Shown: positions 1-64,000 of the stretch, piece by piece
Position numbering within the stretch: the first letter of the stretch is position 1
How the letters are laid out: every line of letters starts with the position of its first letter
NCBI RefSeq assembly: GCF_023023025.1
Contig: NZ_CP095481.1
Location: 7,205,001-7,269,000, forward strand
Length of the DNA stretch: 64,000 nt
Direction of reading: 5' to 3'
Source of the DNA: Amycolatopsis sp. WQ 127309
GTDB taxonomy: Bacteria; Actinomycetota; Actinomycetes; Mycobacteriales; Pseudonocardiaceae
Notes under the pieces: model-generated
Seen by the model: only the letters and a program-made list of their open reading frames with translations
What the model was told of the DNA's origin: nothing
Database searches by the model: none
Position numbers and translations under genes: made by a program

Positions 1-123
1 TTCCAGGTCAACGGGAAGCCGCTCTACGACGAGTTCCGCGCCGGGCTCATCGCCGCGGGGTTCCCCTACGAGCGCTACCTCGAAGACACCCTCCGGCTGG
101 CGGAAATCCTCGAATCCGACTGA
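1..123 (+). CDS. C-terminal fragment of an unidentified protein
   Basis: An open frame enters from the left edge and ends at TGA 121-123, giving the last 40 residues of a longer protein (…FRAGLIAAGFPYERYLEDTL… and a final ESD). The start lies outside the window. The fragment is acidic, looks helical, and has no motif that I recognise, so I assign no function. About 120 nt separate it from the next gene, which is on the same strand. Confidence 0.6.
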   Translation, partial: FQVNGKPLYDEFRAGLIAAGFPYERYLEDTLRLAEILESD

Positions 124-246
124 CGACGTATCGGCGCGAAACCCCGCGCGACTCCGGCACGTGACGCGGCGGGCGTGGGGATCGGTGGGCTCTGGCCGCG
201 TGGGTGCGAGACTGTGCGGCAACTTGACGACGCGAAGGAGCTCGCT

Positions 247-984
247 GTGGCCGCTGATGCCCTCGAAGGACCGGTTCCGGCGTCGAGCGGGCCGGGGCAG
301 CCGGTCCTTGCGCTGCTGGACAAGGCCATCGGCATGCAGACACCGCTGGTGCGCAAGAACATCGCCCGGGCCCGTCAGCGCAACCCGGAGGCAACGCCGG
401 CGGAGGTCGTGCGCACCCTGGAGCGGATGTACGTCAGCACCCTGGCGGGCAGCGGGGCCGCGGTCGGAGCCACCGCGGCCGCACCCGCCGTCGGCACCGG
501 GGTCGCACTGGCACTGTCGGCGGGCGAGGCCTTCTCTTCGCTCGAACTGAGCGCCCTGTTCGTGCTCTCGGTCGCCGAGGTCCACGGCGTTCCGCTGGAC
601 GAGATCGAACGCCGGCGGACGCTGGTCATGGGGATCCTGCTCGGCCAGTCGGGTTCCTCGACCATCGTCGGCAAGGCCGCCGAGCGCACCGGCCAGCACT
701 GGGCCCGCCAGCTCGTCAGCAAGGTGCCCTCGACGGCGTTGAAACAGATCAACGGCGTCCTGGGCAAGAACTTCGTCACCAAGTACGGCACCAAGCAGGG
801 CATCATCGTGCTCGGCCGGGTGGCTCCGTTCGGCATCGGCGCGGTGATCGGCGGGGGCGCCAACGCCACTGTCGCAGCCCTGGCCGTCCGAGCCGCCCGA
901 CGCGCGTTCGGTCCCGCGCCGGAGTCATGGCCCCGGACGGAGCTGGATCCCACGCCTCCCGGCTCGGGGCTCTCGGATCGCTGA
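247..984 (+). CDS. Hypothetical membrane-associated protein, EcsC-like
   Basis: This encodes 245 residues. GTG 247 is chosen as the start because AAGGAG lies 6 nt before it; earlier in-frame starts have no ribosome site. After a helical N-terminus (LLDKAIGMQTPLVRKNIARA) come two glycine/alanine-rich hydrophobic stretches, at about residues 75-100 and 195-225 (for example FGIGAVIGGGANATVAAL), which could insert in a membrane. The segment FVTKYGTKQGIIVLGR between them resembles a family of actinobacterial hypothetical proteins that I remember as EcsC-like. There are no catalytic motifs and no signal peptide. The role is unknown and the family assignment is tentative. Confidence 0.6.
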   Translation: MAADALEGPVPASSGPGQPVLALLDKAIGMQTPLVRKNIARARQRNPEATPAEVVRTLERMYVSTLAGSGAAVGATAAAPAVGTGVALALSAGEAFSSLELSALFVLSVAEVHGVPLDEIERRRTLVMGILLGQSGSSTIVGKAAERTGQHWARQLVSKVPSTALKQINGVLGKNFVTKYGTKQGIIVLGRVAPFGIGAVIGGGANATVAALAVRAARRAFGPAPESWPRTELDPTPPGSGLSDR

Positions 985-1020
985 GCGCGTCTGCCTGCGG
1001 CTCGCACTGAGGCAGCGGCA

Positions 1021-1083
1021 GGAAAGTGGTCACGCGATGGTGGCCACATCCGGGGTTGCCGGGAAGTGACCACGCGACGGAGT
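1021..1083 (+). repeat. Imperfect direct repeat upstream of the secreted protease
   Basis: Two similar segments lie head to tail, GAAAGTGGTCACGCGATGG near 1020-1038 and GGAAGTGACCACGCGACGG near 1059-1077, both followed by a GTGG run. They sit in the 302-nt gap before the protease gene at 1287. They may be regulator sites or a small local duplication. Apart from these repeats and the promoter-like element, I see nothing else in this gap. Confidence 0.35.
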
Positions 1084-1165
1084 GGTCCGGTGATCCGCGC
1101 CGGACAACTGCTGGTGGATTTACCGGGTGAACTCTCGTTTGTCCGTTTTCCAAGTGGGCTTTCGG

Positions 1166-1195
1166 TTGAAAACAAACCTTCGTCGGTGGTGTATC
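1166..1195 (+). promoter_or_regulatory. Candidate promoter of the secreted protease gene
   Basis: TTGAAA (1166-1171) and TGTATC (1190-1195) are separated by 18 nt and would drive the protease gene starting at 1287 with a leader of about 85 nt. The -35 matches the housekeeping consensus in five of six positions and the -10 is weak. Confidence 0.3.
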
Positions 1196-1286
1196 ACCCG
1201 CGGAAGCTGGATCGTCACGCAGTGTTCCACCGTGGCAAGCACCCCTCACGCCAGTCTTCCCCCCAAAGACGACCCGGAGGATTTTG

Positions 1287-2309
1287 ATGACTTCCCGGAA
1301 ACTCGCCGGCTTCACCGCATTCGCTTCGGCCGCCCTGGCCTGTGCGCTTTGTGTCCCGGCTGCCCACGCCGCGCCGTTGTCGGCCGAAGCCGCGTTCACC
1401 CTTGCCCAGGGCAACGCCATGACCCAGGCCGACCAGGTGACCGGTGCACTCGGTGCCGCGTCGGGTGGTTACTACCTCGACAACGGCAAGGCGATCGTCA
1501 ACGTCTTGGACGACGCCGGCGCGCGGAAAGTCGAAGCGGCCGGTCTCACCGCCAAGAAGGTCACCCACACCTTCGCCGCGCTGACCGGGGTCAAGAACGC
1601 CCTCGACAACGTGCGCAACGTGCCGCAAACCTCTTGGGGCATCGACACTTCCACCAACCAGGTCGTCGTGACGATCTTCTCGGCCGCGACCAAGGCGACC
1701 GCGGACAAGGTCGCCACCGCCGCCAAGCAGTACGGCGACAGCGCCCGCGTCGAGTACAAGACCGGCAAGCTCGAGCTGTACATCGCCGACGGCGACGCCA
1801 TCCAGAACAGCAGCGCGCGCTGCTCGCTCGGGTTCAACGTCAAGAGCGGCAGCACCCCGTACCTGCTCACCGCCGGGCACTGCACCAACCTCGGCGGCAC
1901 CTGGTCCGGCGGCGACGTCAGCGGCGCGCGGGTCGTCCGAAGTGACTGTCCCGGCGCGGACTCCGGTCTGCTGACCCGGCCGAACGGCTCCGGTCCCGGC
2001 CGCATCAACACCGGCCAGACCATCACCAGCGCGGCCGCGCCGCAGGTCGGCGAGCGCATCTCCAAGCAGGGCTCGACCACCGGTGGCGGCACCGGCCAGG
2101 TGACGTCGGTCGACCAGTCGGTCAACTTCGACGTCGGCGTGCTCAACCACGAGTTCGGGACCACCGCCCACACCGACCACGGTGACTCCGGCGGCCCGGC
2201 CTACGACGGTTCCAAGGGCCTCGGCACCCTGTCCGGCGGGAACACGACCGTCAGCTACTTCTACCCGCTGACCCGTGAGCTTTCGTCCTACGGCCTCACC
2301 CTGGCCTGA
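1287..2309 (+). CDS. Secreted streptogrisin/alpha-lytic-type serine protease (S1) with pro-region
   Basis: This is a 340-residue preproenzyme of the chymotrypsin-fold S1E type. The start at ATG 1287 has CGGAGG 6 nt upstream. A Sec signal peptide (cleavage near AHA-AP, about residue 29) is followed by a pro-region (about 30-170, with the SWGIDTSTNQVVV segment typical of alpha-lytic pro-domains). The mature protease then carries the triad H198 (LLTAGHC), D225 (GADSGLL) and S301 (GDSGGP). It should be exported, fold with help of the pro-region and degrade protein outside the cell. It is monocistronic, followed by a strong bidirectional hairpin and a convergent gene. Confident as to family; natural substrate unknown. 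Confidence 0.93.
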   Translation: MTSRKLAGFTAFASAALACALCVPAAHAAPLSAEAAFTLAQGNAMTQADQVTGALGAASGGYYLDNGKAIVNVLDDAGARKVEAAGLTAKKVTHTFAALTGVKNALDNVRNVPQTSWGIDTSTNQVVVTIFSAATKATADKVATAAKQYGDSARVEYKTGKLELYIADGDAIQNSSARCSLGFNVKSGSTPYLLTAGHCTNLGGTWSGGDVSGARVVRSDCPGADSGLLTRPNGSGPGRINTGQTITSAAAPQVGERISKQGSTTGGGTGQVTSVDQSVNFDVGVLNHEFGTTAHTDHGDSGGPAYDGSKGLGTLSGGNTTVSYFYPLTRELSSYGLTLA

Positions 2310-2322
2310 TCTTCGCCGAACT

Positions 2323-2363
2323 GATCGCGGCGCCGTCTCCGAAGAGGAGGCGGCGCCGCGATC
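2323..2363. terminator. Bidirectional terminator hairpin between convergent genes
   Basis: GATCGCGGCGCCG (2323-2335) pairs perfectly with CGGCGCCGCGATC (2351-2363), and the stem continues inward with TCTCC against GGAGG around a GAAGA loop. It lies between the protease gene ending at 2309 and the convergent gene ending at 2371, so it can terminate both. It has no U-tract, as is common in high-GC actinomycetes. Confidence 0.7.
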
Positions 2364-2370
2364 GCTTGGC

Positions 2371-2742
2371 TCAGAACGGTTCGGCGACCATCCAGTGCTC
2401 GACCAGGCGGCCGTCGACCACCCGGATCATGTCCATGCCCGCGACCTCGAACCGGTCGCCGGTCGGTGGCCTGCCGAAGAAGTCGCCGGTGTGGGTGCCG
2501 CGGACGGTGTAGCGGTGGGCGACCCACTCGCCGTTCTCCACGTCGGCCTCGACGACGACGTCGAAGTCCGGAACCCCGGCCAGCAGGCTCTCCCACTTCC
2601 GCCGCCAGTCCGCGTGGGTGACGCGGTGGCCCTGGTCCCGCGATTCGGGCGCGATGTAGCTCAACGCGGTGTCCAGGTCGCCCGCGGCGCGAGCGGCGAG
2701 GATCGCCCGGTTCACCTCGGCGGGGCTCGACGGTCGGGTCAT
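2371..2742 (-). CDS. SnoaL-like (NTF2-fold) ester cyclase family protein
   Basis: This encodes 123 residues, the usual length for the SnoaL/NTF2-like fold. The N-terminus (AEVNRAILAARAAGDLDTALSYIAPE) and the central HTGDFFGRPPTGDRFEVAGMDM…DGRLVEHW block are typical of the SnoaL-like polyketide-cyclase family. Members range from true cyclases to small-molecule isomerases and hydratases, and no polyketide genes lie nearby, so the substrate is unknown. It is divergent from a TetR gene, with twin palindromes in between, so repression by that TetR is likely. Confidence 0.8.
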   Translation of the reverse strand: MTRPSSPAEVNRAILAARAAGDLDTALSYIAPESRDQGHRVTHADWRRKWESLLAGVPDFDVVVEADVENGEWVAHRYTVRGTHTGDFFGRPPTGDRFEVAGMDMIRVVDGRLVEHWMVAEPF

Positions 2743-2772
2743 CGGCTCGGTCTCCTCACGGGAAGCAAGTAA

Positions 2773-2821
2773 CGGGGACTGTCCCCGGTACGCTGCCGGT
2801 ACGATACGGGGACTGTCCCCG
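2773..2821. promoter_or_regulatory. Twin TetR operator palindromes
   Basis: The 15-bp palindrome CGGGGACTGTCCCCG occurs twice, at 2773-2787 and 2807-2821, starting 34 bp apart. Both copies fall in the short divergent gap between the SnoaL-like gene (start 2742, minus) and the TetR gene (start 2841, plus). The second copy is 19 nt before the regulator's start codon. They are the expected binding sites of that TetR, giving autorepression and control of the neighbour. Confidence 0.75.
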
Positions 2822-2840
2822 GATCGGCAAGAGGTGTCCG

Positions 2841-3404
2841 ATGCCCGAGCCCCGCGCCGACGCCCAGCGCAACCGCCGGAACCTGCTGGCGGCCGCCGAA
2901 AGCGCCTTCAACGCCCACGGTGCGGGAGCGTCCCTGGACGACATCGCCCGCGCCGCCGGCGTCGGCAACGCGACGCTCTACCGCCACTTCCCGACGCGGC
3001 AGCAGCTGATCGACGCCGTGTACGAAGAGCGCATCGGCGCGCTTTGTGTGCTGGCCGAACAGATGCGCGCCGCCGAACCGGCCGGCGCGGCGTTGCCGGC
3101 GTGGCTGCGCGCGGTGGTCGACCACATCAGCGGCAGCCGGGGTCTGCGGGACGCGTTCGTCGACGCCCACCACCTCGGTGCCGGCAGCGGGGCGCCGCAG
3201 CTCGCCGAATGGCATCGCATGACCGACGACGCGGCCGTCCCGTTGCTGCACGACGCGCAGGCTGCCGGGACCGCGCACCCGGACCTGCGTGCGGCCGAGC
3301 TGATGGCGCTGGTCGCGGCGGTCGCGCACGCCGGCGGCGGCGACCCCGGCGACGCCCGCCGCCTCCTCGGGTTCGTCCTCGACGGCGTCGGCCGGCGGCC
3401 CTGA
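2841..3404 (+). CDS. TetR-family transcriptional regulator
   Basis: This encodes 187 residues. The N-terminal TetR helix-turn-helix spans about residues 10-55 (SLDDIARAAGVGNATLYRHFPT), followed by an all-helical ligand domain. The start ATG 2841 has only a weak GAGGTG before it. It is divergently transcribed from the SnoaL-like gene, with two identical palindromes between them, suggesting local autoregulated repression. The last codons lie inside a tandemly duplicated segment (see 3351-3585). Confidence 0.9.
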   Translation: MPEPRADAQRNRRNLLAAAESAFNAHGAGASLDDIARAAGVGNATLYRHFPTRQQLIDAVYEERIGALCVLAEQMRAAEPAGAALPAWLRAVVDHISGSRGLRDAFVDAHHLGAGSGAPQLAEWHRMTDDAAVPLLHDAQAAGTAHPDLRAAELMALVAAVAHAGGGDPGDARRLLGFVLDGVGRRP

Positions 3405-3585
3405 TGGCCCGGGAAGGTCAGCTCCCGGCGAACGCCGTGACCGTGCTGAGGAACGCGTCCTGGTGATCGGCGACGCGCGCCGCCTCCTGGGGTTCGTCCT
3501 CGACGGCGTCGGTCGGCGGCCCGGGGAGGTCAGCTCCCGGCGAACGCCGTGACCGTGCTGAGGAACGCGTCCTGGTGATCGGCGA
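3351..3585. repeat. Tandem duplication of about 115-120 bp at a gene junction
   Basis: The segment starting at 3351 (GACGCCCGCCGCCTCCTCGG) recurs starting at 3472 (GACGCGCGCCGCCTCCTGGG), and the similarity runs to about 3585. The first copy holds the end of the TetR gene plus a disconnected copy of the last ~18 codons of the convergent hydrolase. The second copy holds the real hydrolase end plus a decayed TetR tail (RRLLGFVLDGVG again readable). The second copy lacks 9 bp, including the TetR stop. The two copies are about 95 % alike by eye apart from this gap, pointing to a fairly recent event. Confidence 0.85.
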
Positions 3586-4129
3586 ACCCGGGCCGCACCG
3601 GTTCGGGGAAGCCGGGTAGCTCCCGTGCGTCGGGCAGCAGCCGCAGCAGTGCGTCCACCGTCCGGCGCTGGTGCACCGGGTTGTGCGGCGCCGACGGGAG
3701 CACGCCGGTCGGCACGCGCAGGCTCGCCAGCTCGCCGTCGAGGACCCCGCGCAGCGTCTCGCCCCGCAGCAGCTCGGCGGCGATCGCCGGGTCGGTGACG
3801 CGCTCGCGGACGCGGTCGTCGATCGAGGTGTCCCCGGCGGTGGCCGGCCAGGCGAGGAGCAGCCGGCTGACCCGCCCCGGGTGCGTGAGGGCCAGCCGGA
3901 CGGCGGCCGAGCAGCCGTTGGACCCGGCGACCACCACGACCGGTTCGTCAGGAAGCACCGGCGTCAGGTGGTCCGCTTCGGACTGCCAGCTGCGGGCGCC
4001 GGCGAGGCGGTCGGGTGCGTGGACGCGCAGTCCCCGCTGCTCCAGACCGCTGACGACGCCGGTGCTTCCCCAGAATCGCCGGGCGTCCATGTCTTCGTGC
4101 AGTCCGCCGTGGACCAGCAGGACGTTCAC
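3530..4129 (-). CDS. Small alpha/beta hydrolase
   Basis: This encodes 199 residues starting at GTG 4129, chosen because AAGGAG sits 5 nt upstream and the protein then begins directly with the first strand (VNVLLVHGGLHEDMD). The oxyanion HGG and a nucleophile elbow of the form AGSNGCSA are visible. The C-terminal His is probably in FADHQDAF. It resembles small RBBP9/DUF-type serine hydrolases, and the substrate is unknown. The 3' end lies in the duplicated junction. It diverges from the RiPP operon, sharing the 130-nt gap that holds SARP-like repeats. Confidence 0.7.
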   Translation of the reverse strand: MNVLLVHGGLHEDMDARRFWGSTGVVSGLEQRGLRVHAPDRLAGARSWQSEADHLTPVLPDEPVVVVAGSNGCSAAVRLALTHPGRVSRLLLAWPATAGDTSIDDRVRERVTDPAIAAELLRGETLRGVLDGELASLRVPTGVLPSAPHNPVHQRRTVDALLRLLPDARELPGFPEPVRPGFADHQDAFLSTVTAFAGS

Positions 4130-4177
4130 GCGCGCTCCTTCGGGTCGGCCTCCGCCAGTCAACCGCAAAACCCGGCC

Positions 4178-4206
4178 GTTGGTAGCCGGTTGGTGAATCT
4201 TTGGCG
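4178..4206 (+). promoter_or_regulatory. Candidate SARP-binding direct repeats before the precursor gene
   Basis: Three heptamers are spaced exactly 11 bp apart: GTTGGTA (4178-4184), GTTGGTG (4189-4195) and TTTGGCG (4200-4206). Heptameric direct repeats with an 11-bp pitch are the known binding signature of SARP activators. A SARP regulator is encoded in the same cluster at 19777, so this is the natural operator for the precursor promoter. No clear -10 is visible downstream, as can happen at SARP-activated promoters. Confidence 0.5.
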
Positions 4207-4259
4207 GACGGAAAGGGCGGCGCGCGAACCTTCCTCCCGTCAGACGAGAGGAGGTGAAG

Positions 4260-4397
4260 ATGATGTCGGCAACCACCACCGTGCAGGCCAAGGTCGAGGC
4301 TCCGAAGGACGCCACGTTCAGCCTCGACGTGAGCGAGCAGGAACTCCTCGACGAGTTCGGTGTGCTCTCCCTGTGTGAGTACTGCTACGGCGCGTGA
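4260..4397 (+). CDS. RiPP precursor peptide
   Basis: This is a 45-residue peptide (44 if translation begins at the second ATG, 4263, which is better spaced from the perfect Shine-Dalgarno AGGAGGTGA at 4249-4257). The N-terminal half is Thr/Ala/Lys-rich. The middle FSLDVSEQELLDEF (20-33) is an acidic amphipathic leader segment with an FxLD-like element. The C-terminal FGVLSLCEYCYGA (33-45) is the likely core, with Cys39, Glu40, Tyr41, Cys42 and Tyr43 clustered. The reasons to call it a precursor are its size, a very strong ribosome site, its position first in an operon of peptide-modifying enzymes with an exporter, and the attenuator-like hairpin behind it. The cleavage site is unknown; the region around Gly34 is one option. 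Confidence 0.8.
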   Translation: MMSATTTVQAKVEAPKDATFSLDVSEQELLDEFGVLSLCEYCYGA

Positions 4398-4464
4398 CCC
4401 GGTGAGTGACCCCCCGGCTCGCGCCGCGGGGTCCGGCTCCGCACCGGAGTGACGGTTTCCCAGC

Positions 4465-4498
4465 GGGTGCGCCCGTCGCGATCGCGACGGGCGCACCC
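4465..4498. terminator. Perfect 34-nt palindrome between precursor and operon (attenuator)
   Basis: The sequence is an exact inverted repeat with 17-nt arms (GGGTGCGCCCGTCGCGA and its complement) centred at 4481/4482. It lies 67 nt after the precursor stop and 35 nt before the exporter start. It has no T-run, so partial termination or protection of the upstream mRNA end is more likely than full stop. Such a hairpin would keep precursor transcript above the enzyme transcripts, as in many RiPP operons. Confidence 0.7.
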
Positions 4499-4532
4499 AG
4501 TCTTCGACTCCCCACCCAGGAAAGGACCACGG

Positions 4533-5783
4533 ATGTCGTCGCCTGCAGTAGCGCCGAAGCGCACGGTCGCGGCCGGAGTCACGACCGCACTGTGGCTCGG
4601 CCTCGCGGTGTCCCTGCTCGGGGACAGCTTCTACCGGGTCGGCCTGACCTGGAACGCCACCACGGACGGCGGCATCGGCCCGGCCGCCCTGCTCGGCACG
4701 GCGATGGCGTTGCCGGTGGCTCTGCTGGGCATGTTCGGCGGCGTCGTGATCGACCGCTTCAACCGCCCGGGCCTGATGATCGTGACCGACGTCGTCCGGT
4801 TCGCCGTGGTGGCCGCGTTCGCCGTGCTCTTCCTCGGCAACGGACCCGGCCTGCCGGCACTGCTGGCCGGCGCCGCGGTGCTGGCGGCGTCCGGTGTCTG
4901 CTTCACCCCGGCGCTGCAGTCGTGGCTGCCCGACCTGTTCCCCGACCGCGACCGGATGATCAAGTTCGACGCGCTGTTCCTGACGACCATCAACGTCGTC
5001 GGGGTCGTCGGCCCCGCGCTGGCCGGGGCGCTGTACCCGTTCGTCGGCATGAGCGGGTTCCTCTGGTTCGACGCGGGCACGTTCGCGGTGTCCGCGGTCG
5101 CGGTCTTCTACGTCCGGAGAGCGCTTCCCGGACCCGGGACGCCGGCCCTTGCGCCGCCGCCGGAACCGCCGCGCCCCCGCCGAAATCTCCTCGCCGATGT
5201 CCGGGAAGGACTGCGGTACATCTTCGGCAACGAGGTGCTCCGCCGGCAGTTCACCGTCTTCCCCTTCATGGAAGCCGCGGCCTACTCGCTGGTCTTCCTG
5301 CTCCCGTCCTACCTGTCCGCGGCGAAGTACACCGCGAGCTGGCTGTTCGGCGCGCTCCTGGCCGCCAACGCGATCGGCCGGGTGCTGGGGGCGTGGGTGT
5401 TCGCGCACACCGGGCTGAAGCGCCGGCGGGGGCCGGTGCTCGCGGTCAACCACCTCTCCCAGGGCGTCATGCTCGGGCTCTTCGTCCTCGTCCCCGACCC
5501 CGTCGTCTGCACGGCCGCGTTCCTGCTGATGGGCCTGCCGGCCGGCGCGAGCCAGATCGCCCTGTCCTCCTGGGTCCAGACCAATGTGGACAGACAGTTC
5601 CGCGGCCGGGCGTTCGGCACCCTGACGTCCTTCGTGCAGTGGCTGATGCCGCTGGGCCCGCTGTTCTTCGGCTGGCTGGGCGCGCTGCTGGAGCCCCGCT
5701 GGGCCGTCGTGATCATCGCCGCGACCTTCTTCGCCGGGGGCGCCGCCATCGTTTCTTCCCGCGCGGTAAGGAGCCTGCAATGA
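4533..5783 (+). CDS. MFS transporter, probable RiPP exporter
   Basis: This encodes 416 residues with about 12 hydrophobic segments. ATG 4533 is preceded by AGGAAAGGA. The cytoplasmic loop after TM2 (GGVVIDRFNRPGLMIVTDVVR) fits the MFS motif A region, and the central charged loop (about residues 195-230) separates the two six-helix halves. It belongs to the enterobactin-exporter-like/DHA3-type branch by general look. Being the first gene after the precursor and overlapping the peptidase gene by ATGA, it is the best candidate for product export and self-protection. Confidence 0.85.
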   Translation: MSSPAVAPKRTVAAGVTTALWLGLAVSLLGDSFYRVGLTWNATTDGGIGPAALLGTAMALPVALLGMFGGVVIDRFNRPGLMIVTDVVRFAVVAAFAVLFLGNGPGLPALLAGAAVLAASGVCFTPALQSWLPDLFPDRDRMIKFDALFLTTINVVGVVGPALAGALYPFVGMSGFLWFDAGTFAVSAVAVFYVRRALPGPGTPALAPPPEPPRPRRNLLADVREGLRYIFGNEVLRRQFTVFPFMEAAAYSLVFLLPSYLSAAKYTASWLFGALLAANAIGRVLGAWVFAHTGLKRRRGPVLAVNHLSQGVMLGLFVLVPDPVVCTAAFLLMGLPAGASQIALSSWVQTNVDRQFRGRAFGTLTSFVQWLMPLGPLFFGWLGALLEPRWAVVIIAATFFAGGAAIVSSRAVRSLQ

Positions 5784-7507
5784 CGACGACCTCGACAACC
5801 CGTCCCGGCGCGCTGTTCCTGGAGACCGGCTGGGCCGAATCCTTCGCGGTGACCGGCGACGGCCGGGTGGCGGTCGCGTGGAGCACCGCCGACGGCCCGC
5901 GCGTCCACACCGTGCCGGGTCCGGCGAGCCCGCCCGAACCGGCGAACACCCTGCCGAGCATCGACCAGGCCGGCCTCTCCGGCGGCCCGCGGCGGATCGC
6001 CTTCTGGGCGCAGCTGGCCGACGAGGACAACCGGTTCGTCCTGTTCACCGCCGTCCCCGGGGAAGCACCGGTGCGGACGGCGATCGAGGCCCCGCGCCAG
6101 CCCTGCGCCCTCGCCTGGGCCGGGCCGGACCACGTCGTCACCACCTGGCAGACCGCCGACGGCCCGGTGCTCGCCCGGGTCGCCGTGACGCCGGGAGCGC
6201 GTCCCGAGACCCTGTGGTGCCTGCCGGCCTCGCCGCGGTGGCTGGACCCGGTGCCCGACGTCGCGCCGGACGGCCGGATCGTGCTGACCGTCGCGTCCGA
6301 GACCGGCCAGGACATCGTGGTGCTCGACCACGGCGTGGTCACCACCCTGCTCGCCGGCAACCGCAGCGCGGCACCGGCCCGGGCGCGCTGGAGCCCGGAC
6401 GGCCGGTCGGTCGTCGTGCTCGTCCGGCGGCGGCGGGCCACCGAAGCCCGGCTGATCGACCTGACCGCCGGCACCATGGAGGTCCTCGACGGGCCCGCGC
6501 CGACCGACGTTCCGGTGTGGAACGGCGACGGGACCAAGCTCGCGTTCGCCAGCCACGACTGGCCCGTCACCCGGCTGTACGTCCACGACCTGCCGAGCCG
6601 GACGCTGACCGAGGTGCCTGCCCCGGCGGGCACCTGCGCCGAAGCGCCGCAGTGGCACGGCGACGACTGCTACTTCCGCGTGCTGGGCCCGGACCACCCG
6701 CCCGCGGTCCGGCGGTGGCGCCCGGGCGCCACCGATGCGCTACCGGTGACCCCGCCGGCGACGGTGTCCCGGCCGGTCTCGCCGTCCGTGGTCCGCTTGC
6801 CCAGCCGGGAAGGCTTCGACCTGCCCGCGCTCGCCTACGAGCCGTGGATCCCGGACCGGGGGACGGTCGTGATGCTGCACGGCGGACCCGCATCCTGCTG
6901 GCGCAACGGCTGGAACCCGGTCCTGCTAGACCTGCTCGGCGCCGGCTACCGCGTGGTGCTGCTGGAAACCCGCGGCACGACGTTCACCGGCTGGCCGGTG
7001 CCCCCGGTGCCAGTCACCGAGCACGGCGTCCGCGAAGTCGAGGACGTCGCCGACAGCGTCGCGGCCCTGATCCGGCTCGGTCTCGCCCAGTCCGGCCGGA
7101 TCGTCCTGGTCGGCCACAGCCACGGCGCGTTCATCGCCTACCGCGCGTCGCTGGCGCTGCCGGAGGTCGCGGGCGTGATCACGACGAGCGGCTACCTGCA
7201 CCCGGCGGTGCTGGCGGGCAGCGGCGACCCGGAGGTGCACCGCTTCGCGGCCGCGGCGTTCGCGGACCGGGCCTGGGCCGGTGACCCGGCGGCCGCGCTG
7301 CCCTCCCGCTGCCCGGTCCTGTCGGTGCACGGCGAACGCGACAAGCAGGTGCCCGCCGGCGACGCCGAGGCGATGTTCGCCCGGCTCGACGGCGCCGGGC
7401 ACGCATGGCTGCTGCTGGCGAACGACGACCACAGCTTCCGCATCCGGCGCAACGCCGCCCGCTACGCCGCCGCGGCGCGGGACTTCCTGGGGCGGGTGCT
7501 GGCATGA
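5780..7507 (+). CDS. S9-family prolyl-oligopeptidase-like peptidase
   Basis: This encodes 575 residues. The first ~380 residues show repeated strand-rich WSPDGR / WNGDGTKLAF segments of the beta-propeller that gates S9 peptidases. The C-terminal alpha/beta hydrolase domain has the oxyanion HGG (VVMLHGGPAS) and the triad S447 (GHSHG), D521 (HGERDKQVP) and H551 (NDDHSF). There is no signal peptide, so it acts in the cytoplasm. The gating propeller limits S9 enzymes to short peptides, which suits cleavage of a 45-residue precursor leader. That role is inferred from context. It overlaps the genes on both sides by 4 nt. Confidence 0.85.
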   Translation: MTTTSTTRPGALFLETGWAESFAVTGDGRVAVAWSTADGPRVHTVPGPASPPEPANTLPSIDQAGLSGGPRRIAFWAQLADEDNRFVLFTAVPGEAPVRTAIEAPRQPCALAWAGPDHVVTTWQTADGPVLARVAVTPGARPETLWCLPASPRWLDPVPDVAPDGRIVLTVASETGQDIVVLDHGVVTTLLAGNRSAAPARARWSPDGRSVVVLVRRRRATEARLIDLTAGTMEVLDGPAPTDVPVWNGDGTKLAFASHDWPVTRLYVHDLPSRTLTEVPAPAGTCAEAPQWHGDDCYFRVLGPDHPPAVRRWRPGATDALPVTPPATVSRPVSPSVVRLPSREGFDLPALAYEPWIPDRGTVVMLHGGPASCWRNGWNPVLLDLLGAGYRVVLLETRGTTFTGWPVPPVPVTEHGVREVEDVADSVAALIRLGLAQSGRIVLVGHSHGAFIAYRASLALPEVAGVITTSGYLHPAVLAGSGDPEVHRFAAAAFADRAWAGDPAAALPSRCPVLSVHGERDKQVPAGDAEAMFARLDGAGHAWLLLANDDHSFRIRRNAARYAAAARDFLGRVLA

Positions 7508-9075
7508 CGACCCTGGACTACGACGTCGTCGTGATCGGCGGCGGACCCGGCGGCTCGACCACGGCGACGTTCCTCGCCCGGGCCGGCGCGCGGGTGCTGG
7601 TGCTGGAGGGCACCCGGTTCCCGCGCTGGCACATCGGCGAGTCGCTGCTGGCCGCGTCGATGCCGGTCCTGGAGGAGCTCGGCGTGCTGCCGCAGCTGGA
7701 GCGGTTCAACCGCAAGCTCGGCTCGCTCTGGGTCTGGGGCGCCTCGCCGTCGCTGATCAGCCTGGAGATGCCGCGCCCGGGCTTCGCGTTCCAGGTGCAG
7801 CGCGAGCACTTCGACCAGCTCCTGCTCGACAACGCGCGTGAAGCCGGCGTCGACGTCCGCACCGAGACCTGGGCGCGGCAGCCGAGGTGGGACGACACCG
7901 GCCGGATGACCGGGCTGCTCGCCCAGGAAGCCGGCGGCGCGACCTTCGAGGTGCGGGCGCGCTACGTCGTCGACGCCAGCGGCCTGTTCCAGTTCCTGCC
8001 GAAACGCCTGGGCCTGCCGATGGACCTGTTCGGCCCGCAGCGGGCGGCGGTCACCGTCTACTGGGACGACGCGCTGCGCCCGGACGCGCCGCACACCGCC
8101 GACGTCATCAGCGAAGCCTGCGCGGACGGCTGGATCTGGTTCATCCCCTTCGCGGACGGCCAGACCGGCGTCGGCTTCGTCGGCGACGCCGAGGACATCA
8201 CCGGCGCGCCCGCCGAGGTGTTCACCCGGCAGATCGCCAGTTCGCAGCTCGTGCGGCGGCTGCTGGCGAACGCGACCATGGCGCGGAAACCGCGGCTGCT
8301 CCGCTACACCAACCACACCGTGGCGACTCCACTGTGGACGGACGGCTACCTGCTCGTCGGCGACACCGCCGCGTTCGTCGACCCGCTGTTCTCCACCGGC
8401 ATCAACGCGACGCTCTACTCGGCCTCGCTGGCCGCGGCGGGCGTCGCGTCGGTGCTGGCGGGCGACCTGCCCGAGGACAGCGCGGCGAAGTGGTACGACG
8501 AGCGCGTCCGCGGGCACTACCGCCGCACCACCGAAATGACCAAGCTGCTCTACGCGGCCCACCCCGGCGGCACCCGGTTCTGGCGGGCCCGTTCGCTCGA
8601 GCACCTGACCGACGGCCAGGCGGAGGAACTGCTGCGCCACATCGGGGCCGGCAGCGTCGAGCTGTTCGCCAAAGCGGAGGCGGACGGCTCGATCCGGCTC
8701 CCGGCGGCGGTGCGCCGGCTGCTGCCCGAGTTCACCTCGGCGCTTCCGCCCACCCGCCTGCCCGAGCACACCGTGCTGTCGTTCGCCGACGAGGTCGAGC
8801 TGCGCCAGGACTGGACCCGGGCGGGCGGCCGGCTGGTGCCGGCGACGCGCGTGGCGCACCGACGGCGTCGCACGCACGAAATCGACTTCTCCGGCGGCAC
8901 GCCGGGGCAGCGGCTGCTCGCGGCGGTCGACGGCCGGCGCGACCTCCGCAGCCTGCTCGAAGCGTCCACATCGGACGGTGCCCGCCGGCAGCACCTGGCC
9001 CTGCTGGCCGGGGCGCTGGTGAAGGCGGGCATCTTCCGCGCGGCCGGGGCCGGCCTGCTCCCGGCGGAGAGGTGA
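7504..9075 (+). CDS. Flavin-dependent halogenase with extra C-terminal domain
   Basis: This encodes 523 residues. The N-terminus has the FAD dinucleotide motif GGGPGG (12-17), GESLL (45-49) and a lysine (K71 in FNRKLGSLWVWG) at the place of the catalytic lysine of flavin halogenases. W210-I-W-F-I-P215 is the WxWxIP halogenase signature, and DPLFSTG closes the flavin site. These features separate halogenases from plain monooxygenases. The pattern is closer to phenol/pyrrole halogenases than to free-tryptophan ones, so the core tyrosines are plausible targets. Residues ~440-515 add a compact helical domain (GTPGQRLLAAVDGRRDLRSL…LVKAGIF) resembling PqqD-type winged helices. The flavin reductase at 16662 can supply reduced FAD. 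Confidence 0.85.
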   Translation: MTTLDYDVVVIGGGPGGSTTATFLARAGARVLVLEGTRFPRWHIGESLLAASMPVLEELGVLPQLERFNRKLGSLWVWGASPSLISLEMPRPGFAFQVQREHFDQLLLDNAREAGVDVRTETWARQPRWDDTGRMTGLLAQEAGGATFEVRARYVVDASGLFQFLPKRLGLPMDLFGPQRAAVTVYWDDALRPDAPHTADVISEACADGWIWFIPFADGQTGVGFVGDAEDITGAPAEVFTRQIASSQLVRRLLANATMARKPRLLRYTNHTVATPLWTDGYLLVGDTAAFVDPLFSTGINATLYSASLAAAGVASVLAGDLPEDSAAKWYDERVRGHYRRTTEMTKLLYAAHPGGTRFWRARSLEHLTDGQAEELLRHIGAGSVELFAKAEADGSIRLPAAVRRLLPEFTSALPPTRLPEHTVLSFADEVELRQDWTRAGGRLVPATRVAHRRRRTHEIDFSGGTPGQRLLAAVDGRRDLRSLLEASTSDGARRQHLALLAGALVKAGIFRAAGAGLLPAER

Positions 9076-9081
9076 GTTCCG

Positions 9082-10437
9082 ATGCACCACAAACACATCG
9101 TGCTCGAGCGGGCCCAGCTGGGCGTCGCGGACGTCCCGGCGCGCGAGCTGGGGCTCGACGACGTGGGCGGCCCGCTCAGCGCGTACCTGCTCCGGCCGTA
9201 CCTGGACCTGAGCGAGTTCGCCGACGGGCCCAGCGAGACGACGTCGGTCGAGGTCGCGTTCCGCCAGCTCGCCGCGCCGGACGCGCCCCGGCTGATGATC
9301 CAGACCCATCCCGGGCGCGGCCTGCGGACCGCGCTCGTGCGCGAAAGCGGCCTGCCGGCCTACGGGATCACCCGAGCGCGGGAGCTGCCCGAGCGGCTGC
9401 GCACCGACCGGTGGCGGCAGCTCGTCGAGTGGACGCGGGCCCGGCTGCTGCCGCTGGGCCAGCGGCTGCGGCTCGCGACGCTGCTGAACACGCTGGGCCT
9501 GTTCGGCGAGACCGTGGAGCTGTTCACCGGCCGGATCGGGGACGTCGAGAGCGGCGACGGCGTCGCGACGGCGTTGAGCATGCAGCTCGCCATCGCCCGG
9601 TTGCGCATCGATCCCTCGGCCGACACCGAGCGGGTGAACGCGGCGACCCTGCGGCAGGCCGCGGCGAACGACCGGGGCGACCGGTACGTCCGGCTCGGCG
9701 CCGCCCTCACCCTGGTGGTCCTGGCCGCCAAGCGGCGGGACATCGAGGAGGTCCGGCACTGGCGCGAGGTCGCCGAATCCCAGTACGCACTGCTCGATCC
9801 CGGAGCCGGGCTGCCGGACGTGTTGTACGCCAGCACGTTCTGGCGCGCCGTGTGCTACCTGCCGCACCTGCTCGGCGACCGCGTGCGGACCACCGAGGAG
9901 CTCGACGCCGCCGAGCACCACGCACTGGCGTTCCGGCCCCGCGACAGCACCGAGTGGATGGTCTGGGCCGCCAACATGAACCCGCTGCTGGAGACCCGGA
10001 TGCGGGCCGCGCTCGACACCGGCGACCGCGACGGCGGGTGGGCGCGCCTCTCGCAGCTCGCCGAGCTCGAACCGCTCAGCGCGAAGGTGCGCATCCACGT
10101 CGGCAAGTTCCACCTCGACGACGGCGCGCCCGAGAAAGCGCTCCCCGAGCTGCGGCGGGCGATCACGCTGGGCGCGCCGTTCACCGGCCTGTCCTGGTAC
10201 CTGACGGCCCGCTGCCTCGACCGGCTCGGCGACCACGCGGGCGCGTTGCGGGCCTACGCCGAAGCCGTGCGCGCGGATCCGGCCAGTGTGGACGCCCGGC
10301 TGCGCATCCACGAACTGGCCGGGGCCGCGGCCGGCGGGCTCGCGGCGTTGCCCGCCTGGGCCGGCGGCTCGCTGGGGGAGATCACCACCCGGCTGAAGGC
10401 GCCCGCCCGCACGACGGCGAAGGAGCAGGCACGATGA
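9082..10437 (+). CDS. TPR-like helical-repeat protein 1 of the RiPP operon
   Basis: This encodes 451 residues, preceded by GGAGAGGTGA. The protein is almost wholly helical. The C-terminal third has TPR-type repeats (KVRIHVGKFHLDDGAPEKAL, then GLSWYLTARCLDRLGDHAGA). The N-terminal ~110 residues (SAYLLRPYLDLSEF… GRGLRTALVRESGLPAYG) have no family that I recognise but are shared with the next gene. There are no catalytic motifs, signal or membrane segment. A scaffold or peptide-presenting role for the modifying enzymes is the simplest guess. It overlaps the following paralogue by 4 nt, implying coupled translation. Confidence 0.75.
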   Translation: MHHKHIVLERAQLGVADVPARELGLDDVGGPLSAYLLRPYLDLSEFADGPSETTSVEVAFRQLAAPDAPRLMIQTHPGRGLRTALVRESGLPAYGITRARELPERLRTDRWRQLVEWTRARLLPLGQRLRLATLLNTLGLFGETVELFTGRIGDVESGDGVATALSMQLAIARLRIDPSADTERVNAATLRQAAANDRGDRYVRLGAALTLVVLAAKRRDIEEVRHWREVAESQYALLDPGAGLPDVLYASTFWRAVCYLPHLLGDRVRTTEELDAAEHHALAFRPRDSTEWMVWAANMNPLLETRMRAALDTGDRDGGWARLSQLAELEPLSAKVRIHVGKFHLDDGAPEKALPELRRAITLGAPFTGLSWYLTARCLDRLGDHAGALRAYAEAVRADPASVDARLRIHELAGAAAGGLAALPAWAGGSLGEITTRLKAPARTTAKEQAR

Positions 10438-11768
10438 GACAGCGAGTGCTGACCGCGACGCAGTTCCTCGAGGAGCACGACCTCGTCACCCCGGAGACCG
10501 GGACGCTCTCGGGCCACCTGCTCCGCCCGTTCCTCGACCTCGGCGGGCCCGGCGGGCCGGTCAACGCGAAGGCCGCCGCCTACGTGGGGGAGAGCGTCGC
10601 CGGACCGGAGCCCGCTGCCGACGGCTGGATCGCGCCCCAGGGCAACACGAAACGGTCCCTGCGGACGGCACTGATCCGCGAGACCGGCCTCGCGAGCTAC
10701 GACGTCACCTGGCCGGGCGAGCTGCCCGAAACCGCGCGGAGCCCGCACTGGCAGGCGCTGTGCGACGCCGTCGACGCGTGGGACGAGCTGGGCGCGTTCC
10801 GGCGTTACCAGGTGATCTGCGCGCTGTACAAACTGTGCCTGTTCGACGCGGCCGTCGCCCTCGGGGACCGCCTCGGGCCGCCCGGCGAGTTCACCGCGCT
10901 GAGCGAGCTGCGCGTCATCGGCGCGCGGTCCAAGCTCGGCGAGTCCGTCCACGACCTGGTGCCGCGCACGCTGGCGGTGCTGGCGCAGCCGCCGGCGTCC
11001 CCGCGCGTGCGGCTCGCCGTGGCGGTCAACCTGGCCATCCACTACGGCCGGGCCACCCGTGACCGCGAGGCCACCGTCGAGTGGTCGGACCGGGTGCTCG
11101 CCGAAGCCGCCGCGCAGCACGCCGAGGGGAGCCCGCGGGACCTCCTGATGGCGAGCATCACCCTGCGCGCGGCCAGTTTCGGCCCGTTCGTGCGCGGGGA
11201 CCACGACGCCGTGGCGGCGATGCTCAAGCAGGCCGAAGCCCACGCCGTCGACGTCACCGGAGCGCCCGGGGTGCCACTGGTGCTGGCCGACGAGAACCGC
11301 TACGCCGTCCTCGAGACGATCACCAACGCCGCGGTCGCGCGCGGGGACCGCGAGACCGCGCTCGCCGCCGCCACCGCACTGACCGGGCACGACCCCCGGG
11401 AACCGCGGGCGTGGCTGCAGCTCGGGGCCGTGCACTGGGACGACGGCCGGACGCAGGACGCGCTGGACGCCTACCGGACCGCGGCCGTGCTGGGCGCGCC
11501 CTTCACCGGAACCGCCTGGTACTGCACGGGTCGCTGCCACGAGGCGCTGGGCGACCTCGACCAGGCGGCGCAGGCCTACGCGAACTCCGTCGCCGCGGAG
11601 CCGCTGGGCATCACCGCGCTGCACCGGCTGCACGGTGTCGCCGACCGGACCGGCCAGCGGTTCCTCGCCGGCTGGGCCCGCGACCGCCTCCACGTGCTGC
11701 ACCACCGGCTGGCCGGCCCGGCCGCGCCGACATCGTCCACGACCGTCCGACAGGGGGCCCGAGCATGA
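10434..11768 (+). CDS. TPR-like helical-repeat protein 2, paralogue of the preceding gene
   Basis: This encodes 444 residues. Shared blocks prove common descent with the protein at 9082: LLRPFLDL versus LLRPYLDL, SLRTALIRETGLASYDVT versus GLRTALVRESGLPAYGIT, and GAPFTGTAWYCTGRCHEALGD versus GAPFTGLSWYLTARCLDRLGD. The C-terminus carries TPR units (EPRAWLQLGAVHWDDGRTQD). Overall similarity is modest, so the pair is old and may form a heterodimer. Function is unknown. It overlaps the first HExxH gene by ATGA. Confidence 0.75.
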   Translation: MRQRVLTATQFLEEHDLVTPETGTLSGHLLRPFLDLGGPGGPVNAKAAAYVGESVAGPEPAADGWIAPQGNTKRSLRTALIRETGLASYDVTWPGELPETARSPHWQALCDAVDAWDELGAFRRYQVICALYKLCLFDAAVALGDRLGPPGEFTALSELRVIGARSKLGESVHDLVPRTLAVLAQPPASPRVRLAVAVNLAIHYGRATRDREATVEWSDRVLAEAAAQHAEGSPRDLLMASITLRAASFGPFVRGDHDAVAAMLKQAEAHAVDVTGAPGVPLVLADENRYAVLETITNAAVARGDRETALAAATALTGHDPREPRAWLQLGAVHWDDGRTQDALDAYRTAAVLGAPFTGTAWYCTGRCHEALGDLDQAAQAYANSVAAEPLGITALHRLHGVADRTGQRFLAGWARDRLHVLHHRLAGPAAPTSSTTVRQGARA

Positions 11769-13018
11769 CCACCATCAGTCCCACCGTGCCGTTTTCGCCG
11801 GTGCCGAAGGAGAGCGACGCGTCGGTCGCCCGGTTCGCGGAGTTCCGGCTCGCCGGGCTCGGCCGCTTCGCCGGCCTGCTCGGCACCCGCCTCCCGGCCG
11901 CCGAAGCCGCTCTCCTGGAACGCGGCGCCCGGCTGGCCGCGGAGCTGGACCGTCCGGAGTGGACGGACATCGCGCTCCACCCGTACTACTCGTACTGGTG
12001 GAGCCGGTTGTCCCAGGCGGTGGCCGCGGGCCGGGCCGCCGAGGTGACGTCGCTGGTCCCCGAGCTGTCCCGCTTCCTGCTCGTCCCGTTGCTGCGCCGG
12101 GGCGACGTCGACCTGGCCCTGCCGCCACCGCGTGCCGGCGAGCTGCGGTTCCCCGGCCATCGACGGCACCTGCGCGTCGAGGGGTCCGGCGCGCTGCGGG
12201 CCCGGGCCGCGAACGGCGAGCTGGTGCTCACCGGGCACGACGCCGTGCCGGTGGCCGAGCTGCTGGACGAACACCGCCCCGGCCCCGGTGTGCTGCGCCC
12301 GGCCATCCCCGGTACGGCCGTGGAGTTCGACTCCTCCGACCCGTGGGTCGGGAAGTTCTTCGAGGTCGAGAACGTCGCCGCGCCCTCGCCCGGACGCAGC
12401 CGCGACGACCTCGAACCGGCTGAGGCGGACGTGGCCGCGCAGACCTGGCTGGGCGGTGCCGTGGACCGGCTCGGCCGGGCGTGGCCGGAGATGCGGCGCG
12501 AGTTCGAGGACTACGTCCGGCTCGTCGCGCCGTTCTCCAGCCAGGTGCGCGCGGCCTTCACCAACGTCGGCTGGCAGGGCGCGGTGTTCCTGCGCACCAC
12601 CGTCCACGACGACGTCCAGGACGTGGAGCGGCTGGTCCACGAGACCAGCCACCTGCGGCTCAACCTGGTGATGGCGCGCACGAAGCTCTACGACCACGAC
12701 GCCGCCGACCGGGTGCCGTCGCCGTTCCGCGCCGGGCTGCGGCCGATCATGGGGCTCTACCACGGCGCGTTCGTGGTGACCCGCGCCGCGCGCGCCCTCG
12801 ACCGCGTGCACCGGCTGGACGGCGATCTCGGTTACGGCGAGCGGATCCCGGTGCTCGTCACGCAGGTGCGGCTCGCGCTCGGCACGCTGCGCCGGGACGT
12901 CCGGCTCACCCCCGACGGCGCCGCGCTGCTCGACGAGGCCGACGCGCACATCACCGACCTCGCCGCGGCCTACGGCGCCGCCGCCCCCGACGAACCCAAG
13001 ATCTACGAGGAGTTCTGA
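11765..13018 (+). CDS. HExxH-type peptide beta-hydroxylase-like protein, copy 1
   Basis: This encodes 417 residues. The C-terminal half carries H292-E-T-S-H296, then RLNLVMARTKLYD, SPFRAGLRP and GLYH333GAF. This order (HExxH, SPxR…RP, YHxAF) recurs in three consecutive genes. HExxH proteins in RiPP clusters are known as 2-oxoglutarate/iron peptide beta-hydroxylases rather than metallopeptidases, and H333 is a fitting third metal ligand. The N-terminal half (HPYYSYWW, RFPGHRRHL) may bind peptide. The likely role is hydroxylation of a side-chain beta-carbon in the precursor core; the target residue is unknown. Confidence 0.8.
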   Translation: MTTISPTVPFSPVPKESDASVARFAEFRLAGLGRFAGLLGTRLPAAEAALLERGARLAAELDRPEWTDIALHPYYSYWWSRLSQAVAAGRAAEVTSLVPELSRFLLVPLLRRGDVDLALPPPRAGELRFPGHRRHLRVEGSGALRARAANGELVLTGHDAVPVAELLDEHRPGPGVLRPAIPGTAVEFDSSDPWVGKFFEVENVAAPSPGRSRDDLEPAEADVAAQTWLGGAVDRLGRAWPEMRREFEDYVRLVAPFSSQVRAAFTNVGWQGAVFLRTTVHDDVQDVERLVHETSHLRLNLVMARTKLYDHDAADRVPSPFRAGLRPIMGLYHGAFVVTRAARALDRVHRLDGDLGYGERIPVLVTQVRLALGTLRRDVRLTPDGAALLDEADAHITDLAAAYGAAAPDEPKIYEEF

Positions 13019-13023
13019 GCGTC

Positions 13024-14316
13024 ATGACTACCCTGGAAGACACGCCCCTGGCCGACGGCGTCGCGGACCTCGCCGTCAGCACCGTCGAGAACGACCTGAG
13101 CCGCCGGTTCGTCCTGTCCCGGTTGGACGGTGCTCTCGACCGCATCGCGACGCGCCTGGCGACGGTCCTCACGCCCGATGAGCTGGCCCCGTTGCGCTTC
13201 GCGGCCGACGCGCTGAAGGGGCTGCCCGCCGCCGAGCGGGCCGCCGTCGAGTCCCACCCCTACTACATGTACTGGCTGGTCAAGCAGTACGAGCGGTGCG
13301 TGGCCGGCCAGCGGGCCGCGCTCCTGGAAGCCATGCCCGACGTCGGGCGGTTCGTGCTGCTGCCCGCGGCCCGGCACGGACTGGTCCCCGGCGGCGGGGT
13401 CGAGCTGCGGGCCCGGGGCGGCCAGCTCCGGTTCCCCGGTCACCTCCGGCACGTGCTGCTGCCCGTCGGCACCCCGGACGGCCCGGTCCACGCCACTGTG
13501 GACGGTGACCGGCTGAACGTGTCGGGCCCGGGGTGCGACATCCACGTCCCGGTGGCCGAGCTGCTCGGCGAGGTCGCGCCCGGCGGCGGCTCGCCGGTCG
13601 CCGAGCGGCCGCTGATCCCGGGCACCGCGATCGAGGTCGACGGCACCGACCCGTTCGTCGGCGACCTGTACGCGTCGATGAACGCCCGGCCGCCGATGGC
13701 CGGCTACCCGCCCCGCGACCTCGCCGCGATGCCGGTGGTGGCCCCGGAGACGCTCGACCACCTCGCCGCGGCCTGCGCGCTGATCTCCCGCGCCTGGCCC
13801 GCCGCGGGCGCCGAGCTGCTCGGCTACACCCGGCTGCTGGTGCCGTTCGTGAGCCGGTCCTACTCGACGTTCGCCGAGGCGGCGTTCCCCGGCGCGGTGT
13901 TCATGGGGGAGTGCCGGCACCCGTTCTCGGACCTGATGTACACCGCCGAGCACCTGCTGCACGAGCACAGCCACGTGCGGCTGTGCATGATCATGGAGCA
14001 GGACCCGGTCTTCCACGGCAGCGGCGACACGCTCGTCGAGTCGCCGTGGCGGCGCGACCCGCGGCCGCTCATCGGGATCGTGCAAGGGGTCTTCGTCTTC
14101 GCCAGGGTCGCGCGGTTCCTGCGCTACGCCCACCGGCTGACCGGCGAACAGCGGTACGCCCGGCGGCGGATCGAGGTCGTGGCCGACGTCGAGGCCGCGC
14201 TGCAGGTGCTCGAGATCAACAACGTCGGGTTCACCCCGCTCGGGCGGACCCTGCTCGACCAGTTCGCCGCGGAAGCGCGGACCCCGGTCGAGGCCGGCCC
14301 GGGGGAGGAGCGGTGA
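13024..14316 (+). CDS. HExxH-type peptide beta-hydroxylase-like protein, copy 2 (altered metal site)
   Basis: This encodes 430 residues, 5 nt after copy 1. It shares HPYYMYWL, RFPGHLRHV, DGTDPFVGD, H313-E-H-S-H317 and SPWRRDPRP with its neighbours. However, the YHxAF block reads IVQ354GVF, so the histidine that I propose as third metal ligand in copies 1 and 3 is glutamine here. The extra His inside HEHSH may compensate, or the protein may be a non-catalytic partner of another copy. The codon is CAA, a rare choice in this GC-rich gene. Operon position supports work on the same peptide. Confidence 0.78.
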   Translation: MTTLEDTPLADGVADLAVSTVENDLSRRFVLSRLDGALDRIATRLATVLTPDELAPLRFAADALKGLPAAERAAVESHPYYMYWLVKQYERCVAGQRAALLEAMPDVGRFVLLPAARHGLVPGGGVELRARGGQLRFPGHLRHVLLPVGTPDGPVHATVDGDRLNVSGPGCDIHVPVAELLGEVAPGGGSPVAERPLIPGTAIEVDGTDPFVGDLYASMNARPPMAGYPPRDLAAMPVVAPETLDHLAAACALISRAWPAAGAELLGYTRLLVPFVSRSYSTFAEAAFPGAVFMGECRHPFSDLMYTAEHLLHEHSHVRLCMIMEQDPVFHGSGDTLVESPWRRDPRPLIGIVQGVFVFARVARFLRYAHRLTGEQRYARRRIEVVADVEAALQVLEINNVGFTPLGRTLLDQFAAEARTPVEAGPGEER

Positions 14317-15563
14317 CGGCCGCCTTCGTCCCGGCGCGGCAGCCGGCCGACCCCGCGCTGCTGGCCTGCGGTGACGCGGCGCTGCGGTCGCTGACCGCCG
14401 TGCTGAACGCCGGCGGCGCCGAGCCGGACGGTCCGCTGGCGGCCGCGCGGGCCCTGGTCGAGGCGGCCGATCCGGCGGCGTTGCGCGCCGCCGTGCTGCA
14501 CCCGCTGTTCCGGCACTGGCGGTCCACATTGGACGCCCGGGTGAAGATCGGCGCCGGCGACCGGATCTCGGCGTGGCTGGACAGCCTGCCGCGGCTGCTG
14601 CTGGCCCCCGCGCTGCTCGCGCGGGACGACTTCGCGCGTGTCCGGGTGCCGCTCGTGCGCGGCGACCAGCTGCGCGTTCCCGGGCTGCCGCGGCACCTCG
14701 TGGTGCGGCCGGGCACCGACCCGTCGGTGGTCGTGTCGCGGGAAGGCGGCGAGCTGCGCGTCGAACGCGACGGCGTCACCGAGACGTTCCCGGCCGGGAT
14801 CCTCGCCGCCGCCGGGCTCGGGGAGTCCCGCAGGCCGGTGCTCGCGGGCACCCCGGTGGAGCTGGACGCGACCGACCCGTGGGTCGAGGAGGTGCTCGCC
14901 GGGGTCAACGCCACGCCGTCGCCGCCGCCGTACCCGCCGCGCGACATCCGCCCGGTGCCCGACGCGACCCGCGTCGAGGCGGTGTTCTCCCGCGCCGCCG
15001 GGCTGATCGGCCGCGCCTGGCCGGACTGCCTGGCCGAGCTGACCACCCACGTCCGGCTGGTCGTGCCGTTCACCAGCGCCCTGATGGAGGGGTGGACGTC
15101 GCTGTCGCACCTCGGCGCGATCTTCCTCCGGGCGGTGTCGGACGACGACGTCCCCGACCCGGTCCGCTTCACCGCGGAGCGGCTCGTGCACGAAGCCGCG
15201 CACACCCGGCTGTACGTGCTGTCCGTGCGCACGCGGTTCTTCGCCGAAGGCGGGCAGCACCGGCTGCTGTCTTCGCCGCTGCGCAAGGACGCCCGCCCGG
15301 CCGCCGGCGTCTACCACGCGGCGTTCGTCCTGGCCCGGGTCGCGGTCGTGATGGCCCGCGCGGCGGCCGTGACGGGCGACGAGCGGTTCGCCGAACGCGG
15401 CCACGAATGCCACGCCGAGTTCCGCGAAGCCCAGGACACCCTGGCGACGTCGGGGGCGCTCAGCGAGGCGGGGACCGAACTGCTGGAAGAGGCCGCCGCG
15501 CACGCGGCGAGCCCGGCGAGCGGCCGCGTGAGCGGGGCCCGCGCGGAAGGAGAAGGCACATGA
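14313..15563 (+). CDS. HExxH-type peptide beta-hydroxylase-like protein, copy 3
   Basis: This encodes 416 residues starting at GTG 14313, which overlaps the stop of copy 2 and has GGGGGAGGAG just before it. It keeps H293-E-A-A-H297, SPLRKDARP and GVYH335AAF, so the complete proposed metal site is present. The N-terminal half is more diverged (HPLFRHWRSTL, RVPGLPRHL) than between copies 1 and 2. The C-terminus ends in an Ala/Gly/Ser-rich tail. It is probably a catalytic peptide hydroxylase with a target different from copy 1. Confidence 0.8.
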   Translation: MTAAFVPARQPADPALLACGDAALRSLTAVLNAGGAEPDGPLAAARALVEAADPAALRAAVLHPLFRHWRSTLDARVKIGAGDRISAWLDSLPRLLLAPALLARDDFARVRVPLVRGDQLRVPGLPRHLVVRPGTDPSVVVSREGGELRVERDGVTETFPAGILAAAGLGESRRPVLAGTPVELDATDPWVEEVLAGVNATPSPPPYPPRDIRPVPDATRVEAVFSRAAGLIGRAWPDCLAELTTHVRLVVPFTSALMEGWTSLSHLGAIFLRAVSDDDVPDPVRFTAERLVHEAAHTRLYVLSVRTRFFAEGGQHRLLSSPLRKDARPAAGVYHAAFVLARVAVVMARAAAVTGDERFAERGHECHAEFREAQDTLATSGALSEAGTELLEEAAAHAASPASGRVSGARAEGEGT

Positions 15564-16678
15564 CGGCGGTCGGCACGGAAACGATGGTCCGGCTGCGGGC
15601 CCGGACGCAGCTGGTGAGCGACGGCGAGCGCGTCATCCTGCGCCTCGGGAAGCGGGTGCACGTGCTGGCCCCGTTCGACGAGGCCGTGGAGGAGCTGCTC
15701 GCCCGGCTGGCGGAGGGCGCCGAGCCGGAGGTGCTGTCCGGCCGGCTCGCCGCCCGGTTCGGCCCGGCGGCCGCCGCGGCGGCCGAGGCGGCCGTGAACC
15801 GGTTGCGGGAGCTGGGTTTTCTCGAAGAACCGCACACACCCGACGACATCGACCCCGACGATCTCGCGCGGCTGTCGCGGCTGGTCGACTTCTTCTCCGA
15901 GTTCGAGACGCCGGAGACGAGCCGGTTCGACTACATCCGGCGGCTGATCGGGGCCGACGTCGTCGTGCTCGGCACCGGCGGCCTCGGCAGCTGGATGGTC
16001 TACAACCTGCTGTGCATGGGTGTCGGGCGGCTGCGCCTGATCGACGGCGACGTCGTGGAAGCCTCCAACCTCAACCGCTCGATCCTCTACGCCGAAGGCG
16101 ATGTCGGGCGCCGCAAGGTCGAGGCGGCGCGCGACGCGGTCCGGCGGTTCGCGCCGCGCACCGACGTCGAGCTCCACGACCGGTACATCGCCGGCCCGGA
16201 CGAGCTGGTGCCGCTCATCAAGGGTGCGGACCTGCTGGTGGGGTGCGCCGACACCCCGCCGTGGCTGATCCGGGAGTGGGCCGCGCGCGCCGGGCGGGAG
16301 GCCGGGGTGCCGAACATCAACGTCTCGGGCACCCGGGTCGGCCCGCTCTACGTGCCGGGCCGGACCAGCTGCCAGATGTGCGACTGGGCCGCCCTGGTCG
16401 ACCGCAACCCCAAGATGCCGCGGCTCGTCGAGGCCGGCAGGCGGCTGCCCAAGGGGAACTCCGGCTCGCTGAGCTCCCTGGCGATGCTGGCCGGCGCGCC
16501 CGCGGCGCTCGACATCTTCCGCTTCCTGAGCGGGTACGCGCCGCCGGCCACGACGAACGCCGTCGTCGAGATCAGCGTCGACCCGGGCCCGGTGACCGTG
16601 CCGCGGCCGCCGCACCCGGAGTGCCCGGTGTGCCACGGCGAAGGCGGACAGGACGGCGCCGGTGCTGCCCGCCCGTGA
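15560..16678 (+). CDS. ThiF/E1-like adenylating enzyme with N-terminal leader-binding-like domain
   Basis: This encodes 372 residues. Residues ~10-95 form a small strand-helix domain (RARTQLVSDGERVILRLGKRVHVL… LRELGFLEEP) resembling the N-terminal leader-peptide-binding part of TOMM/ocin ThiF-like proteins. The E1 domain follows, with the ATP loop G138TGGLG143, IDGDVVEASNLNRS, GRRKVEAA, and a zinc site C271-x2-C274 and C355-x2-C358. Enzymes of this type adenylate a carboxylate (ThiS C-terminus, microcin C7 peptide, pantocin glutamates). Here the precursor C-terminus or Glu40 is the possible substrate. I see no cyclodehydratase (YcaO) partner. Confidence 0.85.
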   Translation: MTAVGTETMVRLRARTQLVSDGERVILRLGKRVHVLAPFDEAVEELLARLAEGAEPEVLSGRLAARFGPAAAAAAEAAVNRLRELGFLEEPHTPDDIDPDDLARLSRLVDFFSEFETPETSRFDYIRRLIGADVVVLGTGGLGSWMVYNLLCMGVGRLRLIDGDVVEASNLNRSILYAEGDVGRRKVEAARDAVRRFAPRTDVELHDRYIAGPDELVPLIKGADLLVGCADTPPWLIREWAARAGREAGVPNINVSGTRVGPLYVPGRTSCQMCDWAALVDRNPKMPRLVEAGRRLPKGNSGSLSSLAMLAGAPAALDIFRFLSGYAPPATTNAVVEISVDPGPVTVPRPPHPECPVCHGEGGQDGAGAARP

Positions 16679-17207
16679 CCGGGTCGGCGCCGCCGCCTTC
16701 CGCCGGGCGATGGGCAACTTCGCGACCGGGGTGGCGGTCCTCGGCGTCCACCACGCGGGCGCGTCGCACGGGACCGCCGTCAGCAGCCTGACGTCGGTGT
16801 CGCTGCGGCCGCCGATGGTGCTGGTCTGTCTGGCCCGGGAGAGCCGCACCGCGCTGCTCGTGCGCGCCGCCGGGCGGTTCGCCCTCACCGTCCTGGGCGA
16901 GCGCGACCACCCGGCCGTCCGGCGGTTCTCCGACGGCGGCCGGCCGGACGGCGCGGCGCAGTTCACCGGCCTCGCCCACCGGACCGGCCCGCACACCGGC
17001 GCCCCGCTGCTCACCGGCGGCCTCGCCTGGCTCGAGTGCGAGGTCGCCCGGACCGTCGAGGGCGGCGACCACGACGTGGTCCTCGCCGCCGTCCTCGACG
17101 TCACCTCCGCCGCCGACCGCGCGCCCCTCGTGCACTTCCGCGGGGACTACGCCCGGCTCGGCGGCCCGACGCCTCGGGAAAGGGGCTCAGCACATGGAAT
17201 TCCGTGA
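16662..17207 (+). CDS. Flavin reductase (FMN/FAD reductase domain)
   Basis: This encodes 181 residues of the short-chain flavin reductase family: FRRAMGNFATGVAVLG at the start, SLTSVSLRPPMVLVCLA (flavin phosphate site) and ALTVLGERD. GTG 16662 lies inside the end of the ThiF-like gene and is preferred because a later start would lose the conserved FRRAMG. It reduces free flavin with NAD(P)H. In this operon its natural client is the halogenase, which needs diffusible FADH2. It overlaps the nitroreductase gene by 14 nt. Confidence 0.85.
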   Translation: MLPARDRVGAAAFRRAMGNFATGVAVLGVHHAGASHGTAVSSLTSVSLRPPMVLVCLARESRTALLVRAAGRFALTVLGERDHPAVRRFSDGGRPDGAAQFTGLAHRTGPHTGAPLLTGGLAWLECEVARTVEGGDHDVVLAAVLDVTSAADRAPLVHFRGDYARLGGPTPRERGSAHGIP

Positions 17208-17787
17208 CGTGATCCGCAAACGGCGGATGGTGCGCTCGTTCACCGACGAGCCGCTCGACGACGACACCGTGCGGCGGCTGCTCGACGTGGCCAACCGCGG
17301 GCCGTCGGCCGGGTTCAGCCAGGGTTACGCGCTGCTCGCGCTGCGGACCGCGGAGGAACGCGCGGAGTTCTGGCTCGCGCTCGGGCAGGACCCGGCGAAG
17401 GGCAACCCGGTCAAGCGCGCGCCGCTGATCGTCGTCCCGCTCGCCTCGAAGCAGGCGTACCTGGACCGCTACACGCAGGCGGACAAGAACTGGACCGACC
17501 GGGCGGAGGACCGGTGGGCGGTGCCGTACTGGTACATCGACACCGGGTTCACGGCGCTGCTGACGCTGCTGGCGACCGTCGACGCCGGGCTGGGGGCGAA
17601 GTTCTTCGGCATCCTCCCGCCGGTGCTGGACTCGTTCCGCGAGCGCTTCGGCATCCCCGCCGAGTACACGCCGGTCGGCGCGATCGCCATCGGGCACCGC
17701 GACCACCGCCTCGACCCGGACCCGCCGTGGCGGCCCGCGATCGCCCGCAAGCCCCTGGAAGACGTCGTGCACTGGGGAAAGTGGTGA
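17194..17787 (+). CDS. Nitroreductase-family FMN enzyme
   Basis: This encodes 197 residues of usual length. The N-terminus FRDVIRKRRMVRSFTDEPL and RGPSAGFSQGYALL form the FMN-binding start of the nitroreductase fold, and GLGAKFFGI is the later conserved block. Family members reduce or oxidise small substrates with FMN, and RiPP relatives oxidise azolines to azoles. No cyclodehydratase is visible here, so azole formation is doubtful. Dehydrogenation of another modified residue, or a second flavin reductase activity, are alternatives. Confidence 0.82.
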   Translation: MEFRDVIRKRRMVRSFTDEPLDDDTVRRLLDVANRGPSAGFSQGYALLALRTAEERAEFWLALGQDPAKGNPVKRAPLIVVPLASKQAYLDRYTQADKNWTDRAEDRWAVPYWYIDTGFTALLTLLATVDAGLGAKFFGILPPVLDSFRERFGIPAEYTPVGAIAIGHRDHRLDPDPPWRPAIARKPLEDVVHWGKW

Positions 17788-18836
17788 CGCTGCTGACGAC
17801 CACGGCGCCGGACGCCGTGCTGCGCGCCGGGCTCGACGCGCTCGTGACGACGGCGGCGACCGCCGCGGTCGCGCACGTGACCGACGGCGTGGCGGGCCAC
17901 GGCGCGGCCGCCGGGACCGCGGACCTGGCCACCGGCCGGCTCGCGTCGCCGGAGCACCTCTTCCGGGCGGGGAGCCTGACGAAGGCGTTCGTCGCGGTCG
18001 CCGTCCTCCGGCTCGTGGAGGAGGGCCGCGTCGACCTCGACGTCCCGGCCGGCTCGTACCTCCCGGAACTCCTGCGCGACCACCCCCGCGTGACGGTCCG
18101 GCACCTGCTGAACCACACCGGCGGCCTGGTCGACACCACCGAGGTCCGGCCGGTCACCCCGGCGGACCTGCTGACCGCCGCGCGGTTCCGGACCACGGCG
18201 CCGATCCGGCTCGCCGAGGCGGCGCTGGCCCGGCCCGCCCATTTCGAGCCGGGGGCGGAATGGCGTTATTCGAACACCGGTTACCTCGTGCTCGCGCTGC
18301 TCCTGGAACGGGTTACCGGTGAGCGGTACGAAACGCCGCTCGGCCGGATCCTCGCGGCCGCCGGACTCGGCTCGAGCGCATTGCCCGGGACGTCGCCCTT
18401 CATTCCCGGGCCGCACCTGCGCGGGTACGCCTGGCCCGGCCGGGGTGGCGCGCGGCGGCCGATCGACATCACCGTGCAGAACCCGGCCAAGGCGTGGGGT
18501 TCCGGCGATCTGATCACGACCGCCGCCGACCTGTGCCGGTTCTTCACCGCGCTTTTCACCGCCGATCTGCTCTCCCGCCGCGCACTGCGGGAACTGACCA
18601 CCACCGTGCCCGCGGACGAGGGGCGCGACTGGGGGCTCGCGCTGTTCCGCGACGCCCTGCCCGACGGGCGGCCGGCGTGGGGCTGCACCGGTGGCTTCGG
18701 CGGTTACCTGACCGTCGTGCGGTGCGTCGAAGACCCCTTCCGCTGCGTATCGGTCTCGGTGACGCCGAAGTCGGAGACGGCGCTGCCGGACGTCCGGGCG
18801 TTCGCCGGCCGAGTGCTCGCCGGGTCCTCCCGGTGA
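17784..18836 (+). CDS. Serine beta-lactamase-like hydrolase (S12 family)
   Basis: This encodes 350 residues from GTG 17784, overlapping the nitroreductase stop. Motifs of the penicillin-recognising fold are present: S64-L-T-K67 (nucleophile and base), HLLNHTGGL and Y162-S-N164. The third motif, normally H/K-T-G, reads C301-T-G-G304, which is unusual. There is no signal peptide, unlike typical beta-lactamases and DD-peptidases, so a cytoplasmic peptidase, esterase or transpeptidase role in product maturation is more likely than cell-wall work. Confidence 0.8.
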   Translation: MTLLTTTAPDAVLRAGLDALVTTAATAAVAHVTDGVAGHGAAAGTADLATGRLASPEHLFRAGSLTKAFVAVAVLRLVEEGRVDLDVPAGSYLPELLRDHPRVTVRHLLNHTGGLVDTTEVRPVTPADLLTAARFRTTAPIRLAEAALARPAHFEPGAEWRYSNTGYLVLALLLERVTGERYETPLGRILAAAGLGSSALPGTSPFIPGPHLRGYAWPGRGGARRPIDITVQNPAKAWGSGDLITTAADLCRFFTALFTADLLSRRALRELTTTVPADEGRDWGLALFRDALPDGRPAWGCTGGFGGYLTVVRCVEDPFRCVSVSVTPKSETALPDVRAFAGRVLAGSSR

Positions 18837-18868
18837 ACCGTTGTTTCCCCGAGAGAGAGGAAGTGCTG

Positions 18869-19594
18869 ATGGACGCGACCACTTCGGTCCGCTCCCGGCG
18901 CCGGAAAGCCAACCTGATCTTTGTCGGCGTGCTCGTGCTGGCCGTGGTGGCCGGCGCGCTCGTGTGGCTCTTCCGGACGCCCCAGGAAGTGCACGCGCAA
19001 TCCGTTTCCGCGAGTTATCCGGCGGTCCGGCAGGACGCCGTCGTCACCGCGGGAAAGGATTCCGCGCCGGTGACGATCGACGTGTACGAGGATTTCCTCT
19101 GCCCGCACTGCGCGGAATTCGAGAAGAAGTATTCCGAGCGGATCCGGACCGAGCTCGACGCGGGCCGGCTCAAAGTGCGTTATCACGAACTGCCGATGCT
19201 GCAGCGGAAACCGAACAGCGACCGCTATTCGCTGCGCGCGGCCAACGCGGCGTTGTGCGCGGCCGATCAGGGCGGGTTCGTGTCCTACCACGAGACGCTG
19301 ATGCACAACCAGCCCCCGGAGGCGGCCCCGGTCTTCGACGACCCGAAGCTGATCGCGATCGGGCACGACCTCGGGATCACCGCGCCGGAGTTCGCGGCCT
19401 GCGTCACCGGGCAGACCCACTTCGCCGAGGTCGAGACCGCCTTCGAGCAGGTGAAGGCCGAGCCGGCGTTCCAGGTCGACCGCCCGGACGGCAACGGGCG
19501 CGCCTTCCGCGGCACGCCGACCATCGCCCTCGGCACCCGCGTGCTGGACACCGACGACGAGCGGTGGCTGGCGAGCCTGGGGGTCGCGAGCTGA
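18869..19594 (+). CDS. Membrane-anchored DsbA-like thiol oxidoreductase
   Basis: This encodes 241 residues. ATG 18869 has GAGAGAGGAAG upstream. A basic N-terminus and one transmembrane helix (about residues 15-36) place the catalytic domain outside the membrane. The thioredoxin fold begins APVTIDVYEDFLC with active site C78-P-H-C81, and GTPTIAL supplies the cis-proline. It belongs to the DsbA/MSMEG_5308-like actinobacterial group. It is the last gene of the enzyme operon, and the core peptide has two cysteines three residues apart, so it may form, break or isomerise a disulfide in the exported product. Confidence 0.83.
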   Translation: MDATTSVRSRRRKANLIFVGVLVLAVVAGALVWLFRTPQEVHAQSVSASYPAVRQDAVVTAGKDSAPVTIDVYEDFLCPHCAEFEKKYSERIRTELDAGRLKVRYHELPMLQRKPNSDRYSLRAANAALCAADQGGFVSYHETLMHNQPPEAAPVFDDPKLIAIGHDLGITAPEFAACVTGQTHFAEVETAFEQVKAEPAFQVDRPDGNGRAFRGTPTIALGTRVLDTDDERWLASLGVAS

Positions 19595-19637
19595 GCCCCG
19601 CGGGTCGCTCGAAATCGTCGAACCGGCCCGGCCGGAT

Positions 19638-19659
19638 CGGCGATTTCCGGCAATCGCCG
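19638..19659. terminator. Short hairpin after the DsbA-like gene
   Basis: CGGCGATT (19638-19645) pairs perfectly with AATCGCCG (19652-19659) around a TCCGGC loop, 44 nt after the stop of the enzyme operon and before the regulator's AT-richer promoter region. A weak terminator is the simplest reading. Confidence 0.4.
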
Positions 19660-19689
19660 GTCAGGCGTTCGCGGCGCTCGTCGAATCAT

Positions 19690-19735
19690 TTACCAAAGAT
19701 TGAAAGCTCTTGATCTACTTGTGAGTTCTTGGTAA
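19690..19735. promoter_or_regulatory. Inverted repeat in the SARP promoter region
   Basis: TTACCAA (19690-19696) is mirrored by TTGGTAA (19729-19735), with three CTTG steps (19709, 19718, 19728) between them, in the only AT-rich stretch of the 182-nt gap before the SARP gene. The right arm TTGGTAAGCCGG resembles TTGGTAGCCGG before the precursor gene, hinting at a common regulator. No firm -10/-35 could be assigned. Confidence 0.35.
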
Positions 19736-19776
19736 GCCGGATCCAAGCAGGCTGATCGACTTTGGGGGTTCTTCAG

Positions 19777-22695
19777 ATGCTGAGGTTTTTCGTATTGGGG
19801 TCCTTGGCGGTACACCGGGACGGCCGAGCCATCGAACTGGGACCACCCCGCGCGCGCCAGACGCTGGCGACCCTGTTGATGAACCCGGGACGGACGGTGT
19901 CGGTCGACCGCCTCGTGGACGTGCTCTGGGCGGAGGAACCGCCCGCCCGGGCCCGGGCCGCCATCCAGGTCTACATCTCCCAGGTGCGGCGCGCGCTCGG
20001 CGCGGATCCCCGGGAGTACGTCGTGACCACCGGTTCCGGCTACCGGCTCGACGTCGACCCCGAAGCCGTCGACGTCGGCCGGTTCCGCAGCCTCGTGCGG
20101 CTGGCCCGCCGGTCCGACGACCTGCACCGGGTCGCCGGCGACCTGCGCACGGCGCTCGCGCTGTGGCGGGACCAGCCGCTGGTCGGCATGGCCGAGCACG
20201 TCCGCGAGGCGCTCTGCGAAGGGCTGGAGAGCGAACGGCTCGACGCGCTCGAACGCCGCGTCGAGTCCGATCTCGCGGTCGGCGGCCACGAAGAACTGCT
20301 CGCGGAGCTCTTCACGCTGGTCCGGGAGAACCCGCTGCGCGAACGGCTGCGCAAGGCCCTGATGTGCTGCCTCTACCTGTCGGGCCGCAAGCCCGAGGCC
20401 CTGGAGTTCTTCCGGGAGACCCGGCGGCACTTCATCGACGAATTGGGCGTGGAACCGGGCGCGGAGCTGCGGAACCTGCACGCGGCGATCCTGCGCGACG
20501 ACCTGGGCGACTTCTACGCGGCCCCGGCCGCCCCGGCGGGCCCGCGGCCCACCCCCGCGCAGCTGCCCGCGCCACCGCCGTCGTTCGCCGGCCGCGCCGC
20601 CGAGCTGACGCGGATCCTGCACGCCGGGCACGGCCGGACGGAGGCCCCCCGGATCGTCTCGATCGAGGGCATGCCCGGCAGCGGCAAGTCGGCCGTCGCG
20701 CTGTACGCGGCGCACCAGCTGGCCGACGACTACCCCGACGGGCAGCTCTACCTCGACCTGCGCGGGACCGGCGAGACACCGCTGCCACCCGGTGACGCGC
20801 TGGAGCACCTGCTCGGCGCCCTCGACCACCCGGTGCCCGCCGACCCCGCCCGGCGGGCCGCCGCGTTCCAGGAGGTGCTCGCCGACCGCCGGATCCTGCT
20901 GCTGCTCGACGACGCCGCGTCCGCCGCCCAGGTGGCCCCGCTGGTGCCGGCCGCCGGGCGATGTCTGGTCCTCCTCACGGGCCGGCACCGGCTCACCGGG
21001 ATCGACCGGCTGGTCCGGCTGCCGCTGCACACCCTGCCCGAGGACGACGCCGTCGCCCTCCTGACCGCCGGTGCCGGGCACCCCGACGCCGGCGGGCGCG
21101 CGGCCCTGGGCGAGCTGGCCCGCAAGTGCGGCCTGCTCCCGCTGGCCCTGCGCGCGGCCGTCGAGCACCTGGCGTACGGCACGCCGGAGGCGGTCACGGC
21201 GGAACTGACCGACCCGCTGCGGCAGCTCGGCGGGGTGGCGGCCGCGTTCGGGAGCTCCTTCCGCGCGCTCACCGGCGCCACCCGGGAGCTGTTCCTGCTG
21301 CTCGGGCTGCACCCCGGCGCGCCGATCGAAGAGGGCGCGGCGGCGGCGATGGCGGGCGTGACCACGGCCCGGGCGCGCGGCCTGCTGGCGGACCTCGCCG
21401 ACGCGGGCCTGCTCCGCGCGGAGCCGCCCGGCTTCACGATGCACGAACTGGTCCGGCGCTACGCCGCCGGGCTGGCCGAGCGCCACATCCCGCACCGGAC
21501 CCGGGCCGCGGTGGTCGACCAGCTCGTCGAGTACTACCTGGACGAGGCGGACACCACCGTCCTCGTCCCGGCCCCGCGGGGCGCGTCCCCCGGCCCCGGC
21601 GAGCCGGGCGCCTGCGGCAACCGGCTCCCGGCCCTGCTGGCCCTGGCCGCCCTGGACTCCGACGTCGCGCGCCCGGCCCGGTCGATCGCGCTGGCGCGGG
21701 CCTGGGCCCGGCACGCGGAGCTCGGCGGCGACCTCGACGCGGCCAAGGCGCTGACGCTGCGGGCCCTGCAGACCTCCCGGCGCACCGGGGACCAGCGCGG
21801 GGAAGCCGATGCCCTGCACGACCTGGGCCGCTTCGAGGCCCGGACCGGCACACTCGACGACGCCCGCACGCACCTGGTCGACGCGCTGGTGCTCCGGCGG
21901 GACCTGGGCGAGGTGCGGGGCGAGGCGCAGACGCTGTCGGTGCTGGCCGAGGTGGCCCGCCTGCTGGGCCCGACGCGGGACGCGGTCGACTTCTGCCGTC
22001 GCGCGCTGAACGTCCACCGGCACGCCGGCGACCGCGAGGGCGAGGGGTACGCCCTGCGCGTCCTCGGCGAGATCTCGCTCGACCGGGGCAAACCGGCCGA
22101 AGCCGTCGTGCACCTGCGCACCGCGCTCGGGCTGGTGGCGGAGACCGGGAACGAAACGCAGCACGGCCTGATCCTCGGCGCGCTCGGCCGGGCGCACGCC
22201 CTGCTGGGGCACCGGCCCGCCGACGTCACGCACCTCAACCGGGCCCTGGGCCTGTTGAGCCGGCCGCACCACCGGGTCGAGCGGGGGATCGTGCTGACCC
22301 ACCTCGCCGACGTCCACCGCGACGCCGGGCGCGTCTCCGACGCGCTCCACTGCCACCAGCGCGCCCTCGCCCTGGCGAAGATCACCGGGGAGCCGCTGCT
22401 GGAAGCGGGCGCGCTCAACAGCTTCGGCGAAACCCTCTACGACGCGGGGGACTTCGACGGCGCGCGGCAGGTGCACGAGTCGGCCCTGCAGCTGGGCCGC
22501 CGGACCGGCGTGCGGGCCGTCATCGCCCGGGCGCTGAACGGCCTCGCGCGAGCCGCGCTCGCCGCCGGCAGCCCGGAGAAGGCCCATTGGCTCTGGCGCA
22601 GCGCGCTGGGGGAGTGCGAGACGCTCGATTCCGCGCTCACCGCGCGGATCCGGGCGTGCCTGTCGGCGGGGGGCGCCCGTGAGGTGACCCGGTGA
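19777..22695 (+). CDS. SARP/AfsR-family regulator with NB-ARC and TPR domains
   Basis: This encodes 972 residues from ATG 19777, since the in-frame TTG at 19762 has no ribosome site. Residues 1-95 form an OmpR-type winged helix (FFVLGSLAVHRDGRAIEL… YISQVRRALGADP), 100-245 a bacterial transcriptional activation domain, ~265-560 an NB-ARC ATPase with P-loop G298-M-P-G-S-G-K-S305, and ~620-970 TPR repeats (ALHDLGRFEARTG, VLRVLGEISLDRG). Large SARPs of this kind activate one cluster, usually their own. The 11-bp repeats before the precursor gene are its likely target. Its stop overlaps the antiporter start. Confidence 0.92.
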   Translation: MLRFFVLGSLAVHRDGRAIELGPPRARQTLATLLMNPGRTVSVDRLVDVLWAEEPPARARAAIQVYISQVRRALGADPREYVVTTGSGYRLDVDPEAVDVGRFRSLVRLARRSDDLHRVAGDLRTALALWRDQPLVGMAEHVREALCEGLESERLDALERRVESDLAVGGHEELLAELFTLVRENPLRERLRKALMCCLYLSGRKPEALEFFRETRRHFIDELGVEPGAELRNLHAAILRDDLGDFYAAPAAPAGPRPTPAQLPAPPPSFAGRAAELTRILHAGHGRTEAPRIVSIEGMPGSGKSAVALYAAHQLADDYPDGQLYLDLRGTGETPLPPGDALEHLLGALDHPVPADPARRAAAFQEVLADRRILLLLDDAASAAQVAPLVPAAGRCLVLLTGRHRLTGIDRLVRLPLHTLPEDDAVALLTAGAGHPDAGGRAALGELARKCGLLPLALRAAVEHLAYGTPEAVTAELTDPLRQLGGVAAAFGSSFRALTGATRELFLLLGLHPGAPIEEGAAAAMAGVTTARARGLLADLADAGLLRAEPPGFTMHELVRRYAAGLAERHIPHRTRAAVVDQLVEYYLDEADTTVLVPAPRGASPGPGEPGACGNRLPALLALAALDSDVARPARSIALARAWARHAELGGDLDAAKALTLRALQTSRRTGDQRGEADALHDLGRFEARTGTLDDARTHLVDALVLRRDLGEVRGEAQTLSVLAEVARLLGPTRDAVDFCRRALNVHRHAGDREGEGYALRVLGEISLDRGKPAEAVVHLRTALGLVAETGNETQHGLILGALGRAHALLGHRPADVTHLNRALGLLSRPHHRVERGIVLTHLADVHRDAGRVSDALHCHQRALALAKITGEPLLEAGALNSFGETLYDAGDFDGARQVHESALQLGRRTGVRAVIARALNGLARAALAAGSPEKAHWLWRSALGECETLDSALTARIRACLSAGGAREVTR

Positions 22696-24017
22696 CCGGC
22701 GTGCCCCTGGTCTTCGCCGACCTCGTGCTGATCCTCGTGCTGGCCCGGCTCTGCGGCGCGGTCGCGCTCCGGCTGGGGCAGCCGCCGGTGATCGGCGAGA
22801 TCGTCGCGGGTCTCCTGCTGGGGCCGACGCTGTTCCACGGCGCGGTCGCCGGGACGCTCGTCCCGGCGGCCGCCCGGCCGACCCTGAGCGCGCTGGCCGA
22901 CGTCGGGGTCGCGCTGTTCATGTTCGCCGTCGGGTTCGAGCTGGACCACGCGCACCTGCGCCGCGCCACCGGCTCCGCGATCGGGCTGTCGGTGGTGAGC
23001 ACCCTGCTCCCGCTGGGTCTCGGCGCCGGGCTCGGTGTCGTGCTGATCGGCGGGCAGCACCCGCGCAGCCCGCTCGGGTTCGTGCTGTTCCTCGGCGCGG
23101 CGATGGCGGTCACCGCGTTCCCGGTGCTGGCCCGGATCCTCACCGACCGGCGGTTGCAGCACACCGCGCTCGGCCGGCTCGCGCTGGCGACCGCGTCGAT
23201 GAGCGACGTGCTCGCCTGGTCGTTGCTCACGGTCGTGGCCGCCATCGCGCAGCCGGCGGGGGCCGGCCCGTGGCGGCTGCTCCTCGTCGTCCCGTTCGTC
23301 GCGGCCCTGGTCGCGCTCCGGCCGGTGCTGCGGTGGGCGCTGTGGCGCGAGCGGGGCGACCGGGCGCGACGGGTGCCCGCGGACCGGCTGACGGTGGTGT
23401 TCGTCGGCGTGCTGGCCGCCGGCTGGATCACCGAGTTCCTGGGCCTGCACCTCATCTTCGGCGCGTTCCTGTTCGGCGCGCTGCTCCCGCGCGGCGACTC
23501 GGCCGGCGCCCGCGCGGAGCTGGCCGGCTACGCCGACAAGATCGGGAAGCTGCTGCTGCCGGTGTACTTCGTCGTCGCCGGCCTGCAGGTCGACCTTTCC
23601 GGCGTCGGCGCCGCGGGGATCCTGACGTTCGGGCTGATCCTCCTGGTGGCGGTCACCGGCAAGTTCGGCGGTGGTTTCCTCGGCGGCCGGCTGGTCGGGC
23701 TGGACACCCGCGACGCCCTCGGGATGGGGGCGTTGATGAACACCCGCGGCCTCACCGAGCTGGTGGTGCTGAGCGTCGGGCTCCAGCTCGGCGTCCTGAG
23801 TGGAGCGCTGTACTCGATGATGGTCGTGATGGCGATCGTGACGACGGCGATGACCGGGCCGCTCCTGTCGCTGCTGGGCATCGGCGAGCCGGGATCGTTG
23901 CCGGACACCGGAAATCTCCGGGCGGCCGGAACCGGGAGAAGCCGGGCGAATCGGTGGTCGCGTCGTTCGCCGGGGCCGCGGCGCACCGTACACTTCGGAC
24001 CGAGAGCCGGACGGTGA
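22692..24017 (+). CDS. CPA2-type cation/proton antiporter
   Basis: This encodes 441 residues with about 12 membrane helices, from GTG 22692 overlapping the SARP stop. LGQPPVIGEIVAGLLLGPTL at the start, the AMAVTAFPVLARIL segment and MNTRGLTELVVLSVG near the end are typical of KefB/GerN-like sodium or potassium/proton antiporters. The last ~45 residues are a basic, probably unstructured tail (GRSRANRWSRRSPGPRR). Translational coupling to the regulator suggests joint expression with the cluster. Its link to the peptide product is not evident; it may aid immunity or pH balance. Confidence 0.88.
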   Translation: MTGVPLVFADLVLILVLARLCGAVALRLGQPPVIGEIVAGLLLGPTLFHGAVAGTLVPAAARPTLSALADVGVALFMFAVGFELDHAHLRRATGSAIGLSVVSTLLPLGLGAGLGVVLIGGQHPRSPLGFVLFLGAAMAVTAFPVLARILTDRRLQHTALGRLALATASMSDVLAWSLLTVVAAIAQPAGAGPWRLLLVVPFVAALVALRPVLRWALWRERGDRARRVPADRLTVVFVGVLAAGWITEFLGLHLIFGAFLFGALLPRGDSAGARAELAGYADKIGKLLLPVYFVVAGLQVDLSGVGAAGILTFGLILLVAVTGKFGGGFLGGRLVGLDTRDALGMGALMNTRGLTELVVLSVGLQLGVLSGALYSMMVVMAIVTTAMTGPLLSLLGIGEPGSLPDTGNLRAAGTGRSRANRWSRRSPGPRRTVHFGPRAGR

Positions 24018-24029
24018 GCGGGGGACACG

Positions 24030-25235
24030 GTGAGCGGTATCAGGGTTCTGGTGGCGGGAGCGAGCATCGCGGGGCCGGCGCTGGCCCACTGGCTGCGCCG
24101 GCGCGGGGCCGAGGTGACCGTGGTCGAGCGGGCCCCCGGGCTGCGGCCCGGCGGGCAGGCGGTGGACGCGCGCGGGGTGACCAAGGAGGTCATCCGGCGG
24201 ATGGGGCTGGACGCGGCGGTGCGCGCGGCCCGCACGCAGACCGCCGGCGCGCACACCGTGGACGCCGACGGGACCGTGCTGGAGACCTTCAGTGCGGAGG
24301 ACGACGGCGGCGACGGGTACATCTCGGAGATCGAGATCCTGCGCGGGGACCTGTCCCAGGTGCTCTACGACGACACCCGCGACGGCGTCGAGTACCTCTT
24401 CGGCGACCGGATCGCCGAGCTCATCCAGGACGACGCCGGTGTCGACGTGACCTTCGCGGGCGGCGTCCGGCGGCGCTTCGACCTCGTGATCGGGGCGGAC
24501 GGGCTGCACTCGGCGCTGCGGGCGATGGTCTTCGGACGGCGCGAGCGGTTCGTCCGCCACCTCGGGCTCGTGCTCGCTTTCTACAGCGTGCCCGACGAGT
24601 TCGGGCTGGATCGCTGGCTGCTCGACCACCAGGACCGCGCGTCCGGGCGCTCCGCCAGCCTGCGGCCCATCGGGGACACCACCCGGGCGATGGCCATGTT
24701 CTCCTTCCCCGCGGCCGAGTTCGACGTCGACTACCGCGACATCGCGGCCCAGAAGGACCTGCTGCGCGAGCGGATGTCCGGCCTGGGCTGGCTGGCCCCG
24801 CGGATCCTCGCGCACCTGGACGACACCCCGGACTTCTACCTCGACCAGGTCGCCCAGGTGGTGCTGGACCGCTGGTCGAGCGGCCGGGTGGGGCTGCTCG
24901 GGGACGCCGCGTTCAGCGCGTCGCCGATGTCCGGGCAGGGCACCGGGCTGGCCCTGGTCGGCGCCTACCTGCTGGCCGGGGAGCTGGCCGCCGCCGGCTG
25001 GGACCCGGCGGCCGGGTTCGCCGGCTACGAACGGCGGATGCGGCCGTTCGTCGAGGCCAACCAGGAGATCGGCCGGTTGCACGTGCGCAGCCTCGCGGTC
25101 CCCGGGCCGGACGACGAGCCGAGCGAGGAGCCCGACATGGAGGCGCTCACCGAGCTGGTCGAGCGGGCGATCAACGGCGTCGAGCTGCCCGACTACGCGG
25201 GTGTGCCGGACGCCGGGGCCTCGGTCACGCCGTAG
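24030..25235 (+). CDS. FAD-dependent monooxygenase (TetX/PHBH-like)
   Basis: This encodes 401 residues. VLVAGASIAGPALAHWLRRRG is the FAD-binding GxGxxG variant, DLVIGADGLHSALR is the DG motif, and GLLGDAAFSASPMSGQGTGLAL is the GD motif. The set is that of TetX-like aromatic hydroxylases. It starts 12 nt after the antiporter and so may share its transcript. It could tailor the peptide or inactivate an aromatic drug; the sequence does not decide. Its 3' end overlaps the convergent LLM gene by 43 nt, marking a probable cluster border. Confidence 0.88.
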   Translation: MSGIRVLVAGASIAGPALAHWLRRRGAEVTVVERAPGLRPGGQAVDARGVTKEVIRRMGLDAAVRAARTQTAGAHTVDADGTVLETFSAEDDGGDGYISEIEILRGDLSQVLYDDTRDGVEYLFGDRIAELIQDDAGVDVTFAGGVRRRFDLVIGADGLHSALRAMVFGRRERFVRHLGLVLAFYSVPDEFGLDRWLLDHQDRASGRSASLRPIGDTTRAMAMFSFPAAEFDVDYRDIAAQKDLLRERMSGLGWLAPRILAHLDDTPDFYLDQVAQVVLDRWSSGRVGLLGDAAFSASPMSGQGTGLALVGAYLLAGELAAAGWDPAAGFAGYERRMRPFVEANQEIGRLHVRSLAVPGPDDEPSEEPDMEALTELVERAINGVELPDYAGVPDAGASVTP

Positions 25236-26155
25236 TCGTCGGTCTGGGGCAGGGTTTCCCGCAGGTGCCTCAGGGTTTCGACGGTCCGGGCGCGATCGGC
25301 TTCGCCGCCGGCCACGCTGGCCACCAGTTCGGTGACGCCGGCTTCGGCGAAGCGGCGGATCGCGGCCGCGACCGCGTCTTCGTCGCCCGCCACGAGGGTC
25401 TCGGACGTGTCGGTCTTGCCCTGCTCGCCCAGGAGACGGCGGTAGCTGGCGAACCGGCTGGCGGCGCCCAGCCGGGCGGCGAGGTCCGCGCGGACGCCGT
25501 CCGGGTCGGCCGTCACGCTCACCGGGATCGTGGCCACGACGCGCGGCGCCGGCCGCCCGGCCGCCGCGGCGGCTCGCGTGACGGCCGGCACGATGTGGTC
25601 GCCGATCACCTCGGGACCGGCCCAGACCGTGGTCGTGCCGTCCGCGAGCTCCCCGGCGATCCGCAGCATCACCGGCCCGAGGGCCGAGACGAGCACGGAC
25701 GGCGGCGTGCTGCCCGGGACGTCGACGATCCCCGCGGCGCTGACGGCCTCCCCGCGCTGCTCGACCTCTTCGCCGCGCAGCAGGGGCCGCAGCACCTGGA
25801 GGTATTCACGGACGTGGCGCGCGGGGCGGTCGAACGACAGGCCGTACTGGCCTTCGATGACCTCGCGGTGGCTGGGCCCGATGCCCAGCGTCAGCCGGTT
25901 CCCGATGGCGGCCTGCACGCTCAGCGCCTGCCCGGCCAGCGCCAGGGGGTGCACGGCGTAGGTCCGCACGACCGCGGTGCCCAGGCCGATCCGCGGCACC
26001 CGCTGCCCGACCAGGGCCGCCACCGTCAGGGCGTCCCACGCCGTCAGCTGGGGGAAGAAGACGCTGTCCAGCCCCGCGGTCTCCGCGGCGCCGACCTGCG
26101 CGCCTATGTCGTCCAGGGTCACGTCCGCGCTCGGGACGTACAGGCCGATCCGCAT
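25193..26155 (-). CDS. LLM-class F420-dependent oxidoreductase
   Basis: This encodes 320 residues. The second of two adjacent ATGs (26155) is chosen, as GGAGG is only 1 nt from the first. MRIGLYVPSADVTLDDIGAQ, IGLGTAVVRTYAVHPLALAGQ and LTLGIGPSHREVIEGQYG match the luciferase-like TIM barrel of F420-dependent reductases in actinobacteria. The substrate is unknown. It is divergent from a TetR gene, with a long inverted repeat between them, so TetR-controlled induction is likely. Confidence 0.87.
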   Translation of the reverse strand: MRIGLYVPSADVTLDDIGAQVGAAETAGLDSVFFPQLTAWDALTVAALVGQRVPRIGLGTAVVRTYAVHPLALAGQALSVQAAIGNRLTLGIGPSHREVIEGQYGLSFDRPARHVREYLQVLRPLLRGEEVEQRGEAVSAAGIVDVPGSTPPSVLVSALGPVMLRIAGELADGTTTVWAGPEVIGDHIVPAVTRAAAAAGRPAPRVVATIPVSVTADPDGVRADLAARLGAASRFASYRRLLGEQGKTDTSETLVAGDEDAVAAAIRRFAEAGVTELVASVAGGEADRARTVETLRHLRETLPQTDDYGVTEAPASGTPA

Positions 26156-26170
26156 CATGCCTCCAAGGTG

Positions 26171-26228
26171 AACCGGAACTTCATCTTCCGGAACCACCGT
26201 ACCCTAAACTGAAGGTGATATTCCGGTT
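26171..26228. promoter_or_regulatory. TetR operator pair between LLM oxidoreductase and TetR genes
   Basis: AACCGGAACTTCATCTTCCG (26171-26190) and the reverse complement of 26209-26228 (AACCGGAATATCACCTTCAG) agree in 16 of 20 positions, forming two inverted sites in the 89-nt divergent gap. A TTCCGGAA palindrome (26186-26193) lies inside the first site. The TetR start is 17 nt beyond the second site. Confidence 0.65.
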
Positions 26229-26244
26229 GATGGGAGGGACGCCG

Positions 26245-26781
26245 ATGCGAGCGGACGCGCAGCGCAACCGCGAGCGGATCGCCGCGGCCGCCCTGACCCT
26301 GTTCGCCGAGCGCGGCCCGGACGTCTGCATGGACACCATCGCCCAGGCGGCCGGGGTGGGCGTCGGCACCCTGTACCGGCACTTCCCGGACCGGCAGGCG
26401 CTGCTGCTGGACATCGCCGCGGGCGCGTTGCGCGACCTGATCGAGTTCGGCGCCGGGGCGCTGGAGCGGGAGGACACCGCGTGGCAGGCGCTGGTGGCGA
26501 TCGTGCGGTTCTGCGCCGGCCTGCCGCTGGCGCTGGCCAAGTCGCTGGCCGGGTCGCTGCCCGCCGGGACCGGGCTGCCCGAGCTGGAACAGGAGAGCAA
26601 CGACCTGTTCGCGCGGGTCGTCCAGCGGGCGCAGGGGGAGGGCACCGTGCGCCGGGACATCCCGCCGCCGGAGGTCGTCGCGCTGCTCGCGGTGGTGGTC
26701 TGCCGCCCGGGCGCCCGGCCCGACGACCACCTGACGACCGTGATGCTCGACGGCCTGCGCCAGGAGTGCGTCCGCACGTAG
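26245..26781 (+). CDS. TetR-family transcriptional regulator
   Basis: This encodes 178 residues from ATG 26245, preceded by GGGAGGGA. The HTH (CMDTIAQAAGVGVGTLYRHFPD, about residues 30-51) is canonical, and the remainder is a helical ligand domain of the SCO4008-like type by general look. It probably represses itself and the divergent F420 oxidoreductase through the inverted repeats at 26171-26228. Confidence 0.9.
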   Translation: MRADAQRNRERIAAAALTLFAERGPDVCMDTIAQAAGVGVGTLYRHFPDRQALLLDIAAGALRDLIEFGAGALEREDTAWQALVAIVRFCAGLPLALAKSLAGSLPAGTGLPELEQESNDLFARVVQRAQGEGTVRRDIPPPEVVALLAVVVCRPGARPDDHLTTVMLDGLRQECVRT

Positions 26782-26874
26782 CGCGTGTGGGCGCTTCCGG
26801 TCGCCGTGTTGGCCCCTCCGGGCACGGGATGCGTCCGCGGCACGTCGTGAGAAATGTTCATGATTCGGACATCG

Positions 26875-26903
26875 TTGACACTTCACGCACGTGTTCTTAC
26901 TTT
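26875..26903 (+). promoter_or_regulatory. Candidate housekeeping promoter of the XRE regulator
   Basis: A perfect -35 TTGACA (26875-26880), a 17-nt spacer and a -10-like TACTTT (26898-26903) stand about 110 nt before the start codon at 27016. The stretch is AT-rich relative to its surroundings. Confidence 0.5.
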
Positions 26904-27015
26904 CGGTGCATGGCAACGGGATGGCGTCTCACACGACCGTGTCCGACGGCGTCCGCGAGACGGGTCTGTTGTCGCTGAGCGTGTCTCCGCGACCGATCCG
27001 TCCCGAGGAGTCCTC

Positions 27016-27837
27016 ATGCACCGCGCCACCGAACGGCCGGCCGATCTCGACCACCTGCTCGCGCACGGGCCGTTCCCGGCCGCGCTGCGGGCGGCGATCG
27101 TCGCGCGCGGGTTGTCCCTGGACCGCATCCGCCACCGGCTCGCCCGGCGCGGCCTCTCGGTCAGCGTGCCCACGCTGAGCCTCTGGCAGTCGGGCCGCCG
27201 CCGTCCGGAACGCGCCGAGTCGCTGCGGGTCCTCACCGGGCTGGAGCAGGTGCTCGAGCTGCCCGCCGGCTCCCTCGGGACCCTGCTCGGGCCGTCGCGG
27301 CCGCGTGGCCGGGCCCCGGTCCGCGGCCGGGCCGGGCAGCTGGTGACCGTCAGCCAGCACGACCGGGCGGAGATCGACGCGCTCGGCGGGCTCTCGGCCG
27401 TCCGGGCCCGCGTCGTCCTGCGCGCCACCGCGGCCGGGCTGGACCGCTGGCCGGTGCGGTGGCACTTCGAGCCGGGCGTGGCGCCGAAGATCGTCGCGGA
27501 CCGCAACTGCCGCGTCGGCAGCGTCGAGCACGACCTGGACCACGACCGGCTGACCGCCGAGCTCGTGCTGGACTCACCGCCCGCGCCGGGCGAATCCGTC
27601 GTCGTCGAATACCGCGCGACGTTCCCGGCCCGGCCCGTCGCGCGGGGGTACGTGCGGATCTTCGACCGGCCGGTGCGCGACTACCTGCTCGAAGCCCGCT
27701 TCGCCGAGCTGCCCGCGCAGTGCGTCCGCGTCCACGGCGAGGACGCCGACCGTGAGCTGGTGCCGGACTCCGGCGGGACCGTGCACGTCGCCGAGGCCGA
27801 CGTCGCGGGCCGGATCGGGATCCGCTGGGAGACGTGA
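27016..27837 (+). CDS. XRE-type helix-turn-helix regulator with C-terminal sensor-like domain
   Basis: This encodes 273 residues from ATG 27016 with CGAGGAG upstream. An N-terminal XRE-like domain (LSLDRIRHRLARRGLSVSVP, SLWQSGRRRPERAESL, about residues 25-85) is joined to a strand-rich C-terminal domain (110-273) with no name I can give. Similar proteins are common in Streptomyces and Amycolatopsis and are often annotated only as XRE regulators. It ends before a strong bidirectional terminator. Target unknown. Confidence 0.75.
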   Translation: MHRATERPADLDHLLAHGPFPAALRAAIVARGLSLDRIRHRLARRGLSVSVPTLSLWQSGRRRPERAESLRVLTGLEQVLELPAGSLGTLLGPSRPRGRAPVRGRAGQLVTVSQHDRAEIDALGGLSAVRARVVLRATAAGLDRWPVRWHFEPGVAPKIVADRNCRVGSVEHDLDHDRLTAELVLDSPPAPGESVVVEYRATFPARPVARGYVRIFDRPVRDYLLEARFAELPAQCVRVHGEDADRELVPDSGGTVHVAEADVAGRIGIRWET

Positions 27838-27841
27838 AACA

Positions 27842-27873
27842 GGTGTGGCCCCGGCGAGTGCCGGGGCCACACC
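27842..27873. terminator. Bidirectional terminator hairpin
   Basis: GGTGTGGCCCCGGC (27842-27855) and GCCGGGGCCACACC (27860-27873) form a perfect 14-bp stem with a GAGT loop. It sits between the ends of the XRE gene (27837) and the convergent subtilisin gene (27891). Confidence 0.85.
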
Positions 27874-27890
27874 CTCCTTGCGCGGCGGCG

Positions 27891-29054
27891 TCAGGGAGCG
27901 ACGTACAGCGTGCGGTTCGGGCTGCCGCTGCCCGGGTTCTTGACCAGGTTCGGGGTCGAGGCGGTGATCAGGGCCTGGGCGACCTGGGCCGCGGTCGCCG
28001 TCGTGTGGGTGGCCAGGTAGAGCGCCGCCGCGCCGGCGACGTGCGGCGAGGCGAACGACGTGCCGTTGCCGGTGTAGGTGGCCGTGTCGTTGGTGTTCCA
28101 CGCCGACGTGATGCCGACGCCCGGGGCGAACAGGTCGACCCCGGCGCCGTAGTTGGAGAAGGACGCGCGGGTGTCGGTCTTGTCCGCGGCGGCCACGGTG
28201 ATCGCCTCGGCCACGCGGGCCGGCGACGACGTCGAGGCGTTCGCGTTGGAGTTGCCCGCCGCGACCGCCCAGGTGACGCCGGAGGCGATCGAGTTGCGGA
28301 CGGCGGTGTCGAGCGCGGTCGAGACCCCGCCGCCGAGACTGGCGTTGGCGACGGCCGGCTTCTTCGCGTTGGCGGTGATCCAGTTGACGCCGGCGATCAC
28401 GCCGGCGGTGGTGCCGCTGCCGTCGGAACCGAGCACCCGCACCGGGTACAGCTGCGCGCCCTTCGCGACGCCGTACTGCGACCCGGCGATCGTCGCGGCG
28501 ACGTGCGTGCCGTGCCCGTAGCCGTCGTCGGCGTTCGTGTCGTTGTCGACGAAGTCGAAACCCTGGTGCACGCGGCCGCCGAAGGTCTGGTGCGTCGCGC
28601 GGATGCCGGTGTCGAGCACGTAGACGTTCACGTTCGACGCCGTGGTGGCGTAGGTGTACTTGCTGTCCAGCGGCAGGTTCCGCTGGTCGATCCGGTCCAG
28701 GCCCCACGACGGCGGGTTCTGCTGCACGGCTTCGGTGCGCACGGTCCTGTCCTGCTCGACGAACGCGACCGCGGTGTCGGCGGCCAGCCGCTTGGCGTGC
28801 TTTTCGTCCAGGTGCACCGAGAACCCGGCGAGGTTCCGCGTGTAGACCCGGTCGACGGTGCCGCTGTAGCGCCGGGCCAGGTCACCGCGGTCGGTCGCGT
28901 TGTCCTTGAGCACGACGATGTAGCTGTCCTTGACGGCGTTCGCGTCGGCCGCGCCGAGCACGACGCCTTCCGCGGCCTGGGCGGGGGTGACTCCGGTCAG
29001 GACGACGGCCGCCGTGACGGCGACGGCGGCTCCGACGGATCTCGCTGCGCGCAT
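27891..29054 (-). CDS. Secreted subtilisin-family serine protease (S8) with I9 pro-peptide
   Basis: This encodes 387 residues from ATG 29054, with GAGGAGCAGGAA before it. A signal peptide (cleavage near AQA-AEG, residue ~27) is followed by an inhibitor-I9 pro-domain (43-107: SYIVVLKDNA… VAFVEQD). The peptidase domain has D148 (VLDTGI), H181 (GHGTHV) and S333 (GTSFASP). Oxyanion Asn is in VAAGNSNANA. The proteinase K-like arrangement is complete, so an active extracellular endoprotease is expected. No C-terminal extra domain is present. Confidence 0.95.
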   Translation of the reverse strand: MRAARSVGAAVAVTAAVVLTGVTPAQAAEGVVLGAADANAVKDSYIVVLKDNATDRGDLARRYSGTVDRVYTRNLAGFSVHLDEKHAKRLAADTAVAFVEQDRTVRTEAVQQNPPSWGLDRIDQRNLPLDSKYTYATTASNVNVYVLDTGIRATHQTFGGRVHQGFDFVDNDTNADDGYGHGTHVAATIAGSQYGVAKGAQLYPVRVLGSDGSGTTAGVIAGVNWITANAKKPAVANASLGGGVSTALDTAVRNSIASGVTWAVAAGNSNANASTSSPARVAEAITVAAADKTDTRASFSNYGAGVDLFAPGVGITSAWNTNDTATYTGNGTSFASPHVAGAAALYLATHTTATAAQVAQALITASTPNLVKNPGSGSPNRTLYVAP

Positions 29055-29291
29055 TTCCTGCTCCTCGGGGGGAAGTGGGTTTCTCCGACTCCGAAGCTAG
29101 GTCGCCCGGTGTTTCTTCGGCAGCCGCGGATTTTTGCGGTTTTACGGCGGGTTTTGCGGTTCCGCAACGACGCCGGGCAAGCGTTTTCCCGCGGCGGAAG
29201 CAGGTTTCCGCGGACTGGACGCCCCGCTCGGACCTGTCCGCGATGTGGGACCACCCGGCCCGGGCGCCGGGGCGGGCCTAGGCTGCGAGAC

Positions 29292-30323
29292 GTGACGACG
29301 CTCGAGGAATCCGGGGCGGCCACCGCCCTGCCGCTGATCGACATCTCGCGCTTGCGCGGGCCCGCCGCGGACCGCGCGGAGTTCCTGGGCGAGCTGCGGC
29401 GGGCCGCGCACGACGTCGGCTTCTTCTACGTGGTCGGCCACGGCGTGCCCGAGCGGCTGACCAGCGGGATCTTCGACGCGGCCCAGGAGTTCTTCGCGCT
29501 GCCCGTCGAACAGCGGCTGGCGATCGAGAACATCCACTCCGCGCAGTTCCGCGGCTACACCCGCACCGGCCACGAGTACACCGGCGGGACGCCCGACTGG
29601 CGGGAGCAGATCGACATCGGCCCGGAACGCGAGCCGGTGGCGCCCGGCGGCCCCGCGTGGCAGCGGCTCATCGGTCCGAACCAATGGCCGGAAGCGCTTC
29701 CCGGGCTCCGCGAGACCACCCTCGAATGGCAGGCCGAAGCCCTGCGCGTCAGCCGTGAGGTGCTGCGCGCGCTCGCCGCGGCGCTGGGCCAGGACGAGGC
29801 CTACTTCGACGCGTGGTTCGACGAAGAAGCGTCCACGCACGTGAAGATCCTGCGCTACCCCGGCCGGCCGTCGGCCGAGCGGGACCAGGGCGTCGGCGCG
29901 CACAAGGACTACGGCTACCTGGCCCTGCTGCAGCAGGACGGGATCGGCGGCCTGCAGGTCCAGGCGGCCGACGGCAGCTGGATCGACGCCACCCCGGTGC
30001 CGGGCAGCTTCGTGTTCAACATCGGCGAGATGCTGGAGATCGCGACCCAGGGGTACCTGAAAGCCACCCGGCACCGCGTCGTCAGCCCGCAGGCCGGGGT
30101 CGAGCGGTTCTCGGTGCCGTTCTTCCTCGGGCCCCGCCTCGACGCCGTCGTCGAACCGCTGCGGCTCCCGCCGGAGCTGGCCGCGGACGCGAAGGGCGTC
30201 AGCGAGGACGCGGACAACCCGCTGCACGCGGCGTTCGGGGAGAACGCGCTGGTCGGCTGGCTGCGGTCGCACCCGAAGGTCGCGCAGCGGTGGTGGAGCG
30301 ACGTGCTGGCGGAGCGCGGGTGA
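29292..30323 (+). CDS. Isopenicillin-N-synthase-like 2-oxoglutarate/Fe(II) oxygenase
   Basis: This encodes 343 residues from GTG 29292. The N-terminal DIOX_N region (LPLIDISRLRGPAADRAEF, GFFYVVGHGV) is followed by the jelly-roll core with iron ligands H204 and D206 (GAHKDYG) and H261 (ATRHRVV). R272 with RFSVPFF binds 2-oxoglutarate. The substrate is unknown. It overlaps metY-like gene by 4 nt, so both are co-translated, suggesting a sulfur-containing or amino-acid substrate; this is inference only. Confidence 0.88.
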   Translation: MTTLEESGAATALPLIDISRLRGPAADRAEFLGELRRAAHDVGFFYVVGHGVPERLTSGIFDAAQEFFALPVEQRLAIENIHSAQFRGYTRTGHEYTGGTPDWREQIDIGPEREPVAPGGPAWQRLIGPNQWPEALPGLRETTLEWQAEALRVSREVLRALAAALGQDEAYFDAWFDEEASTHVKILRYPGRPSAERDQGVGAHKDYGYLALLQQDGIGGLQVQAADGSWIDATPVPGSFVFNIGEMLEIATQGYLKATRHRVVSPQAGVERFSVPFFLGPRLDAVVEPLRLPPELAADAKGVSEDADNPLHAAFGENALVGWLRSHPKVAQRWWSDVLAERG

Positions 30324-31606
30324 GCACCTTCGAGACCCGCCAGATCCACGCCGGCGCCCGCCCGGATCCCGCGACCGGGGCCCGCGCGACGCCGGTGTAC
30401 CAGACGTCGTCGTTCGCCTTCGCCGACGCGCACCACGCCGCCGAGGCGTTCGCCTTGCGCGAACTGGAAACGCACGCCTACACCCGGCTGTCGAACCCGA
30501 CGACCGTGGTCGTGGAGGAGCGGCTCGCGGACCTCGAAGGCGGCGTCGCCGCGGTCGCGGTGGCCAGCGGCCAGGCCGCGACGACGCTGGCCCTGCTGAA
30601 CATCGCCCGCGCCGGCGACCACATCGTGGCGGCGGCGAGCCTGTACGGCGGCACGTACAACCTGCTCGCCCACACCTTCGCCGACCTCGGGATCACCGTC
30701 GGCTTCGTGCGCGACCCCGACGACCTCGCGGCCTGGCGCGCCGCCATCCGGCCCGGGACGAAAGCGCTGTACGCCGAGACCGTGGGCAACCCGCGGGGGA
30801 ACGTCCTCGACATCAGCGCCGTCGCCGAGGTCGCCCACACGGCCGGGGTGCCGCTGGTCGTCGACAACACCGTGCCCACGCCCTACCTCGCGCGGCCGCT
30901 GGAGCACGGCGCGGACGTCGTCGTCCACTCGACGACGAAGTTCCTGTCCGGGCACGGCACCGCGATCGGCGGCGTCGTCGTCGACGGCGGGACGTTCGAC
31001 TACACCGCGGACCCGGACCGCTGGCCGCAGCTGACCCGGCCGGACCCGAGCTACCACGGGCTCGTCTTCGCGCGGGAGTTCGGCGCGCTGGGCTACAGCC
31101 TCAGGCTGCGCACCAAGCTCGTCCGCGACCTCGGCCCCGCGGTCTCGCCGTTCAACAGTTTCCTGCTCCTGCAAGGCATCGAGACGCTGTCGCTGCGGAT
31201 GGAACGGCACGTGTCGAACGCGCGGGCCGTCGCCGCGTGGCTCGCCGACCGGCCCGAGGTCGAGGCGGTGCACTACGCCGGGCTGCCGGGCAACCCGTGG
31301 CACGACGCGGCGAAACGCTACCTCTCGCTCGGCGTCGGCGCGGTGGTGGCGTTCGACCTGGCGGACGGCGTGGAGGCCGGCATCCGGTTCGTCGACCGGG
31401 TGCGGCTGTTCAGCCACCTGGCCAACATCGGCGACGTGCGCAGCCTCGTCATCCACCCCGCGTCGACCACCCACGCCCAGCTCGACGCGGAGCAGCAGCT
31501 GGCCAGCGGGGTCACGCCGGGGTTGATCCGGCTTTCGGTCGGCCTGGAAGGGATCGGCGACCTGCTCGCCGACTTGGCACACGGACTGGGGACGCGCGAT
31601 GGCTGA
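30320..31606 (+). CDS. O-acetylhomoserine sulfhydrylase-type PLP enzyme
   Basis: This encodes 428 residues from GTG 30320. FETRQIHAGARPDPATGARATPVYQTSSF, the PLP-phosphate segment ASGQAATTLALLNI, DNTVPTPYLARPLEHGAD and the Schiff-base lysine in VHSTTKFLSGHG define the Cys/Met-metabolism PLP family. The long C-terminal insertion YLSLGVGAVVAFDL is typical of MetY. It makes homocysteine or methionine from O-acetylhomoserine and sulfide or methanethiol. The overlap with the oxygenase (4 nt) and the lipase (8 nt) marks a three-gene operon. Confidence 0.88.
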   Translation: MSTFETRQIHAGARPDPATGARATPVYQTSSFAFADAHHAAEAFALRELETHAYTRLSNPTTVVVEERLADLEGGVAAVAVASGQAATTLALLNIARAGDHIVAAASLYGGTYNLLAHTFADLGITVGFVRDPDDLAAWRAAIRPGTKALYAETVGNPRGNVLDISAVAEVAHTAGVPLVVDNTVPTPYLARPLEHGADVVVHSTTKFLSGHGTAIGGVVVDGGTFDYTADPDRWPQLTRPDPSYHGLVFAREFGALGYSLRLRTKLVRDLGPAVSPFNSFLLLQGIETLSLRMERHVSNARAVAAWLADRPEVEAVHYAGLPGNPWHDAAKRYLSLGVGAVVAFDLADGVEAGIRFVDRVRLFSHLANIGDVRSLVIHPASTTHAQLDAEQQLASGVTPGLIRLSVGLEGIGDLLADLAHGLGTRDG

Positions 31607-32402
31607 ATTCACCGGAAGCCGCGGGAAGATCCACTATGGACAGTGGAGCCCGCCCGAACCCGAGGCGCTCGTGGTGTTCTTCCACGGCCTCGGTGAGCAC
31701 ATCGGCAGCTACCAGCCGCTCTTCGACGCACTCACCGGCGCCGGGTTCGCGGTCTGGGCCCACGACCACGCCGGGCACGGCCACAGCGACGGCGAGCGCG
31801 TCCTGATCGAGTCGGTCGACGACCTGCTCGCCGACGCCGCCACGCTCGCAGAGCTGGCGCGCGACGCGCATCCCGGGCTGCCGCTGGTGGTCGCCGGCCA
31901 CTCGCTCGGCGCGACCGTCGCCACGCTGCTCGTCGGCGAGGACCGGCTCCCGGACCGCCCGAAAGCGCTGGTGCTCGCCGGTTCCTCGCTGGTGCCGGAC
32001 GCCGCCGGCGGGCTCGTGAACCTGCTCGCGAGCGGCGTCGACCCCTGGGAGCTGCGCAAGGACCCCGGCGAGCTGACCCGCCACCCGAGCTACGCGCAGC
32101 AGATCCGCGACGACCCGCTGACCTGGCAGGGCGGCCTGCGCCTGGAAACCCTGGGCGCACTCGGCGCGGCCGCACCCCGGGCGACGGCCGTCCTCCCGAA
32201 GCTCGACCTGCCGGTCCTCCTGCTGCACGGCGCCGAGGACGACCTGGCCCCCGCGGACGGCGCCCGGAAGGCCGCCGAGCTGCTGCCGGAAGCCCGGGTG
32301 GTCGTCTTCCCCGAAGACCGCCACAACATCCTGAACGAGCTGGACCGCGACGACGTCCACCGCGTCTTCGCCGAGTTCGCCGCCGAACACGCCCGCGGCT
32401 AG
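31599..32402 (+). CDS. Alpha/beta hydrolase, monoacylglycerol-lipase-like
   Basis: This encodes 267 residues. VFFHGLGEHIGSYQPLFDALTGAGFAVWAHDHAGHGHSDG is the signature of the MGLL/serine aminopeptidase S33 group. The nucleophile is in GHSLGATVA, the acid in LHGAEDDLAP and the His in PEDRHNILNE. It is cytoplasmic, lacks a signal and is the last gene of the operon with the oxygenase and the MetY-like enzyme. Its end overlaps the convergent response-regulator gene by 4 nt. Confidence 0.88.
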   Translation: MAEFTGSRGKIHYGQWSPPEPEALVVFFHGLGEHIGSYQPLFDALTGAGFAVWAHDHAGHGHSDGERVLIESVDDLLADAATLAELARDAHPGLPLVVAGHSLGATVATLLVGEDRLPDRPKALVLAGSSLVPDAAGGLVNLLASGVDPWELRKDPGELTRHPSYAQQIRDDPLTWQGGLRLETLGALGAAAPRATAVLPKLDLPVLLLHGAEDDLAPADGARKAAELLPEARVVVFPEDRHNILNELDRDDVHRVFAEFAAEHARG

Positions 32403-33004
32403 AGCCAGCCCTGGGTCTCGGCGAGGCGGGCCGCTTCGGCGCGGGTGCGGGCTTCTGTCTTGCCGATCGCCGAGGACAGGTGGTTGCGGACCGTCCCGGC
32501 GGACAGGCCCAGCGCCGCCGCGATGTCGGCGACCGTGCCGCCTTCGGCCGCGGCGCGGAGCACGTCGGCCTCGCGGGCGGTGAGCGGGCTGGCGCCGGTG
32601 GCGAGGGACTCGGCCGCGAGGGCCGGGTCGATGAAACGCAGCCCGGCGTGGACCCGGCGGATCGCGTTGAGCAGCTGCTCGGGCCGCGAGTCCTTGACGA
32701 CGAACCCGCCCGCGCCCGCGGACAGCGCCCGGGCGAGGTACCCGGGCCGGCTGAAGGTGGTGCAGATCAGCACCCGGCAGTCCGGCAGGGCGTGCCGGAG
32801 CTCGGCGGTGACGGCGAGCCCGTCGCGGCCGGGCATCTGCACGTCGAGCAGGGCGAGGTCGGGGCTCGTGCGGCGCGCGGCCGGGAGGACCTCGGGGCCC
32901 GAGCCGACTTCGGCGACGACGTCGATGTCCGGCTCGAACCGCAGCAGCGACGCGAGGGCGCCGCGGACGAGGGCCTGGTCGTCGGCCAGGAGCACGCGGA
33001 TCAC
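32399..33004 (-). CDS. NarL/LuxR-type response regulator
   Basis: This encodes 201 residues from GTG 33004, which overlaps the kinase stop. The receiver domain has the acidic pair in LLADDQ, the phosphoacceptor Asp in LALLDVQMPGRDG, T in CTTFSR and the Lys in FVVKDSRPEQ. The C-terminal LuxR helix-turn-helix is LTAREADVLRAAAEGGTVADIAAALGLS…TVRNHLSSAIGKT. It pairs with the DesK-type kinase upstream. Target genes are unknown. Confidence 0.93.
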   Translation of the reverse strand: MIRVLLADDQALVRGALASLLRFEPDIDVVAEVGSGPEVLPAARRTSPDLALLDVQMPGRDGLAVTAELRHALPDCRVLICTTFSRPGYLARALSAGAGGFVVKDSRPEQLLNAIRRVHAGLRFIDPALAAESLATGASPLTAREADVLRAAAEGGTVADIAAALGLSAGTVRNHLSSAIGKTEARTRAEAARLAETQGWL

Positions 33005-34146
33005 GCCGGCGCCGTCCCGGCCGTGGCGGCGAACACCCGGTAGCCGCCGCGGGGGCCCCGGCCGTGTTCGAGGACGCCCGACACCGCGGCCAGCCGCTCG
33101 GCGAGCCCGGTGAGGCCGTGCCCGGCGGGGGCCGCGGCGGCGACCGCGCCGTCGTCGGTGATCTCCACCCAGTCCGGGCCGACGCGGACCCGGCACCGCC
33201 CGGCGTCGGAGTGCCGGAGCACGTTGGTGACGGCTTCCCTGACGACGTAACCGAAAACGCCGTTCAGCTCGGGGTGGACGGCGTCGACCGACACCGGCAG
33301 CTCGGCCCGCACCCCGGCGGCGCGCAGGGCCAGCCGGGCCCCCGACAGCTCGGTGGCCAGCGAGACCTCGCGGTAGCCCGAGACGGTGGCCCGCACGTCG
33401 GAAAGCGACTGGTGGCACAGGTTTTCGAGGTCCCGGACCTCGGCCAGGGCGAGATCGGGGTCCGCGGCCGACTCCAGGATCCGCCGGGCCAGCCCGAGCT
33501 TGACGGCCATCGTCGAGAGGTTGTGGCCGAGGATGTCGTGCAGTTCGCGGCCGACGCGCTCGCGTTCCCGCAGCACGGCCATCCGCCGGATCTGCTCGCG
33601 GGCGGCCTTCAGGTGCCCGATCGTGAAGGTCAGCGCGAAGACGACGCCCAGTGCGGCCGTGAGCCCGCCGAGCGTGGCCACCTGGCCCCAGCTCACGTGC
33701 CCGTCGCCGAACCGCATCCAGCCGAGCTGGACCGCGGCCGTCGCGAACCCGAGCGGGACCGACCAGCGCAGCGGCAGCAGCATCAGCCCGGCCGCGATGG
33801 CGAAGGTCAGATCGGTCAGGTAACCGGGCGAGCCCAGGAGCAACGCCGGCGCCAGACCGAGCGCGAACACCGCCGCCACCATGGCCGCGCGCCGCCGCGT
33901 GGCCGCCGCGGGCCCGGACCACAGGGTGAAGACGTAGGCGGCGCCGTAACCGGCGATGGCGCCGAGCGCGAGGCCCGTGCGCCACGGGCCGTACGGACCG
34001 TGGCCGATCAGGGTGATCCGGGGTATCAGCACCAGCAGCGTGAGGCCGTTGACCACCACGGGTGCCACCCGGCTTCGCCGGTTCGCCCAGAAACTCCAGT
34101 CGGGCCACTGCCGCACGGAGAACCGGTCGGGATCACGCCTGCTCAC
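33001..34146 (-). CDS. DesK/NarX-type sensor histidine kinase
   Basis: This encodes 381 residues. About five hydrophobic segments in residues 28-180 form a membrane sensor without a sizeable external domain. The HisKA_3 dimerisation helix contains RERVGRELHDILGHNLSTMAVKLGLA with the phospho-acceptor His. The ATPase domain has VVREAVTNVLRHSDAGRC (N box) and GHGLTGLAERLAA (G box). It overlaps the response regulator gene by 4 nt. The signal is unknown; such small membrane kinases often sense lipid state or envelope-active compounds. Confidence 0.92.
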   Translation of the reverse strand: MSRRDPDRFSVRQWPDWSFWANRRSRVAPVVVNGLTLLVLIPRITLIGHGPYGPWRTGLALGAIAGYGAAYVFTLWSGPAAATRRRAAMVAAVFALGLAPALLLGSPGYLTDLTFAIAAGLMLLPLRWSVPLGFATAAVQLGWMRFGDGHVSWGQVATLGGLTAALGVVFALTFTIGHLKAAREQIRRMAVLRERERVGRELHDILGHNLSTMAVKLGLARRILESAADPDLALAEVRDLENLCHQSLSDVRATVSGYREVSLATELSGARLALRAAGVRAELPVSVDAVHPELNGVFGYVVREAVTNVLRHSDAGRCRVRVGPDWVEITDDGAVAAAAPAGHGLTGLAERLAAVSGVLEHGRGPRGGYRVFAATAGTAPA

Positions 34147-34231
34147 GTGCTCACCCTAAGCACGGGCGGTGCGCGCCGCCCCATGACAGATGGCACGGGA
34201 CGGCCGGGCCGCGCGGTGGTGCGGTGAAGCC

Positions 34232-35686
34232 ATGGTGCAGAAACTGATGCGGAAGATCCTGCCGGTGGCGCTCGCCGCGGCCGCGGTGACGTCGGGGGTG
34301 CCCGCGGTCGCCGCGGTGGATGAGACTCCCTTGGTGTGGGGGCCGTGCCCGGCCGACGTCGCCAAGCCCGGCCTGCAGTGCGGGACCCTCGAGGTGCCGC
34401 TGGACTACCGGCACCCGGACGGGCGCAAGATCGGCGTCGCGGTCTCGCGGCTGGCGAGCGCGAAACCCGCGCAGCGGCGCGGTGTCCTGCTGGTGAACCA
34501 GGGCGGGCCCGGCCTGGCCGGCCTCGACTTCCCGGTCACGCTCGCCGACGGCGGCCTGCCGCCGCAGGTGCGGGACGCCTACGACGTGATCGGCTTCGAC
34601 CCGCGCGGGGTCGGCCACAGCACGCCGGTGACCTGCGACATGACCCCGGAGCAGGTCGGCACGAGCGTGAACCCGCCCTTCCCGCACACCGCGGCGGACG
34701 TGACGAAGGCGGCGGAGGCGGCGAAGACCGTCGCCGGGCAGTGCTTCACGTCGGAGACGGCGGCGATGCTGCCGTTCGTCACGACCGCGAACACCGCGCG
34801 CGACGTGGACCGGATCCGGGCGGCGCTGGGCGCGCCGAAGCTGTCGTACTACGGCGCTTCCTACGGGACGTACCTCGGCGCCGTGTACACGACGCTGTAC
34901 CCGGATCGCAGTGACCGGATCGTCCTCGACAGCAGCCTCGGGCCGGACGGCTACGACGTCGAAGCGCTGCGAAGCCAGGGGCTGGGCTTCGAAACCCGGT
35001 TCCCGGACTTCGCGAAGCTCGCCGCGGCCGATCCCGGGCGGTACGGCCTGGGCGCCACGCCGGCGGCGGTGACCGCGAAGTACTTCGAGCTGACCGGGCG
35101 CCTGGACCGGACGCCGGCGCAGGGCTACGACGGCACGACGTTCCGTGCGATCACCGCGTTCGCGCTGCGCTCGGACGCCCTGCTGCCGGGGCTGGCGACG
35201 CTGTGGCACGAGCTGGACACCGGCCGGCCGGCGTCGGCGCGCTCCGGTGCCGCGGCTCCCGCCGGGGACAACTTCCCGGCGAGCTACCTCGCCGTGGTCT
35301 GCGGCGATTCCCGGTGGCCGCAGTCGGTGGGGACCTACCAGCGCAACGTCGCGGTCGACCGGATCCGGTACCCGAAGTACGGCCCGTTCACGGCGAACAT
35401 CCGGCCGTGCGCGTTCTGGCCGGCGCCGGCCGAGCCGCGGGTACGGATCACCGGCCGCGGACCGTCCACTGTGCTCATGGTGCAGAACCTCCGCGACCCG
35501 GCCACCCCGCTGCCCGACGCCCTGCGCCTGCGCGCGGCGTTCGGCGACCGGGCCCGGATGGTGACGGTCGACCAAGGCGGCCACGGCGTCTACCTCTTCG
35601 CGGCGAACAAGTGCGGCACCACCGCTGTGACCGGCTACTTCGCGACGGGCCGGCGGCCGGCGCACGACGCCTTCTGCCCGGCCTGA
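34232..35686 (+). CDS. Secreted alpha/beta hydrolase, tripeptidyl-aminopeptidase-like (S33)
   Basis: This encodes 484 residues from ATG 34232; ATG 34247 is an alternative. A Sec signal peptide ends near AVAAVDE (about residue 30). LLVNQGGPGLAGLDF, YDVIGFDPRGVGHSTPV and the nucleophile in YYGASYGTYLGAVY are typical of the SlpD/SlpE tripeptidyl aminopeptidases of Streptomyces. The C-terminal TAP-like domain has VQNLRDPATPL (acid) and DQGGHGVY (His). It probably trims N-terminal tripeptides or hydrolyses amides outside the cell. Confidence 0.88.
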   Translation: MVQKLMRKILPVALAAAAVTSGVPAVAAVDETPLVWGPCPADVAKPGLQCGTLEVPLDYRHPDGRKIGVAVSRLASAKPAQRRGVLLVNQGGPGLAGLDFPVTLADGGLPPQVRDAYDVIGFDPRGVGHSTPVTCDMTPEQVGTSVNPPFPHTAADVTKAAEAAKTVAGQCFTSETAAMLPFVTTANTARDVDRIRAALGAPKLSYYGASYGTYLGAVYTTLYPDRSDRIVLDSSLGPDGYDVEALRSQGLGFETRFPDFAKLAAADPGRYGLGATPAAVTAKYFELTGRLDRTPAQGYDGTTFRAITAFALRSDALLPGLATLWHELDTGRPASARSGAAAPAGDNFPASYLAVVCGDSRWPQSVGTYQRNVAVDRIRYPKYGPFTANIRPCAFWPAPAEPRVRITGRGPSTVLMVQNLRDPATPLPDALRLRAAFGDRARMVTVDQGGHGVYLFAANKCGTTAVTGYFATGRRPAHDAFCPA

Positions 35687-35692
35687 CCCGCG

Positions 35693-36658
35693 TCACGGCT
35701 GGTTCGCGGCCTGCTTGACCGTCCGGATCACCGGCGCCGTCTCGATGTGCGTGATCGCGGGCAGCGCCGCCACCCGGGTCGTCAGGTAGCGGTACAGCGC
35801 CCGCTGGTCCGGGCACACGACGGTGGCGTAGAGGTTGCTCGGCCCGGTCGTGGCCGCGGCGAACGCGACCTCCGGGTGCCCGGCCAGCTCTTCCCCGGCC
35901 CGCGCCAGCTGGGCCGGGACGACCGAAAGCCAGAGCAGCGTCCTCGTGCCGGTGCCGAAGAGCTGGGCGTCGATGTCGATGTCCAGGTACAGGACGCCGT
36001 GGTCGCGCAGGTCGCTCATCCGGCGCCGGACCGTCGTCGGCGACCAGCCCGTGCGGGCGGCCAGCCGGGTGATCCCGGTGCGGCCGTCGGTGGCCAGCGC
36101 GGCGAGCAGCTTCCGGTCGCCGTCGTCGAGCCGCACCGGGCCCGGCCGGCGGGGCGCCGGGGGTGGGCGCAGGCGCTCGACGGCGGCCTCGTCCAGCCGG
36201 CCGAGCTTGGCGATCAGGCTGTCCGGCCCGCCGTAGAAGGTGTGCAGCACCGAATGCGCGGTGACGCCCTCGACGCGCGGGGTGCGAGGGAGCTTTGCCA
36301 GCAGCAGCGCCTCGCTGTCGGCCGCGGTCTCCGTGCGCACCGTGCAGGTGATCTCGGTGCCGCCGGAGGTCAGGCTCACCCACGACGTGTCGGGCCGCCG
36401 GGCCAGCGCCTCGGCGACCGGGACCGCCGCGGTGGGCGCGCACCGCACCCGCAGGAACCACAGCGCGCCACCCAGCGCGGCCGGGTCGACGTCGCCGACC
36501 ACCCGCACGGCCCCCAGCGCCCGCAACCGGGCGTAACGACGGGCGATGGTGCGATCCGACACCCCGAGAACGTCGGCGATCGTGCTGAACGCGGCCCGGC
36601 CGTCGACCTGCAGGGCGTGCACGAGCCGGCGGTCCAGCTCGTCGTAGTCGGATTCCAC
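35693..36658 (-). CDS. Lrp/AsnC-family regulator with duplicated domains
   Basis: This encodes 321 residues from GTG 36658. Two Lrp units are fused: helix-turn-helix 1 (DELDRRLVHALQVDGRAAFSTIADVLGVS, residues 6-45) with a RAM-like domain, then HTH 2 (LDDGDRKLLAALATDGRTGITRLAARTGWS, ~170-215) with a second ligand domain. Double Lrp proteins are a known actinobacterial form. It is divergent from an aromatic hydroxylase gene across 115 nt, its likely target. Confidence 0.88.
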   Translation of the reverse strand: MESDYDELDRRLVHALQVDGRAAFSTIADVLGVSDRTIARRYARLRALGAVRVVGDVDPAALGGALWFLRVRCAPTAAVPVAEALARRPDTSWVSLTSGGTEITCTVRTETAADSEALLLAKLPRTPRVEGVTAHSVLHTFYGGPDSLIAKLGRLDEAAVERLRPPPAPRRPGPVRLDDGDRKLLAALATDGRTGITRLAARTGWSPTTVRRRMSDLRDHGVLYLDIDIDAQLFGTGTRTLLWLSVVPAQLARAGEELAGHPEVAFAAATTGPSNLYATVVCPDQRALYRYLTTRVAALPAITHIETAPVIRTVKQAANQP

Positions 36659-36773
36659 CGTGACAAGCCTACTGGTGCCGGATTCGGCCGCGGATCACGT
36701 CATTTCTGGCCCGGCCGCGGCGGCGGGCGCAGCGTGGATCTCGTCCTGATCGACACGAACCAGGGGAGAAACC

Positions 36774-38213
36774 ATGGACACCGGAGTGCTCGTCGTCGGC
36801 GCCGGCCCGACCGGGCTGACGCTGGCCAACGAGCTGCGGGTGGCGGGGACGCCCGCGGTGCTCGTCGACAAGCTGCCACGGCGCAGCGAACTCTCGCGCG
36901 CCGGCGGCGTGCAGTCGCGCACGTTGACCGCGCTCGACCAGCGCGGGCTCCTGGAACCGTTGCTGGCGACCGGGAACTACCCGACCAGCGCCGGGCACTT
37001 CGCCGGCATCGGGTTCTCGCCGGAGCACACCGCCCACCGCCTGCCGTGGCGGTCCGTGCCGCAGGTCGAGATCGAGGGGTTCTTCGAGCGGCACCTCGCC
37101 GCGCACGGCGTCCACGTCCGGCGCGACCACGAGCTGACCGGCCTCGACCAGGACGCCGACGGCGTCACCGCCACCTTCGGCAACGGCGCGGTCTTCCGCG
37201 CCCGCTACCTCGTGGCCGCCGACGGCGCGCACAGCGTGGTGCGATCCCTGCTGGGGGCCGGGTTCCCGGGCCGCCCGGGCACGTCGACGGTGATCGCCGC
37301 CGACGTCCGGCTGAGCGGTGCCGGCGAGCCGATGTCGCACACGTGGACCGACGACGGTTACTGGGCGGCGCTGTACCCGCTCGGCACGGACGCGCGGGGC
37401 CGGCCGCTGCGCCGGCTCGTCCTGGGCGGCCCGGACGCGCCGGCGCGGGACGTCCCGGTCACCGAGGACGAGATCCGCGGCGGCCTGAAGGAGGTCTTCG
37501 GCTCCGCCGTCGAGCTGCTCGAGCTGCGCTACGGCCGGCGCATCACCAACGCGGCCCGCCAGGCCGAGCGCTACCGGCACGGCCGGGTCTTCCTGGCCGG
37601 CGACGCCGCGCACGTCCACCTGCCGCTCGGCGCGCAGGGCATGAACACCGGCATGCAGGACGCGCTGAACCTCGGCTGGAAGCTCGGCGCCGCCGTCCAC
37701 GGCTGGGCGCCGGCGGGCCTGCTGGACACCTACCACGCGGAGCGGCACCCGGTCGGCGCGGCGGTGCTGCGCAACGTCCAGGCGCAGAGCCTGCTGATGG
37801 ACTGGGCGGGCACCCGCGACCCGGACGTCGTGGCCACCCGGGAGCTGTTCGTGGCGCTGGCGGAGCTGCCGGAGGTGCAGCGCCACCTCGGCGACCTGCT
37901 GTCCGGGATGGCGATCCGCTACGAGATGCCGGGCACCGAGGTCCACCCGTTGGTCGGCCGCCCGGCGCCGGACCTGCGGCTGGGCGAGGTCCGGCTGCAC
38001 GAGCTGCTGCGCCCGGGCCGTGGCGTCCTGCTCGACCCGGACGACGCCTTCGCCGAGGTGGCCGGCTTTTGGTCGGACCGGGTCGACCGCGCGGGCATGG
38101 GCGCGGCGACCGAGCCGTTGCTGGTCCGCCCGGACGGCTACGTCTGCTGGGCCGGTGACACCGGCGAGCTGGAACCGGCACTGGCCCGCTGGTTCGGCGA
38201 ACCACGCGGCTGA
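36774..38213 (+). CDS. FAD-dependent aromatic hydroxylase (PgaE/RdmE/MhpA-like)
   Basis: This encodes 479 residues, with AGGGGAG before ATG 36774. VLVVGAGPTGLTLANELRVAG (FAD), YLVAADGAHSVVR (DG motif) and VFLAGDAAHVHLPLGAQGMNTGMQDALNLGWKL (GD motif) are all present, plus a C-terminal thioredoxin-like dimer domain (~390-479). The group hydroxylates phenols or polyketide rings with NAD(P)H and O2, and often detoxifies rifamycin-like or tetracycline-like compounds. The divergent Lrp gene probably controls it. Confidence 0.9.
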   Translation: MDTGVLVVGAGPTGLTLANELRVAGTPAVLVDKLPRRSELSRAGGVQSRTLTALDQRGLLEPLLATGNYPTSAGHFAGIGFSPEHTAHRLPWRSVPQVEIEGFFERHLAAHGVHVRRDHELTGLDQDADGVTATFGNGAVFRARYLVAADGAHSVVRSLLGAGFPGRPGTSTVIAADVRLSGAGEPMSHTWTDDGYWAALYPLGTDARGRPLRRLVLGGPDAPARDVPVTEDEIRGGLKEVFGSAVELLELRYGRRITNAARQAERYRHGRVFLAGDAAHVHLPLGAQGMNTGMQDALNLGWKLGAAVHGWAPAGLLDTYHAERHPVGAAVLRNVQAQSLLMDWAGTRDPDVVATRELFVALAELPEVQRHLGDLLSGMAIRYEMPGTEVHPLVGRPAPDLRLGEVRLHELLRPGRGVLLDPDDAFAEVAGFWSDRVDRAGMGAATEPLLVRPDGYVCWAGDTGELEPALARWFGEPRG

Positions 38214-38310
38214 CCGGGCCGGTTCGCGGCGAGCAGGACTGGGTATTCGCGGGGTGGACCCCGGCTACGGTCGGTGTCGACGGGGCGACCGGACGAACAG
38301 GAGGCCGTGG

Positions 38311-39726
38311 GTGGGGCGGAAGATGCGCTGGGCAGTGGTCAGTGGGGACGGATTGCCGGTCAGCGGGTTGCTGACGATCTTCCGCAACGTCGTCGATCGG
38401 GCGCGTGAGGCGGACCTGCTGGAGTTCCCGGTCACCGCGGACCTCGGCTACTCGTGGCGGGCGGACAAGCAGCGGTTCTTCCCGCGGGGCCTGCCAGGTG
38501 CGGAGTATCCGTCGTGGCTGCAGGTCTCCGACGCGGTGCCGGTGCCGGTGGATCCCGCGCGGTGGATGGAAAAGCTCGACACGATCCGCCGGACCGTGGC
38601 CGCGGCGGAGGAGCTCGACGAGGCCGAGGCCGCCGAGTTGCGGCGTGAGATCGAGACCCACAGCGAACACTACGAAAAGTACTTCTACGACTGGTTCACC
38701 GAGCACGACGTCGACTGGGTGATCGCGATCAACCTCACCCTCTCGGACGCCGTCCCGGTCACCACGGCGCTGCACCGCGCCGCGGCCCGCCGGTGGGCGG
38801 GGGACCGGCCGGGCGGGGTGCTGTACTGGGACCACGACCTGTTCGGCAGCTGCGCGATCTTCGAGGACGGCAAACGGTTCTACCCCGCCGCGCCCAACGA
38901 CGTCACGCCCGTGCCCGGCACCACCGAATCGGACCGGTGGGCGGTGGTGTCGCCGGCGTTGCTGACCGAGGCGCGGAAGTACCCGTCCGAGCTGGAGCCG
39001 GAGCTGCTCACCAACGTCCTCCCGCTGGTGCCCGGCGGCCCGCTCGAGTCCCGCCACCACGAGTTCCTGGCCGAACGCGACATCGAGCCGGACCGCCCGG
39101 TCGTGCTGGTGCCGGTGCGGGTCTTCGCCGTGAAGGGCGTGGACATCTCCGTGCGGGTGTTCGCCGGTGCGCGTGACGAATGCGCGCGACTCGGCGTCCC
39201 CGACCCGGTCCTGCTGGTGTTCGGCAGCCTCGACGAGGAGCCGGGCTACGCGGACGTCGTGCGCGAGGCCGTGGCGGAGACGGACGCCGCCGACGCCGTC
39301 CGCTTCCTCGACGGGGTCCCGATTTCGAGCCACCGCGACAGCGCCGGCGCGTGGCAGCTGGACGAGATCGACCTGGTGCGGGTGGCGCGGGCCTCGCACG
39401 GCGCGGTGCTGTTCACGCCGAGCTGCGTCGACGTCGAGACGGTCGGGCTCGGCCCGGCCCTCGCGGCGCTGGCGGGCATCCCGTGCGCCGTAACGCCGTA
39501 CGACGCGTTCGCCGACCACTTCGGCCCCGGCTTCAGCCGCGTCGAGGTGGATCCCGAGGACCCGCGCCCGGCCGGCCACGACCTGGCCCGCCGGCTGTCG
39601 GCGTTGCGCGAGGGCGACGCCGCTCTGGCGGAGGCTATGCGGGCCAACCTGGCCCGGGTGGAGGAGCGCTTCCCGGACGGCCCCTGGACGACGTTCCTGG
39701 CCGCGATGGCCGACGGAACGGCCTGA
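38311..39726 (+). CDS. Putative GT-B-fold glycosyltransferase-like protein
   Basis: This encodes 471 residues from GTG 38311, chosen for AGGAGG 6 nt upstream; ATG 38323 is an alternative. The C-terminal half looks like a GT4-type donor domain: RPVVLVPVRVFAVKGVDISVRVFA, DPVLLVFGSLDEEPGY, VRFLDGVPISSHRDSAG and LVRVARASHGAVLFTPSCVDVETVGLGPALAALAGIPCAV. The N-terminal half has no motif that I recognise (VSGDGLPVSGLLTIFRNVV). No sugar or acceptor can be named, and no sugar-pathway genes are adjacent. The assignment rests on overall fold resemblance only. Confidence 0.55.
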   Translation: MGRKMRWAVVSGDGLPVSGLLTIFRNVVDRAREADLLEFPVTADLGYSWRADKQRFFPRGLPGAEYPSWLQVSDAVPVPVDPARWMEKLDTIRRTVAAAEELDEAEAAELRREIETHSEHYEKYFYDWFTEHDVDWVIAINLTLSDAVPVTTALHRAAARRWAGDRPGGVLYWDHDLFGSCAIFEDGKRFYPAAPNDVTPVPGTTESDRWAVVSPALLTEARKYPSELEPELLTNVLPLVPGGPLESRHHEFLAERDIEPDRPVVLVPVRVFAVKGVDISVRVFAGARDECARLGVPDPVLLVFGSLDEEPGYADVVREAVAETDAADAVRFLDGVPISSHRDSAGAWQLDEIDLVRVARASHGAVLFTPSCVDVETVGLGPALAALAGIPCAVTPYDAFADHFGPGFSRVEVDPEDPRPAGHDLARRLSALREGDAALAEAMRANLARVEERFPDGPWTTFLAAMADGTA

Positions 39727-39828
39727 CGCAAGGAAAACCGAGCCCGCCATCCGCGCTCGCGGCACCGCTGAACCACCGCCGGTGCGAGTCCGGTCGGTCA
39801 CTCCTTCGGCACCAGGACGCGCGACCGC

Positions 39829-40401
39829 TCAGCGCAGCAGCGTGCCGAACGCGAGGGTGAAGAACGCGGCGAAGGACGAGCCGTCCTTCGCCGCGCGTTC
39901 GCCCACGATGGCGCCTTCCCAGGCGTTGACCAGGAAGCGGGCCAGTACCTCCGGGTCCTGCTCCGACGTCACCGAACCGTCGGCCTGGGCTTCGCGGATC
40001 GTGCTCGCCACGGCCGCCGACCAGCTCGCGAAGCTCGTCACCAGGCCTTCGCGGATGGCGGGGCTGTGGTCGGCCGCTTCGTTGCTGAAGTTGCCGAACA
40101 CGCACCCGCGTTCGTAGCCGTGCTTCTCGATGTCGCTCGCCAGGAAGCCGAAGTGGTCACGCAGTCTCGTGAGCGGCGCGACGTCCGCCTCGGCCAGGTC
40201 CGGCACGCGGCGGGTGGCGCCGTAGCGTTCCATGACGACCAGTGCCAGCGCTTCCTTGCTCTCGAAGTGGTTGTAGAACGACCCCTTGGGCACGCCCGCG
40301 CTGTCGGTGATCAGCTTGACGCCGCACGCGTTGTAGCCGAGCCGGTGGAACTGCTCGTACGCGGCGTCCACGATCTGCTCTCGCACGCTGGCCCGGGCCA
40401 T
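39829..40401 (-). CDS. TetR-family transcriptional regulator
   Basis: This encodes 190 residues. The HTH is CGVKLITDSAGVPKGSFYNHFES (about residues 26-48), and the C-terminus (RGCVFGNFSNEAADHSPAIREGL) is that of the AcuR/NemR-like TetR_C group, members of which respond to reactive electrophiles. A 20-nt element lies 16 nt before its start and recurs before the hydrolase gene at 41263, suggesting a small regulon of itself and the hydrolase/lyase pair. Confidence 0.9.
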   Translation of the reverse strand: MARASVREQIVDAAYEQFHRLGYNACGVKLITDSAGVPKGSFYNHFESKEALALVVMERYGATRRVPDLAEADVAPLTRLRDHFGFLASDIEKHGYERGCVFGNFSNEAADHSPAIREGLVTSFASWSAAVASTIREAQADGSVTSEQDPEVLARFLVNAWEGAIVGERAAKDGSSFAAFFTLAFGTLLR

Positions 40402-40417
40402 CGGGGCCTCCTCCGGA

Positions 40418-40437
40418 TCAATATGGGCGGTCGTCTA
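40418..40437. promoter_or_regulatory. Operator candidate, first copy (before TetR gene)
   Basis: TCAATATGGGCGGTCGTCTA matches the element at 41288-41307 in 17 of 20 positions. It stands 16 nt before the TetR start codon (minus strand), where bound repressor would block transcription. Confidence 0.6.
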
Positions 40438-40444
40438 CCTCACC

Positions 40445-41263
40445 TCAAATGTTAGCCCGCCACCACTCGGTGATCACCCGGGCGTAATCGGCCGCGGCCT
40501 CTTCCCAGGTGAAGTGGCCCGCGTCGAGGACGTCGAGCTTGCTGTGGGGGAGCCGCTCGTGCAGGTACTCGGCGTTGGCCACCGGCACCACCGGGTCCTT
40601 GCCGCCGGCGATGATCTGGACCGGCGTTTCGATGCCGGGCAGCAGGTCGCCGAGGATCGGCAGCTCGGCGGGGTACGCCCGGACGTAGGGCATCTGCTCG
40701 ACGAACCGCTGACCCCGGTAGGCGGCCAGGTAGTCCTCGCGCACGACCTCGGGCAGCTCGTACCCCTCGATGGTGGCGAGCGCGAACGTCACGATGTCCT
40801 TGGGTCCCATGGCCCGGTACGGCGCCAGATCCTCGGCCCGCACCCACTCGTCCAGCACGCCACCCAGGTTCAGCGGGACGGACGTCCCGCCGCTGCCGAC
40901 GGTCACCGTGGCGAACCGGCCCGGGTGCCGCGCCGCCGCGAACAACGCCGCGCTGGTGCCGACGTCCGGCCCCACGACGTGCGGCTTCGCCAGGCCCAGC
41001 TCGTCGGCGATCCGCACGACGAACTCGCCCATCGCCTGCGGGGAGAGCAGCTCCTCCCGCAGTTCGGAGTGCCCGAACCCGGGCAGGTCCACGGCGATCA
41101 GGCGGGCGTGGTCCGCCAGCCGCGGCCAGCTCGCGTCGAAGGCGTACAGGCTCTCCGGCCACGGGCTCAGCAGCAAGGCCTCGGTCTCGTGCGGCCCGTC
41201 GCTTTCGGCGTAGCGGACGGACAGCCCGTCGATGGTGCGGAACCGGGGCTTGATCTCGCTCAT
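40445..41263 (-). CDS. Alpha/beta hydrolase of the haloalkane-dehalogenase/epoxide-hydrolase group
   Basis: This encodes 272 residues. At the nucleophile elbow the sequence is VVGPDVGTSAALF, so Asp replaces Ser, as in haloalkane dehalogenases and epoxide hydrolases. LSPWPESLYAFDASWPRL (oxyanion region), PGFGHSEL, GGKDPVVPV and the catalytic His in DAGHFTWEEAA fit this group. It starts 25 nt downstream of the second operator copy. The true substrate is unknown. A read-through frame of the upstream lyase gene crosses this whole gene in another frame. Confidence 0.85.
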   Translation of the reverse strand: MSEIKPRFRTIDGLSVRYAESDGPHETEALLLSPWPESLYAFDASWPRLADHARLIAVDLPGFGHSELREELLSPQAMGEFVVRIADELGLAKPHVVGPDVGTSAALFAAARHPGRFATVTVGSGGTSVPLNLGGVLDEWVRAEDLAPYRAMGPKDIVTFALATIEGYELPEVVREDYLAAYRGQRFVEQMPYVRAYPAELPILGDLLPGIETPVQIIAGGKDPVVPVANAEYLHERLPHSKLDVLDAGHFTWEEAAADYARVITEWWRANI

Positions 41264-42242
41264 GTCCTCGTCCTCTCTTCGGTCGTTTCAATATGACCGG
41301 TCGTCTTAGAATCGTCAAGGAGGGTGACGCAGGGCACAACCGAGGGGGATCAGCCGTCGCGTACTTCTCGCCGATTTCCTCGATCTCGGGCAGCCCGACC
41401 AGCTCGGCGAAGTCCGTCAGCCCGGGCAGGTCCCGGACGGCGTTGACCGGCGTGCCGTCCCGGGCGATCCGGCCGAGCACCGACCGCATCGCCTCGGTGG
41501 CCGCCAGCAGCGTCGAGATCGGACAGATCACCAGCCGGAAACCCAGCTCCCGCAAGCGATCCCGGCCCAGCGGCGGGGTCTTGCCGCCCTCGGCCCAGTT
41601 GAACAGCAGCGGCACGTCGCGGAAGGTGTCCGCGACCCGTTCGATCTCGGCTTCGGACTGCAGCGCTTCGACGAAGAGCATGTCGGCACCGGCGTCCCGG
41701 TAACGGCGGGCGCGGTCGATCGCGGCGTCGAGCCCCTCGACGGCGCGGGCGTCGGTGCGCGCGATCAGCACGAAGTCCGGGTTGTACCGCGCGTCGACCG
41801 CCGCCCGGACCCGGTCGGCCATCGTCGCGGCGGGCACGACGCGCTTGCCGTCCAGGTGCCCGCAGCGCTTCGGCGCGACCTGGTCCTCCAGGTGGATCGC
41901 GGCGACGCCGGCGGCCTCGTACTCGCGGACCGTGCGGATGACGTTGAGGGCGTTGCCGTAGCCGGTGTCGGCGTCGGCGATCACCGGCACCTCGACCACC
42001 GAGCGGATCCGGCTCGCCGCCTGGACCATCTCGGTCATCGTCAGCAGGCCGACGTCCGGCCGGCCGAGCAGCGACGCCGTCGTGCCGAACCCGGTCATGT
42101 AGACGGCGGGGAACCCGGCCGCCTCGACCAGCCGGGCGCTCAGCGCGTCGTACGCGCCGGGCGCGACGACGATCTCCTCGCCGGCCAGCAGGTCCCGCAG
42201 CCGCGCCGGCCCGGAGATCCGTGGTCCCAGCAGATCGGCCAC
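40452..42242 (-). CDS. Isocitrate lyase/PEP mutase family enzyme with lost stop codon
   Basis: The family portion covers 42242 to about 41349, roughly 298 residues, the normal length. It has FPAVYMTGFGTTASLLG, IADADTGYGNALNV (metal site), HLEDQVAPKRCGHLDGK (catalytic KxCGH) and FNWAEGGKTPPL. GTG 42242 is preferred because GAGGAGG is 8 nt upstream. After EIGEKYA the frame meets no stop, runs 300 codons on and crosses the hydrolase gene out of frame to 40452. One extra G in the ACGGCTGATC end would restore a stop (ACG GGC TGA). A frameshift or sequencing error at the 3' end is therefore likely. Activity would be C-C bond lysis of a small 2-oxo or 2-hydroxy acid. Confidence 0.7.
   Translation of the reverse strand: MADLLGPRISGPARLRDLLAGEEIVVAPGAYDALSARLVEAAGFPAVYMTGFGTTASLLGRPDVGLLTMTEMVQAASRIRSVVEVPVIADADTGYGNALNVIRTVREYEAAGVAAIHLEDQVAPKRCGHLDGKRVVPAATMADRVRAAVDARYNPDFVLIARTDARAVEGLDAAIDRARRYRDAGADMLFVEALQSEAEIERVADTFRDVPLLFNWAEGGKTPPLGRDRLRELGFRLVICPISTLLAATEAMRSVLGRIARDGTPVNAVRDLPGLTDFAELVGLPEIEEIGEKYATADPPRLCPASPSLTILRRPVILKRPKRGRGHERDQAPVPHHRRAVRPLRRKRRAARDRGLAAEPVAGEPVRLRRELAAAGGPRPPDRRGPARVRALRTAGGAALPAGDGRVRRADRRRAGPGEAARRGAGRRHQRGVVRGGAAPGPVRHGDRRQRRDVRPAEPGWRAGRVGAGRGSGAVPGHGTQGHRDVRARHHRGVRAARGRARGLPGRLPGSAVRRADALRPGVPRRAADPRRPAARHRNAGPDHRRRQGPGGAGGQRRVPARAAPPQQARRPRRGPLHLGRGRGRLRPGDHRVVAG
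41288..41307. promoter_or_regulatory. Operator candidate, second copy (before hydrolase gene)
   Basis: TCAATATGACCGGTCGTCTT, holding a GACCGGTC palindrome, is the near-copy of 40418-40437 and lies 24 nt before the hydrolase start (minus strand). Confidence 0.6.
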
Positions 42243-42366
42243 TCCGGCCACCTCCTCGTTTCCTGACGCTCAGGTGTAGCAGACGGCGGCCTCGTGGAAG
42301 TGCGCCGCCGCCGGACCGCTCAAGGATGACTGCACCGCCGTGAACCGGTCGAAACGGAGAACCGCC

Positions 42367-42789
42367 ATGCCCATGATCGACGTGTACGCCCCGGCGGGCG
42401 TCATCGGCGACAAGAAGAAGCTCGCCCAGGAACTCGCGCAGACCATGATGCGGTGGGAGAAGGTCCCGGTGATCCCGTTCTTCACCGGGAACACCGCGGC
42501 CTTCGTGCACGAGCTGCCCGACGGCGCGCTGTCGGACGCCGGTGGCGGCGGCGACCACGTCCGCGTGCAGGTGACGACCAACGCCGGCGCGCTGGACCGC
42601 GAGCAGCAGCTCGGCGTCGTCCAGGACATCACCGCCCAGGTCGCCGCGGCCGCGGGTGACCCGGGGCTGGCCGAGCGGACGTGGGTCGCGCTGACCGAGG
42701 CCGTCCCGGGCGGCTGGGGGATCGGCGGGCACGCCTACACGAACGACGAGATCGTCCAGCACGTGCGTTCGCTGCTCGGGAAGTCCTGA
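42367..42789 (+). CDS. Tautomerase-superfamily protein (4-oxalocrotonate tautomerase-like)
   Basis: This encodes 140 residues. The start MPMIDVYAP is set at 42367 so that Pro2 becomes the N-terminal catalytic proline after Met removal, as in this superfamily. Two beta-alpha-beta units are visible (PMIDVYAPAG…KKKLAQELAQTMM and HVRVQVTTNAGALDREQQLGVVQDI), which makes it a fused-dimer type. It may tautomerise or dehalogenate small oxo-acids. It lies between a lyase gene and an AraC regulator. Confidence 0.8.
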   Translation: MPMIDVYAPAGVIGDKKKLAQELAQTMMRWEKVPVIPFFTGNTAAFVHELPDGALSDAGGGGDHVRVQVTTNAGALDREQQLGVVQDITAQVAAAAGDPGLAERTWVALTEAVPGGWGIGGHAYTNDEIVQHVRSLLGKS

Positions 42790-42822
42790 CCGGACACCTC
42801 CGGAGCGGGTACGAATGTCGGT

Positions 42823-43686
42823 ATGACGGTTCTGGGTGAGGAACGGCCCGCGTGGCGGGAGGTCGGCGGCCGGGTGGTCGAGCGCGCGGCGGGCGGCACC
42901 CCGCTCGCCCGGCTCGAAACCCTGGCCCGCACCTCGGCGGACCCGATCGGCTGGCGCTTCCGCCAGCCGGCCGCGGCGCTGTTCTGGTGGGGTTCCGGCG
43001 TGCGCGAGCTGCGGCTCGCGGTGGACGGCCGGCCGTTCCACGACGTCGTCACCGCGACCAACAGCCTGTGCTACATCCCGCCGGACACCGAGGTCACCGG
43101 CACGTTCGCGATCGACGGGCTCTGCCGCTACACGGTGCTGTTCCTCGACCCGGACCTCGCCGCGGACCACGACCTCCCGGCGCCGCGGCGCGCGCTCGTC
43201 GGCTTCGACCGGCCGCCGCTCGTCCGCGCGCTGCGCGAGGTCACGGCGGAGGCAGCGGCCCCGGACGAGACGTTCGACCTGTTCGTCGACGGCGTGGCCC
43301 GCCAGAGCCTCGCGCACCTCGTGCGGCTGACGCGCGGGGCGGAGCCCGCACCGCCCGCCGCCGGGCTGCCGGCCGGGACGCTGTCACGCCTGGACGGCTT
43401 CGTCCGGCGGAACCTGCGCGACCCGGTCACCGTCGACCAGCTCGCCGCGGTGGCCGGCTTCAGCTCGCGGCACTTCCTGCGGTCGTTCCGCCGCAGCACC
43501 GGCGTGACGCCGATGCGCTGGGTCCTCGACCTGCGCCTGCGCGAGGCCGAACACCGGCTCGCCGCGACGGCGGACCCGATCGGCGTGATCGCCGCGGACT
43601 GCGGGTTCAGCCACCCGCAGCACCTGAGCACCGCGTTCCGCCGGGCGCGCGGCATCAGCCCGTCGCAGTACCGCGCGGCCCGGTAG
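42823..43686 (+). CDS. AraC-family transcriptional regulator
   Basis: This encodes 287 residues. An N-terminal cupin-like sensor part (about 1-175) precedes the double HTH of AraC proteins (LSRLDGFVRRNLRDPVTVDQLAAVAGFSSRHFLRSFRR and PIGVIAADCGFSHPQHLSTAFRRARGISPSQYR, ~185-285). It starts 33 nt after the tautomerase gene on the same strand, so the two may be co-transcribed. Its effector is unknown. Confidence 0.9.
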   Translation: MTVLGEERPAWREVGGRVVERAAGGTPLARLETLARTSADPIGWRFRQPAAALFWWGSGVRELRLAVDGRPFHDVVTATNSLCYIPPDTEVTGTFAIDGLCRYTVLFLDPDLAADHDLPAPRRALVGFDRPPLVRALREVTAEAAAPDETFDLFVDGVARQSLAHLVRLTRGAEPAPPAAGLPAGTLSRLDGFVRRNLRDPVTVDQLAAVAGFSSRHFLRSFRRSTGVTPMRWVLDLRLREAEHRLAATADPIGVIAADCGFSHPQHLSTAFRRARGISPSQYRAAR

Positions 43687-43700
43687 TCCGTTGTGGACGG

Positions 43701-45287
43701 TCAGCCGATCGACGGGATGAAGGTGGGAGCCCGGCGAGCCGGGGCCGCCTTCTCGAACGCCGCCGCCAGCGAGAGGATCCGCGCGTCCGCCCAGCGTCCG
43801 GCGAAGAACGAGACGCCGATCGGGAGCGGGCCCGCGAACCCGGCCGGGACCGAGACGTTCGGGTAGCCCGAGACGGCCGCCGGGGTCGACGAGCCGAGGA
43901 CGAACGCGTCACCGGTGCCGTACGTCGTCTTCCACGCCGGGCTGTTGGTCGGTGCCACGATGGCGTCCAAGTGGTGCGCCGCCAGGGTTTCGTCGATCGA
44001 CCGGCGGGCCAGCGACGTCGCCGTCGCGCGCTGGGCGCGGTAGGTGGGATCGGTCGGGGCCGGTGCGGCCGCCGCCTGCTCGAACAGCTCCTGGCCGAAC
44101 TTCGACAGCTCGACCGGGTCCTTCTTGTCGAACGCGATCAGCTCGTTCAGGTTCGCGGGGTGGCCCGGCCGGTGGGTGAGGTAGGCGTTGACGTCGCGCT
44201 TGAACTCGGTGCGCAGGGCCGGGGACTCGGCGGCGCCGATCTCGTCCTGGTAGGGCAGGTCGACCTCGACGACGGTCGCGCCGCGCGAGGTCAGCGTGCG
44301 GACGGCGTCCTGGACGACGCGGTCGACGTCGGCGTCCTGGCCGGCCTTGCGCCAGACGCCGATCCGGGCGCCGCGCAGGGCACCGGGGCGCAGCAGGGCC
44401 GCGTAGTCCGTCGGCTGGCCCGCGGGGATCGCCGCCGTCGCGGGGTCCGCCTTGTCGCGTCCCTGCAGGACGGACAGCGTGATGGCCGTGTCGACGACGT
44501 GGCGCGCCAGCGGCCCGGCGGTGTCCTGCTCCGCGGAGATCGGCACGACACCGGTCCGGCTGACCAGGCCCAGCGTCGGCTTCTCGCCGACGACGTCGTT
44601 GGCGCCGGCCGGGCAGACGATCGAACCGTCGGTCTCGGTGCCGATCGCGACCTGCGCCAGACTCGCCGCCACGGCGGCGCCGGAGCCCGAGGAGGAGCCG
44701 CACGGGTTGCGGTCGAGGACGTAGGGGTTGTTCGTCTGGCCGCCGATCCCGGACCAGCCGGACGTCGCGTTCGTGGAGCGGTAGTTGGCCCACTCGGAGA
44801 GGTTGGTCTTGCCGAGGATCACCGCGCCGCCGCGCTGCAGCCGGTCCACGAGGGCGGCGTCGGCCGCCGGCCGGCTGCGCGGCAGGGCGCGCGAACCCGC
44901 GGTGGCCGGCAGCGTCCGGGTGTCGATGTTGTCCTTGAGCAGCACCGGGATCCCGTCGAGCTGCCCGAGCGTGTGGCCGGTGCGGCGGCGGGCGTCGCTG
45001 GCGGCGGCCGCGCGCAACGCCGTCGGGTCGACGGCGACGACGGAGTGGATCTTGCCGTCCAGCGCGTCGATCCGGTGGAGGTAGGCGGCGGTCAGCGCCA
45101 CGGCGCTCAGCCGGCCGTGGTCCATCCGCTGCTGGAGCTCGGGGATGGTGGCCGCGTCCAGGTCGAAGCCCAGTGCCGGGCCGGCCTGGGCAGGAGCAGC
45201 GGCGGCCAGTGCGGGCACCGGGGCCGCGACGAGGCCGGCGAGGGCGAGGAGCACGGCGGACGAGCGCAGTCGGATCACGGCGTACAT
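43701..45287 (-). CDS. Secreted amidase (amidase-signature family)
   Basis: This encodes 528 residues from ATG 45287, with CAGGAG upstream; a longer frame lacks a signal. The signal peptide ends near ALAAAAPAQA (about residue 35). The Ser-cisSer-Lys site is complete: Lys in IPVLLKDNIDT, cis-Ser in NPCGSSSGSGAAVAASLA and the nucleophile Ser in GTETDGSIVCPAG. It hydrolyses amides, possibly peptide amides or aminoacyl amides, outside the cell. It is convergent with the AraC gene, 14 nt apart. Confidence 0.9.
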   Translation of the reverse strand: MYAVIRLRSSAVLLALAGLVAAPVPALAAAAPAQAGPALGFDLDAATIPELQQRMDHGRLSAVALTAAYLHRIDALDGKIHSVVAVDPTALRAAAASDARRRTGHTLGQLDGIPVLLKDNIDTRTLPATAGSRALPRSRPAADAALVDRLQRGGAVILGKTNLSEWANYRSTNATSGWSGIGGQTNNPYVLDRNPCGSSSGSGAAVAASLAQVAIGTETDGSIVCPAGANDVVGEKPTLGLVSRTGVVPISAEQDTAGPLARHVVDTAITLSVLQGRDKADPATAAIPAGQPTDYAALLRPGALRGARIGVWRKAGQDADVDRVVQDAVRTLTSRGATVVEVDLPYQDEIGAAESPALRTEFKRDVNAYLTHRPGHPANLNELIAFDKKDPVELSKFGQELFEQAAAAPAPTDPTYRAQRATATSLARRSIDETLAAHHLDAIVAPTNSPAWKTTYGTGDAFVLGSSTPAAVSGYPNVSVPAGFAGPLPIGVSFFAGRWADARILSLAAAFEKAAPARRAPTFIPSIG

Positions 45288-45365
45288 GTGACTCCTGAAC
45301 CCGGCGGGGGTCAAGCCGCCATTCGTCGGCCCGGGTGCGATCATGGGTGTCCTGGGAGGACGTTC

Positions 45366-45866
45366 ATGACTGCTCGCGACGCGCTGATCGCCGTGGCCGC
45401 GCTGCTGGCGCCGGAGGTACCGCAGGTGCGGGCCCACGCCGCGGCCGCACACGACGATCCCGAGGCCTACCTGCGAGAACACGGCGACAGCCTCGACGAC
45501 CGCGGCATCGACACCGCGATCCCCGAGCTGGCCTGGATCGCCCTGGTGGACGCGCTCGCCGACCACGGGCTGCTGGCCGAAGTGGACTGGAAGGAAGCAC
45601 CGGACGAGATCGTCGGCCGGTTGCGCGCCTTGCGGTCCGCGCCGGCCGAGGACGCGGCGTGGGCGTCACTCGCCGAGGCGGACCTCCCGACCTTCGAGTT
45701 CCTGGAGCTGGCGGGCGGGCAGCTGGCGGCCGCGGGCACCGCGCTCGCCGTCCTCGACATCGAGTCCGACTGCTACCCGCTCGTGCTCCTGCCGCCCGCC
45801 CGGGCCGCCGACCTCCCCGGCCTGGCCGCGGCGGCGGGCTTCAAGGCCGCGGTCCTCCCGGCCTAG
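45366..45866 (+). CDS. Hypothetical acidic protein (DUF6630-like)
   Basis: This encodes 166 residues from ATG 45366, preceded by GGAGGA. It is acidic and soluble. The C-terminal part (LAAAGTALAVLDIESDCYPLVLLP) looks like the core of DUF6630 proteins, often found near bacterial immunity or toxin proteins. This match is from memory. It is divergent from the amidase; function unknown. Confidence 0.6.
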   Translation: MTARDALIAVAALLAPEVPQVRAHAAAAHDDPEAYLREHGDSLDDRGIDTAIPELAWIALVDALADHGLLAEVDWKEAPDEIVGRLRALRSAPAEDAAWASLAEADLPTFEFLELAGGQLAAAGTALAVLDIESDCYPLVLLPPARAADLPGLAAAAGFKAAVLPA

Positions 45867-45939
45867 CGTCACGCGTCGGCGGTTGCGGGCGGCGTGGTGG
45901 CCAACACGTGCGGCGGGGACAGACCCTGAGTGCCGGACC

Positions 45940-47097
45940 TCAGTGAGCCGGCCGCTCCAGCCGCACGACCTCCGCGCGGGCGTGGGCGACCCGGTCCGTC
46001 TCCCGGCCGCCGGCGCGGGCGATCTCCCGGGCCAGGTCGCTCGCCGCGGCCATCCGGTGCCTCGCCGTGCGGCGGCTGTGGACGTGCTTGCGGTAGGCCT
46101 TGCGCTGCTTCCGGAGGCCGCTGACCGCGTCGAGCAGGGGCGGGTCGAGCACGCCCGCGCCGGCTTCCGGGCCGAGCAGGTCGCGGGTCCAGGCCCGCTC
46201 GCGGCGGGCGGCGTGGCGCAGGACGGAGAACAGGAACGTCAGCTCGATCGCCGCGATCACGAACGGCAGCACGGCGACCAGGGGACCGCGGCCGCCGAGG
46301 CCGGTCATGTCGTCCCACGCGAAGTGGAACAGCATCGCCACCAGCATGGTCAGCACGCCGCGCACGACGTTGCGCTCACCCGGCACCCGGCTCAGCACCC
46401 ACATCAGCCCGGCGCAGAAGATGGCGCTGAACAGCGCGTGCGACACGATGCCGGACGCGCCCCGGTAGAGGAACACCTGCAGCGACGCGCCGATCTGGTT
46501 GCTGCCGAAGCTCTGCGCCGCGCCGTTGTAGACGTAGAGGACGTCCTCGAAGACCTGGAAGCCCAGGCCGATGAAGGCGCCGATGATGAACCCGTCGTAG
46601 ACGCTGCGGACGAGCCGGGGCGCGAGCCCGATCAGCAGGACGAGCCCGAGGGCCTTGCCGAACTCCTCGTTGACCGGGGCGGTGAGCCCGGCGGCCCAGT
46701 CGGCGGCGAAGGCCGTGCCGCCGAGCTTCGTCCACAGCTCCAGCAGGGCGGTGTTGGCCGGGAGCGCGATCCAGAACGTCGCGGCGATCCCGCCCCAGGC
46801 GAACGCCGTCGTCAGCAGCCGGCCCGGCTGCGCGGTGTAGCGGTTCTGGTGGCGCAGCAGCACCAGCCAGGGCACGAGGTAGAGCCCGAACAGCAGGATC
46901 CCGCCGGTCAGGGCCGGGGTGTAGAAGCCGCCGTCGCCGCCGAAGTAGCGCAGCATCCCGAGCGCGCCACCGCCGACGCCGACGAGGTACACCCAGAACG
47001 CCAGGTTGTGCGGCTGGAAGAAGCGGAACGGCAGGCCCCAGCCCGACTGCTCGATGGCGGCGAGCTGGGCCGTCTTGGTCTCGGACGTCGTGGTCAC
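45940..47097 (-). CDS. PrsW-family intramembrane metalloprotease-like protein
   Basis: This encodes 385 residues with eight or so membrane helices from GTG 47097. The PrsW motifs are present: EE in VNEEFGKALGL, FEDVLYVYNG, and His/Asp in SHALFSAIFCAG and FHFAWDDMTG. PrsW proteins cleave anti-sigma factors or act as membrane proteases. The C-terminal ~95 residues are basic and cytoplasmic. It overlaps the upstream membrane protein gene by 4 nt, suggesting that the two work together. Confidence 0.85.
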   Translation of the reverse strand: MTTTSETKTAQLAAIEQSGWGLPFRFFQPHNLAFWVYLVGVGGGALGMLRYFGGDGGFYTPALTGGILLFGLYLVPWLVLLRHQNRYTAQPGRLLTTAFAWGGIAATFWIALPANTALLELWTKLGGTAFAADWAAGLTAPVNEEFGKALGLVLLIGLAPRLVRSVYDGFIIGAFIGLGFQVFEDVLYVYNGAAQSFGSNQIGASLQVFLYRGASGIVSHALFSAIFCAGLMWVLSRVPGERNVVRGVLTMLVAMLFHFAWDDMTGLGGRGPLVAVLPFVIAAIELTFLFSVLRHAARRERAWTRDLLGPEAGAGVLDPPLLDAVSGLRKQRKAYRKHVHSRRTARHRMAAASDLAREIARAGGRETDRVAHARAEVVRLERPAH

Positions 47098-47735
47098 CGG
47101 TTCGCTCCCGGGGTGATGCTGCGCAGGACGCCGTCGATCTCGCCGCGGAACCGCTCGAACTGGCCCGGCGCCGTACGCACCCGGAACAGCAGCGCGGGCG
47201 CGGCGTCGGCCGGCTCGCCGCGGCCGGCCACCTTGAAGGCGACGTCGAGCCCGTCACCGCTCGGCGACGTCGTGCTCTGCGCGACGCCGGTGAGCCCGGC
47301 GGTGGTCGTCACCGTGCCCCGCGTGCCGTCGATCGCGGGAGCGTCGTTGCCCTCCGAACGCCGTACCTGGTCGAGGAAGGCTTCCGCGGTGCCGGGGTAG
47401 GACGCGCCGCGCAGGGCGATCGTCGCGCCGCCGGTGGCCAGGACGACCTGCAGGCTCGTCGGGTTCGCGGCGGCGGCGCCGGTCAGCGTGCCGCTCTGCA
47501 GCTGCCAGCCGACCGGCGGGACGGCGGTCGCGCCGTCGCCGAGGTCGAGCAGGTCACCGGCCCGGATCTCGTTGTGCCAGGGGATCGCGGCGTTGAGCGC
47601 GGGCAGCCCGTAGCCGAGCAGCAGGGCGATGGCGAGCACGATCAGGGCCGGGGTGAAGGTCCGGCGGTCGAGCCCGAAGAGCCGGTGCTCGACCGGCACC
47701 CAGCCCTGCGGTGGTTCCGGCGCGGTCACGGTCAA
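47094..47735 (-). CDS. Single-pass membrane protein paired with PrsW-like protease
   Basis: This encodes 213 residues. TTG 47735 is chosen because GAGGAG lies 7 nt before it; a GTG at 47729 is possible. One transmembrane helix (about 30-50) follows a 25-residue cytoplasmic start, and ~160 residues lie outside. The external part has no named domain. The 4-nt overlap with the PrsW-like gene makes it a possible substrate or partner of that protease. Confidence 0.65.
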   Translation of the reverse strand: MTVTAPEPPQGWVPVEHRLFGLDRRTFTPALIVLAIALLLGYGLPALNAAIPWHNEIRAGDLLDLGDGATAVPPVGWQLQSGTLTGAAAANPTSLQVVLATGGATIALRGASYPGTAEAFLDQVRRSEGNDAPAIDGTRGTVTTTAGLTGVAQSTTSPSGDGLDVAFKVAGRGEPADAAPALLFRVRTAPGQFERFRGEIDGVLRSITPGANR

Positions 47736-47780
47736 CGAACAACTCCTCGCGGGGTCGGGTAACGGTCATCAGAACACGAA

Positions 47781-47814
47781 CCGGCCTGCCGCGGCGATCA
47801 CCGCGGCAGGCCGG
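47781..47814. terminator. Terminator after the secreted protease gene
   Basis: CCGGCCTGCCGCGG (47781-47794) and CCGCGGCAGGCCGG (47801-47814) form a perfect 14-bp stem with a CGATCA loop, 33 nt beyond the end of the protease gene (minus strand) and before the next operon. Confidence 0.8.
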
Positions 47815-47846
47815 GTGCGTGGTGCACCCGTGCGGGTGAATCCGGG

Positions 47847-48764
47847 TCAGAGCCGCCCGGCGCGCTCGTACAGCTCCCGCACGGGCTCGGTGAACGCGGC
47901 GCTCGTCAGGTCCTGGGTGACGCCGTCCTCGCTCATCGTGCCCCGGCTGGTGACGCCGAAGATCGTGCCCTGGCCGGTGGCGGGGTCGAAGTCCCGCAGC
48001 CACGGGCCGCCGCTGGAGCCGCCGGACAGGTCGCAGTCGGTCTTCCAGTCCGACAGGACCGAGTTGACCTCGAGGGTGGCCGGCCGTGCGCAGGACAGCA
48101 GCGCTTCGCCGCCCGCGAGCTGCGACACCGGGTAGCCGAGGATCGTGGTGTCCACCGGGGACGGCGGCTGGTCGAAGGAGACGTCCTGGGTGCCCGCGAC
48201 GTCGGCGGCGTGCCGGCCGCCGACCGGGTCCAGCGCGAGCACCGCGTCGTCGTCCGTGCCGCTCGTCGGACCCGAGTAGGTGGCCGACCAGGCGAAGGCC
48301 CGGACCGGGAACACGCCGTACGGCGCCGCCCCGTGGTCGTAGCCGGGGACGAACACGACGTTGACGATCTTGATCGGGTTGTCGAAGCGGTCCAGGCCGC
48401 CGTTGACGCAGTGCCCGGCGGTGAGGGCGACGTCCTTGCTCGCACTGGGCACCACGGTCGCGGTGCAGGACTCGTCGACCCCGGGCTCGGCGGTGAAGAA
48501 CAGCCGCCCGACGCCCGCCGGGACGGGGCCGTCCCAGACCCGGCCGATCGTCTCGGCCGGCGGCAGCCAGTCCGCGCCGACCCACTGCCGCATCCGCTCC
48601 GGCGTCCAGTGGGCCAGCGCCGCAGCCCGGTCGGCCGCGCTCACCTGCGTCACCACCTGGTCGCCGTCGGCCGCGGTGGCCGGGGCGGCCAGGACCGCCG
48701 CCGCGGTGCCGGCCACCGCCAGCAGGGTGCCGGCTCGGGAAAGGGCGCGCGAGTTCGTGGTCAT
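47847..48764 (-). CDS. Secreted trypsin-like serine protease
   Basis: This encodes 305 residues from ATG 48764. A signal peptide (cleavage about ATA-ADG, residue 32) is followed by a short acidic linker and a chymotrypsin-fold domain with His in ALTAGHCVNGG, Asp in GTDDDAVLALD and Ser in CDLSGGSSGGPWL. It resembles glutamyl endopeptidase-like V8 relatives in actinomycetes. It is monocistronic with its own terminator. Confidence 0.88.
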   Translation of the reverse strand: MTTNSRALSRAGTLLAVAGTAAAVLAAPATAADGDQVVTQVSAADRAAALAHWTPERMRQWVGADWLPPAETIGRVWDGPVPAGVGRLFFTAEPGVDESCTATVVPSASKDVALTAGHCVNGGLDRFDNPIKIVNVVFVPGYDHGAAPYGVFPVRAFAWSATYSGPTSGTDDDAVLALDPVGGRHAADVAGTQDVSFDQPPSPVDTTILGYPVSQLAGGEALLSCARPATLEVNSVLSDWKTDCDLSGGSSGGPWLRDFDPATGQGTIFGVTSRGTMSEDGVTQDLTSAAFTEPVRELYERAGRL

Positions 48765-48825
48765 GTCCGGTGGACGCCCGCTCGCCGGGGAGGGTTGTTC
48801 GCCGAGCGGGTGATCTTGAAGCGCC

Positions 48826-49395
48826 TCACGGCGCGACGGAAGCGTCCCGGTACCGCAGGATTCCTTCGACGCCGAGCAGGAACGTCTCGCAGATCGGCGC
48901 CGGGTCGGTGAGGCAGCCCGCGGCCATCGCGCCGTCGCGGAGCATGACGAAGTGCCGGGCCGCGGGCTCCGGCGCGGTCTCGCCGGTCCGCGCCAGCAGT
49001 TCGGTGACGGTGTCCAGGAACCACTGCCGGTGGGCGAGGACGGCCTGGTGCACCGGGTGGGCGGGGTCGGGGTACTCCGCCGCGGCGTTGAGGAACGCGC
49101 AGCCGCGGAAGCCGGGGGAGCGGATGCCGTCGGCGATCGACCGGGCGACCGCCCGGACGACATCGGCCGGGGCGCCGCCACCGGCCCGGGCGGCTTCGGC
49201 CTGGGCGCGGATCGCCTGGTCGGCGGCCGTCAGGTAGGCGACGAGCAGGTCGTCCTTGCTCGCGAAGTGCCGGTAGAGCGTGGCGCGGGTGACGGACGCC
49301 TCGGCGATGATCCGGTCGACGCCGACGGCGTGGAGACCCTCTGTGTAGAACAGCCGGGTCGCGGTACTGAGCAGCCGCGCGCGTGCTTCGGACAC
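48826..49395 (-). CDS. TetR-family transcriptional regulator
   Basis: This encodes 189 residues from GTG 49395, with GGAG 6 nt upstream; a longer frame to 49485 would run through its own operator. The HTH is VGVDRIIAEASVTRATLYRHFAS (about residues 25-47). Two nearly identical inverted 19-bp sites lie in the divergent gap to the membrane protein gene at 49535, which it probably represses. Confidence 0.9.
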   Translation of the reverse strand: MSEARARLLSTATRLFYTEGLHAVGVDRIIAEASVTRATLYRHFASKDDLLVAYLTAADQAIRAQAEAARAGGGAPADVVRAVARSIADGIRSPGFRGCAFLNAAAEYPDPAHPVHQAVLAHRQWFLDTVTELLARTGETAPEPAARHFVMLRDGAMAAGCLTDPAPICETFLLGVEGILRYRDASVAP

Positions 49396-49433
49396 CTGGA
49401 CTCCTGCCTCCGGTTCGTTGCCTCCACAGTAGC

Positions 49434-49508
49434 AGATAGAACGGTCGGTCTTGACGACTCGGCGATCTGCTGCCATAGTCCTCATCAGAAAGACCGATCG
49501 TTCTATCT
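49434..49508. promoter_or_regulatory. Pair of inverted 19-bp TetR operators
   Basis: AGATAGAACGGTCGGTCTT (49434-49452) and the reverse complement of 49490-49508 (AGATAGAACGATCGGTCTT) agree in 18 of 19 positions and sit symmetrically in the divergent gap. The motif is the classic RGAYMGnYCGGTCnnT-like TetR site. Confidence 0.75.
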
Positions 49509-49534
49509 ACCTCGCTGTGTCCGAAGGGGAAAAC

Positions 49535-50095
49535 ATGACCACCACCGTTCCCGCCGCCGACGTCGCCTCGTCGTTGCGACGGCTGTACTTCGTCCGGTTC
49601 GCCTTCGCCGTCGTCTGGGCCGCGCTGGTGTTCGCGACCGGGTCGAGCCTCGGGGTCGCCGGCATCGCGCTGCTGGTGCTGTACCCGGTGTTCGACGTGG
49701 CCGCCGCCGTCGTCGACGTCCGTTCGTCCAAGGCGGCCCAGCCGGTTTCGGTGCTGTACGTGAACATCGCGATCAGCCTGCTCGCCGCCATCGGCCTGGC
49801 CGTGGCCGGTTCGAGCGGGATCGCCGGCGTCCTGCGGGTGTGGGGGAGCTGGGCCGTCGTGGCCGGCGTCGTCCAGCTCGTCGTCGGACTCCGCCGCCGC
49901 GGCCTCGGCGGGCAGTGGCCGATGATCCTCAGTGGCGGCATCTCCGTGCTGGCCGGGGGTTCGTTCATCCTGCAGGCCACCAAGGACGGTGCCTCGCTGA
50001 CAAACCTGGCCGGCTACGCGACGCTCGGCGGAATCTTCTTCCTCGTCTCCGCCCTGCGCCTGGGCCGTGCTCGGCGGAACACTGCGCTTGCGTGA
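49535..50095 (+). CDS. Small integral membrane protein (DUF308-like)
   Basis: This encodes 186 residues with six hydrophobic segments in three pairs, and no sizeable loops. The pattern (YFVRFAFAVVWAALVF, LYVNIAISLLAAIGLAV, GGISVLAGGSFIL) resembles HdeD/DUF308 membrane proteins. No motif suggests transport activity. It is under likely control of the divergent TetR. Its stop codon lies inside a 16-bp palindrome in front of the next gene. Confidence 0.7.
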   Translation: MTTTVPAADVASSLRRLYFVRFAFAVVWAALVFATGSSLGVAGIALLVLYPVFDVAAAVVDVRSSKAAQPVSVLYVNIAISLLAAIGLAVAGSSGIAGVLRVWGSWAVVAGVVQLVVGLRRRGLGGQWPMILSGGISVLAGGSFILQATKDGASLTNLAGYATLGGIFFLVSALRLGRARRNTALA

Positions 50096-50108
50096 CTAAA
50101 TTTAGTCA
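50093..50108. promoter_or_regulatory. Perfect 16-bp AT-rich palindrome before the esterase gene
   Basis: TGACTAAATTTAGTCA is a perfect palindrome which includes the stop codon of the upstream gene and ends 14 nt before ATG 50123. It is strikingly AT-rich for this genome and looks like an operator for an unlinked MarR- or GntR-type regulator. Confidence 0.55.
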
Positions 50109-50122
50109 GTTAAGGTAGTGTC

Positions 50123-51079
50123 ATGCGCCACGACAGCTTCCCCGCCCCGTCCACCGTCAGCGAGCAGGCCCGGGAGTGGCTCGCCTTCGACAAGAGCGAG
50201 CTGACCTACCCGGCCCTGGACGACACCGGTGGCTGGCTCGCGCTGGCCGAGGAAGCGAACCGGTCCACGGCCCGGCGGTTCCCGGTCGCCGACCTGCCGG
50301 TCACCGTCGAGGACCTGGACGTCGGCGGCGTCACCGTGTACGCCGCGAGGCCCGAGGGTGTCGAGGAGGACGCGGACGAGCCGGTCTACCTCTGGATGCA
50401 CCCCGGCGGCCTCGTGGTCGGCGGCGGGGACGCGTGCCGCACGACGACGGCGCGAACCGCGTCGGGCGCGGGGCTGCTCGTGTGGGGCGTGGACTACCGG
50501 CTGCCGCCGCTGCACCCGTACCCGGCCGGGCTCGACGACGCGCTCGCCGTGTACCGGCGTCTGCTGCGGGACCGCGATCCGGCGCGGGTGTTCGTCGGCG
50601 GCGACTCCGCCGGCGGGAACATCGCCGCGGCGCTTCTGTTGCGCGCCAAGGACGCCGGGCTGCCGATGCCCGCGGCCCTGGTGCTCAACACCCCGCAGGT
50701 CGACCTCACCGAGTCGGGCGACACCTTCCGGACCCTGGTCGGCGTGGACAACGTCCTGCGCAGCCTGCGCACGCCGAACGCGCTCTACGCGGCCGGGGCC
50801 GACCCGCGGGAGCCGTACCTCTCGCCGGTCCTGGGCGACCTGACCGGCTTCCCGCCCACGTTCCTCCGCAGCGGCACCCGCGACCTGTTCCTTTCCAACA
50901 CCGTCCGGATGCACCGCAGGCTGCGCGACGCCGGCGTCGCGGCCGACCTGCACGTGTTCGAGGCCATGCCGCACGCCGGGTTCGGCGGCGACAGCCCGGA
51001 AGACCGGGAAGCCGTCGCCGAGCAGCGGCGTTTCCTCGCCGGGCACGGCGTGCCCCTTCGCGAGAAGGAGGACGCGTGA
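50123..51079 (+). CDS. Alpha/beta hydrolase of the hormone-sensitive-lipase group
   Basis: This encodes 318 residues. The oxyanion motif is present as MHPGGLVVGGGD, a variant of HGGG, and the nucleophile is in VGGDSAGGNIAAAL. Asp/His are expected in SGTRDLF and MPHAGFGG. It is an acetyl- or short-chain esterase. It overlaps the dehydrogenase gene by 4 nt (GTGA). Confidence 0.88.
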   Translation: MRHDSFPAPSTVSEQAREWLAFDKSELTYPALDDTGGWLALAEEANRSTARRFPVADLPVTVEDLDVGGVTVYAARPEGVEEDADEPVYLWMHPGGLVVGGGDACRTTTARTASGAGLLVWGVDYRLPPLHPYPAGLDDALAVYRRLLRDRDPARVFVGGDSAGGNIAAALLLRAKDAGLPMPAALVLNTPQVDLTESGDTFRTLVGVDNVLRSLRTPNALYAAGADPREPYLSPVLGDLTGFPPTFLRSGTRDLFLSNTVRMHRRLRDAGVAADLHVFEAMPHAGFGGDSPEDREAVAEQRRFLAGHGVPLREKEDA

Positions 51080-51978
51080 AAGCCGCGCGGTTCAGCCGGT
51101 TCGGGGCCCCGGAGGTGCTCGAAATCGTCGACCTCCCCGACCCGCGGCCGGCGGCCGGGCAGGTCCGGATCGCCGTGCGCGCGGCCGGCGTCAACGCGAG
51201 CGACTGGAAGAAGCGCCAAGGCCTGATGGACCCGGACCTGCCGCAGACGATGGGCTACGAAGCGGCGGGGATCGTCGACGAGCTCGGCGAGGGCGTCACC
51301 GACGTGGCCGTCGGGGACCGGGTGTTCGGGCTGTCCGAGGGCGGTGCGACGCAGGCCGAACGGGCCGTGCTGTCCTGGTACGCGCCGATCCCGGCGTCGC
51401 TGGACTTCGCTTCGGCGGCCGCGCTGCCGGTCGCCGGGGAGACGTCGGCGCGGGCCCTCGACCAGCTCGGCGTCGCGGCCGGCGACACGCTGCTGGTCAA
51501 CGGCGCCTCGGGCAGCGTCGGCACCGCCGCCGTCCAGCTCGCCGTGGCCCGCGGCGTCCGCGTGATCGGCACCGGAAGCACTGCCACGCACGACTTCCTG
51601 CGCTCGCTCGGGGCGGAACCCGTCGCGTACGGCGAAGGCATGCCGGAGCGGGTGCGCGCGCTGGCCGCCGACGGCGTGGACCGCGCGCTCGACGTCGCCG
51701 GGAACGGCGTCCTGCCCGAACTGGCCGACCTCGCGGGCGGCCCGGAGCACGTCGTCACGGTCGCGGACTACGCCGGCGCGCAGCGGCACGGGGTGCGGTT
51801 CAGCCGGGGCGACGCCGGCCGCGCGTACTACGTGCTGGCGGAGATCGGCCGGCTGGCCGGCGCCGGGCGGTTCGTCGTCCGGGTCGGCGGCACCTTCCCG
51901 CTGGCCGGCATCGCCGAGGCGCACCGGGCCGGGGAAGCCGGCCGCGTCCGCGGAAAGCTCGTACTGCTGATGGGTTAG
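51076..51978 (+). CDS. NADP-dependent MDR oxidoreductase (quinone-oxidoreductase-like)
   Basis: This encodes 300 residues from GTG 51076. AARFSRFGAPEVLEIVDLPDP and AAGVNASDWKKRQG start the zinc-free quinone oxidoreductase branch, and the Rossmann loop is GASGSVGTAAVQLA. It reduces quinones or enones. It is translationally coupled to the esterase upstream. Confidence 0.88.
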   Translation: MKAARFSRFGAPEVLEIVDLPDPRPAAGQVRIAVRAAGVNASDWKKRQGLMDPDLPQTMGYEAAGIVDELGEGVTDVAVGDRVFGLSEGGATQAERAVLSWYAPIPASLDFASAAALPVAGETSARALDQLGVAAGDTLLVNGASGSVGTAAVQLAVARGVRVIGTGSTATHDFLRSLGAEPVAYGEGMPERVRALAADGVDRALDVAGNGVLPELADLAGGPEHVVTVADYAGAQRHGVRFSRGDAGRAYYVLAEIGRLAGAGRFVVRVGGTFPLAGIAEAHRAGEAGRVRGKLVLLMG

Positions 51979-52088
51979 CGCGCCGGACAGAAGCGGACAG
52001 GATCTTCGCCGGCCCGCTCCCCGGCCGGGATTCCGTGGTGCAATGGCCTTTCGGTCCGGCGGTCCCGGTGCCGGGGAAGGTGCACGGC

Positions 52089-54116
52089 ATGAGCCACGGA
52101 CGCAGGACCGCACTCGCACTCCTCGCGCTGGTCACCGCGTGCGGCGTCGTCTCCGGCGTGGCGCCGGCGACGGCGGATCCGGTCGCCGCGCCGGCGCTCG
52201 AGTTCGCGAACCCGGACAGTCAGGCCCTGTTCGGCACCGCGTACACGGCCGCGCTGGACAACCTGCTGCGCACCAACACGATCGGCTACGACGCCCGCTA
52301 CGACAGGAGCGGCTTGCTGGACCCGGCCGTCGGCCTCGTCCGCGCCGGTGGCGGGTACGACCAGCCGTGGACCCGGGACGCGTCGATCAACAGCTGGAAC
52401 GCGACGAGCCTGCTGGCGCCGGCACTGGCGGAGAACACGCTCTGGGCGGTCGTCGACAAGGACGCGAGCGGCGCGTTGCGGGTGCAGCAGGACGACCAGC
52501 AGTGGGACCAGGTCGTCTGGGTGACGGCCGCGTGGCACCACTACCTGGTCACGGGGGACCGGCAGTTCCTCGGCGACGCCTACCGCACCGCCGGTGACAC
52601 GCTGACCATCCGGGAGCACGCCGGCGCGGCCGGGTTCAACGCCACGTACGGGCTGTTCACCGGCCCGTCGTTCTTCAACGACGGCATCGCCGGCTACCCC
52701 GCGCCGCCCGCCGACGCGACCGAGTCGGTCAGCACGGGCAGCTCGCCGTGGCCGGGCGTCGCGAGCGGGATGTACCTGAGCACCAACGAGGTCTACTACG
52801 CCGCCTACGTCAACGCCGCGAACATGGCCGACCAGCTGGGAAATCCCACGGAGGCCGCCGGCTACCGGACCAAGGCCGCCGCGCTGAAAGCCGCCATCAA
52901 CAACCACTTCTGGAACAGCGCGACCGGCCTGTACGACTACCAGCTGCTCGCCGACGGCACGAGAGGCGCCTACCAGGAGGGCACCGGGCTGGCGTTCGCG
53001 ATCCTGTTCGGCGTCGCGGACCCGGCCCAGGCCCGGTCGATCGTCGCCCACGCCCGCGAGATGACCTGGGGCCTGCCCGACACGTTCCCGCACTGGGACC
53101 GTTATTCCGCCGCCCAGCCCGGCAGGCACAACGCGATCGTCTGGCCGCTCGTCCAGGGCCTGTGGGCGAAAGCGCTGGCGGCGCAGGGAAACCAGAGCGG
53201 GTTCGCGTCGGAAACGGCGAAACTGGCGAAGCTGGCCGGCGGCAACAGCGGGTTCTGGGAGATCTACAACGGCGACACCGGGGTCGTCGACGGCGGCTGG
53301 CAGCGGCTCGGCGACACGGTGAAGTTCCACTGGGGGTCACAGCCCGACCAGACCTGGTCGGCCACGGCGTTCCTCGACATGGTCCACACGGGACTGTTCG
53401 GCCTGACGTTCACCGACCGCGGCCTGACGTTCACGCCGGAGCTGCCCGCGGGCTGGGGCGACGTCACCCTGCGGAACCTGCGCTACCGCAACGCGAACCT
53501 GACGATCGCCCTGCACGGGGCGGGCACCCGGATCAGCGCGTTCACCCTCGACGGCCGGCCCGCGCCCGGCAACGCCGTCCCGGCGACCTTGAGCGGCAGC
53601 CACCGCGTCGAGATCACCCTCACCGGCGCGCCCGCCGGCGACCGGGACGGCGACCACGTGGCGGACGCCGCCGACCGCTGCGCCGACACGGCCGGCACCG
53701 TCGCCGGCTGTCCCGCCCCCGGGCACCTCGAGGCCGAAGACGCGCACAACACCGGCGGGGTCAAGACGAACGTCAACCACACCGGCTACTCCGGCCGCGC
53801 GTTCCTCGACGGGCTGTGGGCCCAGGGCGCCGCGTCGTCGTTCACGCTGCACCGCACTTCGGCCGACGCCACGACCGGCGCGATCACCGTGCGGTACGCG
53901 AACGCCAACGGCGACGCGCGCACGATGACCCTGTCGGTGGCCGGAAAAGCCGTGCGGCAGGTGAGCTTCCCGGTGGTCTCCGGCAGCTGGGACGACTGGG
54001 GCACGGTGACGTTCACCGGCGTGCCACTGACCGGCCGGGACCCGGTGGTGACGCTGTCCTACGCGCCCGGCGACACCGGCTCGATCAACCTCGACTGGCT
54101 GGAGTACCGCGGCTGA
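52089..54116 (+). CDS. Secreted (alpha/alpha)6-barrel glycoside hydrolase with C-terminal carbohydrate-binding module
   Basis: This encodes 675 residues. A signal peptide (cleavage near ATA-DPV, about residue 30) precedes a helical barrel (~40-450) with QPWTRDASINSWNA, YLSTNEVYYAAYVNAANMA and WSATAFLDMVHTGLFGL, of the GH63/GH37/GH15-like class. A beta domain follows. DRDGDHVADAADRCADTAGTVAGCP (~520-545) is a thrombospondin-3-like calcium loop that links to a CBM6/35-type module (HLEAEDAHNTGG to LDWLEYRG). It probably cleaves an exo-sugar from polysaccharide; the exact family and linkage cannot be fixed here. Confidence 0.82.
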   Translation: MSHGRRTALALLALVTACGVVSGVAPATADPVAAPALEFANPDSQALFGTAYTAALDNLLRTNTIGYDARYDRSGLLDPAVGLVRAGGGYDQPWTRDASINSWNATSLLAPALAENTLWAVVDKDASGALRVQQDDQQWDQVVWVTAAWHHYLVTGDRQFLGDAYRTAGDTLTIREHAGAAGFNATYGLFTGPSFFNDGIAGYPAPPADATESVSTGSSPWPGVASGMYLSTNEVYYAAYVNAANMADQLGNPTEAAGYRTKAAALKAAINNHFWNSATGLYDYQLLADGTRGAYQEGTGLAFAILFGVADPAQARSIVAHAREMTWGLPDTFPHWDRYSAAQPGRHNAIVWPLVQGLWAKALAAQGNQSGFASETAKLAKLAGGNSGFWEIYNGDTGVVDGGWQRLGDTVKFHWGSQPDQTWSATAFLDMVHTGLFGLTFTDRGLTFTPELPAGWGDVTLRNLRYRNANLTIALHGAGTRISAFTLDGRPAPGNAVPATLSGSHRVEITLTGAPAGDRDGDHVADAADRCADTAGTVAGCPAPGHLEAEDAHNTGGVKTNVNHTGYSGRAFLDGLWAQGAASSFTLHRTSADATTGAITVRYANANGDARTMTLSVAGKAVRQVSFPVVSGSWDDWGTVTFTGVPLTGRDPVVTLSYAPGDTGSINLDWLEYRG

Positions 54117-54467
54117 CTACCCGTGGTAGCCCAGGTTCAGCACGAGGTCCGCCACGGCGAGAGCCAGAAACACGACTCCGCCGACAAGCTGACGGGAACC
54201 GACGCGCAGGTGGGCGGTGAGCGCGCCGAGGAAGTACAGCACCAGCCCACCGGCGGCGAGCACGCCCAGCAGCGGCACGGCGAGCCCGGCCAGCAGCCCG
54301 GCCGCCCCTGCGGCGAGGGCCGCACCCAGCCACGGCAGCCACGGCCGCGGGACGCCCTTCATGTCCGCCTGGGCTTTCGGGTAGTCGTGCCCGATCAGGT
54401 AGAAAACGGCGGCACTACCGGTGAAAACCGCGGCGACGAGGGTAACGCTGAGATAGGCGGCGAACAT
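54117..54467 (-). CDS. DoxX-like small membrane protein
   Basis: This encodes 116 residues with four membrane helices. The YLIGHDYPKAQADMKGVPRPWLPWLGAA loop after TM1 fits the DoxX-like family. It is directly convergent with the glycoside hydrolase, with no gap. The role is unknown. Confidence 0.75.
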   Translation of the reverse strand: MFAAYLSVTLVAAVFTGSAAVFYLIGHDYPKAQADMKGVPRPWLPWLGAALAAGAAGLLAGLAVPLLGVLAAGGLVLYFLGALTAHLRVGSRQLVGGVVFLALAVADLVLNLGYHG

Positions 54468-54580
54468 GGCCTCCCTTTCTGCTGGGCTGTCCGCCGATGG
54501 ACGACGCGGGCCCGCAAGACGTGACAGCCCGGAACTCGGCCGGTGACGTGATGCTGCCGGCGAATCCTCTGCCGCGGCCC

Positions 54581-54624
54581 TCGTGAGTGTTTAGGGCGGT
54601 TCTAACCGCCCTAAACACTCACGA
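54581..54624. repeat. 44-nt near-perfect hairpin, possible dispersed element
   Basis: The 21-nt arm starting TCGTGAGTGTTTAGGGCGG (54581-54601) is fully complementary to 54604-54624, leaving only CT unpaired. It lies in the 223-nt gap between two genes transcribed on the minus strand. It has no T-run and is unlike the other terminators here, which have longer loops and are GC-only. The GTGAGTGTTTAGGGCGGTT sequence recalls dispersed repeats that I associate with Amycolatopsis genomes. Confidence 0.6.
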
Positions 54625-54690
54625 CCAGCCGCGGCAGACCGCTCACCGGCGCCTCGCCGCCGGGTGGGGAAGCCGCCCGGGGGAGTGGGG

Positions 54691-55275
54691 TCAGCCCGAG
54701 ACGAGCGGCCAGAAGACGTCGTCGACGATCGAGCGGATGCGCTCGGGGGAGACCTGCTTCAGCGTCATCAGGATGTCGTGGCGCATGAGCTGGAACGGCA
54801 GGTCGAGGACGTCCTGCGGGATGCGCGTCAGGTCGATCTCGCCGCGGTCGTGGGCGCGGCGGTACACCGGGTCGGAGCGTTTCGGGCCGTCGCCGAGGAC
54901 CGTCAGCCGGACCTCCTCCGGGGTGAGGCCGGCGCTGTCGTGCAGGCCCGCGAACGTCGCGCCGACGAGCGTCGCCAGCTCGATGCGGCCGGCGTTGATG
55001 TTCCGGAGCAGCGCGAGCAGGTCGTCGCGGAGGCTGCCGGTGTCCGGGATCTCGACCGGGTGGGTGTCGCCGTAGTGCCGGATGGCGGCGAGCACCAGGG
55101 CGTTCTTGTCCGGCCAGCGGCGGTAGAGCACCGCGATCCCGGTCTTCGCGCGGTCCGCGACGGACTCCATCGTCAGCTTCGCGAAGCCGGCTTCCGCCAG
55201 CTCCTCCCAGGTCGCGTCGAGGAGCGCGTGCTCCAGCTCGGTTCCCCGGCGGCGGCGTTTGACCTCGGTCGGCAT
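54691..55275 (-). CDS. TetR-family transcriptional regulator
   Basis: This encodes 194 residues. The HTH is LTMESVADRAKTGIAVLYRRWPD (about residues 34-56), and the TetR_C_11-like ligand domain follows. It is divergent from a DHA2 drug exporter with inverted repeats between them. It is very likely the local repressor of this exporter. Confidence 0.92.
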   Translation of the reverse strand: MPTEVKRRRRGTELEHALLDATWEELAEAGFAKLTMESVADRAKTGIAVLYRRWPDKNALVLAAIRHYGDTHPVEIPDTGSLRDDLLALLRNINAGRIELATLVGATFAGLHDSAGLTPEEVRLTVLGDGPKRSDPVYRRAHDRGEIDLTRIPQDVLDLPFQLMRHDILMTLKQVSPERIRSIVDDVFWPLVSG

Positions 55276-55284
55276 GCGTCCAGG

Positions 55285-55356
55285 ATAAGAGAGACTTGCA
55301 TTCCTTCGCCAGTCCTCCTACTCTCGCCAATAAGGAAATAATCCCTCTCTTATTGG
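55285..55356. promoter_or_regulatory. Operator region between TetR and exporter genes
   Basis: CCAATAAG (55327-55334) and CTTATTGG (55349-55356) form a perfect inverted repeat 8 nt before the exporter start. A second pair, ATAAGAGAG (55285-55293) and CTCTCTTAT (55345-55353), spans the gap. These AT-rich elements are probable TetR sites overlapping both promoters. Confidence 0.6.
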
Positions 55357-55363
55357 GGTAGTG

Positions 55364-56836
55364 ATGACAGCGGACACCCCGGCGCGCGACGGCGTCGACC
55401 CGAAAGTGCTGAAGACGGCGTTGATCCTGGTCGTGGGGGCGCTGGCGGTCGTGTTCGACACGACGATCGTCAGCGTCGCCCTGCACCAGCTGGCGACCAG
55501 CCTCGACGTCCCGGTCTCGACGATCCAGTGGGTGACGACCGGCTACATGCTCGCGCTCGGCGCGGCGGTCCCGCTCAGCACCTGGGCGCTCACCCGCTTC
55601 GGTGGCAAGCGGGTCTGGATGTTCGCCCTCACCGTCTTCCTCGCCGGCTCGATCGGGTCGAGCCTCGCGTGGGACGCGGGATCGCTCATCGGCTGGCGCG
55701 TCCTGCAGGGCCTCGGCGGCGGGCTGATGCTGCCGGTGATGACGACGCTGATCATGCAGGCCGCCGGGGGACACGCGCTCGGCAGGACGATGACCTGGGT
55801 CGCGCTGCCCGGGCTGCTCGGGCCGATCCTCGGCCCGCTCGCCGGCGGCGCGATCATCACGGACTACAGCTGGCGCTTCATGTTCTGGGTCAACGTGCCG
55901 TTCTGCGTCGCCGGCCTGATCCTCGCCGGCCGCTACCTCCCCGAGGACCCGCCGGCCGCCGCGCGGGCCCGGCTCGACGTGTGGGGGCTCGTGCTGCTCG
56001 TCCCGGGCATCGTGGCCGTGCTCCTCGGCCTCTCCAACGCCGGTGCGGCCGGCTTCGGCCGGTTCGACGTCCTCGCGCCGCTCGCGATCGGCGTGGTCTT
56101 CCTCGTCGCCTTCACGCTCTACGCGCTGCGTCACCGCGACCCGCTCGTGGACATCCGGCTGCTCGCCGCGCGCTCGGTCGGGTCGTCGACGGCCGTGCTG
56201 TTCCTGTCGGGCTTCTCGCTGTTCGGCGCCATGCTGCTGCTTCCCCTGTACTACCAGGAAGTCCGCGGCGTGACGGCGCTGACCGCCGGGCTCATGCTGG
56301 TCCCGCAGGGGATCGGGGCCCTGCTCAGCCGCCAGATCGCCGGCCCGCTCACCGACCGGATCGGGGCGCAGTCCATCGCCGTCGCCGGGTTCGTCGTCGT
56401 CGCGGCCGCGACCGTGCCGTTCGCGTTCGTCGACGCCACGAGCGACGGCTGGCTGCTCGCGCTGTGGCTGCTCATCCGCGGCGTCGGGCTCGGCGCCGTC
56501 ACCATGCCGGTCATGACGGCCTCCTACGTCGGGCTCGCCCGCGCCGAGATCGGGCACGCGAGCGTCCTGACGCGGATCGCGCAGCAGGTCGGCGGGTCGT
56601 TCGGCACGGCGGTGCTTGCCGTCGTCCTGGAGCAGGCCATCGCCGGCGCCGGGCCGGGCGCGGCTGTGACGGGCTTCCACGTCGCGTTCTGGTGGGCGAC
56701 GGGCTTCTCGCTCCTCGCGACCGCGCTGTGCGTGTGGCTGCCGGGGCGCAAGCAGGTCCAAGCCGCCAACGACGCCGCGGCCGCGGCGACGTTGGCGGCG
56801 GCTCAGCCGGTCAAGTCCGGGAAGTCCTCCGTGTAG
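55364..56836 (+). CDS. DHA2-family MFS drug exporter (EmrB/QacA-like)
   Basis: This encodes 490 residues with 14 membrane helices. DTTIVSVALHQLATSLDVPVSTIQWVTTGYMLALGAAVPLS holds motif D1, LTRFGGKRVWM motif A, and WVALPGLLGPILGPLAGGAI motif C (antiporter). These define the DHA2 proton/drug antiporters. It is under control of the divergent TetR. Its end overlaps the convergent gene by 34 nt. Confidence 0.92.
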   Translation: MTADTPARDGVDPKVLKTALILVVGALAVVFDTTIVSVALHQLATSLDVPVSTIQWVTTGYMLALGAAVPLSTWALTRFGGKRVWMFALTVFLAGSIGSSLAWDAGSLIGWRVLQGLGGGLMLPVMTTLIMQAAGGHALGRTMTWVALPGLLGPILGPLAGGAIITDYSWRFMFWVNVPFCVAGLILAGRYLPEDPPAAARARLDVWGLVLLVPGIVAVLLGLSNAGAAGFGRFDVLAPLAIGVVFLVAFTLYALRHRDPLVDIRLLAARSVGSSTAVLFLSGFSLFGAMLLLPLYYQEVRGVTALTAGLMLVPQGIGALLSRQIAGPLTDRIGAQSIAVAGFVVVAAATVPFAFVDATSDGWLLALWLLIRGVGLGAVTMPVMTASYVGLARAEIGHASVLTRIAQQVGGSFGTAVLAVVLEQAIAGAGPGAAVTGFHVAFWWATGFSLLATALCVWLPGRKQVQAANDAAAAATLAAAQPVKSGKSSV

Positions 56837-57537
56837 CCGAGAAGCAGGTACGGCCGCTCCGTGAGCAACGCGGCGAGCTGTGCCCAGGCGCCGGGCGCGC
56901 CGTAGAGGTGCTTGAGATCGGCGACGACCGCGCGGGCCTCGTCTTCGGACGGCGGGGCCGCGCGGTCGAACCCGAGCAGCGACGCGCCGATCCCCACGTG
57001 CCGGTAGCCGTGCGCGGCCAGCCGCCGGACGATCGCGTGGTTCTGGAAGACGGTCCAGTCGGCGGTGAAGTAGCCGTTCGGGATCCCGGCGATCGCGAGG
57101 TCGTCGCGGGGCACGGGCACGCGCTGGACGAGCACGACGTCGTCGAGGAAGCCGTCCGGGTCCCGGTTCACCTCGACGAGGGCCGCGACGTCGGCTTCCC
57201 CGCCGAGGCGCTCGCCGGGCAGGTCCGCCCACGCGACCCGCGACCCGGGATCGTCGAGGGCGGCGGCGATGTGGGCGGCGCGGGCGTCGGCGTCGTCGCT
57301 GTCCGACCAGAGCCGGTCGTCTTCGCGCGCGTGCCCGCTCGTGTACGCGCACTGGTTGACGTCGTCGAGCGTGCAGAGGATACGGGCCGGGTCGTGCTCG
57401 GCCCGCAGTGCGCCGAGGACGCCGAGCAGGCCGGTGAAGGTCCCGACGTCGTCGAGCCGCGCGACGGTGTTCGTGTCCAGCCGGCCGCGTCCGGCCTCTT
57501 CGGACGGTCCGTAGCGCGTCACTCGCATGCGCGGCAT
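56803..57537 (-). CDS. Hypothetical protein
   Basis: This encodes 244 residues. ATG 57537 and ATG 57528 are both possible; the former has AGGTGG 7 nt upstream. The protein is soluble and acidic. Segments such as DDLAIAGIPNGYFTADWTVFQNHAIVRRLAAHGYRH look folded, but no family comes to mind. It is convergent with the exporter. Confidence 0.6.
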   Translation of the reverse strand: MPRMRVTRYGPSEEAGRGRLDTNTVARLDDVGTFTGLLGVLGALRAEHDPARILCTLDDVNQCAYTSGHAREDDRLWSDSDDADARAAHIAAALDDPGSRVAWADLPGERLGGEADVAALVEVNRDPDGFLDDVVLVQRVPVPRDDLAIAGIPNGYFTADWTVFQNHAIVRRLAAHGYRHVGIGASLLGFDRAAPPSEDEARAVVADLKHLYGAPGAWAQLAALLTERPYLLLGYTEDFPDLTG

Positions 57538-57556
57538 CCTGCCACCTGCTCCGCCG

Positions 57557-58165
57557 TCAGGCCGGCGTGGCCGCCGGCTGCCGGCGGGTGAACAGCGGCT
57601 GCAGGGCGAGCAGCAGCAGGACGTAGTACCCGAAACCCGGCCGGACGCAGGCGACGACCACCGCGAGGGCGAAGATGCCCGTGCTCACGACGAAGCTGCG
57701 GGCCCAGGCGTCCGACACGGGTTCGGCGTCGCCGTGGACCGCGGGGTCGCGGCGGACGATGAACAGCAGCGCGGTGTGGCACACGCTGCCGGCGAGCAGG
57801 GTGCCGAGGTAGAACAGCACCGTGAAGCGCTGCGACTGGAAGGCGCCGATGAGCTGGGTCGGGAACGGCAGCACGGCGATGGTGAGCAGCCAGCAGAAGT
57901 TGACGAGCACGAGCGGGGTGTTGAACGCGCGCACGTGCTCGAAGATGCGGTGGTGGGTGAGCCAGAACCGGCCGATCACGGCGAAGCTGAGCAGGAAGCT
58001 GAAGATCTTCGGCCAATTCCCGGTGACGGCCTCCGTCGCGGGCGCGCCGGCCGCGATCAGTTCCGGCACGAGCTCGGTGAGCGGCAGCACCAGCAGCGTC
58101 AGGGCGATGGCGACGACGGCGTCGCTGAAGAAGACCAGCCTCTCGGGCGACCTCTGCCGTTCCAT
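57557..58165 (-). CDS. TMEM175-family potassium channel-like protein
   Basis: This encodes 202 residues from ATG 58165, with AGGAG upstream; a start at 58192 would leave the ribosome site inside the gene. RLVFFSDAVVAIALTLLVLPL is the FSD signature of bacterial TMEM175 (DUF1211) channels, followed by five more helices. Bacterial members form tetrameric potassium channels. Confidence 0.88.
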   Translation of the reverse strand: MERQRSPERLVFFSDAVVAIALTLLVLPLTELVPELIAAGAPATEAVTGNWPKIFSFLLSFAVIGRFWLTHHRIFEHVRAFNTPLVLVNFCWLLTIAVLPFPTQLIGAFQSQRFTVLFYLGTLLAGSVCHTALLFIVRRDPAVHGDAEPVSDAWARSFVVSTGIFALAVVVACVRPGFGYYVLLLLALQPLFTRRQPAATPA

Positions 58166-58251
58166 GGGGAGCTCCTGTCGGTGATCGGCCACAGCCGGCC
58201 CAGGCTACTGGCGCGGTGTGGCGGGGTCGCCGACGGCAGGACCAGCGCGGC

Positions 58252-58740
58252 CTAGCGGGTATCGCGGTCCAGGGAAGCCGGGGTGCCGCACTGTTCGTGG
58301 CCGCCGGTGAGGTCGTCGCGGACCAGGATCAGCAGCCGGGTCAGCTGGGCGCGCTGGGCCGGGGTGAGCGCCCGGAACACGTCGTCCTCGACCGCCTGCT
58401 GGGCGGCGGCGGCCTTCTCCAGCCGCTCCCGGCCGAGGGCGGTGAGCAGCACGACGTGGCGGCGGCGGTCGTGGGGGTCGCGGTCGCGGGAGACGAGACC
58501 GGCCGCCTCCAGGGGGTTGAGCTGGGTGACCAGGATGCTGGCGGCGGTGTCGACGGCGGTCGCCAGGTCGGTCTGGCCGAGCGGGCCGCGGTCGTGGAGC
58601 AGGCCGAGGATCTGGAACTGGCGCGGGGTCAGGTCGTTCGCGGTGTGCGCGTCCCGCAGCCGGCGCATCGTCTCGTTGCCGAGCAGGGCGAACATCAGGC
58701 CGGGGCTGTCGCGGTGGCCGGCGGCCGGGACGGTGGTCAC
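58252..58740 (-). CDS. MarR-family transcriptional regulator
   Basis: This encodes 162 residues from GTG 58740; ATG 58695 is an alternative. LTPRQFQILGLLHDRGPLGQTDLATAVDTAASILVTQLNPLEAAGLVSRDRDPHDRRRHVVLLT is the winged helix with the DxRxxx wing. It is divergent from an SDR gene with a palindrome between them, its likely control site. Confidence 0.9.
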   Translation of the reverse strand: MTTVPAAGHRDSPGLMFALLGNETMRRLRDAHTANDLTPRQFQILGLLHDRGPLGQTDLATAVDTAASILVTQLNPLEAAGLVSRDRDPHDRRRHVVLLTALGRERLEKAAAAQQAVEDDVFRALTPAQRAQLTRLLILVRDDLTGGHEQCGTPASLDRDTR

Positions 58741-58757
58741 CGGCTCACTGTAGCGAA

Positions 58758-58770
58758 CTACATCGTGTAG
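58758..58770. promoter_or_regulatory. MarR operator candidate
   Basis: CTACA-TCG-TGTAG is a perfect palindrome in the 75-nt divergent gap, flanked by two TGTAGCG steps (58749, 58766). It lies 17 nt before the MarR start. Confidence 0.5.
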
Positions 58771-58815
58771 CGTGCTAAACGATATAGTCAACTCAAGCAC
58801 TTTCGGAGGTCCGCC

Positions 58816-59598
58816 ATGCTCGAAAGCCGCGATGACCTGGGTCTTGCGGGTGCGCGTGCCGTCGTCACGGGTGGCACGCGGGGGATCGGTGCCGCCACCG
58901 TGGCCCGCCTCGTCGCGGCCGGCGCGCGCGTGGTCGCCATCGCCCGCACGCCGGCCGACGTGCCGGACGGCGTGCACCTGGTGACCGCCGACCTGACCGT
59001 GCCGGCCGAGATCGAGGCCGCCGCCGAAGCGGCGCTCGGTCACCTGGGCGGCCTCGACGTCCTGGTGGCCAACGCCGGCCGCAACCGCCACGTACCTGCC
59101 GGCGTGCTCGCGGCGACCGACGACGACTGGCAGGCGAACCTGGACGCGAACCTGCTGTCGGTCGTGCGCCTGGACCGGATCCTGGTGCCGCACCTGACCG
59201 CGCAGGGCAGCGGCGCCGTCGTGCACGTCTCGTCCGGCGCCGCCCGCTACCCGCAGCCGTCGGGTATTCCTTACGCGGCCGCGAAAGCCGCGCTCAACGC
59301 CTACAGCAAGGGCCTCGCCACCGCCTGCGGCCCGCACGGCGTCCGCGTCACCACGGTGCTGCCCGGCGTCGTCGAGACCAGCGCGCTCGACGCCACTTTG
59401 GCGCAGCTGGCGGGAAACTCGGGCCGCACCGTGGACGAGGTCCGCGCGCAGTTCCACGCGTCGCTGACCGTGCCGCTGGGCCGGCCGGGCCGAGCGGACG
59501 AGGCCGCGGAGCTGATCGCGTTCCTGGCCTCGCCACGCGCGTCCTACGTGACGGGCACGACCATCACCGTGGACGGCGGCCTGCTCCCGACCCTGTGA
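58816..59598 (+). CDS. Short-chain dehydrogenase/reductase
   Basis: This encodes 260 residues, with CGGAGG before ATG 58816. The cofactor loop is TGGTRGIGAATVA, then NAGRN, SSGAA and the catalytic YAAAK. The end ASYVTGTTITVDGG is classical SDR. Cofactor and substrate are unknown. It is probably controlled by the divergent MarR. Confidence 0.92.
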   Translation: MLESRDDLGLAGARAVVTGGTRGIGAATVARLVAAGARVVAIARTPADVPDGVHLVTADLTVPAEIEAAAEAALGHLGGLDVLVANAGRNRHVPAGVLAATDDDWQANLDANLLSVVRLDRILVPHLTAQGSGAVVHVSSGAARYPQPSGIPYAAAKAALNAYSKGLATACGPHGVRVTTVLPGVVETSALDATLAQLAGNSGRTVDEVRAQFHASLTVPLGRPGRADEAAELIAFLASPRASYVTGTTITVDGGLLPTL

Positions 59599-59908
59599 CC
59601 GCGGCGATCCCTTGCCCGGCATACAGTTCGTCGTAGTAGCTGATCACCAGCGGCCGGGTGAGCATCGCTTCGAAGGTGCCGGTGAAGCCGTGCGCGGTCC
59701 GCCAGCCGAGGTAGCCGGTGTAGTCCTGCCGCTCGGTCCACTGGGTCAGCCCGGCGACGTGGTCGGGATCGTCCTGGTCCCGGATGATCCGGATCGTCTC
59801 GCAGCCCTGGTGTGCCAGGCTTTCGCGCAGGATCTCCAGCAGCAGGGCGGCGACGTCGTCACCTCGCCCGGGCCGGGCGAAGAGTTCGGTGAGGACCGTG
59901 GTGCTCAT
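59564..59908 (-). CDS. Antibiotic-biosynthesis-monooxygenase-domain (ABM) protein
   Basis: This encodes 114 residues. VLTELFARPGRGDDVAALLLEILRESLAHQGCETIRIIRDQDDP and WTERQDYTGYLGWR form the ferredoxin-like ABM fold, small cofactor-free oxygenases or isomerases. It is convergent with and overlaps the SDR gene by 35 nt. A remnant of another small gene lies just upstream of it (59945-60001). Confidence 0.82.
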   Translation of the reverse strand: MSTTVLTELFARPGRGDDVAALLLEILRESLAHQGCETIRIIRDQDDPDHVAGLTQWTERQDYTGYLGWRTAHGFTGTFEAMLTRPLVISYYDELYAGQGIAAVTGSGAGRRPR

Positions 59909-59944
59909 GTGATCTGGCTCCGTTCGCTCGCCGGATAAGGGTTC

Positions 59945-60001
59945 TCAGTAGGGCGCCGCGATGTGCGTGGCGATGACGCCGGGAAGTGCGGTGCTGTCCA
60001 T
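59945..60001 (-). pseudogene. Remnant of a SnoaL/NTF2-like gene start
   Basis: An 18-codon frame MDSTALPGVIATHIAAPY has a good ribosome site (GGAAGGA, 8 nt upstream). The peptide looks like the very first helix of SnoaL/NTF2-like proteins, which commonly begin with TALPEVIxxxIAA, and then stops. It stands where an intact gene would have preceded the ABM gene, so a deletion that removed the rest is the likely history. A real small leader peptide is the alternative. Confidence 0.35.
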
Positions 60002-60123
60002 GACTTCGTCCTTCCGCCGGGAGCCGGCCGCGGTGGCCGGTACCGGTGATGCTGGGCCCGGCGGCCGGGGGAGGGACAAGGGGCGACCGGCGGGTGGACC
60101 TTCCGGCCGGGGGAAGGTTCAGA

Positions 60124-60954
60124 ATGAGCGCCATGCGAGCAGGTCTGACGGTCGGCGAGTTCTCCCGGGTGACGCACCTCAGCGCGAAGACCCTGCGTCA
60201 CTACCACGACGTCGGGCTGCTCGAACCGGCCGACGTCGACCCGGCGACCGGGTACCGGTACTACTCCCTCGAGCAGGTGCCCGCGGCGCAGGTGATCCGC
60301 CGCCTGCGCGGCCTCGACATGCCGGTCGCCGACGTCAAGGCCGTCCTGGCCGCCGGCGCGGTCGCCGACCGCAACAAGCTGATCAGCGCGCACCTGGACC
60401 GCCTGGAGACGAAGCTCGTCGAAGCGCGGGCGGCGGTCGACGACCTGCGTGACCTCCTGCGGCGGGCTCCCGGCGGTCCGGTGATCGAGCACCGGTCCGT
60501 GCCGGCCCAGCCGGCCATCGGGATCCGGGCCGTCATCGACCGCGCCGACGTGCTGAGCTGGTGGCAGGGCGCGCTGGGGGAGCTGAACGGCGTCATCGGC
60601 GCGCAGCACCTGCGCCGCACCGGGCCCAGCGGCGGCCTGTTCGACAGCGACCTGTACGAACACGAGCGGGGCGGGGCCGTGGTGTTCGTCCCCGTCGAGG
60701 CCGGCCTCCGCCCGGTCGGGCGGGTCACGGCGTTCGTCGTCCCGCCGGCCGAACTGGCGATCGCGGTGCACCAAGGGCAGCTGAACGACATCGACCTCAC
60801 CTACGGCGACCTGGGCACCTACGCCGCCCGGCACGAGATCGGCGTCGAAGGGCCGCTGCGGGAGTACTACCTGCGGGACCCGATCGAGACGTCCGCCGAA
60901 GCCGAGTGGCGGACCGAGGTCGGCTGGCCGATCTTCCGCTCCGACCGGGCTTAG
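60124..60954 (+). CDS. MerR-family regulator with GyrI-like effector domain
   Basis: This encodes 276 residues; ATG 60124 follows GGGGAAGG. LTVGEFSRVTHLSAKTLRHYHDVGLLEPADVDPATGYRYYS is the MerR winged helix (~8-50). A coiled coil (about 80-120) leads to a GyrI-like small-molecule-binding domain (~130-276). This is the BmrR/TipA type of multidrug sensor. No adjacent target stands out. Confidence 0.9.
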   Translation: MSAMRAGLTVGEFSRVTHLSAKTLRHYHDVGLLEPADVDPATGYRYYSLEQVPAAQVIRRLRGLDMPVADVKAVLAAGAVADRNKLISAHLDRLETKLVEARAAVDDLRDLLRRAPGGPVIEHRSVPAQPAIGIRAVIDRADVLSWWQGALGELNGVIGAQHLRRTGPSGGLFDSDLYEHERGGAVVFVPVEAGLRPVGRVTAFVVPPAELAIAVHQGQLNDIDLTYGDLGTYAARHEIGVEGPLREYYLRDPIETSAEAEWRTEVGWPIFRSDRA

Positions 60955-61082
60955 GACTGCGCCGGAACGCGGCGAGCAGCGGATTCGCCGTCGTCACGAT
61001 CCTCGCGGCGCTCGACCATGGTCACGCGCACCCCTTCCGCGGCGAGCGCCGTGGCGACGCCGAGCCGGTCTGGCCGGCCGCT

Positions 61083-62096
61083 TCAGTCGACGGTGAGGAC
61101 GATCTTGCCCCGGAGGTGCCCCCGCGCCGCCCGCTCGTGCGCCGCGGCCGCCTTCTCCAGCGGGAACGTGCTGTCGATCGCGACGCGGATCGTGCCGGCG
61201 TCGAGCAGGCGCGCCAGTTCGGCGAGCTGCGCGCCGTTCGAGCGGACCTGGGTGGCCGTGACCGTGACGCCCAGCTTCTCGTTCTCCTCGTCGTCGAACT
61301 CGCCGAAGTACACCGGGTACAGCGCGCCGCCGCGCTTGAGGGTGCGCAGGAACCGCCGGCTGTCCGGGCCGCCGACGGTGTCCAGCACCAGGTCGAGGTC
61401 CCGGGCGACCTCCTCGGGCCGGACCTTCTGGTAGTCGAGGAACTCGTCCGCGCCGAGCTCCCGCAGGAACGCCTCGTGCGTGCCCGAGGCGACGGCGATG
61501 ACGTGCGCGCCGCGCCACTTCGCCAGCTGCAGGGCCAGGTGCCCGACGCCGCCCGCGGCGCCGTTGACGAGCACCGTGGTGTCCGCGCCGAGGGGCAGTG
61601 GGCGGTGCCGGGCCGCCTGGAACGGCGACGGGTGGTCGTGGCCGAGCTCGATCAGGAACTGCCACGCGGTCAGCCCCGCCATGGCCAGGCCGGCGGCGGC
61701 GACGTGGTCGACGCCGGCCGGTTTGCGGGCGAGGTCGGTGGCCGGCGCGGTCACGTACTCCGCGTACGCGGCGCCTTGCAGGCTGGCCGGGAAGCGGAGG
61801 AGACCGAGCACTTCGTCGCCGGCGGCGAACGCCTCGACGTCGTCGGCGACGGCTTCGACGACACCCGACACGTCCGTCCCCGGGATCAGCGGCAGCGAAA
61901 ACGGCGGTTTCAGCTCGGGCGGCACGTCCGGCATCCCCTCGCGGGCGTACCAGTCGGGGGGATTGACGCCGACCGCGTGGACGCGCACGAGCACCTCACC
62001 CGGCCCCGGCTCGGGCACCGGCACGTCGTCGTACCGCAGGACCTCGGGCCCGCCGAACTCGTGCAACCGGATCGCCTTCATCGTCCGTGGTGACAC
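61083..62096 (-). CDS. NADP-dependent MDR alcohol dehydrogenase/quinone reductase
   Basis: This encodes 337 residues from GTG 62096, with AGGAG 6 nt upstream. MKAIRLHEFGGPEVLRYDDVPVPEPGPGEVLVRV and the loop GAAGGVGHLALQLAK are typical of the zinc-free MDR branch. A ~10-residue insertion (HPSPFQAARHRPLPLG) precedes the Rossmann part. Divergent TetR with a long perfect operator in between suggests substrate-induced expression. Confidence 0.9.
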   Translation of the reverse strand: MSPRTMKAIRLHEFGGPEVLRYDDVPVPEPGPGEVLVRVHAVGVNPPDWYAREGMPDVPPELKPPFSLPLIPGTDVSGVVEAVADDVEAFAAGDEVLGLLRFPASLQGAAYAEYVTAPATDLARKPAGVDHVAAAGLAMAGLTAWQFLIELGHDHPSPFQAARHRPLPLGADTTVLVNGAAGGVGHLALQLAKWRGAHVIAVASGTHEAFLRELGADEFLDYQKVRPEEVARDLDLVLDTVGGPDSRRFLRTLKRGGALYPVYFGEFDDEENEKLGVTVTATQVRSNGAQLAELARLLDAGTIRVAIDSTFPLEKAAAAHERAARGHLRGKIVLTVD

Positions 62097-62152
62097 GGCG
62101 TTCTCCTGTCTGCGCACCGGGTACGCTGAACGGATCAACGATCCACTTATGT

Positions 62153-62186
62153 GGACCACTGATCCGATTATGCGGATCAGTGGTCC
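62153..62186. promoter_or_regulatory. Large TetR operator (14-bp perfect arms)
   Basis: GGACCACTGATCCG (62153-62166) and CGGATCAGTGGTCC (62173-62186) are exact reverse complements around ATTATG. A further CGGATCA half-site lies at 62131. It sits in the divergent gap, 20 nt before the TetR start. Confidence 0.8.
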
Positions 62187-62206
62187 GGATGTCAAAGGAG
62201 GCGGAG

Positions 62207-62755
62207 ATGCGGGCGGACGCCAAGGCGAACCACGACCACCTGCTCGTCGTCGCGGGCACCGTCATCACCGAGCACGGCGTCGACGCCTCGATGCGCGACA
62301 TCGCCCGCCGGGCCGGGGTCGGGCTCGCGACCCTGCTGCGGCACTTCCCGACGCGCGAGTCGTTGCTGGAAGCCTTGCTGCGCACCGGTTTCGACGAGCT
62401 GACGGCGAAAGCGGCCGAGGTCGAGACCGCGAGCCCGCCCGCGGACGCGCTGCTGGCGTGGCTGCGCGATTTCGTCGCGTGCACGACGAACTACCGCGGC
62501 GTGGTGACGTCGATGGTGAACGCCATCGAGGACCCGGAGTCCGCGTTGCACGACTCCTGCGTCACGATGCGCGCGGCCGGCACCCGGCTGCTCACCCGGG
62601 CCCAGGCCGCGGGCGCGGCCCGGACCGACATCGACGGCGCGGACCTGTTCGCCCTGGCCGCGTCGCTGGCCTGGCTCGGCGACCAGCCCGCGCTCGAACC
62701 GCGCGTCGAACGCCTCTTCGGCGTCGTCATGGGCGCCGTCCTGGTGAAGGGCTAG
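62207..62755 (+). CDS. TetR-family transcriptional regulator
   Basis: This encodes 182 residues from ATG 62207, preferred over ATG 62189 because the latter would enclose the AAAGGAGG ribosome site. The HTH is ASMRDIARRAGVGLATLLRHFPT (about residues 27-49). It is a SCO4008/YfiR-like regulator of the divergent dehydrogenase. It is convergent with the last gene, 4 nt apart. Confidence 0.92.
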   Translation: MRADAKANHDHLLVVAGTVITEHGVDASMRDIARRAGVGLATLLRHFPTRESLLEALLRTGFDELTAKAAEVETASPPADALLAWLRDFVACTTNYRGVVTSMVNAIEDPESALHDSCVTMRAAGTRLLTRAQAAGAARTDIDGADLFALAASLAWLGDQPALEPRVERLFGVVMGAVLVKG

Positions 62756-62759
62756 CCCC

Positions 62760-64000
62760 TCACGAGTAGGTCCAGTGACCGAGCCAGGATTCGCGCCACG
62801 CCACTGTCAGCTCGCTCACCCCGTCCACACCGGACTGGTCCACGTGGGCCTTCCACGCCTCCTCCAGTGACGCGCACAGCTTCGACGCGGGCAGCTCGGC
62901 GCCACCCGAGGCGAACTGGCGCAGGGCCGACTTGGGCACGGCCAGCTTCGCCTTGCCACGGACCACCGACTGCTCGGTGGCGCGGCAGATGAGGTACTCG
63001 ACGGTGGTCTGCTCGGCCGCCGACGGCCACGCCTCCGCCCGCGGCGCGATCTGGGCCAGCGCGCGGTACAGGCAGTCCAGCGGGGCGGCCAGACCCTGGT
63101 GCTGGCGGGCGATCTCCCACGACACCCACACGGCCATGCAGTCGGGCATCTGGAACGGGCGGTAGGCGAACGCGGGGCCGGCGAAGGTCTGGTAGTCGCC
63201 CGTCGGGTCCGGCGCGGCCGAGCCCGGGCCGTCGGGGTCCGGTGGCAGGCCGAGCCGCTTGAACAGCTCCCGCAGCAGCTTGTAGGGCCGGGCCGGGGTC
63301 GAGGGCTCGCCCAGCAGCTTGCCCAGGATGCGGTTGAGCCGGTCGGCGGCCACGCCGTGGATCGACAGCTGCAGGTGGACGAACGCGACGTCCGACAACG
63401 TCGTCCCGGCGCAGCCGACCACCCCCACCTGCGGGTAGCGCTGCAGGAACGCCGTGATCGCGTGCGTGGAGCCGATCCGCGCCGGCCCGACGAACGTCAC
63501 CGGCAGGCACGTGCCGACCCGCTGGCGGGACCGGAGATCCCCCTTGTACAGCGGGGAGAACTCGCCGTCGGCGTGGTAGACCTCGAACCAGTTGCCCTGC
63601 CGGTGCCCCGGGCGCGTGTCGGCGAGCCAGAAGCTGTAGCCGTTCTTCTCGCACAGCTCCCGGAACCGGTCGGCCAGCTCGAACCGCGCGGCCGCGGAGG
63701 CGTCCCGCAGCGCGATCGAGAACCGGACCGCCAGCGACGCGCACGGCGGCGCGGCCTCCTTGCGGGTGCGCAGGTCGTGGTTGCGGGTCTTGACGATCGT
63801 CGGCAGCTGCGCCGGGCACTGCAGCGACAACAGCGGCGCGTCGATGAGCCCGGCCGCGGCGTCGGAGATCTCGCTCGCCAGGTCGCGGATGGCCAGTCCG
63901 TGCCACTCGCACACCTCCTGCGCGCCCGGGTCGATCCCGATCAGGCCCTCGAACGTCTGCGCGGACTCGTAGATGAACGTCGGGTTGGGCGAGGTCGTCT
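62760..64000 (-). CDS. Hypothetical protein, 5' end beyond the window
   Basis: The frame is open to the right edge (at least 413 residues seen), so the start lies outside. A GTG at 63914 is in frame, but coding continues upstream of it (NPTFIYESAQTFEGLIGIDP). The protein looks soluble, with Cys-containing segments (QCPAQLPTIVKTRNHDLRTRKEA, VGVVGCAGTTL). I recognise no family. It might be an effector or substrate-binding protein of a multi-gene system to the right. Confidence 0.65.
   Translation of the reverse strand, partial: TTSPNPTFIYESAQTFEGLIGIDPGAQEVCEWHGLAIRDLASEISDAAAGLIDAPLLSLQCPAQLPTIVKTRNHDLRTRKEAAPPCASLAVRFSIALRDASAAARFELADRFRELCEKNGYSFWLADTRPGHRQGNWFEVYHADGEFSPLYKGDLRSRQRVGTCLPVTFVGPARIGSTHAITAFLQRYPQVGVVGCAGTTLSDVAFVHLQLSIHGVAADRLNRILGKLLGEPSTPARPYKLLRELFKRLGLPPDPDGPGSAAPDPTGDYQTFAGPAFAYRPFQMPDCMAVWVSWEIARQHQGLAAPLDCLYRALAQIAPRAEAWPSAAEQTTVEYLICRATEQSVVRGKAKLAVPKSALRQFASGGAELPASKLCASLEEAWKAHVDQSGVDGVSELTVAWRESWLGHWTYS

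Follow-up and report, generated by a model that had tools for sequence, protein, structure and literature searches.

Which RiPP class, if any, accounts for an operon that opens with a 45-aa reading frame and combines an E1-like enzyme, three HExxH proteins and a halogenase-like enzyme? The question is raised by positions 4260-25235 of a 64,000-nucleotide stretch of Amycolatopsis sp. WQ 127309 DNA, the whole of which is called the window hereafter. A sequence-only reading of this DNA had placed the set outside any class that it could name, and we did not find the same enzyme set in any class in the open-licence full-text literature. From sequence comparisons, we consider it reasonably probable that the operon belongs to a RiPP class for which no characterised member was found and whose chemistry can be predicted.

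Organization of the Operon

Every element named in the sequence-only reading (a precursor, then exporter, S9 protein, halogenase, TPR pair, HExxH trio, E1, flavin enzymes, hydrolase and DsbA-like protein) was recovered at 4260-25235 from open reading frames and from Pfam and NCBIfam scans. The features are as follows.

4249..4254, + strand, ribosome-binding site AGGAGG of the precursor (read from the sequence)
4260..4397, + strand, precursor peptide, 45 aa (44 aa from ATG 4263), MSATTTVQAKVEAPKDATFSLDVSEQELLDEFGVLSLCEYCYGA (conserved in related clusters)
4465..4498, + strand, hairpin of 15 bp with a 4-base loop between precursor and exporter (folding of region 4398-4532, 135 bases)
4533..5783, + strand, MFS exporter (PF07690, 112.2 bits)
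5780..7507, + strand, S9-like propeller/alpha-beta hydrolase, candidate leader peptidase (PF00326, 45.6 bits; PF12697, 46.8 bits)
7504..9075, + strand, FAD-dependent halogenase-like enzyme with WxWxIP and FxxPxxSxG (PF04820, 109.7 bits; 3e1t)
9082..10437, + strand, TPR protein 1 (PF13432, 32.7 bits; family alignments)
10434..11768, + strand, TPR protein 2 (PF13432, 50.0 bits; BTAD PF03704, 24.7 bits, cut-off 22.1)
11765..13018, + strand, putative aKG-HExxH peptide hydroxylase 1, HETSH (TIGR04267, 77.2 bits, cut-off 40)
13024..14316, + strand, putative aKG-HExxH peptide hydroxylase 2, HEHSH (TIGR04267, 103.1 bits)
14313..15563, + strand, putative aKG-HExxH peptide hydroxylase 3, HEAAH (TIGR04267, 85.4 bits)
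15560..16678, + strand, E1/ThiF-like adenylating enzyme (PF00899, 121 bits; MccB and PaaA top solved matches)
16662..17207, + strand, flavin reductase, probable FADH2 supplier (PF01613, 129.5 bits)
17194..17787, + strand, nitroreductase-family flavoprotein (PF00881, 59.8 bits)
17784..18836, + strand, beta-lactamase-like serine hydrolase (PF00144, 168.4 bits)
18869..19594, + strand, DsbA/thioredoxin-like protein (PF13462, 69.7 bits; alternative in-frame start GTG 18833)
19777..22695, + strand, AfsR-like SARP regulator with BTAD, NB-ARC and TPR (PF03704, 123.1 bits)
22692..24017, + strand, CPA2-type Na+/H+ antiporter (PF00999, 178.8 bits)
24030..25235, + strand, FAD monooxygenase, tetracycline-destructase-like (PF01494, 84.1 bits)

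The near-continuous overlap of starts and stops described earlier also holds. Nine junctions overlap (MFS/S9, S9/halogenase, TPR1/TPR2, TPR2/HExxH1, HExxH2/HExxH3, HExxH3/E1, E1/flavin reductase, flavin reductase/nitroreductase and nitroreductase/serine hydrolase) and two have short gaps, of 6 bases (halogenase/TPR1) and 5 bases (HExxH1/HExxH2). The DsbA-like gene overlaps the preceding gene only with a start at GTG 18833.

The SARP regulator, the antiporter and the FAD monooxygenase lie within the region covered by the sequence-only reading and go unmentioned in its reasoning. The antiporter has a relative inside one of the related clusters (G1505, see below). Membership of the FAD monooxygenase in the cluster is uncertain; it has no match among the relatives having both E1 and HExxH genes.

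A Conserved Precursor Peptide

The precursor may start at either of two in-frame ATG codons, 4260 or 4263. Its frame shows coding-like GC contents by codon position (0.60/0.38/0.89), and the peptide has no Pfam or NCBIfam match. Lack of conservation of this frame had been named beforehand as a finding that would overturn the RiPP reading. Peptides sharing the leader LLx[DE]FGxL and the tail EYxY with the window head E1-containing clusters in three other genomes, and a shorter EEFG...YYAPAV peptide is found in three Streptomyces genomes. Alignment of the window peptide with each of the three foreign peptides beats 2000/2000 shuffles, and for all six pairs of the four E1+HExxH precursors none of 2000 shuffles reaches the real score. 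Among the 212 small frames of the window one carries the leader/tail motif, the window being tallied separately from a count elsewhere that omitted the nine loci holding clusters under study. The precursor frame is not due to chance, and the arrangement is the general one of RiPPs, in which maturase genes accompany a short encoded peptide that has a conserved leader and core. A strong hairpin lies 3' of the precursor in all five clusters folded; that of the window (4465-4498) is probably a read-through attenuator.

Related Clusters

Clusters with both E1 and HExxH genes number four: the window, L048 (Nonomuraea cypriaca), L121/L135 (G1007) and L147 (G1505). An MFS protein, the TPR pair, HExxH and E1 are present in all of them, with three, two, one and three HExxH copies, respectively. 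Halogenase and flavin reductase occur in three; neither is matched in L048 (21 kb), which instead has a PhyH-type dioxygenase gene and, as the last gene of the operon, one of the HemN-like radical SAM type. Three Streptomyces genomes hold a smaller version made up of TPR, HExxH, M3 peptidase and MFS genes, in which no E1 was found.

With E1 as query, 32 of 150 related genomes match; no HExxH gene showed in the 19 other loci examined (~4 kb each), whose E1 matches therefore look like generic ThiF proteins, and E1 was rejected as a search handle. HExxH2 matches 133 of 390 genomes of the window's family, its own included, and the matches listed, window proteins aside, reach at most 57.8 bits, nearly all in the C-terminal domain only; no orthologous cluster stands among them, nor among the matches listed from plasmid searches with the E1, HExxH and TPR proteins. 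The first TPR profile used matches only the window's own genome among 396 of the phylum. In the 31 TPR-profile loci scanned (14 + 17, the stronger matches), one has an HExxH match (L121) and three an E1 match (L121, L122, L123). The final class-wide TPR search matched 3 of 335 genomes, one of them new, G1719, whose locus (L161) gave matches to neither HExxH nor E1 and lacks a window-type precursor. In the genus of G1007, one of eight genomes matches, G1007 itself.

The E1-Like Enzyme and Its Probable Carboxylate Target

About 120 residues precede the ThiF domain of the E1-like enzyme, at the position of the leader-binding domain of MccB and PaaA. Profile comparison with a plasmid ThiF protein set gives a match probability of 99.9% in an alignment that excludes the first ~63 residues; the N-terminal part by itself gives 0.3%. 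With the TOMM leader-binding model the window enzyme scores 20.4 bits, under the cut-off of 36.9, and the sole E1 over it is that of sister cluster L122 (43.7 bits). The adenylation domain has the ATP-site Arg and Lys of the ThiF/E1 class. Arg173 and Lys186 are invariant over the four E1s, in register with the Arg and Lys of MccB in the alignment, and spaced like R174 and K187 of PaaA, which are required according to the available text of a 2025 review of ThiF-type RiPPs.

The enzyme most likely adenylates a carboxylate to give a condensed or cyclic unit, and this carboxylate is probably that of the conserved tail Glu. Such a Glu is found in the tails of 4/4 E1+HExxH clusters and of 3/3 E1 sister clusters (..YEY, ..YEY, ..YEE), and the E1-less Streptomyces tails (AYYAPAV) have none, a comparison that spans few lineages, the three Streptomyces peptides differing at one residue and counting as one, and the sister-cluster peptides being chosen by conservation alone. 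All seven E1-cluster peptides keep the Glu but end in varied residues (A, Q, Q, G, Y, Y, E), which favours a side-chain carboxylate. The same variation, and the absence of Glu from E1-less tails, make us doubt an overlapping variant in which E1 would activate the C-terminal carboxylate to form a nucleotide conjugate, an imide or an amide; its corollary, a Glu that serves for recognition or as a site of hydroxylation, we find equally doubtful. The variant draws on MccB, the top solved match, whose type of chemistry is C-terminal, on IndF, which joins Trp to a C-terminal Ile, and on EnfB, which activates the C terminus according to the available part of the 2025 review.

A Halogenase-Like Enzyme and a Tyr-Containing Core

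The top solved relative of the halogenase-like enzyme is 3e1t, annotated "Halogenase" (E 1.2e-54), which we take to be CndH. The leading solved relatives are phenol- or pyrrole-type halogenases (CmlS, PltA), with Trp halogenases much weaker; the third, 3nix, is annotated as flavoprotein/dehydrogenase. CmlS is the top NCBIfam label for the halogenase-like enzymes of two relatives. The window enzyme passes no NCBIfam cut-off, and its list is led by the peptidyl-Trp hydroxylase QhpG (170 bits, cut-off 240). That model, and the LodB/GoxB maturase models that score too, would suit a variant of the main reading in which the FAD enzyme hydroxylates peptidyl Tyr and leads to a chlorine-free product, DOPA-like or cross-linked. 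This seems unlikely to us: halogenases lead the solved relatives, the peptidyl-Trp dihydroxylase 7ctq standing at E 1e-9, and WxWxIP and FxxPxxSxG, presumably FAD-dependent halogenase motifs, are kept in 3/3 halogenase-like proteins, a comparison made without QhpG. Flavin-reductase matches occur in L049, L051 and the E1 sister loci, in none of which a halogenase was found, so that the reductase need not serve the halogenase. L049 stops before the TPR and precursor genes, both of which were read in L160 of the same genome.

The HExxH Proteins

TIGR04267 is the NCBIfam model of aKG-HExxH-type peptide beta-hydroxylases. All three window proteins, and every other HExxH protein scanned, relatives included, exceed its curated cut-off of 40, and the HExxH motif is kept in 11/11 proteins aligned. 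In a tree, HExxH 2 groups in the clade containing the Streptomyces proteins. HExxH is also the classical zinc-peptidase motif. Moreover, PflC and PosC, of the same family, hydroxylate Gln and also cut the backbone oxidatively, PflC being proteolytic without leader, according to the available text of PMC12636437. It is nonetheless very unlikely that the HExxH proteins cleave the precursor instead of hydroxylating it, given their scores with the hydroxylase model, their two solved matches (ChlH and a radical-SAM-annotated chain) and the separate peptidase/hydrolase gene (S9, M16 or M3) of each cluster.

Comparison With Known RiPP Systems

LanC, YcaO, radical SAM, ATP-grasp and a lasso cyclase were invisible to the sequence-only reading. 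The Pfam scans of the 17 proteins (4260-25235; limits E 1 in one scan and E 0.1 in another) agree, with no LanC, YcaO, radical SAM, DUF692/MNIO, ATP-grasp or asparagine-synthetase match. Lanthipeptides and YcaO/TOMM products were rejected for lack of a LanC or YcaO match in the operon. Cyclophane or FxsB-type systems with HExxH were set aside for lack of a radical SAM match at 4260-25235, the N. cypriaca operon having its HemN-like gene. Neither do the biphenomycin, Pfl and nitrilobacillin types apply: no MNIO, radical SAM or asparagine-synthetase-like match was found, and the nitroreductase is separate, unfused. Lasso peptides have an asparagine-synthetase-like cyclase and a transglutaminase-like peptidase; the operon has no match to either, and its S9 protein scores 21.5 bits with a lasso isopeptidase model of NCBIfam, far under the cut-off of 400. 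The pantocin A/microcin C class proper was dismissed on the tail CEYCYGA, which is neither an EEN nor a C-terminal Asn core.

Like the window, MccB (microcin C7), PaaA (pantocin A), GrcB, EnfB and IndF systems have an E1-like enzyme beside a short precursor, and MccB and PaaA have the ATP-site Arg and Lys in common with the window E1. IndP is an M16 peptidase, and M16 is also found in three of the relatives. A further likeness is the 2OG-Fe oxygenase described for pantocin A clusters. However, the ThiF-type cores (EEN, C-terminal Asn, WWIVI, WYFI) are all unlike that of the window, which adds aKG-HExxH enzymes, the halogenase-like enzyme and TPR proteins. In the available text of the 2025 review, sections are limited to microcin C, pantocin A, GRC and enterofaecin types, with no occurrence of HExxH, TPR or halogen.

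The hydroxylases ChlH, PflC/PosC, PesO (nitrilobacillin) and BipH (biphenomycin) belong to the same hydroxylase family as the window's HExxH proteins and also act on gene-encoded peptides. Their partner is a radical SAM, MNIO or asparagine-synthetase-like enzyme, not found in the window operon, which has three aKG-HExxH copies alongside E1 and the halogenase-like enzyme. The available literature on the biphenomycin, Pfl and nitrilobacillin types describes MNIO with radical SAM, a nitroreductase fusion or an asparagine-synthetase-like enzyme.

As in the window, an FAD-dependent halogenase lies within the RiPP clusters of NAI-107 (MibH), SrpI and chlorolassin (lasso ChlH). MibH acts on Trp. The substrate of SrpI and of the lasso halogenase is likewise Trp in the available text of PMC12615548. 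In contrast, the four E1+HExxH precursors contain no Trp, their cores have Tyr, and the window enzyme is closer to the CmlS/PltA types. VhaA of glycopeptide antibiotics, described in the available text as requiring beta-hydroxylated Tyr in the peptide, may offer a parallel for HExxH action before halogenation, by analogy only, as its peptide is nonribosomal and the window precursor ribosomal.

Proposed Pathway

From the gene set, precursor conservation, motifs and co-occurrence observed, a pathway can be proposed in which all the reactions, their order and the cleavage site are predictions. The 44-45-aa ribosomal precursor would consist of a leader extending to about LLDEFG and a core formed by the Tyr-rich tail (about VLSLCEYCYGA). 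E1 and ATP would adenylate a carboxylate of the bound precursor, most likely the Glu side chain in EYxY. Dehydrative attack by an internal nucleophile would follow, producing an imide if the nucleophile is a backbone amide and a macrocycle if it is a side chain; a Cys of the window peptide could form a Glu-Cys thiolactone like the one reported for GrcB. Core residues, whether the same or different ones, would be hydroxylated by the three aKG-HExxH enzymes, and the FAD halogenase, supplied by the flavin reductase, would chlorinate one or both Tyr, the sole aromatic core residues. The DsbA-like protein may act on the CxxC pair; among the clusters compared, DsbA and a core CxxC co-occur in the window alone. 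The S9-type peptidase would take off the leader and the MFS protein export the product. The TPR proteins, common to sister clusters of other chemistry, may hold the precursor for the maturases. The chlorinated, hydroxylated, carboxylate-modified product proposed earlier fits the families.

If this pathway is right, the operon adds a RiPP class whose halogenase acts on peptidyl Tyr, where the RiPP halogenases described in the available parts of the literature covered act on Trp. It would couple ATP-dependent carboxylate chemistry to oxidation by non-haem iron, both directed at a core of ~10 residues, and bring glycopeptide-like chemistry (hydroxylated, chlorinated Tyr) within reach on genetically encoded, easily varied peptides.

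TPR Proteins and a Wider Group

Further short, conserved peptides, accompanied by different maturases, also have related TPR proteins as neighbours, which makes the window part of a wider group. The sets comprise E1, HExxH and halogenase (window), E1, JmjC, B12-radical SAM and P450 (sister clusters in the genus Nonomuraea), YcaO (other clusters) and a flavin oxidoreductase (Streptomyces). That a short peptide, a TPR protein, an MFS protein and a peptidase/hydrolase gene stand together in annotated versions, near a secondary-metabolite regulator, and that TPR protein 2 is just over the BTAD (SARP) cut-off, might suggest a peptide-pheromone system with RRNPP-like sensors rather than a natural-product RiPP, which is most improbable given that the TPR proteins have no DNA-binding domain match, that three peptide hydroxylases, E1 and FAD halogenase of one overlapping operon would be left without a role, and that the TPR protein is constant while maturases change across sister clusters.

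Returning to the RiPP reading, we tentatively suggest, as somewhat short of an even chance, that the window is one branch of a hitherto unrecognised superfamily of actinobacterial RiPPs with ~430-aa TPR proteins, very short leaders and interchangeable maturases, in which the TPR proteins, sometimes doubled or fused, might read the EEF[GD] leader element of two branches. The window branch would then unite a Tyr-acting RiPP halogenase and an E1 working with aKG-HExxH oxygenases, of neither of which a description was found in the open-licence literature. The common TPR protein provides a search handle; it led to more clusters with very short precursors, of 25 to about 60 aa, a size easily missed by annotation.

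A conserved precursor heads a dense operon

The window covers bases 7,205,001-7,269,000 of a genome assembled as one contig of 11.13 Mb, and its GC content is 73.5%. A dense operon runs on the + strand from 4260 to 19594, headed by a 45-aa peptide with a leader motif LLx[DE]FGxL and an EYxY tail. The genes are arranged as follows.

4260-4397, + strand: 45-aa precursor peptide
following the peptide, + strand, in this order: MFS exporter, S9-type propeller hydrolase, FAD halogenase-like enzyme, two TPR proteins, three aKG-HExxH proteins (HExxH1-3)
later part, + strand, to 19594: E1/ThiF-like adenylating enzyme (E1), flavin reductase, nitroreductase, beta-lactamase-like hydrolase, DsbA-like protein
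downstream of the DsbA-like gene, + strand: SARP regulator, Na+/H+ antiporter (22692-24017), FAD monooxygenase (24030-25235)

The gene set proposed in the sequence-only reading, from the 45-aa precursor and the exporter through the DsbA-like protein, lies entirely within this operon. That reading also saw no lanthionine synthetase, YcaO or radical SAM enzyme; indeed, LanC, YcaO, radical SAM and MNIO have zero matches among the window cluster proteins. The two TPR proteins share 34% identity, and HExxH2 and HExxH3 are 39% and 32% identical to HExxH1. The FAD monooxygenase, at the end of the span originally delimited, is tetracycline destructase-like and may be unrelated to the cluster. A Na+/H+ antiporter is also encoded at L147:1941-3197, in the related G1505 cluster.

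The window precursor is a genuine gene. The three HExxH proteins of the window were aligned, and a search of the genome_contigs collection (84,980 species) with this alignment returned four loci, one in Nonomuraea cypriaca (L048) and three in Streptomyces (L049-L051). In L048, genes for MFS, TPR, TPR, HExxH, HExxH and E1 are arranged as in the window and preceded by a 40-aa frame, MEQDDKKVETPSEFTLETHEEQLLEEFGTLMSAEYNYMAQ; its E1 is 44% identical to that of the window. TPR-profile searches, covering in total 1,982 genome slots (repeats included), gave two further clusters, in genomes G1007 (L121/L135; 250 genomes sampled from its family, E 1e-10, some match in 32) and G1505 (L147; 54 genomes from the genus of N. 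cypriaca, E 1e-30, match in 6). Their peptides are MDELRNGVELPESEEALLADFGVLVAAEYDYSLGG and MSATEKANAPVAETEFSLNASESELLEEFGVLLAAEYNYQAQ, respectively, and that of Streptomyces is MDAEQITEVEVETDELAEEFGLTVSGVAYYAPAV.

For all six pairs of the four peptides from clusters having both E1 and HExxH, the alignment score was reached by none of 2000 shuffles. The frame is thus conserved in other genomes, a point on which the first reading had made its interpretation depend. When the Streptomyces peptide is the partner, the numbers of shuffles (of 2000) that reach the score are 9 for the window, 13 for G1505, 6 for L048 and 368 for G1007; the Streptomyces link is therefore less secure and relies on the location of the peptide and the genes around it. 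The leader motif occurs in 2 of 5084 other small frames of the fetched loci, both copies of the Streptomyces precursor. No second copy is present in the window's own genome, where the next best match has an E value of 1.08. A strong hairpin lies 3' of the precursor in all five clusters folded (z-scores -3.7 to -5.8); a hairpin at this place is a common means of making more precursor than enzyme.

Gene content varies with the peptide tail

MFS, the TPR pair, HExxH and E1 are common to the four E1 and HExxH clusters (window, L048, L135, L147), with 3, 2, 1 and 3 HExxH copies, respectively. Halogenase and flavin reductase are found in three of them and have no match across the 21 kb of L048. That locus carries a PhyH-type dioxygenase gene 5' of the precursor (L048:3619-4743) and, overlapping the preceding M16 peptidase gene, a HemN-like radical SAM gene (L048:15078-16412), which may add a step without counterpart in the window. 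The peptidase or hydrolase is of S9 type in the window, M16 in L048, L135 and L147, and M3 in the three Streptomyces. Among the loci compared, DsbA together with a CxxC core is restricted to the window, and methyltransferase genes to L135 and L147.

In Streptomyces (L050, L051 and L049, the last read together with L160 from one and the same genome), the cluster consists of TPR, M3 peptidase, a single HExxH and MFS, and the sequence covered contains no match to E1; the peptide tail, SGVAYYAPAV, is devoid of Glu. In the E1 sister clusters L122, L123 and L149, peptides ending in ILSYEY, ILTYEY and ILTYEE, respectively, adjoin E1 and TPR, with no HExxH match. L122 (L122:8708-16353) and L123 additionally carry a cupin/JmjC protein, a B12-radical SAM enzyme and a P450. 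Hence, a tail Glu is present in 7/7 E1 clusters with a peptide found and absent from E1-less tails, a suggestive link between E1 and tail Glu drawn from few lineages.

Predicted modifications

All three window HExxH proteins score above the TIGR04267 cut-off, and the HExxH motif is kept in 11/11 aligned relatives. The solved-structure matches are two, ChlH and a radical-SAM-annotated chain. In the tree, HExxH2 groups with one HExxH each from N. cypriaca and G1505 and two from Streptomyces (support 95/98), which suggests a single ancestral hydroxylase to which further copies were added later; support is poor at several of the remaining forks, and two rows are long.

The leading solved relatives of the FAD enzyme are 3e1t and 8zop (both "Halogenase"), 3nix (flavoprotein/dehydrogenase), ChlB4, CmlS and PltA, with Trp halogenases matching much less well. 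A rival label makes it a hydroxylase like QhpG, which acts on peptidyl-Trp. Both halogenase motifs are conserved in the three halogenases, and Trp is absent from all four E1 and HExxH peptides, so that Tyr is the expected target of a halogenase. In unmodified form, CEYCYGA has a calculated [M+H]+ of 808.264, and the longer VLSLCEYCYGA one of 1220.533. Chlorination by VhaA requires prior beta-hydroxy-Tyr (PMC12615548). By analogy with this halogenase acting after beta-hydroxylation of Tyr, HExxH hydroxylation would precede halogenation in the window pathway.

The closest solved matches of E1 are MccB and PaaA. The ATP-site Arg and Lys are invariant across the four E1s and line up with those of MccB; for PaaA, the end points of the alignment, from which alone residue positions were judged, fit R174 and K187. 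PaaA acts on two Glu in its precursor, and its R174 and K187 matter (ThiF-type RiPP review). According to the IndF paper, ThiF-like RiPP enzymes have in common that they adenylate a carboxylate, which different nucleophiles then attack, and the GrcB product is a Glu-Cys thiolactone. These parallels favour activation of a side-chain Glu of the precursor over the rival target, the C-terminal carboxylate. The E1 profile also matches, over 287 columns, a plasmid set whose Pantoea member adjoins a TauD-type dioxygenase.

Relation to known RiPP classes

The RiPP reading is strong, the precursor being conserved beside maturase genes in L048, G1007 and G1505, and the window cluster is very probably a RiPP cluster. 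It probably belongs to a class without a characterised member: as first supposed, no described class with this enzyme set was found when open-licence papers were searched in full text, subscription literature being mostly outside the search. The IndF paper leaves unassigned a number of RRE-ThiF network clusters whose surroundings look RiPP-like; some of the genes discussed here may thus already have been met there, unnamed. At the enzyme-family level, the proposed mechanism is somewhat better than an even bet, our confidence being reduced by giving full weight to the QhpG label and to the radical SAM and PhyH genes of N. cypriaca; we are less sure of the exact E1 target and of the chlorine. 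Interest is high since the predicted modification is directly checkable through co-expression.

The wider TPR group

What stays constant across a wider group of clusters is the TPR family. In the small Streptomyces HExxH clusters, nothing else looked like a probable leader-binding protein, which leaves the TPR protein, or HExxH through its N-terminal half, as the candidate for leader binding. In L130 (L130:4656-18215), three places match the TPR family, beside a MatE exporter, an S9 peptidase and a B12-radical SAM enzyme, with no precursor identified in the locus. Peptides of 25 aa such as MEVTWDLGEVDESAEEFDVLGTKSY (EEFDVLGTKSY tail) adjoin annotated YcaO, TPR, MFS, AHSA1/PDZ and S9-like genes in L126 (L126:8659-14487) and recur in L124, L125, L128 and, with a longer start, L132; the L126 cluster is a candidate for a very short YcaO-RiPP sharing the TPR protein. 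Finally, a conserved peptide such as MAYETWESLEDEVEISTGAADCWTCLIDDAGV, about 32 aa long and with a tail resembling TGAADCWTCLIDD, precedes the TPR gene in seven of the nine Streptomyces-family loci examined, namely L105, L106 (L106:8391-12572), L107, L110, L114, L116 and L117; L106 encodes MFS, an M17 aminopeptidase, an FMN oxidoreductase and a fused TPR protein of 862 aa.
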